A stretch of DNA of 64,000 nt from Capitulum mitella. Its lineage: Eukaryota; Arthropoda; Thecostraca; Pollicipedomorpha; Pollicipedidae. Where the stretch lies: NCBI GenBank assembly GCA_030062745.1, contig CP099847.1:604304-668303 (forward strand), written 5' to 3'. The notes under the pieces are model-generated. The model was not told the DNA's origin. It saw only the letters and a program-made list of their open reading frames with translations, and ran no database searches. This document shows, piece after piece, positions 1 through 64,000 of the stretch. How positions within the stretch are numbered: position 1 is the stretch's first letter; each line of letters begins with the position of its first letter. The translations under genes were made by a program, and so were the position numbers.

Positions 1-430
1 GAAGTCTCTAGCAATAGGGGACCCTGAGACGACCAGAGTGGCCTCTGAAACTACTAGACCTTGAGATGTCCAGACTACTGAAACGGCCGAAAGACCTAGA
101 GGCTTGCCAGAGGCGCCTTTGTCACGGCAGAGAGAAACTTATAGAGGGCCTTTTTTAGTGCCTGAGGGGCTCCCTAGAAGGCAAAAACGTCCCAGGGACG
201 ACAGGAGGGGACCCGAGATGGCTCAAGCGTCCTTGAAACTGCCAGACGGGTCCTTGAGACTGTTCGAGGTGCCCCTGAAACTGCCAAAGGAGCGCCTGAG
301 ACGTCCTGCGGGACACGTGAAACTGTAAAAGGAACCTGAGACCACTAGTGAGTTCCGGCACGGCAGACGGTCTGAGACCACCAAAAAGTACCCCTGTAAC
401 TGCAAGAGTGAACCTAAACTAAGCTGACAA
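1..430. repeat. Degenerate ~21-bp minisatellite at the left edge
   Basis: Units of the form CTGAAACTGCC / CTGAGACNNCC recur at about 233, 253, 275, 295, 317 and 337, with looser copies from position 24 and up to 393. Spacing alternates 20 and 22, so the period is about 21 bp. On the minus strand each unit contains an acceptor-like TTTCAG/G or TCTCAG/G. The array runs off the left edge. No coding sequence is supported here; the short open frames are by-products of the repeat. Confidence 0.65.
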
Positions 431-1989
431 AAAAAATCCCCAGAAGCTAAGGGATGGGGGGACAGACGAACTCCTGGACCAGACACAGACACGACATATC
501 AAATGGAGGGAGGGACGGAACCGCCTAAAATCTCGCCGTTTTTGCATATTTCGACCACTTTGTTCGGGAACAAAACGCAGAATTTTACCAAATGAAGTCA
601 CGCGTTTTATTTTTTCGGTTATATTATATGGTAAAAACGCAAAATTACATCATTTTTGACATCTGAAGGGCACAAACTGGGGAACCCCGCGCTGACCATA
701 CGCCTCCACCCCCCCCCCCGCCTTGGCGAAATCCCGGATCCGCCATTGGCGAGGGCTCCCATTGGTTACGAGGGCTCCTTGATCCGATTTGGGGACCCCG
801 CGCGTCAGAGATTTGGTGCTGGCATCATTACATTGTGTGTGTGGGGAGCAGCCAAAGCTGCTTTGGTAAGTGTTTGAGATAATGATTGCGTTCTTGTGCG
901 ATAGTCTGAAAGAGCTTTGTAACTGAGCTTCGAGTTATAAAAAAATGTTGTGGGAGGAAGCTGTCTTTCAAAAGTTTACAAATATACTTTATAATAATGC
1001 TGAATTCGTGATGTAAACGCAAACGACATAAACGACAGAAGATCGGATGATTCGCCATGGATGTCCAAGGGCAAAGACCTGAAAAATATCAATGGGTGCA
1101 GACCTGAATAAAAAGAAATCCATGCATTTTATAGAACACAAATGTACACTAGCGCCAAAACCTGGAAAAGTTAGTTTATTTAACGGAAAACTGGGCGATA
1201 GCAAAAAGAATGGAGTTCAGTTATTTTTTCGCAGGGAGGGAGAAGGTTACCCAGATGAGGTCGGGCGTTCATCCGATCGAGTTTGCCCCCCCCCCCCCCC
1301 AGCCGAAAATGCAATCCGCCGTCCCTAGTCACTACAATGTGTAAAAGCAACGCTAGAGATAAGCTGCGAGAACAAAGTTCCGGAAACGGGAAATTCCTGT
1401 ACGACCATGTGCACCTTACTTATTCCTCCCCAAGACAGGCGGCATCAAGAGGCGTCAGAGACCGTCGGTAGGTGATCTCATATGACATTTCTTGGCCCCC
1501 ACTGACCCTTCATGAACCCTCAAAAATATTCTTCTTGCCACGTAGACCCAACTAAAATCTAAAACTAAACTTTGAATTTTTCGATTCCTATCATTTGAAA
1601 ACTTGACCTAAGTTAACCTCAGCCAACCTTTGGTTCAATATGAAACCGTTGGAGGAGGTATAGGAATGTATGGTGTGCTAGGGCATCTCATCAGCACCAT
1701 CTCAAATGTAAATTGGCCATAAAAACATGATCATCAGTAAGAAAAAAGAGTACGCACATTTTGCAAATTTGCCATTTCAAAACGATGACGTCACCTAATC
1801 TGGCGTGCGCCGAAGGTCAGAAAGAGGTAACTTCTTAAAGAAGGTTGTCTGGCACATAGATATACAAGGGTGATAGCCTTCTATATCTATGGTCTGGCAT
1901 GTTATCAGCTGTCGTGTAGGTATACATCAAGGCAAAATACTGATTAGTCGCTGAGCTATTAAGAGATAACAAGACCCTTAATTTGGATG

Positions 1990-2190
1990 TTTTTAGCTTT
2001 ATCTCCTTACAGTTTGGCCAGTTTTCAAAACTGTTGCCGGTTTCGAGCTTAATTCTTCAACTGATTTCCAACGATGTATCTTTCATTTTCCTCCGATACA
2101 TGGTTCGCGAGTTAGAGAGGGGGTGTTCGAACCTCCCCAAGTAGTACAGGGAAGATGGATCTGACCGCTGGTACGGGACGGGTAAAACTG
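1990..2190 (+). repeat. Dispersed repeat family, copy 1
   Basis: Shares the order 'accagtttcg-agctc ... cgagttagag-ggg' with copies near 18300-18430 (+) and 38570-38745 (-). No coding capacity is visible. It is probably a decayed non-autonomous transposon, class unknown. Confidence 0.5.
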
Positions 2191-3339
2191 GCATATTGAT
2201 GGTTACGTGCTGCCCGCTGGCATGGCCAAAATTATAAGACTATTGTAAGTACTTACCTACGTTCTATTTTAAGGCGCAAAAAACAACATTGGGAGAGCTC
2301 AGATGACTATTGGAGGGGTTGTAATGCGCAGTGGAAGACTTTTGTCCTTCCAGAAATATACAGAACAACACCCCGGGAGAGTCATCAAAAACCAGTCAAC
2401 TATAAGGGGTGCCTAGTTTGACGTGGGCTCCCTAGCACCCATGAGGAGATATAAAGATACACCAGTGCTTGTGATCTGTTACAGCCATTTAAAGAATCGT
2501 TTGTGAAAGCTACTACTGTGCATACTGGTCCAAATAACCTGCCACCATTCCTTTTTTCAAATGTTTTATGTCAACCTATGCTTTGTTCTAAAGCTTCTGC
2601 CTATCTGTCATCTACCAGTAAAATGTCGTTTGGGGCGCATGACTACTTCGTTGCTGCTACTTCATGGGTCCACTTCGTTGTTGCTTGCATCATTACTTTC
2701 ACTTTATACGTTCTACATTGCAAAGATTTTGCATTTGAAGCATTGGAATTTTAACCCAACACGCCCCCTTGATTACGTTTGCTGCTATTGCTGAAAGGTC
2801 CAAAAACATGTACGGAAAATATGTAATAACATTACTCTCGAAATAGTTATGAGTAGGATAGACCTTGCAAGGTTAACAACTGCAAATGCAACTAAATAAA
2901 ATTGAAGGAACTGAGCTATCTTATGATGGAACTTCATGATTTTGTGCCCAGTAGCTGCGAAGTGATTAGCCTCCAGAAACAGTCCTGGCCAGGTCGGGCC
3001 ACTTAGTTTCATCTTTTATGTCAGGTAATATAATGTTCACTGAGCTTACGGCCTCGTCCGTAATTGAAGCTATTTACCTCATAATTTTTTTCCTTTTCCA
3101 TACTAAAACCAGCAAAAAATACTGGAAGAGGAGGAGGCAAAACCAACTTTTGAGGGGCCCAGGTCCGCAATGGAGGGGCTGTGGCCCTTACAAAAGAATA
3201 TAAATCGACACCTCTACTTTCTCTATCGCTTAGCTTTCTATTCCACTGCGTGGTGAGAGCGAGAGCGTGAGGACAAAAAAATGCTCAAATGTGCTGCATA
3301 CCCTGGAACCTTACGTTGTACCATAAAATGCCTGTTTAA

Positions 3340-3640
3340 CCCTCGCCCGGCGCAGGCCCTCTGCGGTTTTTTTTGAACAACTTTTTTTAGCAACAAGATT
3401 TTTCCTGTAACGAGTTGTTAACATTTATAGACCTGTACTAGAATTTTCAGAATTTCTCATGTAATAGGTCGTGGCCTGTGACTTTGTGAAATCCGTGTCA
3501 GACATGTTTTTTTCAAAGCGAACAACACATTTCATGTCTTGGAAGTCGGACATATTGCAATGTTTTGTTACGCGTTTTTATTTTAAGTACTGGTGCTCGT
3601 GACCAAACTTTAGTGTATGGGAAGCGTCAGGTCGTCAGAG
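3340..3640 (+). repeat. Dispersed repeat family, copy 2
   Basis: The stretch with ATTTTCAGAATTTCTCATG followed by GAACAACACATTT is matched by 18060-18200, which has the same two motifs at similar spacing. The two copies have diverged by many substitutions and small indels. Confidence 0.5.
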
Positions 3641-5054
3641 GTCAGGCCAGATCAAACGTGCATATGAAACGTTGACGTCAAACATCACTGTAGTTTTGTA
3701 TACGGCATGAGTGATATCCACACTTGCAAGAATGCTTTGTTACGATTCACCACGTCATCATTATTTCGACGAACATCGTTGTACGTAATTTAAAGCAAAT
3801 TCGTAGGTCGTTGGGTAAGGGAAATTGGAAAACTCGAGAATTCGGAATTCGATTGCGTCCCTAGCGGTGACCCTGAAAAACCATCGCGGCCACCACAATG
3901 ATGTGCTAGGTAGACCGTGTGCCGGCCTACCTGCACAGCAGATTTGATGGCTTTAACTCGAGCGATTTTCGACAAGGAGCGATTTCTGAAAAAAACAACA
4001 TGAACGTCCCTGGCGATGACCTTGTCAACTAAGATGGCTGCGACCTTATAGGTATATAAGGTCGCAAAAACTTATAAATATATATAACCAAATAGGCGAC
4101 TCCCTCCCAGTCCTAGGAGAACCGGTGTACCAAGTTTGAAAATCGCGTCGTCGCTCGTTTGACCTATGGTCCGATAAAAATGTGGTGGTACTGTCATGCA
4201 AAGTTCAGTTACTATGACATTTTCGTGTACTGGGAGGTCACCCTATTTAGACATTAGACATACCACCCTAGACACACAAATCCATACATCTTCCGATGGC
4301 TAAGACAATGGCCAGCACGCCGGTACTTACGGAGTCGATTTGTTCTTGTAGGTTTAGAAACTGCATTGGTTGAAAACTTCGACATATTTTAACGTGGCCG
4401 CCTTTAAGTCATTATCGTGGCCTGGGAGATCACTTGTTGACTTGAAACCAGAGACCAGAAAAAAAACTCGGATGTCGTTGGCTTGCTTGCGTGACGAGCA
4501 GCACACTGGTTTTTACCGCGTTGCTCCATCTCTCTTGGTTTAAAAGTTGGGGGGGGGGGTCGTTTTAGGACACCTCCGCAAGGCGAGGGTGTAAAAATGG
4601 CCCCGCCGAGCGAGGGCTAAACGAGAGGCAATTCATTTGTCGTCATCATTTATTTATATGTGCCTGCAAAATGGCTTACGATTCAGGTTGCATGATTTAT
4701 TACCCTTGCTTGCCGTGAAAGCATCGCCTACACACCGGAGATGGAAATGAGGTTTGCTTATTTTAATGACTTATGTAGGTACTAAAATGTGATGGGTTGA
4801 CGCCACTTTGCACTAATGAAATGGGACATTAATGTAGGGTACACTTTCGTCTTCTCAGCTGTAAAAGCAGTGTGAATACCTCCGCAACTGAAACTCCGCA
4901 AATGAAACTTGCCAAAACATTTGACATTTGAGCAATACAGCGAAGGCCATTGTCCGCCTGAACGAGCAGGGGCCCGAACGGCTCAATACGAGGACGGATA
5001 CGGACGGGTATGGCGCATCTGCAGCCGACGGGAAGGTCACACACGCCCTCATCA

Positions 5055-5081
5055 CGGGCTCCGTGTCCGGGGAGCACGTGA
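5055..5081 (-). pseudogene. Duplicated fragment of the Ig exon
   Basis: The minus strand here reads CACGTGCTCCCCGGACACGG and onward, closely matching 5236-5262 inside the functional exon (TCSLDTEP becomes TCSPDTEP). It lies about 180 bp downstream, within the intron. It lacks the rest of the Ig exon and a convincing acceptor, so it is a dead exon fragment. Confidence 0.55.
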
Positions 5082-5201
5082 CCGATGCCCTGGGGGCACG
5101 TAAGCCGGCCGACGAGGCAAACAGGCCATTTGCGTCACGGACTCGGCGCCGGCGGCCGTCCGGCCGAGACCGGCGGCTGGCGCCGGTCCGCCCCGACTCA
5201 C

Positions 5202-5402
5202 AGAGCACCTCCAGCCGGTGGGTGAGCTCGGTGAGCGGCTCCGTGTCCAGGGAGCACGTGTAGGACGACTGGTCGCCCGGCTGGACGCCGTCGATGCGCA
5301 GGTTGTAGCCGGCCTGCAGGCTGTAGCGCGGGTCGCGCGCGACGATCGCGTCTTTCGCGCTGATCACGCGCCGCTCACGCTTCCATATCACGATGTACGG
5401 AC
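5202..5402 (-). CDS. Ig-domain exon, C-strand to G-strand half
   Basis: The exon is 201 bp, phase 1 to phase 1. It encodes GPYIVIWKRERRV, then ISAKDAIVARDPRYSLQAGY, NLRIDGVQPGDQSSYTCSL and DTEPLTELTHRLEVL. The Trp of strand C and the Tyr-x-Cys of strand F are both present. The flanks are ATTGCAG and CTCT/GTGAGTC. Joined to 6013-5903, it restores the disulfide pair of the Ig fold. The reading frame, splice signals and fold all agree, so this is one of the safest exons in the window. Confidence 0.85.
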
Positions 5403-8400
5403 CTGCAATGCCGAGACGCCAATGTCCGGCGGTCTTTGGCGAATCTCGAGGATCAGTCACCACGTGGCTATTTCACGCAGAAAAGAACCTCGACTTGCGT
5501 GGGAATCTACGTGAGAATCGCAAGTGAAAAGTGTAATCGGCCGACTTGCAAACTTTGTCATGATGACAGATTTGACATGCGATTTGTCCGACTTCACAGC
5601 TTTTCTCTAAGGTGCTATAAGGAATACATGGAAACAGTGCAATACTTAAATGCTCATTATGGATACCATTTGCGTTAAAGGACAGCAGTAATCAAAACTC
5701 TTTCATTTTTAGCGCTACGTACCACACAGCCCAAAAAGATCACATACACCTGAAGTCACGATGCTCACAAATTCGTGCTAAGTAAGCTGCCACAGCTGCG
5801 CTATAGAGCTCATTACGCGCTTCGTGCAGCATTTCGCGATAACGTCGGGTAAATCCCCGGTTCCCGGTAAATTAAGCTTGTGATTGACGGCGACCGGCCC
5901 ACCTTTGTGTTTGATGACGCAGGGCAGCACGACCGTCTCGCCCTGCTTGGCCCGGAACGATCCCGGCTGGGTGACGAAGCTCGGCTGTGGCGGCTTGCCG
6001 TCCGCTTGTCCGACTGCAAAGGAGGCCGCCGTTAAAACCGCGCCGGCGCCGCGCGCGGACGCTGCGGCTGAAGGCCGCTCGGCCGCAGCAGGCGGCAGTA
6101 CGCCCGCCCTTCATAAGATGGCCGGGTTTCGGAATATAAATCGTCTTTGATCCAGGACTGCTGTGGAGACGCCCGACGTCAGTCCATGCATTGCAATGAT
6201 CCTGTGCGCCTCAGCACCGGCAAAACACCCGAGGCAAACTTCCAGGTTGTCCCGCTCCACTGGATCGGTGGATGTCGCCAAAGCCACCCGTCGCCGGTTG
6301 AAAATGTCTGAGCGTACTTGAAACATAATTTCTTGAAAGACGCTCAGCCTGTGCGGTTTTAGTAGTCATGTTTCGATGGCGACGTTGGATCTTATAAGCA
6401 CAACTGTTTATGATTTCGGTCAGATGATGAACGGACTTAAAACTGGAACGAAACAAAACGTCACAGTATCACCCGTCGATGCCGCGCACGTGCTGGCCAA
6501 TGTCGCCCACCACCCACTAGCGATCATCTCATTCGAGATCGTGACGGAAGTCTGGAAAGTGGTACAAAGTGAAGGAAGTGGAAAAAGTAAAATGGGCTAT
6601 ATTTGAGCCGGATTTTTCCCTTGTCGGTTAACAAAGACATGGCCGTTTTTTATCGGGTCGTCACCAGAATTTCACTCTAGAAAAAGTTGTCAAAATGTCT
6701 GGGGATAGCGAAGAGCGATGCAACGAAACGGCAAGAGAAGATAAACCCAAGTGCAGTTGTAAACTTAATAAAAACTTTGACGCACCAAGTATTTTAGGAG
6801 ACCTGGAAACCCCTGCAGACGGGATAATATCTTCCCAGTACCGATGGTGGCGCCATTGTTTTAAAGGGAATGTGCTACCTTGGCCGACTTTCCGTTAGAC
6901 ATGGCTGTTCTGAGAGATGTCGCCGATTACGTTTTCAACACCTGTTTTTCTTTTTTAGAAAAATGCCTAGAAAGTTCTCAAAAAGTAATCAAGCGCAGGA
7001 ATTATTCTGGAGTCGTCCGACCATCGACGTGATACCGACCGATGACCGTACGCACTCTGCAAACTTTCATCAGTTTGCGCCAGCTCGCGACGTCTCGCAA
7101 CAGCTGCAAATAAGACCCGGCCGAATAGGACGCAGGGGAAAACCGCCGGAAATTGTTTCCGAAACTCCTCAGGTGTAGACTTCTGGGAAAAAATGCAGCT
7201 ATACTTCACATTAGCCTCTGAAACTTAAGGCCAGAACTGGGCCAATTAAAAAAAAATAATTGCTTGTTAGAGGTGGAGTTTGAGGTAATGATAAACTGAA
7301 TCTGACTTGAGGTATTTATAAAAGAGAAGTCCTTTTTAAAGAACATTATCAGACCAAGCATAACCGAAGGAGTACCCTTAAGCTCACGTGACTCTCTGAC
7401 CAGTGCAGTGGACCAGCGTCACTACAGATCATGGATGGAGCAATGGGTCTAGCGCAGTGCAATTGTTATGATATAATCGTAAAGTCCGTGTTCGATGCTA
7501 GCAGCGATTTTTGGATATACAACAATCGGAAATGTCCGAACCAACTTACACAAACACTGGCCATTGTGGTGATATTGACCATGCGCAATATGATTGGTGC
7601 GTACATTCTCCTTAGAGTTTAAAGGTGGTAAAAAACCATTAACGGCGGCTAGTTTCGCAACCGCCAGTAATCTTGTTCCATGTACACACTTTATTTGTGT
7701 CTGAAAATCTGCGGTCATGTTTATGACAGCTTCCTAAATTCTATATTAGTGTGTCCCGGACACCTGTGTTTAAGGATGAGAGTTCCGGTCTTTTTGGCTT
7801 GTTTTTTTTTAACAAAGACCGCCAAGGTGCCATCTCTTTTCAGGTGGCAAACAAACTGATTTTTTCCCCAAAACTCTTTCTAACTTCGGTTATCAACGTC
7901 GGAGCCCGCAACGCACAAAAGGGAATTGCGGCAAGGCGAACTTTTCTCCCACCGTGCCTAAAATCGCGAACGGCGCCTCCCAAAGACGCAAATAAGTCTC
8001 TCGGAACTTATGTAAACTGCTCGACCGGGGCAGAAGCCAGCCGGGCTACCCGGACGATGAAGGCCTCAGAGCAATACTTTATCATCACGAGGGCCCATAT
8101 CTTACTATCTACATGCGCCTGATGTCAGCATTAGAAGGCCGTTAGCCGACGAGCGAAGCGGCCCATCTGCCGCCGTGCACGAGCCTCCGGCGGGTCGGCC
8201 GAGAGGTCCTCAGAGACGTGTCGGGCGGCAGGCCTCACAGCCCAGGCAGGGCGGCCAGCGGACCGAAATAGTCGACCGGAAGTCGCGTCGGCGGATCACG
8301 GCGGAGGGAACCATTTACGCTATCTGATGTTCGCCGGCGGCCGACCTGCGCGGCGCCGTGTCACAGAGGAGCCGTGAATGCGAGCGTCTCGGCCGACGCG

Positions 8401-11400
8401 GCCGCCAAAGCCATTACACGGGCATGTACGGCTGCGCGCGTTGTTCCGTATTGATCTGCCGCGTTTTGAGAGAGCCGACGGAGACGTCTCGGAGGTGCAT
8501 CGTTTAATGAAGACGACTGCTCCAGAGCCGGGACTTTCCGCGGCGTCCGGGCGGATTGTGTTATGAGGAAAACCCACGAGGTTTCATGCAATGAAGGCAC
8601 AAAAGAAGGAAAAGCGTCATGTTTTCCGGCTATTGCTTTCTCAACTATACAATTTCTTTCAGGCACCCTTATCAATACGCAGTTTCGTACTGCGTACCCA
8701 TGGCTCTACTGCATCATGATTTTCCAGGTCGTGAAAACTGGAACGTTTAAGACACCGATGTCACTGCAGCAGAAGATTTTGCGAGTACCATGCCTGTGTA
8801 TTCCGAAGACCGCGGGTCATTGTCGAGCGCACTGAAAAAGACTCGTAACGTAAAAAAATCCTATTTTCAAGGCCACCGTGAAGGATAAATTAAGCTGACT
8901 GCTCAGTGTTGAAACCTAAGCATCAGAGATCAAAAGGGGAGTCTGTGTGGAAGAGAGCGTCAAGAAATGAACAGAATCGATGAAGATATCCTCAGAAGCA
9001 TCACTGCATGCGTGGTTGCTAGTGTGTTCAGGCTTCTGAGCGTCTAGCGACCCAACGCGCCAGCCAATCGCCTCACCATTGGCAGTGTCAGGTGCGCCGA
9101 CTCGACGAACAAATTGTGGTGTAGATTTTGAAGCGATGCGTGGCGTTTGGCGCTTGCCACAGTGGGCGAGCCGGTTTTCTGCAGAGCTCAATTAATCACG
9201 GGTACAGGTCAAACAGCGTGTGTTGTTTTACTGTGGACACAAGGCTTGCCGACAACATGAACCCCACTTATGGGTGCGTGCTTTTGTGGTCGGCACCCAC
9301 GTGCGATCCACGTGGCGAGATCCACAGGCACGTGTTTCGATTTAGACTCGGGTACCTCCGAGTGCCGTGACCTAGGCGACTGAAGTTTGGGGGTAGATAG
9401 GGTATGGTAGCACTAGAGCTATCGAAAGATATCCCGTGTGATGGGCAGGGTGCAAAGGGTGACGTGCAGCGCGTGTGGGCCTCTTTTACACCCTTTATTT
9501 CTTATGGGCTAATTACCGGGACGCAGACAATGCAGTTTGGTGCCAGGGTGGCTTGAAAAGGTGGATGGCCAGACGGGCGACCTACTTCAAAGGGTTCAGG
9601 CCGAAACGGGGGGGAGGAGGGCGCAGTTTGCACGTGAAGCGTGAGGTGCCCAAGATTAACATCCCGCCTTCATTGCCGGAAAACTACTACTTCTGGGATG
9701 TTGAAAATTGACGGGTAAGGGCACGTGATCGTGTCATTCGATACATGTGGCTGTTTTGCACGCCAATAGCTTCAACCTGGTGTGTGCGAGACGCATGTGC
9801 TGATATGTACCCGTCTTCCATTGAAGCCTTTGGTTTGAAAACCGTTGATGCTGGAGGCGCCAGATTTCGTGGTAGGCTGCAATCAATAACGCCATCCAGC
9901 ACAAGCAAGATTCAGGGCATCAGTGGCCAGATGTCATCCTTGCGAGCGTGCTACTTGTTGGACTTGGGATCCTCCACTTGCGGGAAGTTTGTGATACTTC
10001 CTCCTTTATCTAGATAAAGGTACTAAGCGGTTGCACAGGTCTGCGTACAATACAGAACTTCGATTCTGACCCCAAACCAACCGTGAAACGCGTTGGTTTG
10101 CCTCTAATATTGATCTTCCATAATTAAGTGGATAACATGCAAATGTAAACAACACATACGAACAAAGAGTAAGGACAAACCCCACTGATTTAACACAGAG
10201 AGATTCTTCGGGAACTTGTGTATTTTGACCCTTTACAATCAACTCAAACGTTATACGACGTCGGAGCTAGTGTATTAAAGGTTGGACGGAGTTAACAAAT
10301 GTAAAGAGACCCCAGGGTTTTGAGGTCTGCAGTCCTTCGCGGTGGCTAGAATTTCGATCGTGAAATTCATGTTGGTGTCAGCATGCTGGCTGCTGAAGAG
10401 GTTTGCGATCATATGGTTTAACGAAGACAACCTATTGCTATGGGTGAAACATTTAGTCCATGTTTGTACGTATATATACACACACACACACACACATATA
10501 TATACATATGTATATATATATATATACTATATATCTTTTGTGAGTAAGCCCAAGTTTTTACCGGCATAAAGAAGATTGGCTATTGTTATAATCATGCCCA
10601 AGGCCCGGTAACCTGTAAAGACCAGTTTTGATTTTATTAAGGTTTCAAAGATTTAAGATTCCACAGAAACACACAGATACAAAATTGTTCTATGAATTAA
10701 CTATCATACAAGTAAAATTAGGACAGAAACCTGCGGAAAGTTATAAATTTACAGGTATCGACACCTGGAGAAAACACTGCGGCTCGTTCTGGCAACTGGC
10801 GTGCCGTATGGTACACCATTCCTCCCCGCGCCTTTTAACCGAGTAAGGTACAATATGATACACGAGCAGATTGGGCACATCAGGTGAATTACTTTACTGA
10901 CATATGAAATGATCCTTCCTTAAAACAGCTCCCAATTTACATAATTTACGTGCAGACCACTAATACTTGGAACGTCAAATGTCGAATTCCCTGCCCGAGC
11001 AAGGATCCACCACGAAAGGACTGTAAATGGCTGAATCCATTAACTGCATTACTTCTGTTCAGTGAATCACACAGATCTCAGATTATGCTTTAGGTTTTAT
11101 TTGCATTATATTTACATTAAGTTGCGCCGATTTTTGCATTTGCCAAAATGTCGCAAATGTAGCTAGCCAGCGACGACACTTTTTCCTTTTCGGCGGATTG
11201 TTTCGCTACCTCAAAAAGCCTTTGAATAAAATGGATTTTTTTCACTGGCTCAAAAGGTTGACGACCGGATAAAACTTTCTTGAGGAACACAAACAAGTTG
11301 CCCACCCCAATCCAGTGAATAATAGCACGTGAAAGCAAAACGTGTACTCGAGGAGTCATTGACATGACCCCCCATGATTGGGTGCGATACCAACTGACGC

Positions 11401-14400
11401 ACAAGCAAGTACCTACTTTTCGGTGGAAGTTGGCAGCGGCGTAGGGGCCTGCGTGGTCCTCGGTCGTTCTAACAGGTGGAAAGGACCCGATGATCGCACT
11501 CTTCGCCACTAAATCCTACAGCTTTAGGACATTTCTGAAAATGGATGGATCAGAATGCCTCGTTTCCCGTCGCCAAACTTTGCCAGCTTACCGGCTCACG
11601 GTCTGGCGCTTAGTGTGGCCCGCTGTCGGCTTATGCTGATATACGGCCGACGCGCGGCGTTACACGTTCCAGGCGAGCTCAGATGATCGTATTCGGCCCG
11701 GTGGAAGGTTATGGTGCCCCACAGGGTGACCCGTCTTCTGATCGACGCGGCGGAAATAGGATTCGGTGCGGACCATCAGCCTACACATCCCCCGCTCTGG
11801 CGCTCTGCACGCCACCGCCGCTGGAGCTGGTTTTCGGAGCGGGCAGACCAAAACTGCCGGGCTTCGGACCGCCCGCCTCGACCAGCGCGCGCCGAGGAAG
11901 TGCCCCATTTCGCCTGGACTGTCGACGGCGCGCTGTTGACTGAAGCGAACAACCCCGTTGTTGACAATGGGTCCGAGCCCAACATGAGCCCGTGAAAGCC
12001 CCGGATCGTCAGACGATCCGCGCGTGACGCCAACAAGGGGGCGATTTACCGCCCTCGCCGCTGTGAACAAACATGCCCGGCCGCCCGGTCCCGGCGGGCG
12101 GTTATGTACCCGCCGGCCGCAGGGAGACCGTGCGGATGGCGCCGCGGGAACTTCCTGGCGACTCACTTCGAGCCGAGGCGCCGCACAAAGCCACCGTGCA
12201 AACACGGGGCCGCCGACAGGGGCCGCCGCGCTGCCGGCCGCAGTGAGCTCGCTGCCTGGCTGCACGAATGTTTGCCATCGGAGCCCGACGCATGCTTTGG
12301 CAGCCCGTAATTGGTGCCGCCAGCGCCTCCTCACGGTGTTGCTCCGCTTTTGTTGCCACATTCAGAGAAACGATCCTGTGCAGTCCTGTTCTCTACCCGT
12401 GGTCCCTGCGTAAACCTTGCGCCCGTACCCAAATTTCTTCTCAAATTGCCAAGAGGTGGCAGTGACCGTTGTTCTTCGTTCTCCGTTCGTAATTTTGTCT
12501 AGTATTAAGCGTCGCTTGACGGTATACATCGGCCAACATTTCCGTACTTATTGTTACCTTTATCATCGACCGATGACTCTTGTCCAAAAGATTTATATAT
12601 CCTTTCTTTCTCGAGTAAATGTGGCGTCTCTTACATGGTTATACTTGCTCGCATACTTCGACAAGCCAGCATGTGTTAACGGTTTCGCAGTATGACAAAC
12701 GAGCACATGTGCCGCACCGACGTCCTCTAAATTACATCGTTGGGAACTATTTCTGGCTGTGTCTGGCCTTTGTTAGTGGTACTGACGATTTCCAGAGATT
12801 ATGTCATGACGTAAATATATATATATATGTGTATCAATAAAAACAATGTATACCGTGGTCCCGTTCATGTCAGGCACTTTTGGTCAGGAACTTGAAAAGG
12901 GAAGACCGTAAGACTGAAAGAGCGTTTCCCGCAAAACCAGGCTAGCTCTGCAAACGAGTCCCGTGCAGCGTCCGAAATATCTGCGCATTCGTCGCTGCGT
13001 TGGACATTGATGAGATCGCCTCAGTGCAAGAGTTGGAATATCTGGTCCTTTAATAAGGCCCCTGGACAGCCGTCGAGTCGAGTCGGAACGCTCCCGCAGC
13101 CAAATCACCGCCGCCACTCACGGGGGGGCCCGGGAGCAAAGGTCAGCGCTCCACATGGACGGTTCGGCGTGTTGGATTCCCACCGGAGCGATCTGTCGGA
13201 CCCACTCGAGGCCGGCTGTGTGCTCGGCCATTTCCCGTAAAATCTGCGCGGCCCGGTCCGGACCGGCGGCGCGGCCCGCTTTGGACGGACCGCGCTGGAA
13301 ATATCACGACGGGCTCCCAGTCAAAACGGACCACTGACGGAGTATTCCTTCTTTGTGAATAAAACCCGGCTATTTCAACTTGGGAGGTGCCGTGGTTTCA
13401 CGCGAGCCGAAGTTTGCTCGCAGCAGCGGGTCCCGTCCCTGTCCCTGCTCGCAAATACGGACTAACTTTGGCCCAGCCACCGAGCCAGATGATGCTGGGG
13501 AATTTTCAGCGTCGCCACGACACCACTGGCCTGCGGCCGACTGAGCCCGTCGGAGCGAACACTAGCTGCGTGTTCTGTCAATCGAACCCAGCGTATTACC
13601 CGAGCAGTAATATAGGTACTCCTGAGCAGTTTCCCAGATTACTCTGTCTCCAGTCGGCCACTGCCATTGCGGTCGTGCCCACAGGAACAAATTCAGTCGC
13701 GTCTTAGGTAAGGTTCTGGAAAATGCCTCCTCGGTTTTTCTTGGTTTCGTCGACATTTTAGTTCAGCCATTTTTGGCTTTGCAATTATTCGTTCGCTAGC
13801 AGACTGCTTTGGATGGCGAGTAACTATCTTGTTTATAGAAATGAGCAGAAGCAAATTTTGAGCATTGGTGCCTTTCAAAGGCAACAATGCCCAAAATATT
13901 TGCGTATTCATCAGCACGATGTTCAAAAGAAGCTCGAAAGATTTCATTGTGCTTGCAGTCGAAAAGTATCTGGAGCGAAGCATTTCCTTTTACTTAGTTC
14001 CGGCAACTGCGTAGTGCGCAGTTCTGTTCGAGTTGCCAATAAATCTGACCACCCAGTCTTGGAATTACGGTGCACGCACGCCAGTTGGCCGATATCGATT
14101 CGCAGCGCGTCCGTGCCTGGCGGCCCCCTCATCCCCCGGCGCCGGCGATTTGCACAGTCCTGGAATAGGGTTAAGGGCCCGCGTCGTCCTCGCCGGCCGT
14201 AAATCACTGCAGCCGCTCGTCCACCAGCGGGTCCAAGAAATCGCGACGGCGGATCAGCGGACGATTAATTTACAGCGGCAGGCGGCCCCGCTAGTTAGCT
14301 GGCGGCGCGGCTCGCCATTACCGAGCCTGATCCCTCTCTGCCGGCTTATTAGCCGCTCGCGAGGCAGGCGGGGGAGGGGTGACGCCGGCGCGACGCCCGT

Positions 14401-17400
14401 CCGGACGAAATGGACCGTGCATGTGCGCCTTATGACGGCGGACACGACACGAGCCTCGCCTTTTTGGCGGACAGTTTTGTCACTGTCCGCCGGCCCATTC
14501 TCAGCCAATTAGCGCCGTTTGCCCGGTGAGAACGTATCGTGGCCGGATGATGGCCCCGCCCCGGCGCGGTGCGTGCGCGTGCACGGGTCGTTCGTGACGG
14601 ACCGCGATGACAAACTTCCGGCTCGGCGCACTGTCCGACTCACGCGCGGCTCCAGCCTCGTCCGTTCGCCCGGCGCCTATGAAACGTCCGGGGCGTGGGT
14701 CGAGCGTCGGGCCCACCCATTGACAGCCCTCCTAAACGCTCGGGCGGCCGCCAGAAATCGCCTGAATCGTTTCCGCGTTTGATTCAGGGACCGGCGGCAT
14801 CCGGCCGCAGCCTCTCGAGCCGGCGCCACGAATCGGAGAACAGTCGTTGGCTTTTTATGAGGTCATTTCGCCGCCGGACGTGGCGCGCGATGTAGATGCG
14901 TCACAATTTGCCGCCGGCCGGCCCGCGACGGCCGCCTGCGAGCGCCATTTGTCTGTCAGAGGCAGAACCGAGCGCCGGCCCGTCATGAATAGGTGATGCG
15001 CACCGGATATCATTCACACGCCGGCCGAGAATGGCAAATTGGTGCAGAGAGCTGGCCGTCGCGCCGCGCGGCCGGGCAGACGTCACGGACGCGTCGCAGC
15101 GGCGTGCCCAGGCGAGACCGGTCTGGGGCGGTCTGGCCGCTATCGGGCGACCAAGTGGTCGGACGGGTTCTCTGAAACTTGACATTCGTAGAGCGTAAAA
15201 TATGCAGAATGCGGCAGAAATGCGTTCTGTTTATAGACAACTAAGCAATTATTTGTACAGCCTCGGTCATGTAAGGAAGATCCGTTACCCTTTAGGTGAC
15301 CCTGAATCGGCCCTACGGGGACAGCAGCGTCAGTGCTCGGCAACACTGTGCTGGTCGGCAGCCTTGATTGCTAGAGTGAAACTGAAACCTTTGTCAGCTT
15401 GCTAGTTGGCTTAGCAGAAGTTTATGGTTGCAATTAGTTCGTTGCCACTGACATGAGTGGTATACAATGACGACGAGGCTCATTAGATGACGAATGTTGA
15501 CTACGGCAAGCAAATTACTTCTGAACAAAGACAGCGTGCATGGTTAAATTTGGTTTGACCCCGGCAGAATGGATGTCTATATTAGTGTTGTGTCTGAGTA
15601 GGTACCGTCCACAAATCCAGAAATCCCTTCGCTTAAACGATAACTGTATGTAGCACATCTCATGAAAACACAGGCTAAGACAAATGGGTTTCCGTTCGAA
15701 TGATCTAATAAAACACCGTACACATAAATCGAGAACATCGTGTTTCATCGCCACGTCCCGGTAGCCAGACACGTAAAGTATATGAAACGGCCCCATCAGA
15801 GCCGCAGAGCTGGCCGGCGAACAGAAATTCCCGGCCGCGCCGCATCTGAGCGCCCCGCCGACAGCGTCGCAGCGTCGTTTTCGACGATCTGGAGCAGCCG
15901 GGCGCTCGACGGCCGGCTCGTTTCGTTCCGCGCCGGCCGGCGAATGAGCGGAGACGAGGCCGGGCGGCGGCCACGTCAGGCTCCTCAGGCGCCGGTCTGC
16001 GGTAATAGGATCCAGTCCGCGGTCACTGAGTCCAGACCGCGGTCACTGGGCCCAGTCTGAGGCCGCCGGGTCCAGTCCGCGGTCACTGGGCCCAGTCTGA
16101 GGCCGCTGGGTCCAGTCGGCGGTCACTGGGTCCAGTCTGTTGTCACCGGGTTCAGGCCGCGGTCACCAGGTCCAGTCCATGGTCGCTGGGTCCAGTCCCT
16201 AGAGAACGATGACTAATGAACTTGAACCGGGAATAGTCGAAATGAAGGAAACGTTTCTTTGGTCAGAGTGAAATAAATTTCATGCAGTATGTGCGTAGGT
16301 TGACGGACGCCTGTTACATTACTTGCGCACATTTAGAAGCTGGTGGCGAACATTGTTCCTATATCTTTCGGGGAGAAACAGTAATGAGATATTGGAAGGT
16401 TCGGAGCATTTGCCTAATTAATTCCTCTACAACAGACATTAGTTCTGTGACCGATCAGCTTCGTCTCAGGATGAATTATTGACTATGAATTGACTAGCTT
16501 CATCCTTAGCAGTTGAATAGTATCGTTGAAACAGAATTACGGAAACCCACTTACAAGACATTCCGCTGTATTTGTCACGTGATAAATGGTGCGGTGCAAT
16601 TTACTGCCAGCAGGGCGGTCTGTTTCCTCGAAAACGTTTCAAGCGTCGCACTGGCAATGCTGAGAGGCTGTCTACCATTTTCCGTGCATATCGCCGCAAA
16701 GAAATAAGTCACAGCAATTTCTTTTTCGACGCAGGCTATTTCTCTACGGAATGGCCAACAAGCCTTTCATCTAGTTTCAGGGGAAATCGTATCAATGAAA
16801 CAAGGAGCCTGTGGAGCAGTAATGGGACACAGAGGAAAGGCCAGTCCAATAAATCGACTGAACGATTCCCTCAGGATGCCCTCAATCTTCGTGTTCGAGG
16901 CAGCGGCGACATTCTGATTGCACAAATCATTATCGATGGCATTCGGTAAAGAGAGGTCATACGCTGTAAATGCAGCTAAATAACGGCGCCAATATCGCAA
17001 GGAATTGTCATATCACTTCATCGTATTGCGCTCACAGCTGTTTTCTAGCCCCACGGCAGGATACCCCCCAGGGGTACGTAACCCGGCCCCGACTGGAGGG
17101 TTGACCGCCTCCGAAGTTTTTTAAAGACTGCGAGAGAACAAACGCAGTGCCGCTAAATTTTGTGTGCCCTTTGCCTGATCGTTTTCACGTTTCGTTTCGA
17201 AGTTTTGATCTCGCGTCGGGTCAGGTGTCCGACCTAGGTCAGGTCGAGTGACCAATGGCCGAAAAGTTGAGCGACATAACTTTTTTGGGGAAACATGATA
17301 TCCCAATCAAACTTTCAGGGATTAGAGATCGCGATGCACGCAGCAAATTTACTATCTCAGATTTCTCAGAAACTTCCGGATCACTGACCTAATGCCAAGA

Positions 17401-20003
17401 CTATTTTCGACATACGTCGTCTTTTTTCGGAAATTGACGGAATTTCTTATAAAATTTTGAGTGTGAGACGATGCAGACACCCAATGACCGTCGCTGAGTC
17501 AATGATCAATGACCTCCAACCATTGACATGAAATCAGGTCACCTATAACTGTTATAAACCAAAATTCGCCGCCATCAGAATCGGCGATAAATGACTTAAA
17601 ATGGATAAAAGAGGCAGAATTATCTCTCGCAGTCGTGAATGGTACCAAAAAGCTCAAAGAGTAAAAACAAGACAAATAAACAGGCTCTTGCGAATAAAGC
17701 TTCGCCATTTGTCTAGGCTGATAAATACTGAATTGCTTCAAAAATTAAACACGAGAAGTCATAAAAAAAAACACTAGCATCAATCAACACCACTTGGCAA
17801 GGTTAATGTTGCCAAAATACGGAAACGCTCAGATTAGTTCCCGTTAATTCCATCTTGTGTTCGGCACCAGCGCCCAAAGTAGCGCCAACATCGCTGTGTC
17901 TTTAACTCAACGTTTCCGTGTACATATTACCTCCTCGCTAGGCGGGGTGGGGGTTGTTTTAGGGCCCCTCCGTGGTTTCCTTGAATGACTTTTTAGTGGC
18001 GGAAAATACAGCGCTGATTTTTGCTGTAGCTGAGCTTCGTGCATTTCTACACCTTGAGCAAAATTTTCAGAATTCCTCATGCAACAGGGGACAGTGACCT
18101 TTTTGTCAAGGCGACGTCAGTCGCGTTTTTAAACAAATCGAACAACACATTTTAATCGTTGTAAATTGGGTACTGTAATGTCGTGTTATATGTTTCTTTT
18201 CAGCCCCTGAGATCCAGGCCGTTTCTGCATTCCATGTTTTCGGCCATGAGGAAAGATGTATAGGGCTAACTGGCATACCATAAACCACAAATAAAAACGA
18301 GACCAGTTTCGGGCTCTGCTTGTTACAGATCTCGAACAGTATGTTTATTTTAATCGTGCGACTAACCGTTTGCGAGTTAGAGGGGGCGGTCACCGCCGGC
18401 CCCCAGTCGGGGGTACGTGACGTCACTGCCAGTCGGGTGCGGGTTAATATTTTAACGGTCTGGACATTGACAGCAAAGTTTACTGTACTGACAGAATATT
18501 TCTCTCACTTGATGAACACGATGATGAACATGCGATCCGCTGAGTCGCATTCAGCGTGAACATTAGAAATCTCCCACGCTGAGGTGCGCTGGCTGGCCGA
18601 GGGCAGATGCAGCGGGAACATCCACAAAGAACTTTCAGCCCGGCGCAAGCAGAAACAATTAGGGCCGTTCCGTCCCATTTGCTTTATCTATAAATGAGAC
18701 GCGGGACGTTCCCAGGACTCGATAAATGCTCGCGGTGCCCTTGCAGCAGCAGATCCGGCGGCCGGTGGCGCGACCGCAGCCCCAGCCCCGATACGGCCCG
18801 GCGTCCCTCAGCGGCCGACACATCTCGCCATCAGGTGTCCGGCGGCGGCCCTCGGCGCCGATAACGACCATCGACCGCCGCGGCTGACGCGGCCGACGTC
18901 AGCCGGCTGACGCTGACGGACGTCAGCCGGCGCGGACGGCGGCGGTCGTGGTTTGCGGGCGCCATCCATCGCGGGAAGCCCGACTGGCCGGAAATGTCTT
19001 GCTTCCTGCCCCCTCCATCTCTCCCTCCCCTCCCTCTCTTTCTCTCTCCTTTCTCTTTTCTCTCTTTCTTCCTCTCTCTCTCTCCCTTTCCTGTTTCCTT
19101 TCCGCTCTCTTTTCTCCCGCCCCCCCCCTCTCTCTCTCTCTTTCTCATGGAATGGTGTCAAGCGCCTCAGATGCAGATAGTTCGGCGTCACAACTGCCCA
19201 CTCCCTATCGCGCCATAGCTTGCATAAAGCTCTCTGGAAAACCGAGCGATCTTGTCAGTAATGTTTTGCGGGGATGAGAGCCAGAAACTTCAATTTGGCA
19301 AAGTAACCAGAGTTCACAACTCGTTCGTCAGTATAAAGTATCTTTGAGACACTACCCGTCGACACAGGTTGTTAACATTCAACAAAAGTTTAACTATCTT
19401 TGTGCGACGGGAGGAAACTATTTATCTGGCATGGGGAAATATTTTTGTTAGCGCTAATTAAATGAGTATGGCGTCTTTAATCTTCAGTTTATACATGCGC
19501 TGAAAAACAGAAAAACCTGAACAGCCAATGTAATTCAATTACACTCAGTATGTCACTCGAACACAACTCAATGTTTCATTGGTGCATTGAACAGCGCGAT
19601 GGTATTCGTTGGGATGGGATGCATGGGATTTCATTTCCCGCGGTTTGGGGATTAATATTTAACGTTTGACTCGAGCAGACTTGGGTCGATTCCACCATAG
19701 TAAATCATGAAAGGTCTGGCGCAGATTGGTTCTGTACGGGCGCTGCAGACGAAGGAACATCTTATGCATCCACTTTACTAATTCAGCCTCGAGCCTCCCT
19801 GGCCGCAGCGTACCGCCAGCCGCACCAGCGTGTCACCACTTACCACCAGCGTGCCACCACTTACCAACAGCGTGACAGCACTCGCCACCAGCGTGACACC
19901 ACTCACTATGAGCGTGACGTCACTCACCAGCAGCAGCCTGAGCCGTCCACACGAGGACAGCGGCCAGGAGCGCGGCCGCCGTGTCCGCCGAAGCCGTTCG
20001 CAT
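5202..20003 (-). CDS. Immunoglobulin-domain cell-adhesion protein (lachesin/klingon-like), 5' part
   Basis: Three exons are read on the minus strand: 20003-19928 (signal peptide), 6013-5903 and 5402-5202 (together one Ig domain). Each ends in phase 1 and the next begins in phase 1, with GTGAGT, GTGGGC and GTGAGT donors and TTTGCAG and ATTGCAG acceptors. The domain has the B-strand Cys (VLPCVIKHKG), the C-strand Trp (IVIWKRE) and the F-strand Cys (DQSSYTCSL), with the DPRYSLQ-GYNLRI core typical of arthropod lachesin/klingon/amalgam-type proteins. Such proteins are cell-surface or GPI-linked adhesion molecules of the nervous system. That the distant signal-peptide exon belongs to this gene is inference from strand, order and phase. 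The gene is incomplete: further Ig domains and the C-terminus would lie left of the window. Confidence 0.6.
5903..6013 (-). CDS. Ig-domain exon, A and B strands
   Basis: The exon is 111 bp, phase 1 to phase 1. It encodes VGQADGKPPQPSFVTQPG and then SFRAKQGETVVLPCVIKHK. This is the A/B-strand half of an Ig domain, with the first conserved Cys in VLPC. The acceptor is CCTTTGCAG and the donor is AAAG/GTGGGCC. The Ala/Gly-Gln-Ala start looks like the residues just after a signal peptide, which agrees with the exon at 20003-19928. Confidence 0.85.
10469..10534. repeat. Mixed (CA)n/(TA)n microsatellite
   Basis: A run of TATATA, then about eight CA repeats, then a long TA-rich stretch. Simple-sequence slippage DNA. 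Confidence 0.9.
15995..16204. repeat. 20-bp minisatellite, about 10.5 copies
   Basis: Units such as GTCCGCGGTCACTGGGTCCA repeat at exact 20-bp spacing, and GTCTGAGGCCGCTGGGTCCA alternates in part of the array, giving a 40-bp higher-order pattern. The first unit begins GTCTGCGGTAATAGG, which contains a possible plus-strand donor (GCG/GTAATA). No exon next to it could be confirmed. Confidence 0.85.
17041..17545 (-). repeat. Dispersed repeat, ~500 bp, inverted relative to 39300-39782
   Basis: Read on the minus strand, this follows 39300-39782: a start at GACCTGA-TTCA-TGTCAATGG, a middle with TCTGAGATAG, TAATCCCTGAAAG and TTTGTTCTCTCGCAGT, and an end at GGCGGTCAACC-CCAGTCGGGG. The copies are diverged. 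No coding sequence is visible. The end motif is shared with the family around 18300-18450 and 38570-38745. Confidence 0.65.
17935..18460 (+). repeat. Dispersed repeat family, copy 3
   Basis: Contains the ATTTTCAGAATTCCTCATG and GAACAACACATTTT motifs shared with 3340-3640, and the GCGAGTTAGAGGGGGCGGTC end shared with 2110, 38620 and 39750. It finishes with CAGTCGGGTGCGGGTTAATATT, which resembles the unoccupied form of the TTAA site interrupted at 39779-40997. Confidence 0.55.
19001..19145. repeat. Polypyrimidine (CT-rich) tract, ~145 bp
   Basis: Nearly uninterrupted C/T on the plus strand with many CTCTCT and TTTCC runs, so homopurine on the other strand. The Ser/Leu/Pro-rich frames across it are artefacts. 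Confidence 0.85.
19816..19927 (-). repeat. 21-bp tandem array of 5' splice sites downstream of the signal-peptide exon
   Basis: On the minus strand five 21-bp units follow the exon end directly: GTGAGTGACGTCACGCTCAT, GTGAGTGGTGTCACGCTGGT, GCGAGTGCTGTCACGCTGTT, GTAAGTGGTGGCACGCTGGT and GTAAGTGGTGACACGCTGGT (each plus one base). Four of the five start with a full donor consensus. The array therefore begins at the exon-intron junction and repeats it. Confidence 0.85.
19928..20003 (-). CDS. Signal-peptide first exon, probably of the Ig gene
   Basis: ATG at 20003 opens MRTASADTAAALLAAVLVW-TAQAAA, a short N-region, a hydrophobic core and an Ala-rich cleavage region. The exon then ends in phase 1 at a strong donor, CTGCTG/GTGAGTG. 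The base at -3 of the ATG is A. Joining to the phase-1 acceptor of the exon at 6013 gives AQAAA-VGQADGKPP, a plausible signal-peptidase site. The alternative is that it belongs to another, unseen minus-strand gene inside the 13.9-kb gap. Confidence 0.55.
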
Positions 20004-20330
20004 CTTCCCCTGTCGGCTGCAGTCACGCCCGCCCCGGCTGCGGTCACGCCTGTCCCGGCCGCAGACGCCAGCACGGCCGGCCGCCGGTCATGGCGCGGTC
20101 ACGGTCACCGGTCACGGCGCGAAGCGGCGGCGCGTCAGCCCGAGGCCGCTCGCTCGCCGAGTCTGCCGTCGGCGCCGACGGCGGCCGTCGCCGGCGACGC
20201 ACGCACCGGCGGCGCGGCTGCGGCACGGCGGCGGGCTTGGCTGACGCGGGCCGGGCCAGGAGACGAAATGAAGGGTTCAGAGCGGGACTGCCCGTCACGT
20301 CCGACGCTGGTGGCCAAAAGTTCACACGCA
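20004..20330 (-). promoter_or_regulatory. GC-rich, CpG-dense stretch upstream of the Ig-gene first exon
   Basis: Very GC- and CpG-rich DNA lies immediately 5' (minus strand) of the ATG at 20003. No TATA box is evident. Its position suggests 5' UTR and a CpG-type promoter. The overlapping open frames of 60-168 codons show no domain and are ascribed to base composition. Confidence 0.3.
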
Positions 20331-22489
20331 AGTTAACCGCACTTCACAGTCCTAACCGTTCTGAACTTTGAGCAAACTTTTCCTATAATCAAATGCAAAC
20401 GGTCAGCCAGGAACGCACATCTTCAGCGCACTCACTGGACGTAACTGGTGACGGCGGAACGTTTTCAGAGTTGCAGAGCCAAAAGTCATTAGTGGCTCCT
20501 TTCCACGCAACACGCTAGTAGTGCTTATGTTAAATTTACAAATTTCACGGATGGGGCAGCTTGCCGCAGCTCCGCTTCTGGAGTCCGTCAATGTAACAGG
20601 TGCACTCGACTATATTAGGTAATGACTGTGGTTGTAAGAGAAGTATTTCAGAATCTGCACCAGCGTTCCGCAGGTATCAGTGAAAAGCAAGCAAATGCAA
20701 CATAAAAACGTTCAAAATACCTGCATAGATATTTTGAAAAGGATGTTATTGGAGGTATTAACGTACGATGCCAAAATAGGAACTGTTTCGTGATGGCTGA
20801 CTAGTGGTTGTAGACTAGTCATTTCATTGTGCAACCGGTGTATTCCAGACAAAGGAAGACAGGAAATATTTTACGTTTTTTCATACCAGTTGTTCCAACG
20901 AGCTTCCCAACGAACGCTCTGCGCAACAGACAAATGACGCAGAAACTCAAGTTCAGTTTGCACGAGCAGAAAATTGCGATGCGCTCCAATGAGTGTTGAC
21001 AGCTGGTGGAGCTTATCGAAATCACAAGAAACGTCGCTGTAAACTAGGCTTGAATATGATAGTCACGCCTGCTGTTTTTTGTGTTGTTTTTTATTGTCAA
21101 GTGCCGGGAAACCAAAGGTCAGCCCATCAAATATGCCAGAGAAAATCGAATCATTGTGATTTTCACGACAGTTGAATCCAGCTGAGTGGAACTGAAGATT
21201 ACATAAAAAAATATTTATCAAATGACCGAATAGCTGCAATTTTTGTTGCAATGCTTGCCATGATAGTTATTTTCTTCTTGTATTCCAAACCGTTTCATTG
21301 TCTTCATAACTGCTTCGTTACATGAATGCTATGGAAAGGTTTATGGCTTTGGCCTCAGCTTTGGCCAAGGTTTTAGGCGAAACCTTGTGTAGAAAAATCA
21401 ATGTATTCAATAGTAATGATCCTTTGACTTTCTTGTATTTCGTTTGTACCATTTCTCCCCAATACCATCGAGTTTTCACGTAATTATGTCTGCTGACAAC
21501 AGATAGCTGAGTTGACAACAGCAATTCGCATGCATGGTGTTCGCGAGTTGTCCACTGCTTTCACTTTTACAGTATCTATCAACATTTACTTCTATGCAGA
21601 TGCGACTAACGTTCGCAAGCGATATTCAGCATTTCCAGCACGACAGTGGTCCTGTATAATCAGCAAGCCGTGTTTTTATTTCACAAACTCGAGATCTGTC
21701 TGCCGTCAAGTCAGTTCGAAACACTCTGCCAGTAATTTCAGAAGAAACAGCAGCGAGGCTCTTCCTTAAGACACAGATAGACGCACATAGTAGTCAGAGT
21801 CTGCAGACAGGCAGTCTGTGCAGGCAGCCCAGTTTGAATCCTATAACCAGCAACGCTCAACATTATTCTGGTTTGAACTGTTATGCCAACTGTCTCTCGG
21901 CCCGGTTTGATGCGAATGTAAGCTAGCAATGGACCGTATAACTCGGATGTTGGCGCATTGAACAGGCAATGGAGCTCGACCTAATGCTTTGTAACGCATC
22001 GTTAGTGCTGAAGGCTACTTGATCTCCGAGCCACGCGAAGGTCTCTTAATAATCGACGGAACTGCGATCGACCCAATGGCCGGGAGACTGCGGTACATAA
22101 ATCGGTCTTCGAGTTTCCACAGTTCTCGCGTTGAGATCAATGAAAATTAAACCGCATAGCATAACAAATGTCCAATTGCAAACCTTGCAGTCCGGCAGCA
22201 AAAGCCACAGTTATTCTTTCACGTGGAAGTTGCCCAACTACTGCTAATCAGCAGACCACTCGCACAAGCCACACCCTTGCATTGTGTTTTTGCTGTAAGA
22301 TATCGGCATGTCGCGATATGCGTCATTATGCCACGAGATGCCAACATAGGATCTGATACCTGATCTCACATTAGGTCATCATAGGCCAAATATATCTTTT
22401 TCCACTTTTTGAATGTACACTTAAAGTACGTAACATTACATTTTAAAGGACATTGGAAGGTTGTGAGGCTTTTTAAGATCGCTTAATAC

Positions 22490-22650
22490 AGGGTTATTGA
22501 TTGGCAGGGGCCGAGAACTCCTCTACAACTGGAGGGTTGTTTGAGGGCCAATGATAGGGGAAGGGTGTTGGAGGGCAAAGAAGCATTTTGGGTCGAGTCT
22601 TTACAGTCAAGATCCATAGGTTCCATGCAAAATTTTAAAAAAAGCTGGAG
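22490..22650 (+). repeat. Dispersed repeat related to 63610-63830
   Basis: Shares the order 'aactcctc ... gggagg ... aagcatttcgg ... cataggttc-atgtaaaatttaaaaaa-g' with 63690-63780. It is probably an old non-autonomous DNA transposon. Confidence 0.45.
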
Positions 22651-22683
22651 CAACTGCCCTATCGACCCATTCCTATCGACTAC

Positions 22684-22733
<50 letters not shown>
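22684..22733. repeat. (TA)n microsatellite
   Basis: About 22 uninterrupted TA units. Confidence 0.95.
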
Positions 22734-22736
<3 letters not shown>

Positions 22737-23867
22737 TGCCATATACAGGGCAACCACAAGACCCACAAGACAGCAGTCATTAGAAGCGTGCGAATCTGTC
22801 TACTAACCCGAGAGATTCGCGAGGGGGGATGGGGAATGTTGCCCTTAGTCAGTGACGTTACGCTACATACCACAGCCAATGACAGGATATGAAACAAACG
22901 ACAAAAATGGTCTTCAAAGGGCTGACGTCGCGGTCGGACAATTCATGACTGAAAATAGCAGCCGCACCACAGGCTTGTTCCCTATCTTGTCCAGACTCTG
23001 AGTTACCGTCTGGTCTGTGTCTAACTGAGTCATCGTGCGCCTTTTTCAAGATACTTGGTTTCTCAGAGTGAACATTAAAATCGTGTCAATGGCCAGCATT
23101 TTACGCGTGCGCCCAGAATCATTCCCTCCATGGCGTCAGATTGCATTCCTTAGGACACACCGCAATCAATGGAAAGGCCAATCCAGTATTTTATTATCTT
23201 TGACGCGGCTGTTCGGGGGCATCAGCCGCTCTGAATCCCTGCCACGTTTTTACCGCCTACATCATCCCCGGCGGCCGCCTCGGCTCACGTGCCGGCCGAC
23301 CCATCACCATCGGTCAGACCAGACAGATCCACGCCGTCCGCTCGCGTCCGTCCTGATAGCATTGCTTCGTCCCGGCCCCGGCCTGAGTGGAAAACGGGTG
23401 CGAAAGAAAAAACGACGCCGCGCTTCTCCCAGGTAGGGGTGTGCCGCTCGTCGATCTGAGCGGGCACGTACCACTGCAGGTGCGGTGGCTTGGCAGGGGG
23501 GGGGGGGTACACCGACACTGTTTGTTACCGCCAGGACACCTAGCGTGGTCACTGATAGGCTCTAGTATGCAGATGCCAGCACTCAGTATTTGTTCTGCCC
23601 GGTGCCGTGTATGTTCCGGTCTTAGGCAGTGGATGTTGTTAGCTTTCGTTAACGACGAAAGGGGACCTGCCAGCACAGAACGTTATCCATCCATACAACC
23701 TTTACCTTTTGGTAGCGTTAGTTCCGTACAAACAAAATCTGAATGGCTAAAACGTCAGATGGCAGAAGACCTAAAATAGTTGGGCGCTTACACAATACAC
23801 AGGATATTTAAAGCAGACCCTTTATTCCTATTTCCCATTGGTTTAGTGACATATCATATCATATCAC

Positions 23868-23960
23868 ACACATCATATCATCATATCAGTGACATATCAT
23901 TTAGTGACACACACATATATGTATATATATATATGTGTGTGTGTGTATATGTATATAATT
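23868..23960. repeat. Short ATATC direct repeats followed by (TA)/(TG) microsatellite
   Basis: ATCATATC-type repeats give way to TATATG and TGTGTG runs. Simple-sequence DNA. Confidence 0.85.
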
Positions 23961-23984
23961 ACGGTATATTATGTATATGGGTTA

Positions 23985-24470
23985 TTTTCAATTGGAACCC
24001 TATTTTTTCTATTTCTATGACATGTTCTATAAGCTTAGTATAATGAGATGGCACGCATGGATAGTAATACTTTCTTATGATTCGCCTTCTAGAACCAGTG
24101 TTAAGTACAAATATCGCTATCGGTGACTCGTAATTTCCCAATATCGTAATCCTGAAGCCCCATTTTTGCGATTTGTTCTGCAAGCTTAGTTTATCGAGAT
24201 CAAATGCATGAATGTAAGTACTATGTTATGATTCGTCTTTTAGAACCTCTGTTTCAGGAACGTAGGAGCATCCATAATAGTGGAGGGACCAGAGTTTTTT
24301 TCCAGAGAAGAACCGGTTTTTCTCCACAGGGCAAATGTTAAACTTCAAAAAAGGGGGACATGCCCCCCGTTCCTACGCTCATGCTCTGTTTAGTATAAAT
24401 ATGACCATCGGTGTTCCGTCGTGTTTTAGACGAGAACCTTACGCTCATTTTTAATAAACTTGGACTGTTG
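23985..24470 (+). repeat. Degenerate ~150-bp tandem repeat, second copy interrupted by a MITE
   Basis: The block ending TTATGATTCGCCTTCTAGAACC-AGTGTTAAGTACAAATAT at 24075-24115 recurs as TTATGATTCGTCTTTTAGAACCTCTGTTT from about 24226 and resumes after the MITE with AGTATAAATATGACCATCGG. A third partial copy starts near 24430. Confidence 0.6.
24255..24383 (+). mobile_element. hAT-type MITE, 129 bp, with 8-bp target-site duplication
   Basis: The element starts CAGGAACGTAGGAGCA and ends with the imperfect inverse (CGTTCCTACGCTCATG). It is flanked on both sides by the exact 8-mer CTCTGTTT (24247-24254 and 24384-24391). The neighbouring tandem copy at about 24090-24115 lacks the insert and acts as an internal empty site. 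An 8-bp duplication with CAG-starting termini is characteristic of the hAT superfamily. It has no coding capacity. Confidence 0.75.
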
Positions 24471-26561
24471 ATTTGTCGGTGGTTCATCTCATATTCATTT
24501 CAGTGAAACGCTCCTGAAAAATCCCAGATGCTTGTATTGGCTGAAATATTTGTACGCACCGAAACGCCAATGAAACATTTTGCGACTAAATACCGAATTA
24601 AAAGGAGATTAAACGTTCTTTGAGCTATCGGTATTCGTAATCAAACACCAAAGCCTCAAGCAACATGCACATGCTAATTTGACTCAGTTCGATGTCTTGT
24701 CTTGCTATAACGCTATGTCATCGTTGGTTGTGCTATTGAACATATGAAGCAGGAAAGCAAATATGTAAGCTTACGTGGGCCATTAATGACTCGACGTGTC
24801 GGTTGTTTATCCTACATTCCACACTTGGTATCCTCTGATCAAATCCGTGAAAACAACGGAAACGCACAAGCAGTGGTGTACGTGCTGTTTTACAGCACGT
24901 TATAGCAGCACGTCACGTCCTGGTCATATACCGGGAGGTATGAAGAAAATTTCAACGGTTTTCTTCACAGGGCAGTTAGTCGCGTTGTCCTTGAAAAGGT
25001 GACTTTTTCCAAGTACTGCAACCCGGCAGGAGCGGGAGACTGAAAGCCAAACCGCGGGCACTGACCACGGCAAAAAGTCGGGCATTGACGACCGGCACAA
25101 CAGCGCCAGAAACCGAGCCGCAGAGCACACTGACTGCTCAGCTGGATGAGTCAGGACCAATCCAGGTCAGCGATCCCCCCGTCCGCGGCTGTCATAGTCC
25201 CCCATGGCCGGGTGCCATTGCAGGCCGACATTTCACGATGCCGCCCCGCCGCGGATGGCGGTTTCCGCGTTTGGCGCTCCGCCGCCGCCGCCGCAGCTCG
25301 CGGTCGCTATCCGGGTCAGTGGGCCACCGCGGGGGCGCGTCCACGCCGGGCGACTGGGACGCGACCGCGACCTTGCCTCCAGCTGCCGGCCGCCAGGGTC
25401 AGCGGTGACTGGGCGCTTCAGCGCGGCCGCGTCCCGTGTTTTGCGGCGCGCCGCGCGTCCCGTGTGGCGGCCGGGCCGACTTTACGCCGAACGGGCCACG
25501 GCCGACGCGCCGGCGGTCTTCGAGCCAGCCGGCGGACACCGAAGCTTCCGGTTCGCCGAAGAAGCCAGGGTGGAAGCTGCGGCGGTTGGCGTGGCAACGA
25601 GCATGCCGGGAGTCTGCCCGCAGGAGGCTGATTGATCCGTGCGCTGGGCGACAGCCCAGAATAACGGAGGAAATTCCGATCGGTGACCACCATAGTCGAT
25701 AAACACTAAGTCATAAAATGCACTGTGCAGTTTTCATGGTCGACACTTCCTGCTGCATACGCCACGACCCCGATCGCCTTCCCCTATGCAGGATTAAGGT
25801 CATCGATTTGGTTGTGCACCGCCTAATAACTTAACCACAGTGTCGCGTCCCTTCCGTCTAAAAACAGTAAATGTGTATCGAGCAAACAATCCGCTCTTTC
25901 GTAAACTGGCCGAATGATGCAGCGTCTTGTGCTTATATTTATTACCGTACATCGGGACTGGGATCTATAATTCTTCAGCTTCCCGCAACTAACATCATTT
26001 TTTAGAGATTTTAGCATGAGGACTGTCACACTGACTGGAAATAAACGAGCTGGAATCCTATTCGCATCGCGAATAATTTTGGAAATATCCCGCTATGCTT
26101 AAGACCATGTGACAGTGCATGATGTGATGTGCTTGGTTGTGACAACCAATATATTTACGGCCCATAGATAAAACACCACATGTTCTTGTTCCAGTCTCCT
26201 TACGATTACATCTGAATGAAGCATATGAGCGGGAACCTCGGAAAACTGGATGGTTGATGACAGATTTTACGCAGTTTTTCCATCCTTAACCTTAAGGCCT
26301 TAAGGTTAAGGTCAAGGTTAACGTTAAGGTCAAAGTCAAAAGCTCGGGAGAAGAATAGGGGGCATGTCTCCATGGCTCCTCGCATTTCAACGCCCATGTA
26401 AGGACAACAAGAAATAAGCGATCCACATTTCTACTAAGGGCATGCCACTGCACCGTTTATCATATGACAGAAATATCAGACTTTCGTGGGAAACGGTAAA
26501 CCTAAATGGACTCGGGCCTAGCAGAAACAGATGAATGGCGCAATCAGTCCAGTGATCTGAG

Positions 26562-26594
26562 TCCTGCGAACTCGCGAAAAGCGAGTTCGCAGGA
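26562..26594. other. Perfect 14-bp hairpin with GAAAA loop
   Basis: TCCTGCGAACTCGC is followed by GAAAA and then by its exact reverse complement. There is no poly-T run or gene end nearby. Function unknown. Confidence 0.8.
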
Positions 26595-27287
26595 ATTAAA
26601 CGCAGGAAAAAATTTATTCAGCAATGGTGCCGCTCCACCGTCCGTTTCAGCAAGGCCTCCGAGCCCGAGAGCAGAGCGATCTCGAAGGCAAACACCACTT
26701 TGCCCCTCTAAGGCTTCTCTTTCAACAATCATGCCTCTGATCGTTTCAGGGAAGCTGGAAGAAACCTTGAAACCACTGAGTCGTCCCTAAATTAGCAAAG
26801 TCCTGCTTCCCTGCACAATGTCGATGATTCAGTCGTCGCATTGTTTCTGAATTTCGAGAATGGCGGCTCACGGACGTAGTGCACTACGCAGTGCCATGTG
26901 CGTGGAGGCGTTCCATTGTCTCACGGTGAAATTCGGCCACACATTTGGCCGGCAGAGCTGAAAATTCCGGCGCACGCTGACGGCCAAGAATTATCAGGGT
27001 CCCAGGCCGGAAATAAATCCTACGCGTCTGGCGAACAGGGAGGTAATTTTGCGCTGTTGCGAAACCAGTCAGGGACCACCGCAGAGCAGAACCAAAAACC
27101 ACACACAGAAAGCAAATGTGACGAGGTCACCGGCCGGAACTGTTAGTGCGCTTCATCGTCCAACACCGGCAAAGAGCATCGCATCATTGTAACGCCGGCC
27201 CCAGCCGCCGGAGCCTGCGTCACGTGACCAATACGCTGAAAGACGGCCGGGTCACGTGGCGTGGCGGCGGCCTTGTTGACCGCGGCA

Positions 27288-27302
27288 GGGGGGGGGGGGG
27301 GG
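27288..27302 (+). repeat. G homopolymer (15)
   Basis: An uninterrupted run of G about 30 bp upstream of the TATA-like box of protease A. Similar G or C runs occur near 1290, 4550, 23495 and 57490. Confidence 0.85.
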
Positions 27303-27332
27303 CAGGGGCTTCCCAGCAAGGAGCAGGCGCTG

Positions 27333-27340
27333 TATTAAAG
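27333..27340 (+). promoter_or_regulatory. TATA-like box of protease A
   Basis: TATTAAAG lies 93 bp before the ATG at 27426. Protease B has TACTTAAA 95 bp before its ATG, so the two promoters keep almost the same spacing. Confidence 0.5.
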
Positions 27341-27425
27341 AGCGGGAAGCGGAACAGACTGGCAGAGCGGTAGTAGTTCCCGAGTGGAGGGCCGACTCGC
27401 TGGGGCTTGCCGCTCGTCGGGAGAA

Positions 27426-30400
27426 ATGGCTCAAGATTGGGCGAGGACGGTTCTGGTGGTGACGGCTGCTGTGCTTGTTACGGAGGCGACCAATTGTAAG
27501 TTTAAAACAAAACGGCCATCCCTGTTTTGCGGAGGTGGTCCTGATGAGCCAGCTCAGAACGTGATATTGGAATAGAATGGAAATCATTCGCAAACCATGG
27601 TTGTGCGGAATTCTAAATATGTTTTTGTGTTATATCTCGGTGCAGTTTCCATACATTAGATCCGATTTCCTCCACATCAGGTACCGCCTCCCATAACCCG
27701 ACTTTTGCGTCGCCGTTTTCATTTCGCATGCATCTCTCTAAGCATGATGTATGGCAAAAAATATAGGTCATTGCTGTCCTTGCGAACAGACCCGGCGGCA
27801 TGGTGGAGATTTTACACAATTAATGGGTTAGTTCCATCAGGATCTTAATCGTTCACCTCATTTAACGACGTCAACACCGTACGTCCCACGTTCAAGGCAG
27901 TGTTGATCATGATTATCCCAGTTTTCCAAGGACTTTCAGATATGCCCATCATAAATGGACCTTTCCATTCCAGTTTTTACAAAGCCAGCTGAAATGAAAC
28001 GAATCTGGAACATCCCGAATGTTGCTCCATGGAGATCTGGCATTGCCATGCTACTTAACACTTCCACTTAACTTATAGATGTCGAAATGAACGAAACATA
28101 ATCGCTACAGTGCACTGGTCATCTTGCTGTATGTGAGATGGGTAGCCTTAGACGAGCGTACAGCTAGAGTCTGAGACAAGTCCGATGTTTCAGCAGCCCA
28201 GATTTTCTTAACCGTATGCCATACATGTTGACTTCTTCCGAGTGGCAGGAGCTGAGACACTTTTGCAGCTGTCGCCGGAACAGCCTTATGCCCGGGACCA
28301 AGTGCCTGCCTCCGCGCCTCGCTGTTCCGCGCAGTTTACGACGCGCTCGCGGCGGTGGAGCCCCCATGACCGTGCCGCCGTTCCAGTGGCGGACGTGCCG
28401 TGCGGGCAGCAGCAGATTCTGGCGGCCCGCTTCAAGATTGTCGGCGGAAAGGCGGCTTATCACGGCGAGCACCCGTGGACCGTGTCGCTGCAACAGAACG
28501 GCAAACACTTCTGCGGCGGCACCATCATCAGCAGCCAGTACATCATCACGGCCAGCCACTGTCTGAGGAGGTGAGTTAGTGCAGCGCGTTAATTCGTACT
28601 GTTTCCGGCCTAGAGTTAGCATGAGCTGGGGGAAATGTCAGCTATGACTCTTCCTCGTAACTGCCCTGCCCCGAGCCAGTGAAGTCGCAGCCAAGCTGAT
28701 GCGACTGCTGCGAAACTAACTGATTTATGGACAATGTACGGGGACCTTGCCACTGCGATTCCTCGTTTTCGGCGCTCATCTTTCGTGGATTCCATCAGCC
28801 CGCGAGGCGTCGGTCCTCGGTAACGTAACACGTTTCAGAGACCGTTCACTTGCCTTCGCTCTGACCGGGATGGTTTCGGCAGGCGATCCAGCGGTTCCGT
28901 CTCCGTGGTCGCCGGCGAACACGACCTTACTCGGGCCGAGAGTTCGCAGCGGAAGTACAGGGTGGCTCAGATCATCCGGCACAAGGGCTACCGCTACCCG
29001 AGCTTCCGGGACGACATCGCCCTGCTCAGACTGTCCGATAAGGTCGGTTACACCGCTGAGGCCCTCCGACAAGATAGCTAACCCCGTTCAGATTCCTCGA
29101 TAAGGTCGGTAACACCGCTCAGACTCTCCGATAAAGTCGGTAACACCGTTGAGACTCTCCGATAAGGTCGGTAATACCGCTCAGACTATCAGATAAGGTC
29201 AGTAACACCGCTCGAACTCTCAGATGAGGTCGGTAACACCGCTCGGACTATCAGATAAGGTCGGTAACACCGTTCGAACTCTCAGATAAGGTGGTAATCG
29301 CGCTTAGACTGGATCAAGACTAGACAAGGCCAGATCTCTGACGAGGTCCGTGAATTGAGGCCATTTTCATATTTTAGAAGGTTAGTACCCTTACTTCTGC
29401 CCCAGGCAAAGGACAAGGTCGGCTGTTGCAGAGTACAGCGCTACAGACTCCCGTGGAAGGCATCGACGGCAAACGCTGTTATTCCAATCGCTGCACGGTG
29501 CGAACTGCAACTGAGTTGTCTCTTCCTCTGATGTGACTGCATTTCCACTTCGTGGAAAAGGAGTGATCCTTCACTGTCATGCCGCTAGCCAGCATGTGTA
29601 TTACTGAAGTTATTTAAGACCAACACCGTAACCCGGTTTATATCGGCTTCGGGTTGTTGGCCAGTACTGTCAGACAGTGCGTATTTGTCTTAGTTAATGT
29701 GTCTACGTTTAAGATTCTTTGGAATCTTTGTCGTCAGCTAACGTTTGCCTGTTTCAGCTGATGTGATGATGTTTCAGAACGTCTGGCAGTGCCGTCACCC
29801 GGTGCATGCTTGTTTCAGCTGACGTGTTGATGTTGCAGTTCGTCTGGGACCATTGCCATGAGGCGGTTCGTGTTTGTTTCAGCTGATGTGCTGATACTTT
29901 AGCTTATCTGGTATTTGCGAGTACTGTCAGCAGGTGTGTGCTTGTTTCAGCTAACGTGTTGTTACAGGTCGTCTGGGACCATTACCGCCAGCCGGTGTGG
30001 ATTTGTTTCAGCTGATGTATTGGCGTTACAGATCGCATCCGTAACCATTACCGCCAGCCGGTGTGTATTTGTTTCAGCCGGCGTGTTGTTGTTACAGATC
30101 GCCTGGGACCAGTACCGTCAGCCGGTGTGTCTTCCGAGCTCGTCCCCCGAGCACGGCGACCCGGCCACCGTGGCAGGCTGGGGATGGCTCGGCGAGTATA
30201 GCAAAGGTCAGGTCAACCGGCCACCCACGCGTCAAGTTATCGTAAATGAGCCGTTAGCGGTTAGTTTGGGCCGAAGTGGTTTGCCGGATCAAACGATTTT
30301 CTGAAGTGGATAAACATTGGATGCTCTATGGTATGAGCGCTTCTGGTGTACAGTTTATAGTGATGGCTGTTAGTCATTTGTGTGCTAAAAGAAGCACGCG

Positions 30401-31855
30401 GTGTTAAGAATGGTCCAAATATTTTCTAAATATCGGACTGCAATGCCACATGCATTGTATGTATGTATGTATGTATGTATGTATGCATGCACCACCGCTC
30501 AGAAGAGATCGCTTGCCTTTCCACCCCAGATGTCGACTAATTTCCGTTCATTGATCTTGACTGAATGCATTTTAATTTCTGGATCCTTGTAGACGAATCT
30601 TTACTTGGACAGATTCAGAACTGAAAGAGACTCCTTTCTTGGAACACTTGGTAGAACAGGCACTTTTTTAGACTTCCTGATAAACGAATAAGTTTAAGAG
30701 CTGAAATGTGCTTATCGAATAGCCACCTATGTTTTAAATGATGGCTACATTTTACCGCAGCTTTTGTTCGTGACCCCTGCTCCACGAATTCGAAACAATG
30801 CCCGCCGGCCCGAGAAATGTGGTACGGCCGCGGCTGGGCTTTGGCTGACAGCTTGAACTGATGTCACGTGCCGCAACCGTTGACGCCGCGTGCACGTGCC
30901 GACACAGGCGGTCAGCCGGCGGACGTGCTGCAGCGGGCCGACGTGCCGATCGTGACCCGCGGCACGTGCTCGAGCTGGTTCCGCCAGGCCGGCCGGGGGA
31001 TATTTATCAGGCGGGGGCAGATGTGTGCCGGATACAAGAGCGGCGGAGTGGACGGTTGTCAGGTGAGAAGTGTGAGCTGTCGGGTGAAAATGAGAGATGC
31101 CAGGTTGGACACATGAGCTATCGGAAGAGAAATGTGAGATTTCAAATGAGAACAGGGAGTGTCATGCTGAAAATTGGGTTCAGTCACGTGAAAACCTCGG
31201 GTTGTCACGTGAAAACTGTGGACTTTTGGGTGAAAAACGTTGGCTGTCGGATAGGAATAAAAGCCGGCTTTCGAGAACGAATAGACATCCATTAAAAACT
31301 GTCGACTGTCTTATGAACAATCGTGAAAAGAACTATGAACAGTCGTGTGGATAGCGCTTCTGTGGTATGAAACGGAATGGTTTCCTCTTCGTTAATCGCA
31401 TTTTGGAGTCAGCGGGAATGCCGGTAAACATACCAAGTGTAAGATGGCGTAAAATATCATCGGCGCCATCGCCATTTGAAACCGGTCGGTGGGTTGACCG
31501 TGAAACTCAGAAAACACGGGAGAAGAGCCGGACTATATCCTGACGTCTGAGGTCAAGCCTAAGGCCAGCTGGCCCTTCCTGGCGTCCATGGGTCAGGGCG
31601 GTAACGGTGGACCGTTGGTGGTCAGAAGCGGGGGGAAATTCACCCTGGTGTGAATGGTCCGTGACTTATGCGTTTGCCTGGCGACAGGGTGACAGCGGTG
31701 GACCGCTGGTGGTCAGGAACGGAGGCAAGTACACCCTGGTCGGCCTGGTGTCGGCCGGCATTGGCTGCGCCCGCCCAAACCTGCCGGGCATCTACACCGA
31801 CATCCACGAGTACATGGACTGGATCCTTCGGAACGCCCCCGGGACGGGCAGCTAG
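27426..31855 (+). CDS. Secreted trypsin-like serine protease A
   Basis: Six exons: 27426-27495, 28387-28570, 28883-29042, 30098-30206, 30908-31062 and 31688-31855. Phases fit throughout and give 281 residues. Residues 1-21 are a signal peptide ([20 protein letters not shown]). A short propeptide with Cys29 precedes the activation site RFK40/IVGG44. The catalytic triad is His81 (TASHC), Asp129 (RDDIALLRL) and Ser229 (GDSGGP). The S1-pocket Asp is in VDGCQ, predicting cleavage after Arg or Lys. Eight cysteines fit four standard disulfides, including propeptide Cys to PVC. There is no clip or other accessory domain. The physiological substrate is unknown; digestion, cuticle, clotting or immune roles are all possible. 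Three intron ends carry splice-site arrays. Confidence 0.92.
29018..29312 (+). repeat. 31-bp tandem array seeded by the exon 3 splice donor of protease A
   Basis: Units beginning GATAAGGTCGGTAACACCG recur at 29037, 29068 (degenerate), 29099, 29130, 29161, 29192, 29223, 29254 and 29285, each exactly 31 bp apart. The first unit is the true exon end plus intron start (TCCGATAAG/GTCGGTTACACC). The following units repeat coding bases and donor together, so most of about nine copies keep a potential 5' splice site. The period is not a multiple of three. Confidence 0.92.
29750..30097 (+). repeat. 61-68-bp tandem array seeded by the exon 4 splice acceptor of protease A
   Basis: GTTTCAG recurs at 29751, 29812, 29876, 29944, 30005 and 30071. 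Each unit also carries a downstream ...TTACAG-like acceptor and a decayed copy of the exon 4 start (encoding roughly WDxYRQPVC). The real acceptor is GTTGTTACAG at 30088-30097. Intermediate copies keep stretches such as GTCTGGGACCATTACCGCCA. Confidence 0.88.
30455..30490. repeat. (TATG)n microsatellite
   Basis: About eight ATGT units within intron 4 of protease A. Confidence 0.9.
31057..31270 (+). repeat. ~21-bp degenerate array seeded by the exon 5 splice donor of protease A
   Basis: Starting at the exon end TGTCAG/GTGAGAAGTGTGAGC, similar units follow at about 31078 (TGTCGGGTGAAAATGAGAGA), 31098, 31119, 31140, 31160, 31180, 31203, 31224 and 31245. The shared pattern is TGTCNGGTGAAAA. Units are more diverged than in the 31-bp array, but the 21-bp spacing is clear. 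Confidence 0.75.
31597..31653 (+). pseudogene. Dead partial duplicate of the catalytic-serine exon of protease A
   Basis: This reads [18 protein letters not shown] then a stop, against [18 protein letters not shown] in the functional exon 91 bp downstream. An acceptor-like TCAG precedes it. Asp194 is Gly, catalytic Ser195 is Asn, and the frame ends after 18 codons. Inclusion in the mRNA would give an inactive, truncated protein. It is a tandem partial copy that has decayed. Confidence 0.8.
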
Positions 31856-32492
31856 GCAGCACGCGGCGGCGTCTGGTCTGCCGAACGAAATACCTCCGAG
31901 TCAGCTCACGTCGCCGGCTGAAGCCCTTCAGTCTAGCTCGAAATATTCCTTTCAGTATTTTTCCGGGACGCATATTCTTTGGCCCCCACTACTTCTTGAC
32001 TTTGTGTATTGTCCTTTTGCTTTACTTTGAACGTTGTCTCCAAAATGACTACTGGGTTTGCAAGCTTTGTTATCCGCATAGGGTGCGCCAACTATTTACC
32101 GATGTGAAGCCTGGTATGTGACCGTTGGCGTTGTTTTTGCCGTTTCCTTTTCGCAGCGTGTGTTGTTAAATGCAGTGTTGCCATTGTCACGGATAGCTGC
32201 TCTGACGGCTCCAGTGCTACTTATCCTGCGGTTCATCGCAGCGGAATACTGTTTGGTCTTGTTATGCCAATCTCAGGGTCAAATGGTGCTGCTTATTTTT
32301 GCATTGATCAAGCCTTTCTTGGCAAAACCTTGGTGTGTTTTGTTGTGTTTTCTGAAGTTATATAAATGCAGGCTGAGCTTATATAAATGTATTTAACTGG
32401 CAGTGACGTTGCACTCAATTCATCCACACTCCCATGTGTTAGAAAAATGCCTATATGTGTACACACCAGAGTAATACGAGTGCCATCTACAT

Positions 32493-32498
32493 AATAAA
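32493..32498 (+). terminator. Candidate polyadenylation signal of protease A
   Basis: An AATAAA hexamer 638 bp after the stop codon. No other canonical hexamer was noticed between. Uncertain without transcript data. Confidence 0.3.
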
Positions 32499-32819
32499 AT
32501 GCATGATATGTCTTGCAAAACGTTGCGATTTGTCCAAACAGATGAGTGGTTTGCAAAACACCACGGAAGTTTTTTCAAACAAGTATGTCTATCAAATGCC
32601 TTTTTTATTCCACTGCTGGGTACTCGAGTTAACGGAAACATTACGTCTGCACGGTTCAGTACGAAACAAAACATATTTCGAAGGATTGCTAGAACAGCCT
32701 ACTTAAACGAAAGTGGAGTTTTGATAAGTATGAGGTCTTGAGGTAAGATTTATTTCAGTTTTGTTTTCAAGCTTTCTCTTCATCCATATCCCGTTCATGA
32801 CCGTCGTAATATACGATAC

Positions 32820-33290
32820 GCGTGAGGACATTTTAAATCAAAGCTGTATGACCTGACTCGATAGTAACCTAAGACTTGGCACACAGGTAAAGAACACCGT
32901 CTTACATAATAAACATTCCATTTTTAATAAGCCCTAAAAATCGGATGAAACAACATACTGATTTTTGTCCTTGACCCGACCTTGTGAAATAGACTCCGTC
33001 CAACAAAAAATCGTTTATTTTCCCAGTGCACTATCTGTTCACTCATCTAGAGCTTAAAGTCCTATTTTTAAAAGTCCATTTTTGACAACACCTTTCTGTG
33101 TTATTAGTGTCCAATAATGCCTCAAGTGTCTCCCAAAAACTTGACGTGATTCCCCTCCTTGGCAAATAAAAAATCTTAAAAATTTGAAATAATGCTTAGA
33201 ATGAGTACCTCGCAAAATCCATGAGAGTTCGTGAAGCTCCTCCAGAAATCCTGGAAATGGCGAGTTGAGGCTCAGCTGAAGCTCAGGGAC
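32820..33290 (+). mobile_element. Degenerate truncated copy of the TTAA-type element
   Basis: Parallels 40480-40945 inside the complete element over about 460 bp: GACATTTTA, then a CTTGGNACACA-GTA motif, TGACCTTG-type runs, CTCCCAAAAAC-TTG, and TCGTGAAGCT near the end. Identity is clearly reduced and neither terminus is preserved. Confidence 0.6.
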
Positions 33291-35239
33291 TCTGTGCAAG
33301 TAGGCTGAAGTGTCTCGGGCCCACGGGATGAGCAGCAGACTTCAGCCCTGGTTAAGGCGTAGCGCCACGTAGCGCAATAAAGCCCGTTGTGAAAGATGGT
33401 AGCAATAATTTCCACATTCAGTGGACACCTTCATACCCCTTTCTCGTAGGTATCTTAATCGGAAAGCGGAACTCCGGAGTGGTGGGTACAGCCGCGGGAA
33501 CCGGTCGGCGCAGGCTGAGGGCGGCTGAGTGAAATGTCCACCATGAAGTATGTAAAAAACCCTATGGTTATCTCGAACGCCCAACCGAGCACGATGACAT
33601 TGAATGACACCCACAGTATCAGTACAGCGATATAATGGAGGAAATGATGAATTCATATATGCTAGGAAGAATATTGCGTGCTGCACTTGACTGCAGAGTC
33701 AATGTTTGACGGCGCCAATGAACAGAATTGTAAAGGATCCTGACTGCCTTCAATGCTAGTCGCGGGCCGTGACCGGTGGATAGGGAAATTGATACCTCTG
33801 GAGTCAACTGCCAGAGGCGGTTAGGCGGCCCGGCCTAGAGCACTTGAAAATCTCGGACTCGATTCGCTCGTGATTGTGTCGTCTCCACTGTATTTTACAC
33901 TGTCCCTTTTACCTACTCTTGAAACGTGGCGCAGGACACTTCCAGTTTTGAGGAGCGTCTGTTCGCAATACACACACGTGTTAGCGGGAGTTATAGATAA
34001 TAAGGCGAAGAAATATGGAACGACTTCAATGGGCTGGAATAGCTCGGGAAGCTGATATCAAGCACGCTTCCTTACCGACACGTCGACACGGTTCCAAAGG
34101 CTGGAATGCGTCGCAGTCCGCGCAAAACACGCACCAATAGTGGGATCCAAAGCCATACGAATCATTTCCAAACGAGCCAGTCATCCCAGGAAGCCGTCAG
34201 TGGTGAACTGCGCAGATACCAGATTCCTATTGACGAGACTATGGACGCTGAAAACAACCCAAAGAAACTCAGTCACAACAATCAGATGTCATACCAACGC
34301 TGCAGAATACGCCATCAAAGATGCCATGAAATACAGTCACCTGTTTCATCAGTACCAATGGTGTTCTAGTTATTTACTATCAAAGGCCTCGTGGAGTCTA
34401 TTGGGACAATTGATGATACCATGGGGAATGCTCCGCCTACGGACTGATTTTGCTAAAGCATTTTGGGCCGATCAAAACATCTCGCTGATGGCGTTTTCGA
34501 CATTCCTTTGCATGATACAACCCTAGCATGGAAACATTAGAGCTCAATGAATCAAAATTACTGGCCTACTTCAAACATTAAGAGGCGGCACTCGAAATGG
34601 CGCCGTATGAGTTCCGATTGCAACAATGTTATTGCAGTTGTCTGGTGTTAATGGGTATAACACCACACACTGAGTTCCTCAGAATGCAAAAAATCTGTTG
34701 CGACGATGAAAAGTTTAGGAATCGAATATCGTTCGAGTATTGTGGGTATGATAATGTCTGTTTTTTTCATAAGCTAAGCCAAATATTTTCCAGTCGGTCG
34801 AACACGTCGCACCAAACGACCAAACGAACGCACAATGGTTTAACTGCCTTTCAAAAAGAGGACATTAGCAATAGTCGCCGAACTAACATTTTGCCAAATG
34901 TATCAAGTCGGAACTTTCATTTTGGTTTCATTGCAAAGCTCTTGCAATTTCCATCTGGTTAGGCGTCGATAAAGATTGAGTTGCTAACGTTATATGTCTC
35001 AAAAAGCAAAGTTATGCATTCTCAAATGTTGGCATTTCTAACACATGGTACTTCGAACCGGTAATTTCGCAAGTTTCTGCTACTAGGGCTCGCCGTTTAC
35101 CTCGTTAAGTAAGGTCGCTGCGCCCCTCTGCATTCCATAGTTTGCACCGATACCGATTTCGAATCGCTCAGATTTCCGGATCTAATCGTAAGAACTGAGT
35201 GATAAAAACAACGTATATCCCGTTATACACTCCTGCGCG

Positions 35240-35310
35240 AGGCTTACATACTTACATTCTGCTTACGCTCAAGTGCATTGCACAGGAGCGTAAGTATGTA
35301 AGCAGAAGGC
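35240..35310. other. Imperfect inverted repeat
   Basis: CTTACATACTTACATTCTGC-TTACGCTC is opposed by GAGCGTAAGTATGTAAGCAG about 20 bp later. It may fold into a cruciform. No gene association. Confidence 0.6.
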
Positions 35311-37145
35311 ACGACGCACAAAGCACAGCCTATACTGCAAGGCAACGCCGTTTTTTTCTTTTGGTCCGCAATCCTGTAAACGTGACACCTGCTACTTACC
35401 GCTGCGTACGCATGATGCCTCCCGATTTGGCGTTCAATTCCCTTCTAGACGATACCCAAATCGTTTTGAACTTTAAAAATCCCCCTTGGAGCGCGCATCA
35501 AGCGTCAACGAAGGGCCTCAGCGTCACAAATGTTAGCCCATTCACGGACAGAGTACGAGACCTTTCGAACGTTGCGCGGCACGTTCCGATCCCTCGGCAT
35601 GTTTGGGTCCTTGACCAGAGCACAAACCTATCGATAGAAAGACAGAAGAAAAGACAGACACGCCTTACCCAAACAGTATATAGATCAGGGCTTGGGCTCA
35701 TGTCGTCAAGCAAGGTTTGTGAACAATGAACTGCCCGGTTTTCAAAAGTATCGGTTTCAAGCAGTACGACATTTGACATCTTTGGTTGGTTTTGGGCTTT
35801 GGGGCCGGGATAAGCGTAAATGGCGATAACGTGCTCTGTGTTGGACATTCCTCTGCGTAACAGATCCTGCTTCTAAATGCACTTTGCTTTATTTTACATA
35901 ATGGGAAATAAAACAGAAAGAGAGATTTGTCTTTCACGATCCGATCTTGAAAACTTGAAAACATGGGAAATAGCCATTTTACTCTTTGGCCATGAACGGC
36001 ACACTCACACTGTTTTTACGCGCACGCGCAGAGCGTCATGCGATGTACTGTTCAGTTTCTTCTGAGAGGATATCCGCTTCGAATCACTGTTCCTGGATGG
36101 CCTAGACAGCTTTCTGAAGCCAAGACTTCTTTGATAACAAAATGTGCCGAGTTTTTGTTTGCGCGGACCCCAGATTTTGAGCCGCCCGTGCGCTGTTCAT
36201 TTAATTTGGTTGCGAATGGCGCCAGCTGTTGCAGCCGGTATGTTCAAGGCCATATAGAAACTACCATTCTACTCTTTTTGGCGATAAATCCGTGTTATAA
36301 CACGCAGGGGTTTACTGGACAACCTATTGCAGACTAATCTGAATATGATATGATGGTGTTTTGGGTTGACATGTAGTGCAAAAGGACAGCTTGCAGGTCG
36401 ATGTGATTTTCATTGCAAAAAGTCATTCGTCAAGAGCTACCATGCGATATTGAAGTCGAATCGATAAGGAGTTCTAGATTGAGTGCACTGCCTGCATCCA
36501 GGCATCGTGGCGCCCGAACCGTTGGCTGAGAGTGCTCGGCTGTCGGAAAGAACAAAAGACGATACGTTGAGCCATATCATGATGTTTTCTTCCGAGTCGC
36601 TGCGATCTCTGAATCGCCAGCACCACCCCAATCCTATAAAACGCCCAGCAGCAGCCTTTTCACTTTGCTATCGTTTGTGCGTTGCGCGTGCCGCGCGCAC
36701 AGAAATGTGCTGTATGCCACGCGATCGTCCGTTCAATTTTTGTTTTAAGCTGGTGCGTCTTCAGGCGATCTCATCGGTGGTTGCCGAAAAAAACTCGCCG
36801 GAACCGAGAAAATGTTTGCCGCTGTTTGCGTTTCCCGTCTTCTCCTGTTTCGTCCCATTTTATTCCGTGTTGCCCCTACCGACAAAGAAATCACCCTTGA
36901 AGCGTGCGGCCCGCGTTAATGACGGGTCGCGCCAAATTTCCCTGTGGCGCGCGAGACCTTCCGAACGGCGCCCGCCACGTGCTGTTCCGCTAACCCGCTT
37001 GGGCACAGTGGGCACAGGGCCGCAGCAATGATTTCCGGACAAACAGAGAAAAAGACAGACGGAAAGACAAAAAGACAAATAGAGCAGATACACTTTACTT
37101 AAATACTATAAAAAATTTCTGGTTCCGGCGAGTTTTCTCGGCAAC

Positions 37146-37188
37146 CATGTATATATATACATATATATATGTATATATATATATATAC

Positions 37189-37239
<51 letters not shown>

Positions 37240-37240
37240 C
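37146..37240. repeat. (TA)n-rich microsatellite
   Basis: Two interrupted TA blocks, the second an unbroken run of about 20 units. Confidence 0.95.
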
Positions 37241-38104
37241 ATTATATAGTCCATGCGCGCAATTTTCGTTTGATGTGCTCTAGTGATGCGCCTAATATAA
37301 TGGATCCGCACCGCTCGTCCAGATGGTTCATGTACTTGGTACACCGAGTCCAATCACTTCCAGACATCTTGGCAATGCCTATCCCTTTTTCTGAAAGCCT
37401 CGAACAGAAACTTAACTCAGGAAGCAGAGTTATTTCAAATGTTTTTGGGGAAAGTCTCAACCAAGCTGCACTGTTTTTGCTGTTGTATCGGGTACCACAT
37501 CACAGCGTAGTATTTATTATTTTCTTCTTTTCTCTTACTACTCTTCTTTATTTTCTTCTTGTTACTGCAACCACCAAACTGTTCAACGATGCACGCATCT
37601 CCATGTTTTAATGTCAGTGACACACATCACAATAAATGGTCAATGGCCATGACCAACCAGGGAGGAAACGACGACGCCATAGTCTCTTCAACACATAAAT
37701 TAACTTTAGAGCTCCTGTCAGCCGGGGACACCAAGTTTGTCTACTTTAGCTAAACGTTTACCTACGTCAGACGGGACCTCTTGATGGGACGGCTGTGCCA
37801 TGTTGCCGGCCGTCCGAAACTCCGGAGACAAATCAGGTCACGTGACGTTCAATGATAGGAGGTGCAGCTGAACATCTCAGGGATGATCAGCTTCATAACC
37901 GGGTGTATCATGACGTGGCCTTTGGACGTGGATGATCTGTTTTCCTTTTGCGACCTTCAGCAAAGTTTTACACTAGAAATTATCATTTGTAACTTATACT
38001 GCTTATGTCTTATAGTCCCACGGGAAGACCCCTTGATGTAGTCGTTAAACGACGTGGACAGTTGCGTGTGGAAAAAAACAACACTACCTTCCGATTCATA
38101 TCCG

Positions 38105-38170
38105 TGATCGGTAGCTCAGTTTGTGGAGCACTGGTCTCTCCATCCTGGCAAGGTTCGAGTCGCTTCGGCG
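38105..38170 (+). other. tRNA-like sequence with pol III A and B boxes (SINE head or tRNA pseudogene)
   Basis: TAGCTCAGTTTG at 38112 matches a pol III A box with a GCTC/GAGC D-stem. GGTTCGAGTC at 38152 matches a B box. The spacing is right for a tRNA. The anticodon and T-stems do not pair convincingly and the acceptor stem is absent, so this is not a working tRNA. A tRNA-derived SINE is the likelier reading. Confidence 0.4.
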
Positions 38171-38569
38171 CTCGATATTTGGCCCGCGGGTTAGCTGGCA
38201 ATTGACCGACAGGGTCGAGCTGACTGTCACTACGTCGTGTCGCGCCCTTAGCAGTATGTTAAGCTTGCGCCACACACTGGCCGTCAAATGGGTATGCGCG
38301 ATTGGGTGCAGGGAGTCGGAGTCAAGGCGAAAAACTTTGCTTAGCACGGACTCCGCTCCATAACATCGCGCTATCAAAACCGTTTGGATCAAATGTATAA
38401 AAAATACAAACATACCCAATTTGATGTATCTGCCTAAGTTGTATTTGCTTCGCAAAAGGGTCCACAGGAGACTGACGACGTCCGTCAGCAGACGATAGTC
38501 CGGTATCGGAGAGACAAAAGTGATGACATATCATTGGCAGACCAGTTAGAATTTGCAGCTTAATCCGCG

Positions 38570-38745
38570 CACGACCGTGGGTCGGCGACGACCACGCCCG
38601 ACTGGAGGGGGGACAGTTGGCCTCTCCCTCTAACTTACGAACGGTTGGTCGCACGATACAAATAAGCACACTGTTGGAAAGCTGGTGACGTGTAGAGCTC
38701 GAAACTGGTCTCACTTTTAGTTTTAGATAATATGTAAGCAATTTA
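38570..38745 (-). repeat. Dispersed repeat family, copy 4 (inverted)
   Basis: On the minus strand it contains GAGACCAGTTTCGAGCTC, then a run to GTAAGTTAGAGGGAGAGGCC, then CCAGTCGGGCGTGG. This is the same order as 18300-18430. Confidence 0.6.
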
Positions 38746-39299
38746 CGTCCTATATATGTTTTCTCATAGCCGACTGCATGAGACCGAGAAACAATTTAAA
38801 CAAAACAAACATGAGGCCTGAATCTCAAGGGCTGTGACTAATAACGCATAGGTAAAGGCACCAACGGACAAGTAAAGGTTCGCAGATGCCGGTACACGTC
38901 TAATTTCTGAGATTTGTTCAATATATACGCCGAAACGTTGAGCTAAAGACACGTCATTTTTCATGCCGGTTGTCGGCGGACGCCAAAGCCGTATGCAGTG
39001 AGGAATTAACGGGAACTAAGTTTAGCGCTCCTTTATTTTTGCGACATAAGCGTATCCATGTAAACTGTATTGATCTTAGTGGTTCTTGTGATGGTTTCTC
39101 ATGCTTAAATTATGGAAAAATTCATTAGTTACTGATCTACACAATTGGTGGAGCTTTATTCGCGAGCCAAAACATGCAATTTTTTCAAACTTTTTGAGGT
39201 TCTTTGTATTACTTACGTCTGCGCAAGCCAGTTCTGTTATTTTCTACCCATTCTGAGTAATTCATCGCTGATTTTGACGGTGATACCTTTTGGCTCACA

Positions 39300-39782
39300 A
39301 CAGTTATTCGTGACCTGACCTCAGGTCAATGGCTGGAAGTCTTTGATACTTTGTCCAATGTCGGTAACTAGATGTCTGCTTCACTCCACACTAAAAATGT
39401 TATGAAAAATTCCGGCAATTTCCGAAAAAAACGACATTTGTCAAAAATAAGCTTGACCTTAGGTCAATAACCCAGAAAATTCCGAAACATCTGAGATAGC
39501 AGATTTGTTGCATCTGTAAACTTCACTAATCCCTGAAAGTATTATTGTGATATGTTGTTTTCCGAAAAAGTTACAGGACGCTGAACTTTTTTGGACATAG
39601 GTCCGTTTGACTTAACCTGGGTCGAACACCTGACTTGCAGTCAAAACCGTGATGCAAGGTGTAAAAATAATCAAGCAAAAGGTACACCAAGTTTCACGGC
39701 GCTGCGTTTGTTTGTTCTCTCGCAGTACTAGAAAAACCTCAGGGTAGCGGTCAACCGCCACCCCCAGTCGGGGACGGGTTAA
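39300..39782 (+). repeat. Dispersed repeat, ~480 bp, interrupted by a TTAA element
   Basis: Inverted counterpart of 17041-17545. It ends GGTCAACCGCCACCCCCAGT-CGGGGACGGGTTAA, where the TTAA element begins. Confidence 0.65.
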
Positions 39783-40993
39783 CCCTATTCCCGGAGGGCT
39801 AGACGGTATGGCCGATTCCCGGCAGGGGAGGGCGGATTCGGCCCCCCCCCCTGAGATCTCGAGAACTACTTGTCTGATTTCATTGCAACAAACGGCAATC
39901 GATTTGCCGTGACGTGAACTACATTTTTATAAAAAGAAATTTTCAAAATTTTAAAATTTGTGGATACAGGGGGGCAAAAATGTCAAAATGGGGGGTACTT
40001 TTTGACTTCTTATAACTCCGTTGTTTATGGACCGATTTCGATGAAACTGACATGAATCGAGAGATTATGGATAGGGCTTTTACCATGGGTATGCAAATTT
40101 GAAATTTTGAGAAAATTCATGGGCGTTCACAGGGCTTCAAAAATAGGGGGATTAGTTTTCTAATAACGGAATGAGCAAAAGAGGCCAAAACACTTTTTTA
40201 GCTTCTGCTAGTTATGTTATGCTAAAGAAGTACAAATCGCATTACAATGTTTGTATAATGTTAGCATAGGCGGTGCCAGGGACATGAAAAAGGGGGAACT
40301 GTCATGGTCACACGCTCTTCAGATCAACTTGTGACCTTTGACCTTAAATGACCTCCAGTGACCTTGGGGTCACCTGGAATGGTGTCGTGTGCATTCAATA
40401 TTATCTGCAAACGTTTTTAACCGATTGAATTCGCTCTATTCCAAAAAATTCATTTTTTGTTTTTGCGATATAGGGTACGCGCACTGACATTTTAGGTCAT
40501 AGCTCCGTGACCCAGTCTGATATCAAGCTGAAACTTGGTACACAAGTAGAGAGCACCTTTCTACGTCATCTAGATTCCAGGTTTGGCATTTGAAAAAACG
40601 GCGCCGAAATTATTGCAAAAAAACAAATTTTGACTTTTGACCTTGACCTGACCTTGTAAAGTGACCTCAGATAAACAAAATTACATATGCACATTGCCCG
40701 ACTATTTAGCTATACATTCATATAAAGTTTTAAGTTCTATCTTAAAAACTCTGTTTTTGGCAGACATTTTCCTTTTACCCTCAACATGGCCAAAAATGGC
40801 CTGAGGTGCCTCCCAAAAACGTTGCCTGGCTCCGCCCCTGAGCAAAATAGAATTTCGAAATTTTGTCACAGCGCGTAGAAGAAATAGCTAGGAAAAGTCA
40901 CCAAGTTTCGTGAAGCTGCGTTAAAAAGCCTGGAATTGGCAAGCAAAAAACCCGAGGGGGGCGGACTCCGCCCCCCCCCTGCCGGGAATAGGG
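39783..40993 (+). mobile_element. piggyBac-like non-autonomous element, 1211 bp, TTAA target duplication
   Basis: Begins CCCTATTCCCGG directly after TTAA (39779-39782) and ends with the exact inverse CCGGGAATAGGG directly before TTAA (40994-40997). A sub-terminal CCGATTCCCGGCAGGGG is mirrored near the right end (CCCCCTGCCGGGAATAGGG). TTAA duplications with CCC-starting termini are characteristic of piggyBac-type elements. No transposase frame is present, so it must have been mobilised in trans. The internal part has several TGACCT-rich stretches. Confidence 0.75.
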
Positions 40994-42415
40994 TTAATAT
41001 TCAAATGTGTGAGTCATAATACAACTGGGTTTGTTATGACACTGAGCATTACCAATGTGATTCACAGCCTAAATGTTCAGTGAAACCTTACACCGAAAAC
41101 AAACCTTTTGACTTTCAGCACATCACGCAGTGTAACGTGAAGGCCATTTGGTTAATTTGTTAAAACATTTTGACTGATGCATAAAAAACGAGAAGAACGT
41201 CTTTCGTTTCATACCCAGTATGATATATTTGGCTAAATTTTATTTGTGTCGCGAATAGACCGAGTTGGGCCGGCTGCCGGCTGCCCCGGACCCAAGAGAC
41301 AAAACAGACCACAGATCATTAAGTGGCAAAATTTTGCAGCCGAAGCTTGCAAGAAACTTGCAAACTTGCAACATTTCCCCGTCTTTTACGACAGTAGTTT
41401 CTGCTGGTACTGATGAGTTTCATTTTTTACAATCTTGCAGAAAGTTTTATTTCAAAAACAGATGTAAGCACCTTGCAGTGTATTAATTCACACGACGCCC
41501 AGGTCAAACGAAGCAATATTTGAGAGCTAGAGTAGGCCCACATATAGGAACACATCTTTATGCTTTGTTCAATATCCAATTTCATGTTTTCTTTTCGTGT
41601 ATATGTGCTTCACGATGTGATCAAACCATTACAAGATCCCAGACCCTTTGGAGACAAATGGAAAAACACAGCAATTTTCAACTTTCAGCCGGTTTTTCTG
41701 TATGTAAAATGTTCGATTTTCATGTTCTAAATTTGCTTAGATGTGGTTCAGTGGAATTATGATCGGAAGCGATCAAAAAGTTTAGCATTTGAAAGTGTCT
41801 CAAAATGTTTTCATGTCCCCCTGTTGTGCCCGAATTACACCATGGTGGAACGATGTGAATGAAGCCGTCTGATTTCCCCCCGTGCTTTTCTGCTAACGCT
41901 TGCTAGCCACAGCCCCATACGAATTTTATTCATGTGTCATGCTAGATTGGTACATGTACTCAAATCGCATTTGCATAGTCAACTATAATTACAAACATCA
42001 GATGTTTTTTTTGGTTTCTGTCTTGACTTCGGATTTTTTGGTTTATAGGCTGGTTGACGTTGGGTATTTCATTGAGATATAGTCATTTTGGGACGTTTCG
42101 TCTTCCTTCAGACATTTTCAAGCAATACTCATTTGTTGAGGGGTCAGGCAGCGGAAGTTTTTAAATTACATACGTATATCAAAGCATGTGCTACGATTAA
42201 AGGTTCTTCTTAGTAACAGTTTACGTTTTCTACTAGGACGAAATGAAAAAAGTCAACATTTTAGTCATGGGAACGTATCGCACGTTTAGTATTTCCCAAG
42301 CAGTGTTCCTGCATGTTTAGGGCTGGGTGTTGGCACTTTTTCGTTTCCAACCCGTATATCTCTCCGGTGTTAATATATCCTTTTTGATAAATCCCTCCCT
42401 GTCTCTAAAACTAAC

Positions 42416-42442
42416 CGTTTCGAGCCGAGATGGCTCGAAACG
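42416..42442. other. Perfect 11-bp hairpin, GAGAT loop
   Basis: CGTTTCGAGCC, GAGAT, then the exact inverse GGCTCGAAACG. Function unknown. Confidence 0.8.
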
Positions 42443-42491
42443 ATGAGTTTTAATACATAATATGCGACTTCGAAGTGTGGGTTCTCTTCAC

Positions 42492-42553
42492 ACACATATA
42501 TATATATATATATGTTACATATATATATATACATGTATATGTGTTTGTATATG

Positions 42554-42609
<56 letters not shown>

Positions 42610-42610
42610 A
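42492..42610. repeat. (TA)n-rich microsatellite
   Basis: Interrupted TA and TATG runs, ending in an unbroken block of about 20 TA units. Confidence 0.95.
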
Positions 42611-43149
42611 TTACGATGTAGTCTGTCAGGACATGCGATTTGGCTATCTGAGTTCAAACCATATGATGAAGATGGAAGGAGAACCATGTAACTTCTGAAC
42701 GAGATGGAGGCCATACAGCCAGAACATACTCACTTGGTCTCATGTGCAGTACTGGATAAATAGGTCTTTCGTTAACGAGATGGGTGTGGTGTTCTCATTG
42801 AACGTTAGAGTTTCGAAGTCGAATCTGTCGTCGGCGATGCTTTCCAAGCCGCTATAAACACAAAGATGGACGCTGGTCAGCTTACAATAACCATAGAACA
42901 GTCTATCGAGTGGCAAACATAATCATAGGACAAACTACCGGAATCCAGATGCGTTATGTCAAGTGCATCAATTACCATCCAACGCCTAATTCAGTGAAAC
43001 TTAACAGGACTCCATATATTATAGCTGGTAGCCAGGAACCCCTCTAGATCGTTAACCTACATCATTTATCCCAAAATAATGACCTCGCGAGCCTTTGCAT
43101 AACGGTCTAATTTAGGACCATTGACACTCCGGCATGATCTGATACGGGT

Positions 43150-43232
43150 CACTGTCGGCGACAGCGTCTGATACTGTCGGCCACTGTCGGCGACAGCGTC
43201 TGATACTGTCGACCACTGTCGGCGACAGCGTC
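43150..43232. repeat. 32-bp minisatellite, 2.6 copies
   Basis: CACTGTCGGCGACAGCGTCT starts at 43150, 43182 and 43214. Each unit contains the palindrome CTGTCGGCGACAG. No adjacent exon is recognised. Confidence 0.85.
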
Positions 43233-43949
43233 TTCCTCGCGACCGCAGACAGCTCTCAGCGTTTCATACACCTCTGTCGATGATGCTGCAGTTTGTAGTG
43301 CAAGACACGCGTAGCAGCTTGACCCAATCAGTATATGGAATCACGTCGGACAATTTGTAATGCTTGACAGATTGCAATCGCGTGCCAGCACAGGAACACT
43401 CCATCTGGTCCAGGCATGACCGCTTTTCCGATTTCCGTCACGTTCCAACTGGCTGACTGAAGTAAAGCTCAAAATAGACTGAACTCCTCGGCGCCTCTAA
43501 ATACCAAGATTAGCTGTACCGTGAAAGATATCTTAATGCCGTGACTTCTAGTGAAACACAACTCCACTGCATTTTCAGTTTGATAAAAGATGCATCCACT
43601 GTACTTGCACAACAAAGATTACCTAAAGGGTTTCCAAGACCAGCATCTTATTTCCAGCTCTCTCTACAGGAAGGCTTCGGCGAGACGGTTTTATTGAACC
43701 TCGCTCCCTGGAGAGGGTCGAGTGGATTGGCTCAATCCTCGTGGGTCGCGTCTGGGCCCGGTGGCCGGGTGAGGAAAAGTGACGGATGAGTGCGACACTC
43801 GCTCAATGGGTATTGCTTTGTTTTGTTGATGTTGAGTTACATGAAGACGCAGTCAACTTGGGTGGCCTCGCGTTGCAACCAATCAGGCGGTTTATCCGAG
43901 GTTGGAGGGATACGTAAACAGTGAAGGCCAAACAAAGGCATAATTTGTT

Positions 43950-43953
<4 letters not shown>

Positions 43954-44010
<57 letters not shown>
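43954..44010. repeat. (GT)n microsatellite, ~28 units
   Basis: An uninterrupted GT run about 430 bp upstream of the protease B promoter. Confidence 0.95.
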
Positions 44011-44011
<1 letters not shown>

Positions 44012-44442
44012 ACAACTTACGTGCCTTGATGATTCGCCATGTCCAGCAGTTTGGATTAACCCTGGCGTATGTCGAAATCATAATCCCGGTGCAAAAACTA
44101 GTCTAAATGTGTTTTTGGATTCTGCCGTCGAATTCCGTCCAATTAGCGAACAGTGCGCCGTGTGCGCAGCGTCCCTGAAATAGCACCGGCGTCGCCGAAC
44201 GTTTCCGCAAACATTTCCGCGAACATGGCGGTACACGGCGGCGTTTTGCACGGCCGGCACCTGCTGCGGCCTTGGTCAGGGCCACGGCCGCCGCAGGCCG
44301 GATGAGCGGGCCTTCGGGCAGCGTTCAGCGGCCGGCACCACACGCAGCCGACGGAAGCGCCCTGCAGCCCTGCAAACGCTTCCAATTTGACCGGAAGTGA
44401 CCTTGCGCGGGTCGGCCGGGCGCCAATGGCACAACCCAGGCG

Positions 44443-44450
44443 TACTTAAA
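44443..44450 (+). promoter_or_regulatory. TATA-like box of protease B, with an upstream CCAAT motif
   Basis: TACTTAAA lies 95 bp before the ATG at 44538, with GCCAATGG about 12 bp upstream of it. The layout mirrors protease A. Confidence 0.45.
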
Positions 44451-44537
44451 CACGGATGCCGGGGGAACATCATCAGTGCCTCCGGGCAAACTCGGTGTTT
44501 CAACAGCTCGGTGGTAGAAGCCGCTGCGGGAGTTGCA

Positions 44538-46680
44538 ATGGCGAGACTTGTGCTGCTGCTGGCTGCTGTTGGCGTGCTCCTCGAAGCCGCAGGAGCGATG
44601 AACTGTGAGTAGCATGAAATACACAATAGATAACTTGAATTAGCTTAACACTATTAGTCGCCCGTTGTTCCATTTGAACATCAGCATCCAAAGAGTATAC
44701 CTGTCGTGTGATTGGTTGACATAAAGTGCAGAGATGTACTGTTCAAAATTAGTTCTACTACTACGAAATTAACAATAACTTGTTATCCAAGGATTGACGC
44801 ATTTCCGAGTACAGTACGGCAGATAAGACAAGGGATTGGGGCGCGCGCAGGCATAAGAGTTTGCCGTGCAAATGTCGAGCTTAGAACTCAAGTTATCCAG
44901 CGTCGGATCTCTGATCCCCGTCATACAATGGTGACATTCTTGTACGCGTTAGCGCAAATGGACAAAGGCAAAAATTAAAATGCAGGGGCCTTGGCAAGTT
45001 TGAGCTGCAAAAGCGCACTTCTTCCTATGGTTTTGTTTGCAAGCATGGACTTTAAACCTACAACAGGTGAGTTTCTGGTCGTCGATAAAGAGGTAAATGA
45101 ACTTGCGTGACGGTGTGGGCGGCTCACACGAAAAGCACCCAAAATGCGTGAGGCGTTGCGCATCCGGCCGGTGGCACCGACAGCCCTGCCACGTTTCCAG
45201 TGGCGAACGTGCCGTGCGGCAAACGCCAGCTGGAGGGCCGGCAGGCGCGAGTCAAGGGTGGCCAGGACGCCTACCACGGCCAGTTCCCGTGGTCAGTGTC
45301 GGTGCGGCACCGCGGCTCCCACTTCTGCATGGGCGCCATCATCAGCGACGAGTACGTGCTGACGGCGGCGCACTGTTTCGGCGGCCGGCCGCGGAGCCAG
45401 TTCTCGGTGGCCGTCGGCAGCCACAACCTGACCGCGGCCGAGGCGACGCGCCTCCACCTGCCCATCGCCGAGCGCATCCTCATGGACGGCTACGTCGACG
45501 GCAAGTTTGACAACGACCTCGCCCTGCTGCGGCTCTCTGGCAAGGTGGGAAGTGTTTGGTGTTGCCAATGACGTGCGTCGGGGCTGATCGAGATAACGCA
45601 CAGCTTCGCTAAGCTGCTGTTTTTTTTTTGCATTCTCTCATTACGAAATAAAGCAAATGCTGCATAAGGAGTCTAAAGCATTCAAGCATGTGATCGTTTA
45701 TTCCGTTCACGTTTCCTTTTGTTCCATAACATTTTGCAAAGAGTGTCTTTTGACCCTGTAGAAGAACCTCTCTGAGAAGCTGAAGCTTAGGCCCAGGTTA
45801 TGCGTTAGTCAAAACCATGCGGAGCTGAACACGCCCTCCTGTTTTCAGCTGACGTGGAGCGACTACGTGCAGCCGGTCTGCCTTCCGTCGTCCGGAATCG
45901 AGAAGTACACAGGAATGAAGGGCATCATGGCCGGATGGGGCTACCTGGACGAGTGGAGGTCCAGTGAGTGTGGTGCATTGTGAGGCGTGGAAGCAGAGCT
46001 GGGCTCATCACAGACATTGCCAAATAGCGAAAAAACTGACTGTTCGGCTTTTTTTTTTGCTAACCGCGATGACCTACATTCCTCGGTCACCTCCATTTGC
46101 GCGCGCAGACAAATGTTGATTATCGCAAATTTCCTAAAAAGGTGATTTTTCCAGTGGGCACTCGTCCAGATATTCTGCAGTGGACCGAGGTCCCTGTCCT
46201 TTCGAAGAAGACGTGCCAGGAATGGTACACCGAGGCCAAGAAAAACATCAAAATCTCCAAGGGAAAAATATGCGCTGGCTACAAAGAAGGAGGCAAAGAC
46301 AGCTGCCAGGTACGAACAAAAACTAAATGATCTTTAAATGCCAACCGTCCGAGTCGTTCAGGCTACATTTCTTGAAAAATAACCAGACGCGGTAACCTTA
46401 CACACTTGCGGCGATAAAGACGACGCACCGCAGCGTCACAGCATCGGCATCAGTTCGGTCGGGTGTTCGCCGCCGCCGGCGTACTGGACGTCCCTCCTCC
46501 CTCCCGCAGGCGGACAGCGGCGGCCCGCTGATCGTCGAGACGGCCAGCGAGTACCAGGTGGTGGGCGTGGTCTCCGCCGGCATCGGCTGCGGCCGGCCCA
46601 ACCTGCCCGGCATCTACACCGACGTCACCGAGTACATCAAGTGGATCGTGGGCACCATTAGCGCCAGGACCACGTTCTGA
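44538..46680 (+). CDS. Secreted trypsin-like serine protease B, with Ala at oxyanion-hole position 193
   Basis: Five exons: 44538-44604, 45201-45544, 45849-45963, 46155-46309 and 46510-46680, all phase-compatible, giving 283 residues. A signal peptide (MARLVLLLAAVGVLLEAAGA) is followed by a propeptide with Cys28 and an activation site AR39/VKGG. The triad is His80 (TAAHC), Asp128 (DNDLALLRL) and Ser230. Asp224 in KDSCQ predicts trypsin specificity. Two features are odd. The new N-terminus would be Val-Lys-Gly-Gly instead of Ile-Val-Gly-Gly. The motif before Ser is ADSGGP, so the usually invariant Gly193 of the oxyanion hole is Ala. The exon lengths around the C-terminal half match protease A (155 bp for the penultimate exon in both), so the genes are paralogues. 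B lacks A's intron after the His exon. Confidence 0.92.
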
Positions 46681-49196
46681 GCGGCCGCCGCAGGTGAGAC
46701 GCTCTGTCAGCGTCACGCGGAAGGCGGACGTCTAGCTGAACCGTCGTGTTGACGTGCGAGCGGCTGAAACGGACAGCTCGGGCCCGGTGTCAGAGCTGAT
46801 GCGGTCTGTGACCGGCAGGTGACGGTGGCGAGCATGAAGCGGCGATATGGTGAAACCAGTGAGAGCTGTGAAACGTTCAAGTCAACGAGACCAGTCAACT
46901 GGAAGGAGTCGGCGCAACCGGCGAGGTAGACGAAACCGGCGTAATCAGCCTGTGAAGTACAAGCCTGCAAGATAATAAGAAAGAGTGCTGCAGCGGCAGT
47001 CTGGGGACTACGGAGATCGGGAGTGCCATGAAGAGACGGCCATAGAGCAGTGATAGGTAGTGCGTGTTAAGACGTCAGTGCCGTGAAGGAGCGACTTATT
47101 CAGCAGGGGCATTAGCGGGGTGCTTCCTGGATCTCATTGGGACTGGTCCAAATGAACGGGACAAATGGGCTTTGCAGCTCGGGATGTATCATATAATTAT
47201 CTCGAATATTTACGTGTGGGAAGTGTGTGCGTGGGTGCACAGGTTGAAGTGAATAAACTCCGGTTGAAATATCTTTGTACGTCAGTGGACAAAGTCAGAT
47301 CTTGATGAAGTGCAGGCTAAGTGCGTGATGCCAGAGGTGAGAGCTAAGCAATGCTTTTGGCGGCTCCATGACTGTGGCCTCGAGCGTCTTCACAGCCCGC
47401 GTTACCCTGCCAGTCAACAAGGGCCATTGTTTCTACCACAGAGTTTTGGCAGAGTTTAGATCATTCAGTGGTGCGTTCACGGCACAGGATGCCGCTGGAT
47501 CAGCTGCACTGTCGGCGCATCCCTTCCAGCAAGACCCGCTCGCGCGCACTCTCTACCTCGCGGCGTGGATCCTGCCCGTCAGATGGGACGTTTTATTGGC
47601 GTTATCCGATGGTTAGCGTCAGAAAAGCGTGCAAACCCATTACTTGGATCAGTAAATGGCTGTTGCTCCGTTGTTACCTCAGGCTGAGCGACTGACTAGC
47701 ATGAATAAGTGGAAAATGTCGACAATGATGCAGGAATTCGTCCGACATGAGGTCACGGACGGCAGAAGCGGGGGAGAGGGAGGCTGCAGGAGAATCTACC
47801 TCGCTCTTCCCTCTTAACTAGGAGAATTTATCACCAGCACTAAGACATTGCATGGAAATAATTGCCTTAGGAATTGCCTTTGTCTTAACTCTAAAAGCAT
47901 TCTGCCGTGTATGCACTGTGTTCCAGCAGTCGTCACGCAGTTGTGACAGAATTAACAGGCCGACCAAGCCATTACAGAGTGCTTAAAATACATCCCTCAG
48001 ACATAACTAGTCCTATTTCGATACTAAAACAGAACAGTCAGTTATGCGAAAGCAAACTCCACACGCCAAAAAACATCTGGTTGTGATGGAAAATACGCCA
48101 GCACGATCAGCATTAGTAAATGGTATTCCGTTATAAAAACAAGGCGGTACAAGAATATGCAGATTTACATATAATAACACAGTGCAAATACAAAAAAAAA
48201 TCAGGCATATCTATGTATCAAGGCAAGAATAACAGGCTATAAAGCAAGAAAGGCACATCTGGGTTTCAAGGCAAGAAAAGCGGCTATTAGGTATGTAAGC
48301 CTCAACGCTCCGAGTACAGTTTGACTATTAGTATGAAGAACGCACGACCAACCTTGTTCATCGCGAGACGTAGAACGTGCTGAAGTTCTCGGACAGACGT
48401 CAGAAAAGAGACGTATTTGATTTACGGCCGACGTTTTATGCAGTCCAGCAGTTGCGTCACAATTCGGCGTCAGGCACTTTCTCACCCGGCTGGGCTGCGG
48501 GCTCGGTGCCTCTCTAACCCCGCTGGTCGAAATGATAAAAAATGCAATAAAGACTGTAGCGTATAGGGGAGAAACGGTTCAGCCACTAGCTTTTCTTCAT
48601 TTGTATCACTAGGCATCAAAACAGGTTGAGACCTACATGAGTGGACGTTCATACTGTTTTCGAGCTACGTCACATAGCGGCCGATGGGACTTTTCGTCTG
48701 CCCGCCCCTTAATTCCTGATCTGGATGAGCCCTTGGCTCCGGGCGAGTGTGCTTTCAGGATGCAGCGATAAAATGCGTGCCAATGCACGTGCGCACACCG
48801 CGCGTGCACACAATGACGCCCAAGTACGATCACGCACACTAAAGCGCAAACAGCTGACGAACACGCGCGCAGCCACATTCACGCGTATGTGGCACGTGAA
48901 AAACCACGAAGCTCTTTGATCGTGTCCTAATCTGAACAGAGCACAGCCAGCAGACCAGTTTCTCCGGACAGCGACGACGACAGCTGAAAAACAGAGGCCG
49001 GTTCTGTTTGCCGCCATGCTGGATCATTTTGACCAACTGGCCGGACTCCAAAGTTCGATTAAAGCGTCGAGTCCCTCTGCGCCAGAAGCAATCACGTCAG
49101 AAATCGCCAGATATATCCTGATCATGTTTCTCGATACGAGCGATGATGACGTCGGTCATGATGACGTCAAGTCGCTCGGCGCCCGCCATAATGACG
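46681..49196. other. 3' UTR of protease B and convergent intergenic space
   Basis: Protease B (+) and the PHLDB gene (-) converge here. The first ~600 bp is probably the 3' UTR of protease B. The stretch just below 49197 is probably the 3' UTR of the PHLDB gene. No domain was found in the short frames between. Confidence 0.5.
47252..47257 (+). terminator. Candidate polyadenylation signal of protease B
   Basis: AATAAA 572 bp after the stop codon, followed within about 30 bp by a CA and a TG-rich stretch. Confidence 0.4.
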
Positions 49197-50224
49197 TCAG
49201 GGATGACCGAACGCGTCGTGTCCCTCGGCGCCTGTCATGATGACGTCCACCCAGATCCGCATGGCCTCCGGGCTGGGCGCCATCAGGTGGAAGGTGCGGC
49301 TCGTGGTCTTGACGCAAAAGGTGGTATTCAGCGTGCCGCCACGGCCAGACTTCAGGTGGTCCACGTACACTTCTTCTATCGCCTGTCGAGACAGTCAGAG
49401 GTTGGCCTGGGAAGTCCAGGTCACCTGATAAGGTCGCCTGACGATGTACGTGGCTCCAACAAAGTACCGTTATCGACATGGATGTGTCTGATTCCAGTCG
49501 GTATCCTGCGGCGACAAACAAACAAAGAAAAAACAACGAAATTTGAGTGAACCAGCTTATAACAACCTCATCAGAAGGTTTGGTACGCGCAAGGTCGTTT
49601 GGTTCGGTACATGTGCCCTCTTCACGCGGTGCATGACCTATGTGCACATTTCTCGTCAGGCAAAACATTAAAATACTTCTGATGCCATTTCAGAAAGTGA
49701 AAAAGTCAGTAGTCGTCGAATTCGCCACATTCGCGTGATACAGTACCTGGAACGGCACTTCTTCCTTTGCCTTGCTCTCCGACTTGTCGGCGAAGTACGC
49801 AAACGTTTGCCTCTGCTCGCAGCGGTCGAAAACAAACCAGCGCTTCTGCCACGAGCGGAAGCGAGAGCTGAGCTTGTGAAGATAGCCCCGGCACGCGTGT
49901 CGAGTAACGAACACCAGCGGGCACAACTCCAGCTGGTGGCCTGCAACAGGAAACAAGACCGATAGTGTGGTGTTACCTTTTCAGTCACAGGCATAGGCAG
50001 AGCTGGGAGAAACTTTAAAATCAACCCCGCAAACCTAAGGTGACTAATGCGCAACAGTTTGGGCTCAGCACTTTTACGTCTACGTTTGAAGACGTAGACG
50101 TAAAAGCACGAAGCACGCAAGCAAAGGTTTCCACTGGGCCCTTACCTGCCGACTCCACATGTCGTCTGAGATCAAACTGCTGGTCTGCGATGGGTAGGTA
50201 GCGCGTGAGTGGTCGCTGCTGAGC
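49197..50224 (-). CDS. PHLDB-like gene: C-terminal PH-domain exons
   Basis: Exons 50224-50146, 49940-49747 and 49382-49197 join in phases 0-1, 1-0 and 0-stop. They read RPLTRYLPIADQQFDLRRHV-ESAG, then a PH domain: CRGYLHKLSSRFRSWQKRWF-VFDR near the start (basic b1-b2 loop), FAYFADKSESKAKEEVPFQ, then AIEEVYVDHL, FCVKTTSRTFHLMAPS and PEAMRIWVDVIMTGAEGHD at the C-terminal helix. The Trp of the last helix is present. RPLTRYLP before the domain and the CRGYL...KRWFVFDR core are hallmarks of the PHLDB family. Donors are CAG/GTACTG and GCAG/GTAAGG. Confidence 0.93.
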
Positions 50225-53200
50225 CTGAGGATGAACGACACTTAACAGGAGTGCCAGGAAAACGGCGTAGTAGCGCGCTGGTAACGACGTAGTAACGCGA
50301 CAGAGCGTTAGGTAAACGATTCACGTGACCGTCGTAATCAAGACTACGAGTAGGTAGCTTTCTATACTGTAATGAAAGTGCTAAATCATGACTTCTCTCT
50401 CCTGGCCACGGAAGCTCTTATGATTCAGGTTTCGGAGTATAAAAAGTGCGGTTAACATTATCAAGATGGCTAGCGACCCCGAGGGGGTCCGCACATTTCC
50501 CCCAATGTTTTTGCATTAGGTCTACGGCATTGACTGGAAAGAAACGGTTTAAAATTCCTTGTGGACCCCTCCCCCAAATATTTTTCGGAAATCTCCAGCC
50601 ATGGTACCACGGAAGAAGTTTATTAAATGTGTGCTGTTTGTCACTGTCTTTCTCATAAAGCATTATTTCATCTTCTCTTTTTCATCACATCCTCCCGGGT
50701 ACCATTTGACGAGGGTTCTGCGTTCGGTCAATGCGAGGTCTGTGATGTTCTCTTAAACAAACAAAAAGACAATAAGCAATAAAAGAGCATGGTTCCTTGC
50801 TGGACACCGCGTCATGCTGTCCCAGAAAAACCACAGCGTCACCTGCGTCACCTGCGTCACCGCAGGACGAACTGCTCACCGTGAGCGCCGACCTCGGACG
50901 CCGCTTCACCGGCTCCTCGTCCGTCACAGCCGAGACGTCCGAGACGGAGCGGGGTCGCGAGTCGTCAGCGTCAGAGCTGATTCGTCGAGACTGGCCGTCG
51001 CTGTCGTCGACTGGTGACGGCTGGTTGGTGGAGGCTGGGCTCCACGGCTTGTTGTCGTCCCTCCCGTGCGTAATGGGTGGTGAGCTGGAAGACATCGTCG
51101 GGGTAACGGCTCAACTAGCTCCAGGTGAGGCGAACTTGAAGAATAAATGGAAACGTGGGAAATGCGTTTTGCTGCATACGAAATTCTTTCTTCGTATGCT
51201 GTGCAACATATTTAGTTCTCATGCTGCTTGAGGTGGTCAGTGTTCCGAGCCAGGTCTTTTATACATTAGTCGTCATTGACTAAGACCAATCATTCGCCAG
51301 ATGGTCTCCGAATTTTCTTATTGTCACGAGAAAACTCGCGAATAAAGGCATAAAAACTAAAGACACCGCCAAGATTCGCGACCCATACTGCCTAAGCCAT
51401 GGTGTGCCGGCAGGACTGACGCCGATCAGGACAGCTGAGCACCAACCGTCGGCCGCCGGCGCCGCTGCCGCAGCTGACGGCCGAGTCTGCCGAGCCGTCA
51501 CTGTCGGCCGAACTCGGCCACGGCCTGGCCGTCTCTTGCTTCCCGCTCTCCCGCCAGCTGGTCGTTATCTCGGCCTGCAGCCGGCGCTGTAGCTCCTCCA
51601 ACGCCTGCGCCGGACAGCTGTCGGGCCAGCTGGCCGTTATCTCGGCCTGGAGACGCTTCTGAGGCTCCGGCGACGCCCGCTCCGGCAGGTCCTTCAGCCC
51701 CTGGCCCGTCACCTGGTCCTGCAGGCGATTTTGTGACTCCTCCAGCTTCTGCTCCGGACGACGCTCCTCCTCCGTCTTCAAAATGTCTGACAAAACAGCG
51801 AGCATGCATGTTACAGAGCTGTATAGAACTCGTAACCGAAGAACGAGGATGGCGGTTTTTGGCGGAACGGTAGACCTGCAGGCAACTGATTGATTCCGCC
51901 AAATATGTCGAAGAATACCATCACAGGAATAACAGTCAACCATGTGAGGCATGTCACGTGACGTGAGACATCACATCAGGCTAAATCAGGCTAAAACAGG
52001 AAGCCTACGGTGGGCACGTGCCTCAGGGCCGTAGTCAAATGGCATCTCGGCACGCGGACATTACAAGGTTTCGTACTGGAAGTTAACGAATCTGAGTTCA
52101 AAGGCCCACTCACCATTTTCGTTGCTTATCAGTTCTTTGCAGCTCAATTTGATCCCTCGCATTAGCTCCAATGAAGAAACATCTACCTGGTGGGAAGACA
52201 TGGGGTAATCAAAGTAAGCCTCGGGAATATTTAAATACTAATGGACTGCGAACAATGAATCTGCGTTTCAAGAGACTTCTGGTGGTTTTAATGTGCCCAT
52301 CTTATGTTTTGCTGCTACATGTTCTTCGTAATTGCATAAGGCAACAGGGACGTGAAAATCAACGTAAAACAAAGAACACATCGCATCGTAATAAAACAAA
52401 CAGCACGGTGGGATTCGAAAACAGCAAGTATGTAAGACTTTAAAAGACCGCAGCGCTAAGACAACCGTAGGACAGCGGAAATCCTCCAGCTCAACAGACA
52501 ACAGCAGCGGTGTGTCAGAAGTTGGGTACGCTCGGTCAGAGTCACAGCGATCAGACGGCGATCAGATCAGATCAGATCAGACAGGGAGACGGCGGTGAAC
52601 TTTCGGAAGACGGCAGCGACCAGTTGCAGAACGGACGCCATTTTGCAGGAGGCGGACACCAGAGCTACAACGGACAATCAGATGAATACAGCCAACATTC
52701 AGAGGAAAATACCCAGTGCTCAGAAGATTTCAATCAGAGCTCCAAACGACGGACATTGAGATGGTGATGAGATTTACAGACGACGGCGGTGGAAGCCCGT
52801 AAGCTGTAACAAGCTTTGGCAGACATTAGCTGCATCATAACAGAACTGGTCGACCCATCGAACGAGCGTATAGACCAAAGGACAGCAATAATCAGTTGAC
52901 GGTCGGATGATAGGAGTGGGTGTGGCACTGACCTCCTCCAGGTCGGAGGAGACGTCCGGTTCCTGCAAGCCCAGGCCATCGGCGGCACCGTCCGCCCCTG
53001 ACTGGGAGAGACTGCTGAGACGACGCTGCGTCTTCTTCAGTTTATCCTGCTCCTGTCGGCCCATCACAGACGCAGCCATACGGTCAAATGTGCAATAACA
53101 CGTCTCATTTTATAATGCCACAAGGGACCGACACCTAAAGACCGAGGTTTTGTCGGACAGTGATTTAGTCACGACGTTGGCGCACCACCCACCAGACACA

Positions 53201-56200
53201 TTTCTCTGGCGATCTCCCTGTGCTGTTGCTCCATGGCCTCTGCCTCCGGCCGGATCGATTCTGTCAGACTGCTCTGCTGGTTCCGGATACCCTTCAGCTC
53301 GGCCCTGGCCGCGGAGAGGAAACTGTTATCGGAGCCATCCGCGCTCTCGCTCGACAAGTGCCACGTGCGGACTAACATTTCAAGGGGGAGGCGCGATTAT
53401 GGCAACAAGTCTCCAGCTCCCGTCAGCCAACCGCCGAGTTAAAACCAGGAAAATCGTGACGAGGGCGAACCTCCACGAGCGGCATGTTGGATCCACCCCA
53501 GGTTTTAGCCATTAATGTCACCTCAGTTTCGGGATACGACATTACAAAGTTTCCGCGAAATGGTGACTGTCTTACACGTGGGCACGAGCCCCGGTCTCAG
53601 GTACGGTCAGGCAATCTAGCCGTACTGGCTGAGCCCCGAAAACGACCGGTCCAAATTACCGCAGGCGAGCCCAGGGACGTGTAAACAGAAACTAGATGAC
53701 CGTCGGCTGCGTAATACGACGTATTACTGAAGCATGAACATGTATGTTCATCGTTCTGGCGGCGTCCGCCTGGTGTACAATGCCCAGGAAATGAGGTAAT
53801 AATATGGATAAGCCGTACTCGGGTGTCTGCAATCAACGATGCTAGTTGATCGATCTGAAGGAGTAGCTCCTCCCTCTCGGCCTCCCAAGCCACGTCGTCC
53901 TCCATGTCATGGAACTCCTGGTCTTCGTGATTCTGCGGTAAAAAATTATGCGGTCACTGGCATCAACGTAACATACAATCATTCCAACAAATGTCTCCCC
54001 TGCCAATCAAGCAAGAGGAATGATTGACAGGTCGCTGAGCAGGATCGTGGTTGTTGACTTAGAATTCATAAAATGTCGGTGGTCGAAAGCATGACGTTCT
54101 CCGAGAGACGGTCGTCAGCTGGCAGCCCACCTTCCGCTCCTGCTCGACCAGCTCGTGCTGGTACTTGAGCTTCTCCAGCAGCCTGGTCTCGTCGTCGGTG
54201 GAGCCGCGGAACTGTTCGCTGAGCTGCTCCAGACGCTCCAGCTCCGCCTCGGCCACCACTATCCGAGCCGCCAGCTGAAACCGCCGCCTCCGGTCAGGTC
54301 AGGTCAGGTCAGGTGAGGTCACGTTAGGTCGGGGCAGGTCAGGGCGCACAGTAAACAGCCGTCGACTGTATAGGCAGACGGGCAGAGATCGCAGCGCAGG
54401 CACACGAGCGTGGCATACGTGTCGACACGGATCAGACGGACCGCACGAGGGGACGCCTGGTCGGAAAATGGCATCATCTAGAAAAAGGACGTCGTGAACT
54501 GATAACGCGCAGCCGTCCTCTGCTGTTAGTTCTCCAATAAAATCGACGTCTATCTGGCATCCGAGGCCCGGTGACCCGAGTCGTGACGTCACCGTGACGG
54601 CGTGACGGCGCCGCTGACCTGGTCCGTCTCGGCCTGTCTCCGGCGGCGGGTCTCCTCCCAGGCGTCGGTCCGGGCGGCGACCGTCTGGCGCTGGCTGACC
54701 AGCTCAGCCTGCAGCTGTTGCAGCCGGCCCTCGTGAGCGGCCACCTCCACCTCCAGCAGTGCGTGGTCCAGTTCCAGCTGAGCACGGGCAGAACGGTCAC
54801 GAGGAGGCAGGTAAAGGCACAGTGTGCGGCAGTTGGGCACATGGTCACAGACGGGAAGGCGATGTCCCCAACGCGATTGACGGAAGATGGCCAGATGGGG
54901 TCAGAAAAAGGGGAACAATGCCTAAGCCACATGGGATTATAAGGCTGGCCAGGAAAGATCAGAGGCGTCTCGGAAGCTGGGAACTGCGGAGGCCTTGTGT
55001 GGAATCGTGGGCCATTTCCCAAGGAATCATCGTATTCTCAGGACGAATCCAGCCTTCTCTACAGAATATGGAAAAGGCGCGCTTTAGTGCGTCGCCGAAG
55101 CAGAAGCCAAATAAGTCCTCTTGTTCCGGCTCTGGTTGGTAGGCTTTAGATGCCATATAAAGATTTGAAACTATCCGGCACGTGAGTTGTTTCACAGCCG
55201 TGCTTGCCTGTTTGGTGAGTACAGCCTGCTGGTGCTTCAGAGTCAGCTCTTGTTGACGCAGCTCCGATAGCCTCCTGCAGGCTATCCGTCTCTGGTCCTT
55301 CAGCTGTCCGGAGTCCGCGGTCAGGACACGGGACACAGACGTAAGTTTCCCTTCATCTGTGCTCTTTCAGCGTTTAGATTTGGTAGTTTTAACAGCTTTC
55401 AATCATGAGCACGGGGAAAGTTACTGGTAATGGCCGAACGTGACTGACGTAAATAAGACACATTGAAGCTCTGCACTGGACTTGCGAACCTCGGAAAGTT
55501 AAACTTTACATTCAGTGCATCCATGACAATGCGCATTACGTAATATCACCTCTTGTCGTTTTTCGGCGATCTTGTGCAAATCATGGCCGACGACATCGCT
55601 GCAAACTCACCTCTCTGACTTCTTCGGAGAGCTCGCTCTCGGCGTGGCCGAGCCGGCCGAGCCTGTCCGGACCTGGCTCGTCTCGCTGGCTGACTCGAGG
55701 AGAGCCGGATGACTCGCGCCCGCCAGCCGAGGCGTCGGGTCGCGAGAACTGGGCTGACTTGTCTTCAGCGAGTGACTTGGCAGTCAGGCTCCCTGGGTCG
55801 GCTTCCGCTGACTGGTGCGGCGTCTTTTCCACAGCGGCGTCCCCAGGGCCATCTCCCACAGCCTACGGTCATCGGAGCCGACGTCAGCCTGCGAGGACGC
55901 ATGGACGACGAGAGTGGGTCGCAACTACAACCTAGTGCTCGTCAGTTTCGGCTCCAAGTTCGCGCTGTGCTCATATTTCGAGTTAACGGCGGCTTGCTCC
56001 AAAAAAGACGGACGTCAAAAGCAACAGAACATTTTGCCTAAAATTGCCCCTTAGTGAAAAGGACACCAAATCTACATTGCGGGAACACGTTCACTGTCTC
56101 ATGCTGCATATAGGGGAACCCTTTTTACATTCACATGAAAAAAGAAATCAGTTTTGCAAACAGACTCCGACAAATCCAGCTGAGATTTCCCACTGACCGC

Positions 56201-58100
56201 CGACAGCGCGGCCTCCTTCTCCGCCCTGAGCTGCGGCTGCTGGCCGGGTCCCTCCACCTCGGCCCGCCCGCTCTGCCGCTCGGCGGCCGGCCGGGGTGGA
56301 CGCAGGGGCCGCGGCGGCGGCGGCACCATGTACACGGCGCCGGCCGGCGCGCTCAGCTCGCCCTCGTCGGCCCGCTGCAGCGTGGTGCGGATGCGCGTGC
56401 GCGGGCTGCGCGGGCACACCAGACGGCAGACGTTCTCGTAAGGGCTGCGGAGGGCGGCGGGAGGCTCCTCGGGGCCGGGGAGCCGGCGCGTCTCGGGCGG
56501 CGTCACAGGGCCAGGCGAGCGCCGCCGGTCGCGCGGCAGCGAGCCGTTCGTCTTGATCCTGGAACGGCAGCGCGGCGGCTCAGACGCGCGAGTCGGGCTG
56601 GCGCTGGCGGCCACGGACGGCCAGTACTGGGTACCGAACACAGACAGAGCGATGCGCTGTTACACAGCAAGAGTTAGATCAAGTGAGGCTAAATATGCTT
56701 GACCTGTCCGACTTGCCTTGCATACAAGGGGTGTATATGTAAATATTTTTGTTTCTTACAAGAGTGAATGAGAAAACGCATTCATTTCGAATAAAAGCCG
56801 GTAACGATGATGTACATACGTAACATGTCTGGACATTGGTGATGGAGATGAGCTATATTAGACAGGAAGTGGTACACGATGCACCCGTCGCGCTCGGGGC
56901 CGGTGAGACAGATATACATTTTGCGAACAGGAGCTGGTGAGGCAAATTTACCTACTGTGAACGGGGGCCGGTGAGGAAGATTTACCCACTGTAAAGGGGG
57001 ACCGGTGAGGAAGATTTACCCGCTGTAAAGGGGGTCGGTGAGGAAGATTTACCCACTGTAAAGGGGGCCGGTGAGGAAGATTTACCCGCTGTAAAGGGGG
57101 TCGGTGAGGAAGATTTACCCGTTGTGAACGGGAGCCGGCGAGTCGGGGGGACGCGACGCCGGCGGCTGCGGCGAGGACATCTGACTGTCGTACTCGGCGC
57201 ACAGGCTGAGGATCTCGTCCAGCCGCGACTGCTCCAGCTGCTGCAGAGCCTCCGTCTGGCCCCGCTTCTCAGCCGCCTCCTGTGAACGCACAACACCAGC
57301 CATGGAGACGGCACAGCTCGGTTTGGAAGACGTTGGACGGCAGCGCGCAACAGACTGTATAACGGACAATGAACATCAGACAACAGTACCGGGCCCATTA
57401 CAAGATCTGGGCGAGTGCCGCAATATGGCACCAGAAGAGACGGGACAACCTGAGGCGGACGCGGCCCCCACGAGGTGGTGTCCGGTAAGGCTACCCCCCC
57501 CCCCCGTTAGATCGGACACTGGTTTTACGAAGACCCGACGCCCTGGTACCTGGCGATGGCGTTGCTCTTGTTCCTTTTCGGTGATCCGGTGGCCATTTTT
57601 GGAGGCAGGAGTCTGGCCTGTGTTGTTTACTGGCGACTGCCGCTGCCCTCTATCGTCGGCTAGCAGCATGTGCTGCCATCTTGGAGCGTCAGAAGGTTGG
57701 TGCTGTTTTCCACCGCTAGTCAGCAGTTGGTGCTGCCCTCTGTCACCGGTGAGGTGATGGTGCTGCCCTTTATCGCCGGAAAGCTGCTGGTGCTGCATTG
57801 TTTCGCGAGGCAGCGGCCACCTCAGCCATCCGCCCTCAGCCATCTGCCGCTGCTGCTCCCCGTCTCCAGCCTGCTGCTGGCGCTGTCCTCTGGCAGTGGT
57901 CTGCTGCTGGTGCTGCCCTCTGTCGGTGACCTGCTGCGGGGACCGCCAGCCCAGCGGCGGGACGTTGTCGTACGGCGATGGCCGGACTGCGGCCGCCGTC
58001 AGCCGTGGAGGCTTTGGCGGTGGCAGCGGCACGGGGGGCGGCCGTTCCGAGCCGTTGATGGAGTTCATCGGCACCTGGTAATGTCCAGAGCCGTCCAAAA
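49197..58100 (-). CDS. Pleckstrin homology-like domain family B protein (LL5/PHLDB-like), 5' incomplete
   Basis: At least thirteen exons on the minus strand. Best-defined: 58100-57931, 57279-57119, 56558-56194, 55862-55611, 55303-55208, 54777-54619, 54274-54131, 53932-53819, ~53330-53193, 53052-52933, 51786-51447, 51084-50880, 50224-50146, 49940-49747 and 49382-49197 (stop). Order: a Pro-rich region with SPYDNV/SPYENV motifs, a coiled-coil region, a Ser-rich linker, then RPLTRYLPI and a C-terminal PH domain. This order and the PH motifs are those of vertebrate PHLDB1/2 (LL5). Those proteins bind phosphoinositides at the cell cortex and anchor microtubule ends through CLASPs, at adhesions and at postsynaptic membranes. 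Three joins have phases that do not match as drawn (56194/55862, 53819/53330, 52933/51786), so small exons may be missing. No FHA domain was found. Confidence 0.85.
50071..50106. other. Perfect 15-bp hairpin in a PHLDB intron
   Basis: CTTTTACGTCTACGT, a TTGAAG loop, then the exact inverse ACGTAGACGTAAAAG. It lies about 40 bp downstream of the 50146 donor on the transcribed strand and would form a strong RNA stem. Confidence 0.75.
50836..50861 (-). repeat. 9-bp repeat of a splice-donor-like motif
   Basis: On the minus strand GGTGACGCA is repeated so that GCAG/GTGACG occurs twice, just downstream of the chosen donor ACG/GTGAGC at 50880. Using either copy would change the phase, so the upstream donor is preferred. 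Confidence 0.5.
52553..52581. repeat. (AGATC)n pentanucleotide repeat
   Basis: About five AGATC units in a PHLDB intron. The minus strand contains repeated CTGAT. Confidence 0.85.
52933..55303 (-). CDS. PHLDB-like gene: coiled-coil exons
   Basis: Exons 55303-55208, 54777-54619, 54274-54131, 53932-53819 and 53052-52933 are whole-codon, phase 0 at both ends (32, 53, 48, 38 and 40 codons). One more, near 53330-53193, has an uncertain acceptor. They encode heptad-rich, charged segments such as LSELRQQELTLKHQQAVLTK, LELDHALLEVEVAAHEGRL and LEKLKYQHELVEQERK. These match the coiled coil upstream of the PH domain in PHLDB proteins. The exon at 55303 probably uses a GC-AG donor (CAG/GCAAGC), because no GT lies nearby in the right phase. 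Confidence 0.8.
54293..54317 (-). repeat. (CTGAC)n pentamer, tandem branch-point-like motif before a PHLDB exon
   Basis: On the minus strand CTGAC occurs four times at 5-bp spacing, with the A residues 20, 25, 30 and 35 nt upstream of the exon starting at 54274 (acceptor GGTTTCAG). CTGAC fits the animal branch-point consensus and the distances are in the usual range. A more degenerate continuation runs to about 54340. Confidence 0.65.
55611..58100 (-). CDS. PHLDB-like gene: N-terminal low-complexity exons
   Basis: Exons 58100-57931, 57279-57119 and 56558-56194 join in phases 0 and 2 without frame error; 55862-55611 is a phase-0 exon with a perfect GTGAGT donor. They encode LDGSGHYQVPMNSINGSE, a PPPVPLPPPKPPR segment (possible SH3 ligand), SPYDNVPP, SRLDEILSLCAEYDSQ (a conserved helical motif), SPYENV and PRTRIRTTLQ. 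The join from 56194 to 55862 is phase-inconsistent as drawn. The true translation start is not identified and could lie upstream of the EXOG-like gene. Confidence 0.7.
56903..57136 (-). repeat. 33-34-bp tandem array seeded by a PHLDB splice donor
   Basis: GTGAGGAAGATTTACCC recurs on the plus strand at 56937, 56971, 57005, 57038, 57071 and 57104, with a looser copy at 56903. On the minus strand each unit is GGGTAAATCTTCCTCACC followed by a CCCCCTTTACAG. So every unit contains a donor (GG/GTAAAT) and an acceptor-like end (pyrimidines then ACAG). The first unit overlaps the real exon end GTTCACAACGG/GTAAATC at 57119. Confidence 0.9.
57280..57639 (-). other. Intron of the PHLDB-like gene
   Basis: Contains a 10-base C run near 57487. 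The frame carried over from the repeat array remains open here but shows no conserved motif. Confidence 0.4.
57640..57933 (-). repeat. 27/30-bp array starting at a PHLDB splice donor, open in frame
   Basis: On the minus strand units such as CAGCAGGTCACCGACAGAGG-GCAGCAC repeat with lengths of 27 or 30 bp. The first follows the exon end CCGCAGCAG/GTCACC at 57931. Because unit lengths are multiples of three, a frame encoding Gln/His/Gly-rich repeats (like LTGDRGQHQ) stays open to about 57376. It is either an intronic array or a retained-intron extension of the exon. The phase-0 join to the next exon favours splicing at 57931. Confidence 0.7.
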
Positions 58101-59363
58101 CTGTGAACGAAGCGTGGCGTTTAATATGGGCCGTCATCACATGGAATGATTGTCTCCGCTTTGAATCGCATAACACATGACTCTGTCGCCACTTTACTTT
58201 TTGCCTTGTGCATTTGTCTTGATGAGTGATCCGTATGAGCAGTGAAACTCATAGTACGTCAGTAGGCTGTTAATCCTCCTCCTGAGCTTACGCTTAAGAC
58301 ACTACCAGTTCTGAACACTTGACATTGCAATTGCTGACGTTTTTTGAAGTTGCACCTGGAAACTGCCATCTGTTCCGAAGCAGTATTCATAATTTTCCAT
58401 ATTCACAAAAATCCACTTCTTGAAAAAGGTTTGAAAGCTCCGAAAATGTACATAGGTAGGATTGCTGACAAACGCTTGGATCAGTTCTTCCCTAAAGTTT
58501 CAAAGTTCTTCAGTGCGTTTAATGTTTTAATAATTTCTGGTGTCCTTACACCATAAGGGAGGGTTAACATAATGAACATGTTTATCACATGATACCATGC
58601 AAAACAGTTCAATGCCTCGGAGAAGGTCCATTCTATAGAAAATGTTTTAATAATGATTACGTAACCCAGCGTTTGTTAAAGAAAATAAGGACCAATAAAA
58701 CTGATTCATTTTAGTGATGCTGGGCACTAACATACTGAAATCTTCAAAACCAGAAACCAAGTCCATGTAAACACGTTTATCACACTTTGGGTCCCGAACA
58801 AGCGGAGCAGTTTTCCGTCACTGTATATTAGGCACACTCTCAGTACGTCTGGTCTAGACGTGAAACGTCTGGTTCCCGGCAAAAATGTATATTGTGTAAA
58901 TAAAACGCTTAATGTCACATTGCATTTAGCCTTTAAGCAATTTGCCAGTCCGTTTTTGTCTGTTACCTATTATCTACTATCTATTTACCTGTTATCAAAA
59001 CCAATTAATCTGTCCGTTAATCTTCGATCAATCTACCTACTATCTTTGATCATCATGGCCAGTTTCACTGTGGATGGCGTTCTTTTTTCTGTTCCGTTCG
59101 GGGTTGAGTCATTTCATTGTGTTTTTCTTCAGCAAAGTCCAGCATCTTAAAGTTGTCCGGTTTCTTTCCACCATCTCTGGATAATATCTGATCATATTGC
59201 AACAGACGGACTGAATGCATGACCCTTCAATCTTCTGCCGAGACAATTCTGCGAAATCGCGACAGATTATCTGCATTCATCTCCCGTGACTGTTCTGACA
59301 ACGGCCGCCACCGAGCCGCAGGTTGCACGAAAAAAAACACGTCGCCGGCAGCCTCCGGCCCGC
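58101..59363. other. Space between the EXOG-like gene and the first PHLDB exon seen
   Basis: AT-rich DNA without recognisable coding sequence. It would contain the 3' UTR of the EXOG-like gene. It is either intergenic or, if PHLDB has exons further upstream, part of an intron. Confidence 0.4.
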
Positions 59364-60224
59364 TCACGGCAGGTCTGCCGCGGACAGCTGACGCAGCTCG
59401 CTCCTGGGCACCCTGCTGAAGAGGCGCAGCCCGCTAAGTCGCTCCACCTCCTCCACGGTGACCAGGCACCGCGCCAGGTCCTCGTCGCCATCGCCGAACT
59501 CGTTCTCCAGGACGAACGTCTGCGCCAGCAGGCGGCCGCCGCGGCCGCGGTACACCACGGCCTTGAACAGGTGCGTCGGCACCGCCACGCCCGAGGCTCC
59601 CACCAGCGGCACGTGCAGCGCCAGCTGGCCGTCGGGCCGACGGCGCGGCACGAACAGAGTCCCGGACGTGACCCAGACGGGGTCGCCGGCGGACGCCAGG
59701 CGGCGGCAGTGCGTCTCCAGCCGGCGCCAGGCGCCGCCGTTCACCGCCGCCGGCTGTGGCACCACGTTCGACATGAGGAACGTATCCTCGAGCGCGCGCC
59801 GGCTGCCAGCGTGGTTGGCGGCGGCGGCCAGGTGGCCGCGGCTGAGCCCGCTGCCGCGGTAGTCGGCCGGCCGCGCCGCCAGCGCCGTCGGCAGGCGCGG
59901 GTCGGCGCGGAAGCAGGGCCGCCGCTGGCGGGCCGGTGCCGCCCAGCCCGGCCGCAGCAACTCGCACGCCCAGCGCGCCACCTTCAGCACCGGGTCGTAG
60001 CCGAGCAGGTGGCCCTGGTTGCGCAGCAGGAGCGGCCCGCCGCGCGGCGCGCCCAGCTGCAACAGCGTCTCGCAGCCAGCCGTGCTCAGATGGCGCCACG
60101 AAGGCGGACCAGTCGCGCCTCTAATGCTCAGCAGGCATAGCGACAGCATGCCTCCGCCCACACAAACAGCTGCTCGCGCGAGAGCACTAACAAGGACGCC
60201 TTTCACACATAACCAACAATTTTG
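59364..60224 (-). CDS. EXOG-like DNA/RNA non-specific endonuclease, 5' end uncertain
   Basis: An uninterrupted GC-rich frame on the minus strand ends with TGA at 59364. It has the nuclease core: YRGSGLSRGHLAAAANH (EXOG-type SRGH catalytic motif in place of the DRGH of endonuclease G, with the metal-binding Asn seven residues after the Arg-Gly-His), DTFLMSNVVPQ, WRRLETHCRRLA, and a C-terminal VEEVERLSGLRLFSRV. A hydrophobic stretch (AVCVGGGMLSLCLLS) near the start resembles the mitochondrial anchor of EXOG. Family members cleave nucleic acids in mitochondria, with Mg2+. The first in-frame ATG is at 60149, but an acceptor TCTTTCAG just before 60224 suggests an upstream exon supplies the start. 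The frame stops right after the core, so the C-terminal wing region of vertebrate EXOG is missing. Confidence 0.85.
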   Translation of the reverse strand, partial: QNCWLCVKGVLVSALARAAVCVGGGMLSLCLLSIRGATGPPSWRHLSTAGCETLLQLGAPRGGPLLLRNQGHLLGYDPVLKVARWACELLRPGWAAPARQRRPCFRADPRLPTALAARPADYRGSGLSRGHLAAAANHAGSRRALEDTFLMSNVVPQPAAVNGGAWRRLETHCRRLASAGDPVWVTSGTLFVPRRRPDGQLALHVPLVGASGVAVPTHLFKAVVYRGRGGRLLAQTFVLENEFGDGDEDLARCLVTVEEVERLSGLRLFSRVPRSELRQLSAADLP

Positions 60225-62089
60225 CTGAAAGATTTATTCGCTACATGGTAACATTGTTGATTAAACGGTTCATTTTCCTCACAACTTTGTTGATAACATC
60301 GTATGTGAAGTTTCGATTCGTTAAAATAATGAAATATGAACTAGATCACCGCATTATAATTCCCGGCGCACGCCTCCATGAAATAAATGCAAACTAGCCA
60401 TGAAATCTAGAGCACAAGGCAAACAAACTAGAGAGCTTCCACCTTGAGTGACAATAACCCTCATCGTTCACGTCGTAGTAAATAAAATTTATGGGCTGTT
60501 CAGAGATCTACGACCTGAAAGCCCTCGACTCATATCATCTTAATGTGCTTATTTATTTATCTCACGAAGCGATCGAGTACTTGCAAATGGCGATGTACGG
60601 ATAATTTAAGGAGATTCTTTTTCTGCGATAAGTCACTAGGTGCGCGCTAAATGCAGTTTGGAAGTCTAGTTTCCTTGCCCTCTTGTTCGACGCCTACTGC
60701 CATCCAATCTGGTATCTACCAGTCAGGAGATCAGTTTCACAGCCTCTCAACAGCACTTGCTATCAGGAAATCTATCTGGGCAATTCAGTGAACGCGGGCT
60801 GGGGTCATCGCACCTGCCAATCACCCAATCACTCTACCGTTCTTCAGCTGTCTGAATTAGGGTCGACGTTTTGTTTGTCTGCACGATCCCGTTCACAAGG
60901 CACGAAGACGGACAGACGTGAAGAATTTGTACACCTACTTCGCAAAGACTGCATTATTGAGTTATGTCATAGAGAAGAGCTTTTCTGTAACATCCTAGTC
61001 ACCCCGAGGTAATGGATTTGTGTTTATATTTTCCCTTTCATGCGTCCCTCAGTCTCCCCTTATGTGTTCCGCCACCTCCCAAAAATCTCCATTTTGACCT
61101 CGCCGCTTGCATTGGCAATAAACCACTTGTGAGCTATGCTTCACCGGACCGAAACCAACGGCTAGCAGAGGAACCGCAGGCGGCAGACGCAGTCTTTATG
61201 TCGCAGACCTCGAACTGATATAGAAGGCCGCACTAGCCGTTGGGAAACACGAAAGATGTTGACAGATAATGTTCTGTAAAACACGACGGACTTGATCTTA
61301 CTGCTGAAAAAATTGGGCGGTCGCCGTCCCAGCTGTTCGCATTTCCTTGGGTCCCAGCACTTATGGGTACGGAAGTCGCTGACGTCAGAAACGAATTGTG
61401 ACATGTTTCTTACTTATACTGTCTACCGCATTGCAACATGACAGTTTTGCAGTTCTTCAGCAGGCGGAACGACCATTCCTCTTCGTAAGAATGACAAACT
61501 ATGCTGTTTAACCCTGCATAAGTGGCAAAAACACCATAATAATGCTGTTAGATACCGTATTTGTTCATCCCCAACACTCACACAAAGTTTCCTGTATTTT
61601 CCACCCGACGCACCAACCTTTCACCCCGAACATCACCACAGCTGCCGCCGAAGAGGATCAAAGCACGCATCAGTCGGCACATGGCTCGCGCCCGTCATTT
61701 CCGGCGTTAACTCCGCCCAAAATAGCGGCGCCGGCGCGCCCTGCCTCTCCCGAGGCCGGCTTACCTGAGCGGGTGGCGGAGCTGGCCATCTGCGGGGTAG
61801 CCGGGTCGGCTCGGCGCCGGCCGTGCCCGGCTGAAGCGGGCCGGCCGCTGCACGGGTCGGCGCCCGCCGACACGCCCCCTCACGTGCGCAGCAGCGCTGC
61901 GCTGGACGCCGTCCGCCGGGCGCCGGCAATGAGCGCCGAGTGATATCGGCCCCGCACCGCAGCCGGCGGCCGGCACGCGATCGCTGCCGCCGCCGCCGCC
62001 CGGCCGTCTGGCCGTCCTGTGCCGTCTGGAGGCAGGCCGACCGCACGCACACGCCCCGGCGGGCCGGGTCCGGACGGCACAACACGCCT

Positions 62090-62120
62090 CCTCCGCCGCC
62101 GCCGCCGCCGCCGCCGCCGC
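62090..62120. repeat. (CCG)n trinucleotide repeat
   Basis: About ten uninterrupted units within the GC-rich island. Confidence 0.95.
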
Positions 62121-63609
62121 AGTCGGCCGACGTCTGAGCTCTGAGTCGGGCCACTCCTCTGAATCACGGCCGGCCGGTAACGGCCGGCTGCAGGGCGGCC
62201 GAGGCCGGCGGCCGGCGGCCGGCGCCGCTGTCGCCACCGATTAGCTCCGGCTCGTCACCGCTGCCGGCCAGCTGGGGGTCCGATCACGGGGGCTGCCCCC
62301 GGACCAGCCGTCTGCCGGCCGACTGCAGCCTCAGTCACTCCGGGCTGTCCTCACCCCTCCAGACTCCTCACCCCTCGAGACTCCTCCCCCTCCCCCGGTC
62401 TGGGGTACCGGCCACAAGTGCTACTGGCCATGCCTAGACAAACGGTCCGCTGCAGAAGCAAACTGACGGCCTCTCGGCCTTGGCAAAGATACTGTTGTCT
62501 GTTAAGGCAGTAGCCATCGGATTGCCAAGAGGTACGAAAGCAGCAGGCAAAAGCCTATGACCCGCGCAGGCAGATACGCAGAAATGACCATTTGAATGGC
62601 TGCATGGCGCATGACGGCGCCGATGGCAACTGCTGTCATAAGAAATGCTGAGCGAGGAATTAGCAACGGCAGTTGTATGAATGAAGTGTTGGCTGTTCTC
62701 GAAACCCGACGGTGATTATAACAGACAAGATGATGACGAAAGTAGGGGCGATAGTCATGCAAACTTTCAACTGGTGACTGACGATAAGTGCAAAAGCGGT
62801 GGGAAAACCGTCCTTGTCTGCCTTGTATGGTGCGTCTTTAGGGAAGCGGGAACGTCAGCACATGCGAACGTTTTTTTGCACGGCGCGAGAACAAAGAGTG
62901 CACCAGTGAGCTGCCGGCGATGGCAGGCAGCCAAGGAGCAGACGCTACGCGACGAAAGGGAGACATGTGTCGCGTGTTACCGGACTGTGGCCGGCGCATG
63001 TGTGTGGTGTCCGGAGGAATTAAATTGGACCAGGCCGCGACCCCAGATGAGCGCGCGGCCCCAGGGTTCGACGGACGACGACCGGGGCGTGTGTTGCAAC
63101 GCCCCGCCGTAAACCGCTTTACAGTTTCCGGCGAAATGAAGGCAGAGGCTGTGCAGCGCAGTCCGCCGCATCTGCGTTTCGTTTTAACGAAGCGCACCTG
63201 TAAAAAACAGCGAACAAGGAAGGTTGCATACTGGCTGGCTATAACATTTAACTGTACCTGCACTTCTTAAACTCTCTGAAAAGCAGATAAAAAGAGGCCA
63301 AAAGAACCGTTGTATGAAAATAAATGGTACCAGTTGCCGCACTAATAATCATCCAACAATAATTCAGCGCAAGCGACGACATGTATGATGATGAAGGGGC
63401 CTCAATAAACAGCTAGTCCCGCCTACGATCCGACCTCTGCTCTAAAACGCTCACGTCAAAATCTGCAGCAACTGTCCGTGATCCGTGGGGTCATGCCAGT
63501 TATCTAGTCTATGGGTTATCTGATACGCAAGGCTCCACTTGTGCGTCACCGGCCGATTCTAGGCATTATCGACAAAGCCGACAGGTACATTGCAGTATTT
63601 TTTAGACCA

Positions 63610-63830
63610 GCACGGCGATCGGTACGGGGGCACATCCTGCAATTATCAGATTGGGGTGCCTAGCCCGGAAGTCGGCAAGCAGGGGCATGGGAACTCCTCT
63701 TAAGTTGGGAGGAGAAGCATTTCGGATCAATTCTTTCCAGTCGACGCCCATAGGGTCAATGTAAAATTTAAAAAAGTTGGGGGTTGAAGCCCCCCTGGCC
63801 CCATGGCTCCCGCGCCTATGTCGGTGAGTG
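63610..63830 (+). repeat. Dispersed repeat related to 22490-22650
   Basis: Shares AACTCCTC...GGGAGGA...AAGCATTTCGG...CCCATAGGGTCAATGTAAAA with the earlier copy. It ends GCCCCATGGCTCCCGCGCCT, reminiscent of the right end of the 24255-24383 MITE (…CCCCCCGTTCCTACGC). Confidence 0.45.
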
Positions 63831-64000
63831 TTACGGTGTGCGAAAAATAGGACCGGAAATCATATCCAACCCACATGGAAGGAGGCAGAAAGATCTTCCT
63901 AAATTATAATGGGACCAGTGGCCTCCCGACACGCCTTGGGTGCAAGCGGGTTGACTAAGCTGTAACATCAACATGGTCCATGGACGTATGACACATATAG

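Follow-up and report, generated by a model that had tools for sequence, protein, structure and literature searches.

Junction-spanning tandem arrays in arthropod genes resemble the mirages of lancelet genes

The window, the whole stretch of 64,000 nucleotides that was analysed, raises the question of whether tandem duplication is drawn to splice junctions. It had been predicted to hold arrays of the splice site itself at five 5′ splice sites and one 3′ splice site, with two smaller cases beside them. The same structures in several arthropod genes of a chromosome-scale assembly make the question testable and suggest a general route of intron growth and of spare splice sites. The host genome comprises 477 Mb in 16 contigs. 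It contains 150 matches to the cuticle domain Chitin_bind_4 (150 of 627 candidates scored), which we take to be an arthropod marker, and a lancelet as the source genome is ruled out by these matches. Four genes were modelled in the window: protease A (six exons) and protease B (five exons) on the forward strand, and a 16-exon PHLDB-like gene and a three-exon Ig-like gene on the reverse strand. The 54 modelled junctions (27 donors and 27 acceptors) derive from gene models, not from RNA; the donors of PHLDB-like exons P5, P8 and P12 and the acceptors of P9 and P13 are uncertain. No Rfam families or tRNA genes were found in the window.

Six of the modelled junctions lie within arrays reported by TRF (score at least 45, period at least 7; Table 1). 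Five are solid by TRF and gene models, as predicted, namely the donors of protease A exons 3 and 5, of Ig-like exon 1 and of PHLDB-like exon P2, and the acceptor of protease A exon 4; the sixth, the P1 donor at 57931, is doubtful. Junction-spanning arrays are real, and they are uncommon. The exonic share of all six arrays is 6 to 32 bp, with the rest extending into the intron. The units match at 75-89% (TRF), most copies being diverged, which argues against assembly error as the source of the arrays and weakens that explanation.

Table 1. Positions of the junction arrays and of the exons and genes to which they belong (a slash in a motif or between two positions marks the junction)
Feature	Position	Strand	Basis
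Protease A exon 3, donor 29042/29043	28883..29042	+	open frame, splice sites
Exon 3 donor array, 31 bp x 8.9	29024..29297	+	TRF, aligned copies
Exon 4 acceptor array, 64-66-bp units	29746..30129	+	TRF rows 29746-29895, 29961-30129
Protease A exon 4, acceptor at 30098	30098..30206	+	open frame, splice sites
Protease A exon 5, end ...GGVDGCQ/GTGAGA, donor 31062/31063	30908..31062	+	gene model
Exon 5 donor array, 21 bp, starts 6 bp inside exon 5	31057..31105	+	TRF score 54
Degenerate copy of exon 6 acceptor region	31594..31649	+	blastn
Protease B, neighbouring paralogue of protease A	44539..46680	+	Trypsin matches, gene model
Ig-like gene coding exon 1, donor GCTG/GTGAGT, 19928/19927	19928..20003	-	sequence
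Ig-like exon 1 donor array, 21 bp x 5.3	19823..19934	-	TRF, aligned copies
PHLDB-like exon P2, donor AACGG/GTAAAT, 57119/57118	57119..57279	-	gene model
P2 donor array, 33-34 bp x 6	56936..57142	-	TRF, aligned copies
Array at presumed P1 donor, 30 bp	57870..57937	-	TRF; related 30-bp units at 57728-57796
Presumed PHLDB-like exon P1, doubtful junction at 57931	57931-58074	-	

Protease A has matches to Trypsin (PF00089) in three frames of the gene, and a match to trypsin-family chains extends over about 236 residues of its joined exons. The first unit of the exon 3 array consists of the last 19 bp of the exon, the donor and the start of the intron, and GT is kept at the place of the donor in 8 of 9 aligned copies. 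The unit of the exon 4 array is formed by the acceptor and the start of the exon, the last unit including 32 bp of exon (30098-30129); the local similarity score is 24.4. By eye, the start of exon 4 resembles LTWSDYVQPVCL of protease B. The array at the exon 5 donor has a similarity score of 14.4, with more degenerate copies visible by eye up to about 31330. The start of exon 6 (31685-31740) has an upstream copy in intron 5 (80% over 56 bp, blastn). This degenerate acceptor copy is a seventh case in the window and was absent from the original prediction.

Exon 1 of the Ig-like gene encodes the signal-peptide-like MRTASADTAAALLAAVLVWTAQAAA. The donor is located in the first unit of its array together with 7 bp of exon, and GTGAGTG or GTAAGTG is retained in four of five aligned units. 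Further Ig-like exons at 5202-5402 and 5903-6013 (reverse strand) were recognised by eye; there is no Pfam match in this gene, and the Ig label is likewise by eye. Part of Ig-like exon 3 (5228-5265) recurs, by eye, in the intron some 170 bp further downstream (5058-5095), perhaps as a boundary duplication. The PHLDB-like gene shows a weak PH-domain match in exon P15 (20.2 bits, cut-off 25.1) and is otherwise named by eye. The first unit of its P2 array contains 24 bp of exon and the donor, and GGGTAAATC is kept in 5/6 aligned units. The P1 junction is doubtful because its presumed donor, CAG/GTCACC, is weak (score -1.26) and the 30-bp repeats leave the reading frame uninterrupted; this array may be a coding repeat rather than a junction array. 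A DNA/RNA non-specific endonuclease domain (PF01223, E=1.1e-42) is encoded by a single open frame (59403-60029, reverse strand) that precedes the first PHLDB-like exon of the model. The two smaller predicted cases exist near junctions, but neither spans one: a 9-bp repeat (50836-50861) is found in the intron 19-44 bp past the donor at 50880, and the acceptor at 54274 is preceded, at a distance of 18-69 bp, by a pentamer array (54292-54343). A strong array at 16011-16198 (20 bp x 9.4) is at no modelled junction; it adjoins a GC-rich stretch in which an unannotated first exon is possible.

Protease B is located 13 kb from protease A on the same strand, and the two proteins share 49% identity over 251 residues (blastp). 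No array is found at any of the eight modelled junctions of protease B. Its introns measure 596, 304, 191 and 200 bp, as compared to 891, 312, 1055, 701 and 625 bp in protease A, and it lacks intron 2 of protease A. The junction between exons 3 and 4 is common to both genes, with arrays there in protease A only. As protease B shares this intron without an array, the exon 3/4 intron of protease A was probably not created by its array.

The association had been described as far from chance on a count of about 23 junctions. With 54 modelled junctions that wording is overstated, although an excess is still seen: six junctions lie in arrays against a circular-shift mean of 1.65 (P=0.009), in a window selected for its unusual look. 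The same holds for strong arrays only (period at least 15, score at least 80), with 5/54 junctions against a mean of 1.15 (P=0.0098) in this selected window; neither P value is corrected for that selection. A similarity score of at least 14 is reached by 6 of 54 window junctions and 9 of 200 control positions, some of the controls lying inside the same arrays. Minisatellites with a period of at least 7 and a score of at least 50 cover 2.9% of the window, 3.4% of random stretches (80 kb) and 4.0% of trypsin-gene flanks; with such similar coverage, they are common in everything sampled.

Kinase loci were sampled elsewhere in the genome (40 of 138 match rows), picked without regard to arrays and before the DNA of the loci was seen, as short open frames with a partial domain and no in-frame stop. 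Of 80 possible junctions, 74 passed a score filter; the six dropped include the acceptor of locus L071, which is within an array. One of the 74 junctions is inside an array, and none of the 36 donors; junction bins are no higher than intron bins. A similarity score of at least 14 is found at two of the 74 junctions, the acceptors of L050 and L052, and at 7 of 212 control positions. Junction-spanning arrays or duplicates nevertheless recur in this genome. The L050 acceptor carries three units of 60 bp, each including 36 exonic bp, and L052, whose kinase exon is similar to that of L050, has a 27/27 copy at its acceptor. A perfect 66-bp doublet (66 bp x 2, 100%) is present at the presumed acceptor of L071. 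One of eight random stretches (L038) contains, by eye, an acceptor array with 55-bp units. Beside the kinase exon of L072 is an apparently young array of 66 bp x 5.9 with 97% matches (1404-1795 in the orientation of the kinase match).

We had been given to expect that no described system behaves in this way; this is incorrect, as two sets of earlier reports show. In lancelets, minisatellite-like tandem duplications called mirages lie across the exon-intron boundary at the 5′ or 3′ end of the intron, in Adh3, troponin C and the globins BflGb6 and BflGb9 (PMC3087553, PMC3902484). Troponin C is given as a further mirage case, and PGBD5 has similar but imperfect repeats (PMC3902484). The Adh3 units are 10-72 bp long with AG/GT signals in many copies, and regular splicing is described despite the copied splice signals, together with length or somatic instability (PMC3087553, PMC3902484). 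The arrays described here are alike in that their units span modelled junctions (protease A exons 3, 4 and 5, Ig-like exon 1, P2, L050 and L052) and in that both ends are affected (donors of protease A exons 3 and 5, Ig-like exon 1 and P2; acceptors of protease A exons 4 and 6, L050 and L052). They differ in their arthropod host, although the taxon of discovery is no mechanistic criterion. Splicing and length instability are reported for the lancelet genes, whereas the present arrays are known from the sequence of one assembly. Judged by anatomy, the junction arrays fit the lancelet mirages and represent a new occurrence, in an arthropod, rather than a new kind of system. A literature search, with subscription papers mostly outside its reach, returned no report from an arthropod and none named mirages outside lancelets.

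The second set concerns human genes of segmental duplications, in which minisatellites are described in exons or at exon-intron boundaries, with on average four units of 30 bp that differ between paralogues; 27 intron modifications remained after manual inspection, with splicing altered via new introns (PMC2812944). The unit length of about 30 bp, the location at exon-intron boundaries and the difference between paralogues are shared with the arrays found here. The human repeats, however, are exonic or activate cryptic sites to give new introns, with transcript evidence (PMC2812944), whereas in the window the copies in the intron are of a junction that already existed, as read from DNA alone. 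Tandem duplication of AGGT segments is also a classic model of intron gain, with ATP2A1, 24-bp AGGT exonic arrays in fission yeast and potato RdRp as cases (PMC4974935). The likeness is a local duplication that bears AGGT and provides spare splice signals; the difference is that protease B has the exon 3/4 intron, the only one so tested, without an array.

Splice words were followed through the genome by counting tandem pairs at 19-49 bp spacing, with words of the same composition as controls. CAGGTRAGT gives 163 pairs for 6124 words; the controls give 15 for 6165 (the reversed word), 48 for 7602 and 82 for 9652, an excess per word of 10.9, 4.2 and 3.1 fold. The reversed word alone thus gave an 11-fold excess, which the two further controls lowered to 3-4 fold. 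AAGGTRAGT gives 27 pairs against 16 for its control (raw counts, not per word), a single array contributing 8 of the 27. Two acceptor words give 14 against 8 and 237 against 263 pairs (raw counts), and acceptor seeding as a genome-wide effect is weakened by these counts. Of the 163 CAGGTRAGT pairs, the 100 listed form 40 loci, of which the first 20 were fetched and 17 were judged (L082, L091 and L094 were left out). A coding donor was called when the frame ending at the first copy scored above 95% of the GTs in random stretches. This is the case at 11 of the 17 loci and at 3 of 20 single CAGGTRAGT words (Fisher P 0.0025). The single words were taken in listing order on contig C1, from 39, omitting an array cluster near 660234; their upstream reach was 330 bases, as compared to 400 bases in the null and at the pair loci. 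With eight looser MAGGTRAG words from random stretches added, 5 of 28 end a coding frame (P 0.0021). Tandem copies thus occur at coding donors at about 8-10 times the frequency seen for this word at other sites. Retention of one copy by selection introduces a detection bias of 1.6-3.3 fold; part of the CAGGTRAGT excess is this retention effect, but at 1.6-3.3 fold, not ten, it is too small for the tandem excess at coding donors. The proposal of a shared mechanism accordingly holds in part: junction arrays recur in the genome and CAGGTRAGT pairs are in excess, but AAGGTRAGT, the acceptor words and the kinase sample lend it little or no support.

We consider it probable that the arrays arose by ordinary tandem duplication of local segments with a junction in them, and that they are tolerated since the exon-proximal copy is still spliced. 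We infer that a segment of about 20-66 bp, duplicated locally by slippage or unequal exchange, happened to straddle an exon-intron boundary. Every copy would bear a donor or an acceptor, and the copy adjacent to the exon would still join correctly. The duplicates would thereby become intron, nearly neutral, and would then multiply and diverge. Neutral duplication is favoured by protease B, with no arrays and shorter introns, and by the regular splicing described for the lancelet genes despite their splice-signal copies. It is also favoured by the unit lengths in the 40 listed loci, whose medians fall 16, 13 and 11 times into 0, 2 and 1 modulo 3 and show no strong frame bias. Neutrality is not to be assumed, since human boundary repeats can alter splicing (PMC2812944). 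Both the CAGGTRAGT excess over all three controls and the tandem frequency of coding donors count against purely chance placement.

A stronger reading is that active CAG/GTRAGT 5′ splice sites genuinely seed minisatellites in this genome, either since duplication is provoked there or since spare donors are retained and possibly used as alternative or recursive sites; extrapolation would put tandem copies at 2-5% of coding donors of this type, about ten times the figure for the same word elsewhere. We put this forward tentatively and regard it as rather unlikely. The evidence that donors are favoured is mixed; donors may be hot spots, or spare donors may be kept by selection.

In the first form, donor junctions would be mutational hot spots, for example via transcription- or R-loop-linked breaks, that seed arrays preferentially. 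The CAGGTRAGT pair counts, the coding exons ending at tandem loci and the circular-shift result for the window point this way. They are met by the small AAGGTRAGT difference, with its many pairs from one array, by kinase donors outside arrays and kinase junction bins no higher than intron bins, by acceptor words that lack a clear excess and by a window that was picked for its look; a hot spot in this sense seems distinctly unlikely. In the second form, selection would retain spare donors that buffer the loss of the functional donor or tune splicing. In eight long donor arrays the GT columns diverge less than the rest (weighted 0.089 vs 0.144, true in 7/8), and CAG/GT is retained in many diverged copies, but these eight were chosen for holding intact donor pairs. 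The three window arrays show no clear conservation of the donor columns (circular-shift ranks 10/31, 12/21 and 5/33), and median units are not multiples of 3 in 24 of the 40 listed loci, so that splicing at inner donors would often change the frame. On this evidence, selection for spare donors is very unlikely. That the window holds nothing more than a chance cluster of common minisatellites agrees with their coverage of about 3-4% of sampled sequence, with the kinase sample (1/74) and with the pooled similarity scores of at least 14 (8 of 128 window and kinase junctions, 16 of 412 control positions), but is highly improbable given that CAGGTRAGT is in tandem excess and that this excess is linked to coding exons.

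Recursive splice sites are zero-length exons with the form CAG/GTRAGT. Array units such as TCTCTCCGTCTCACAG/GTAAGT in L082 look like a 3′ site immediately followed by a 5′ site. A pyrimidine-rich stretch precedes CAG/GTRAGT in the units of L082, L089 and L098, which resemble tandem recursive splice sites. Most units of this appearance would be accounted for by the copied exon end and donor of local duplication. The exon at L095 is, by eye, PDZ-like. An array with a 39-bp unit, divisible by 3, contains nine copies of AAGGTGAGT (eight pairs) at G000:C1:5575097-5575417 and may be a coding repeat.
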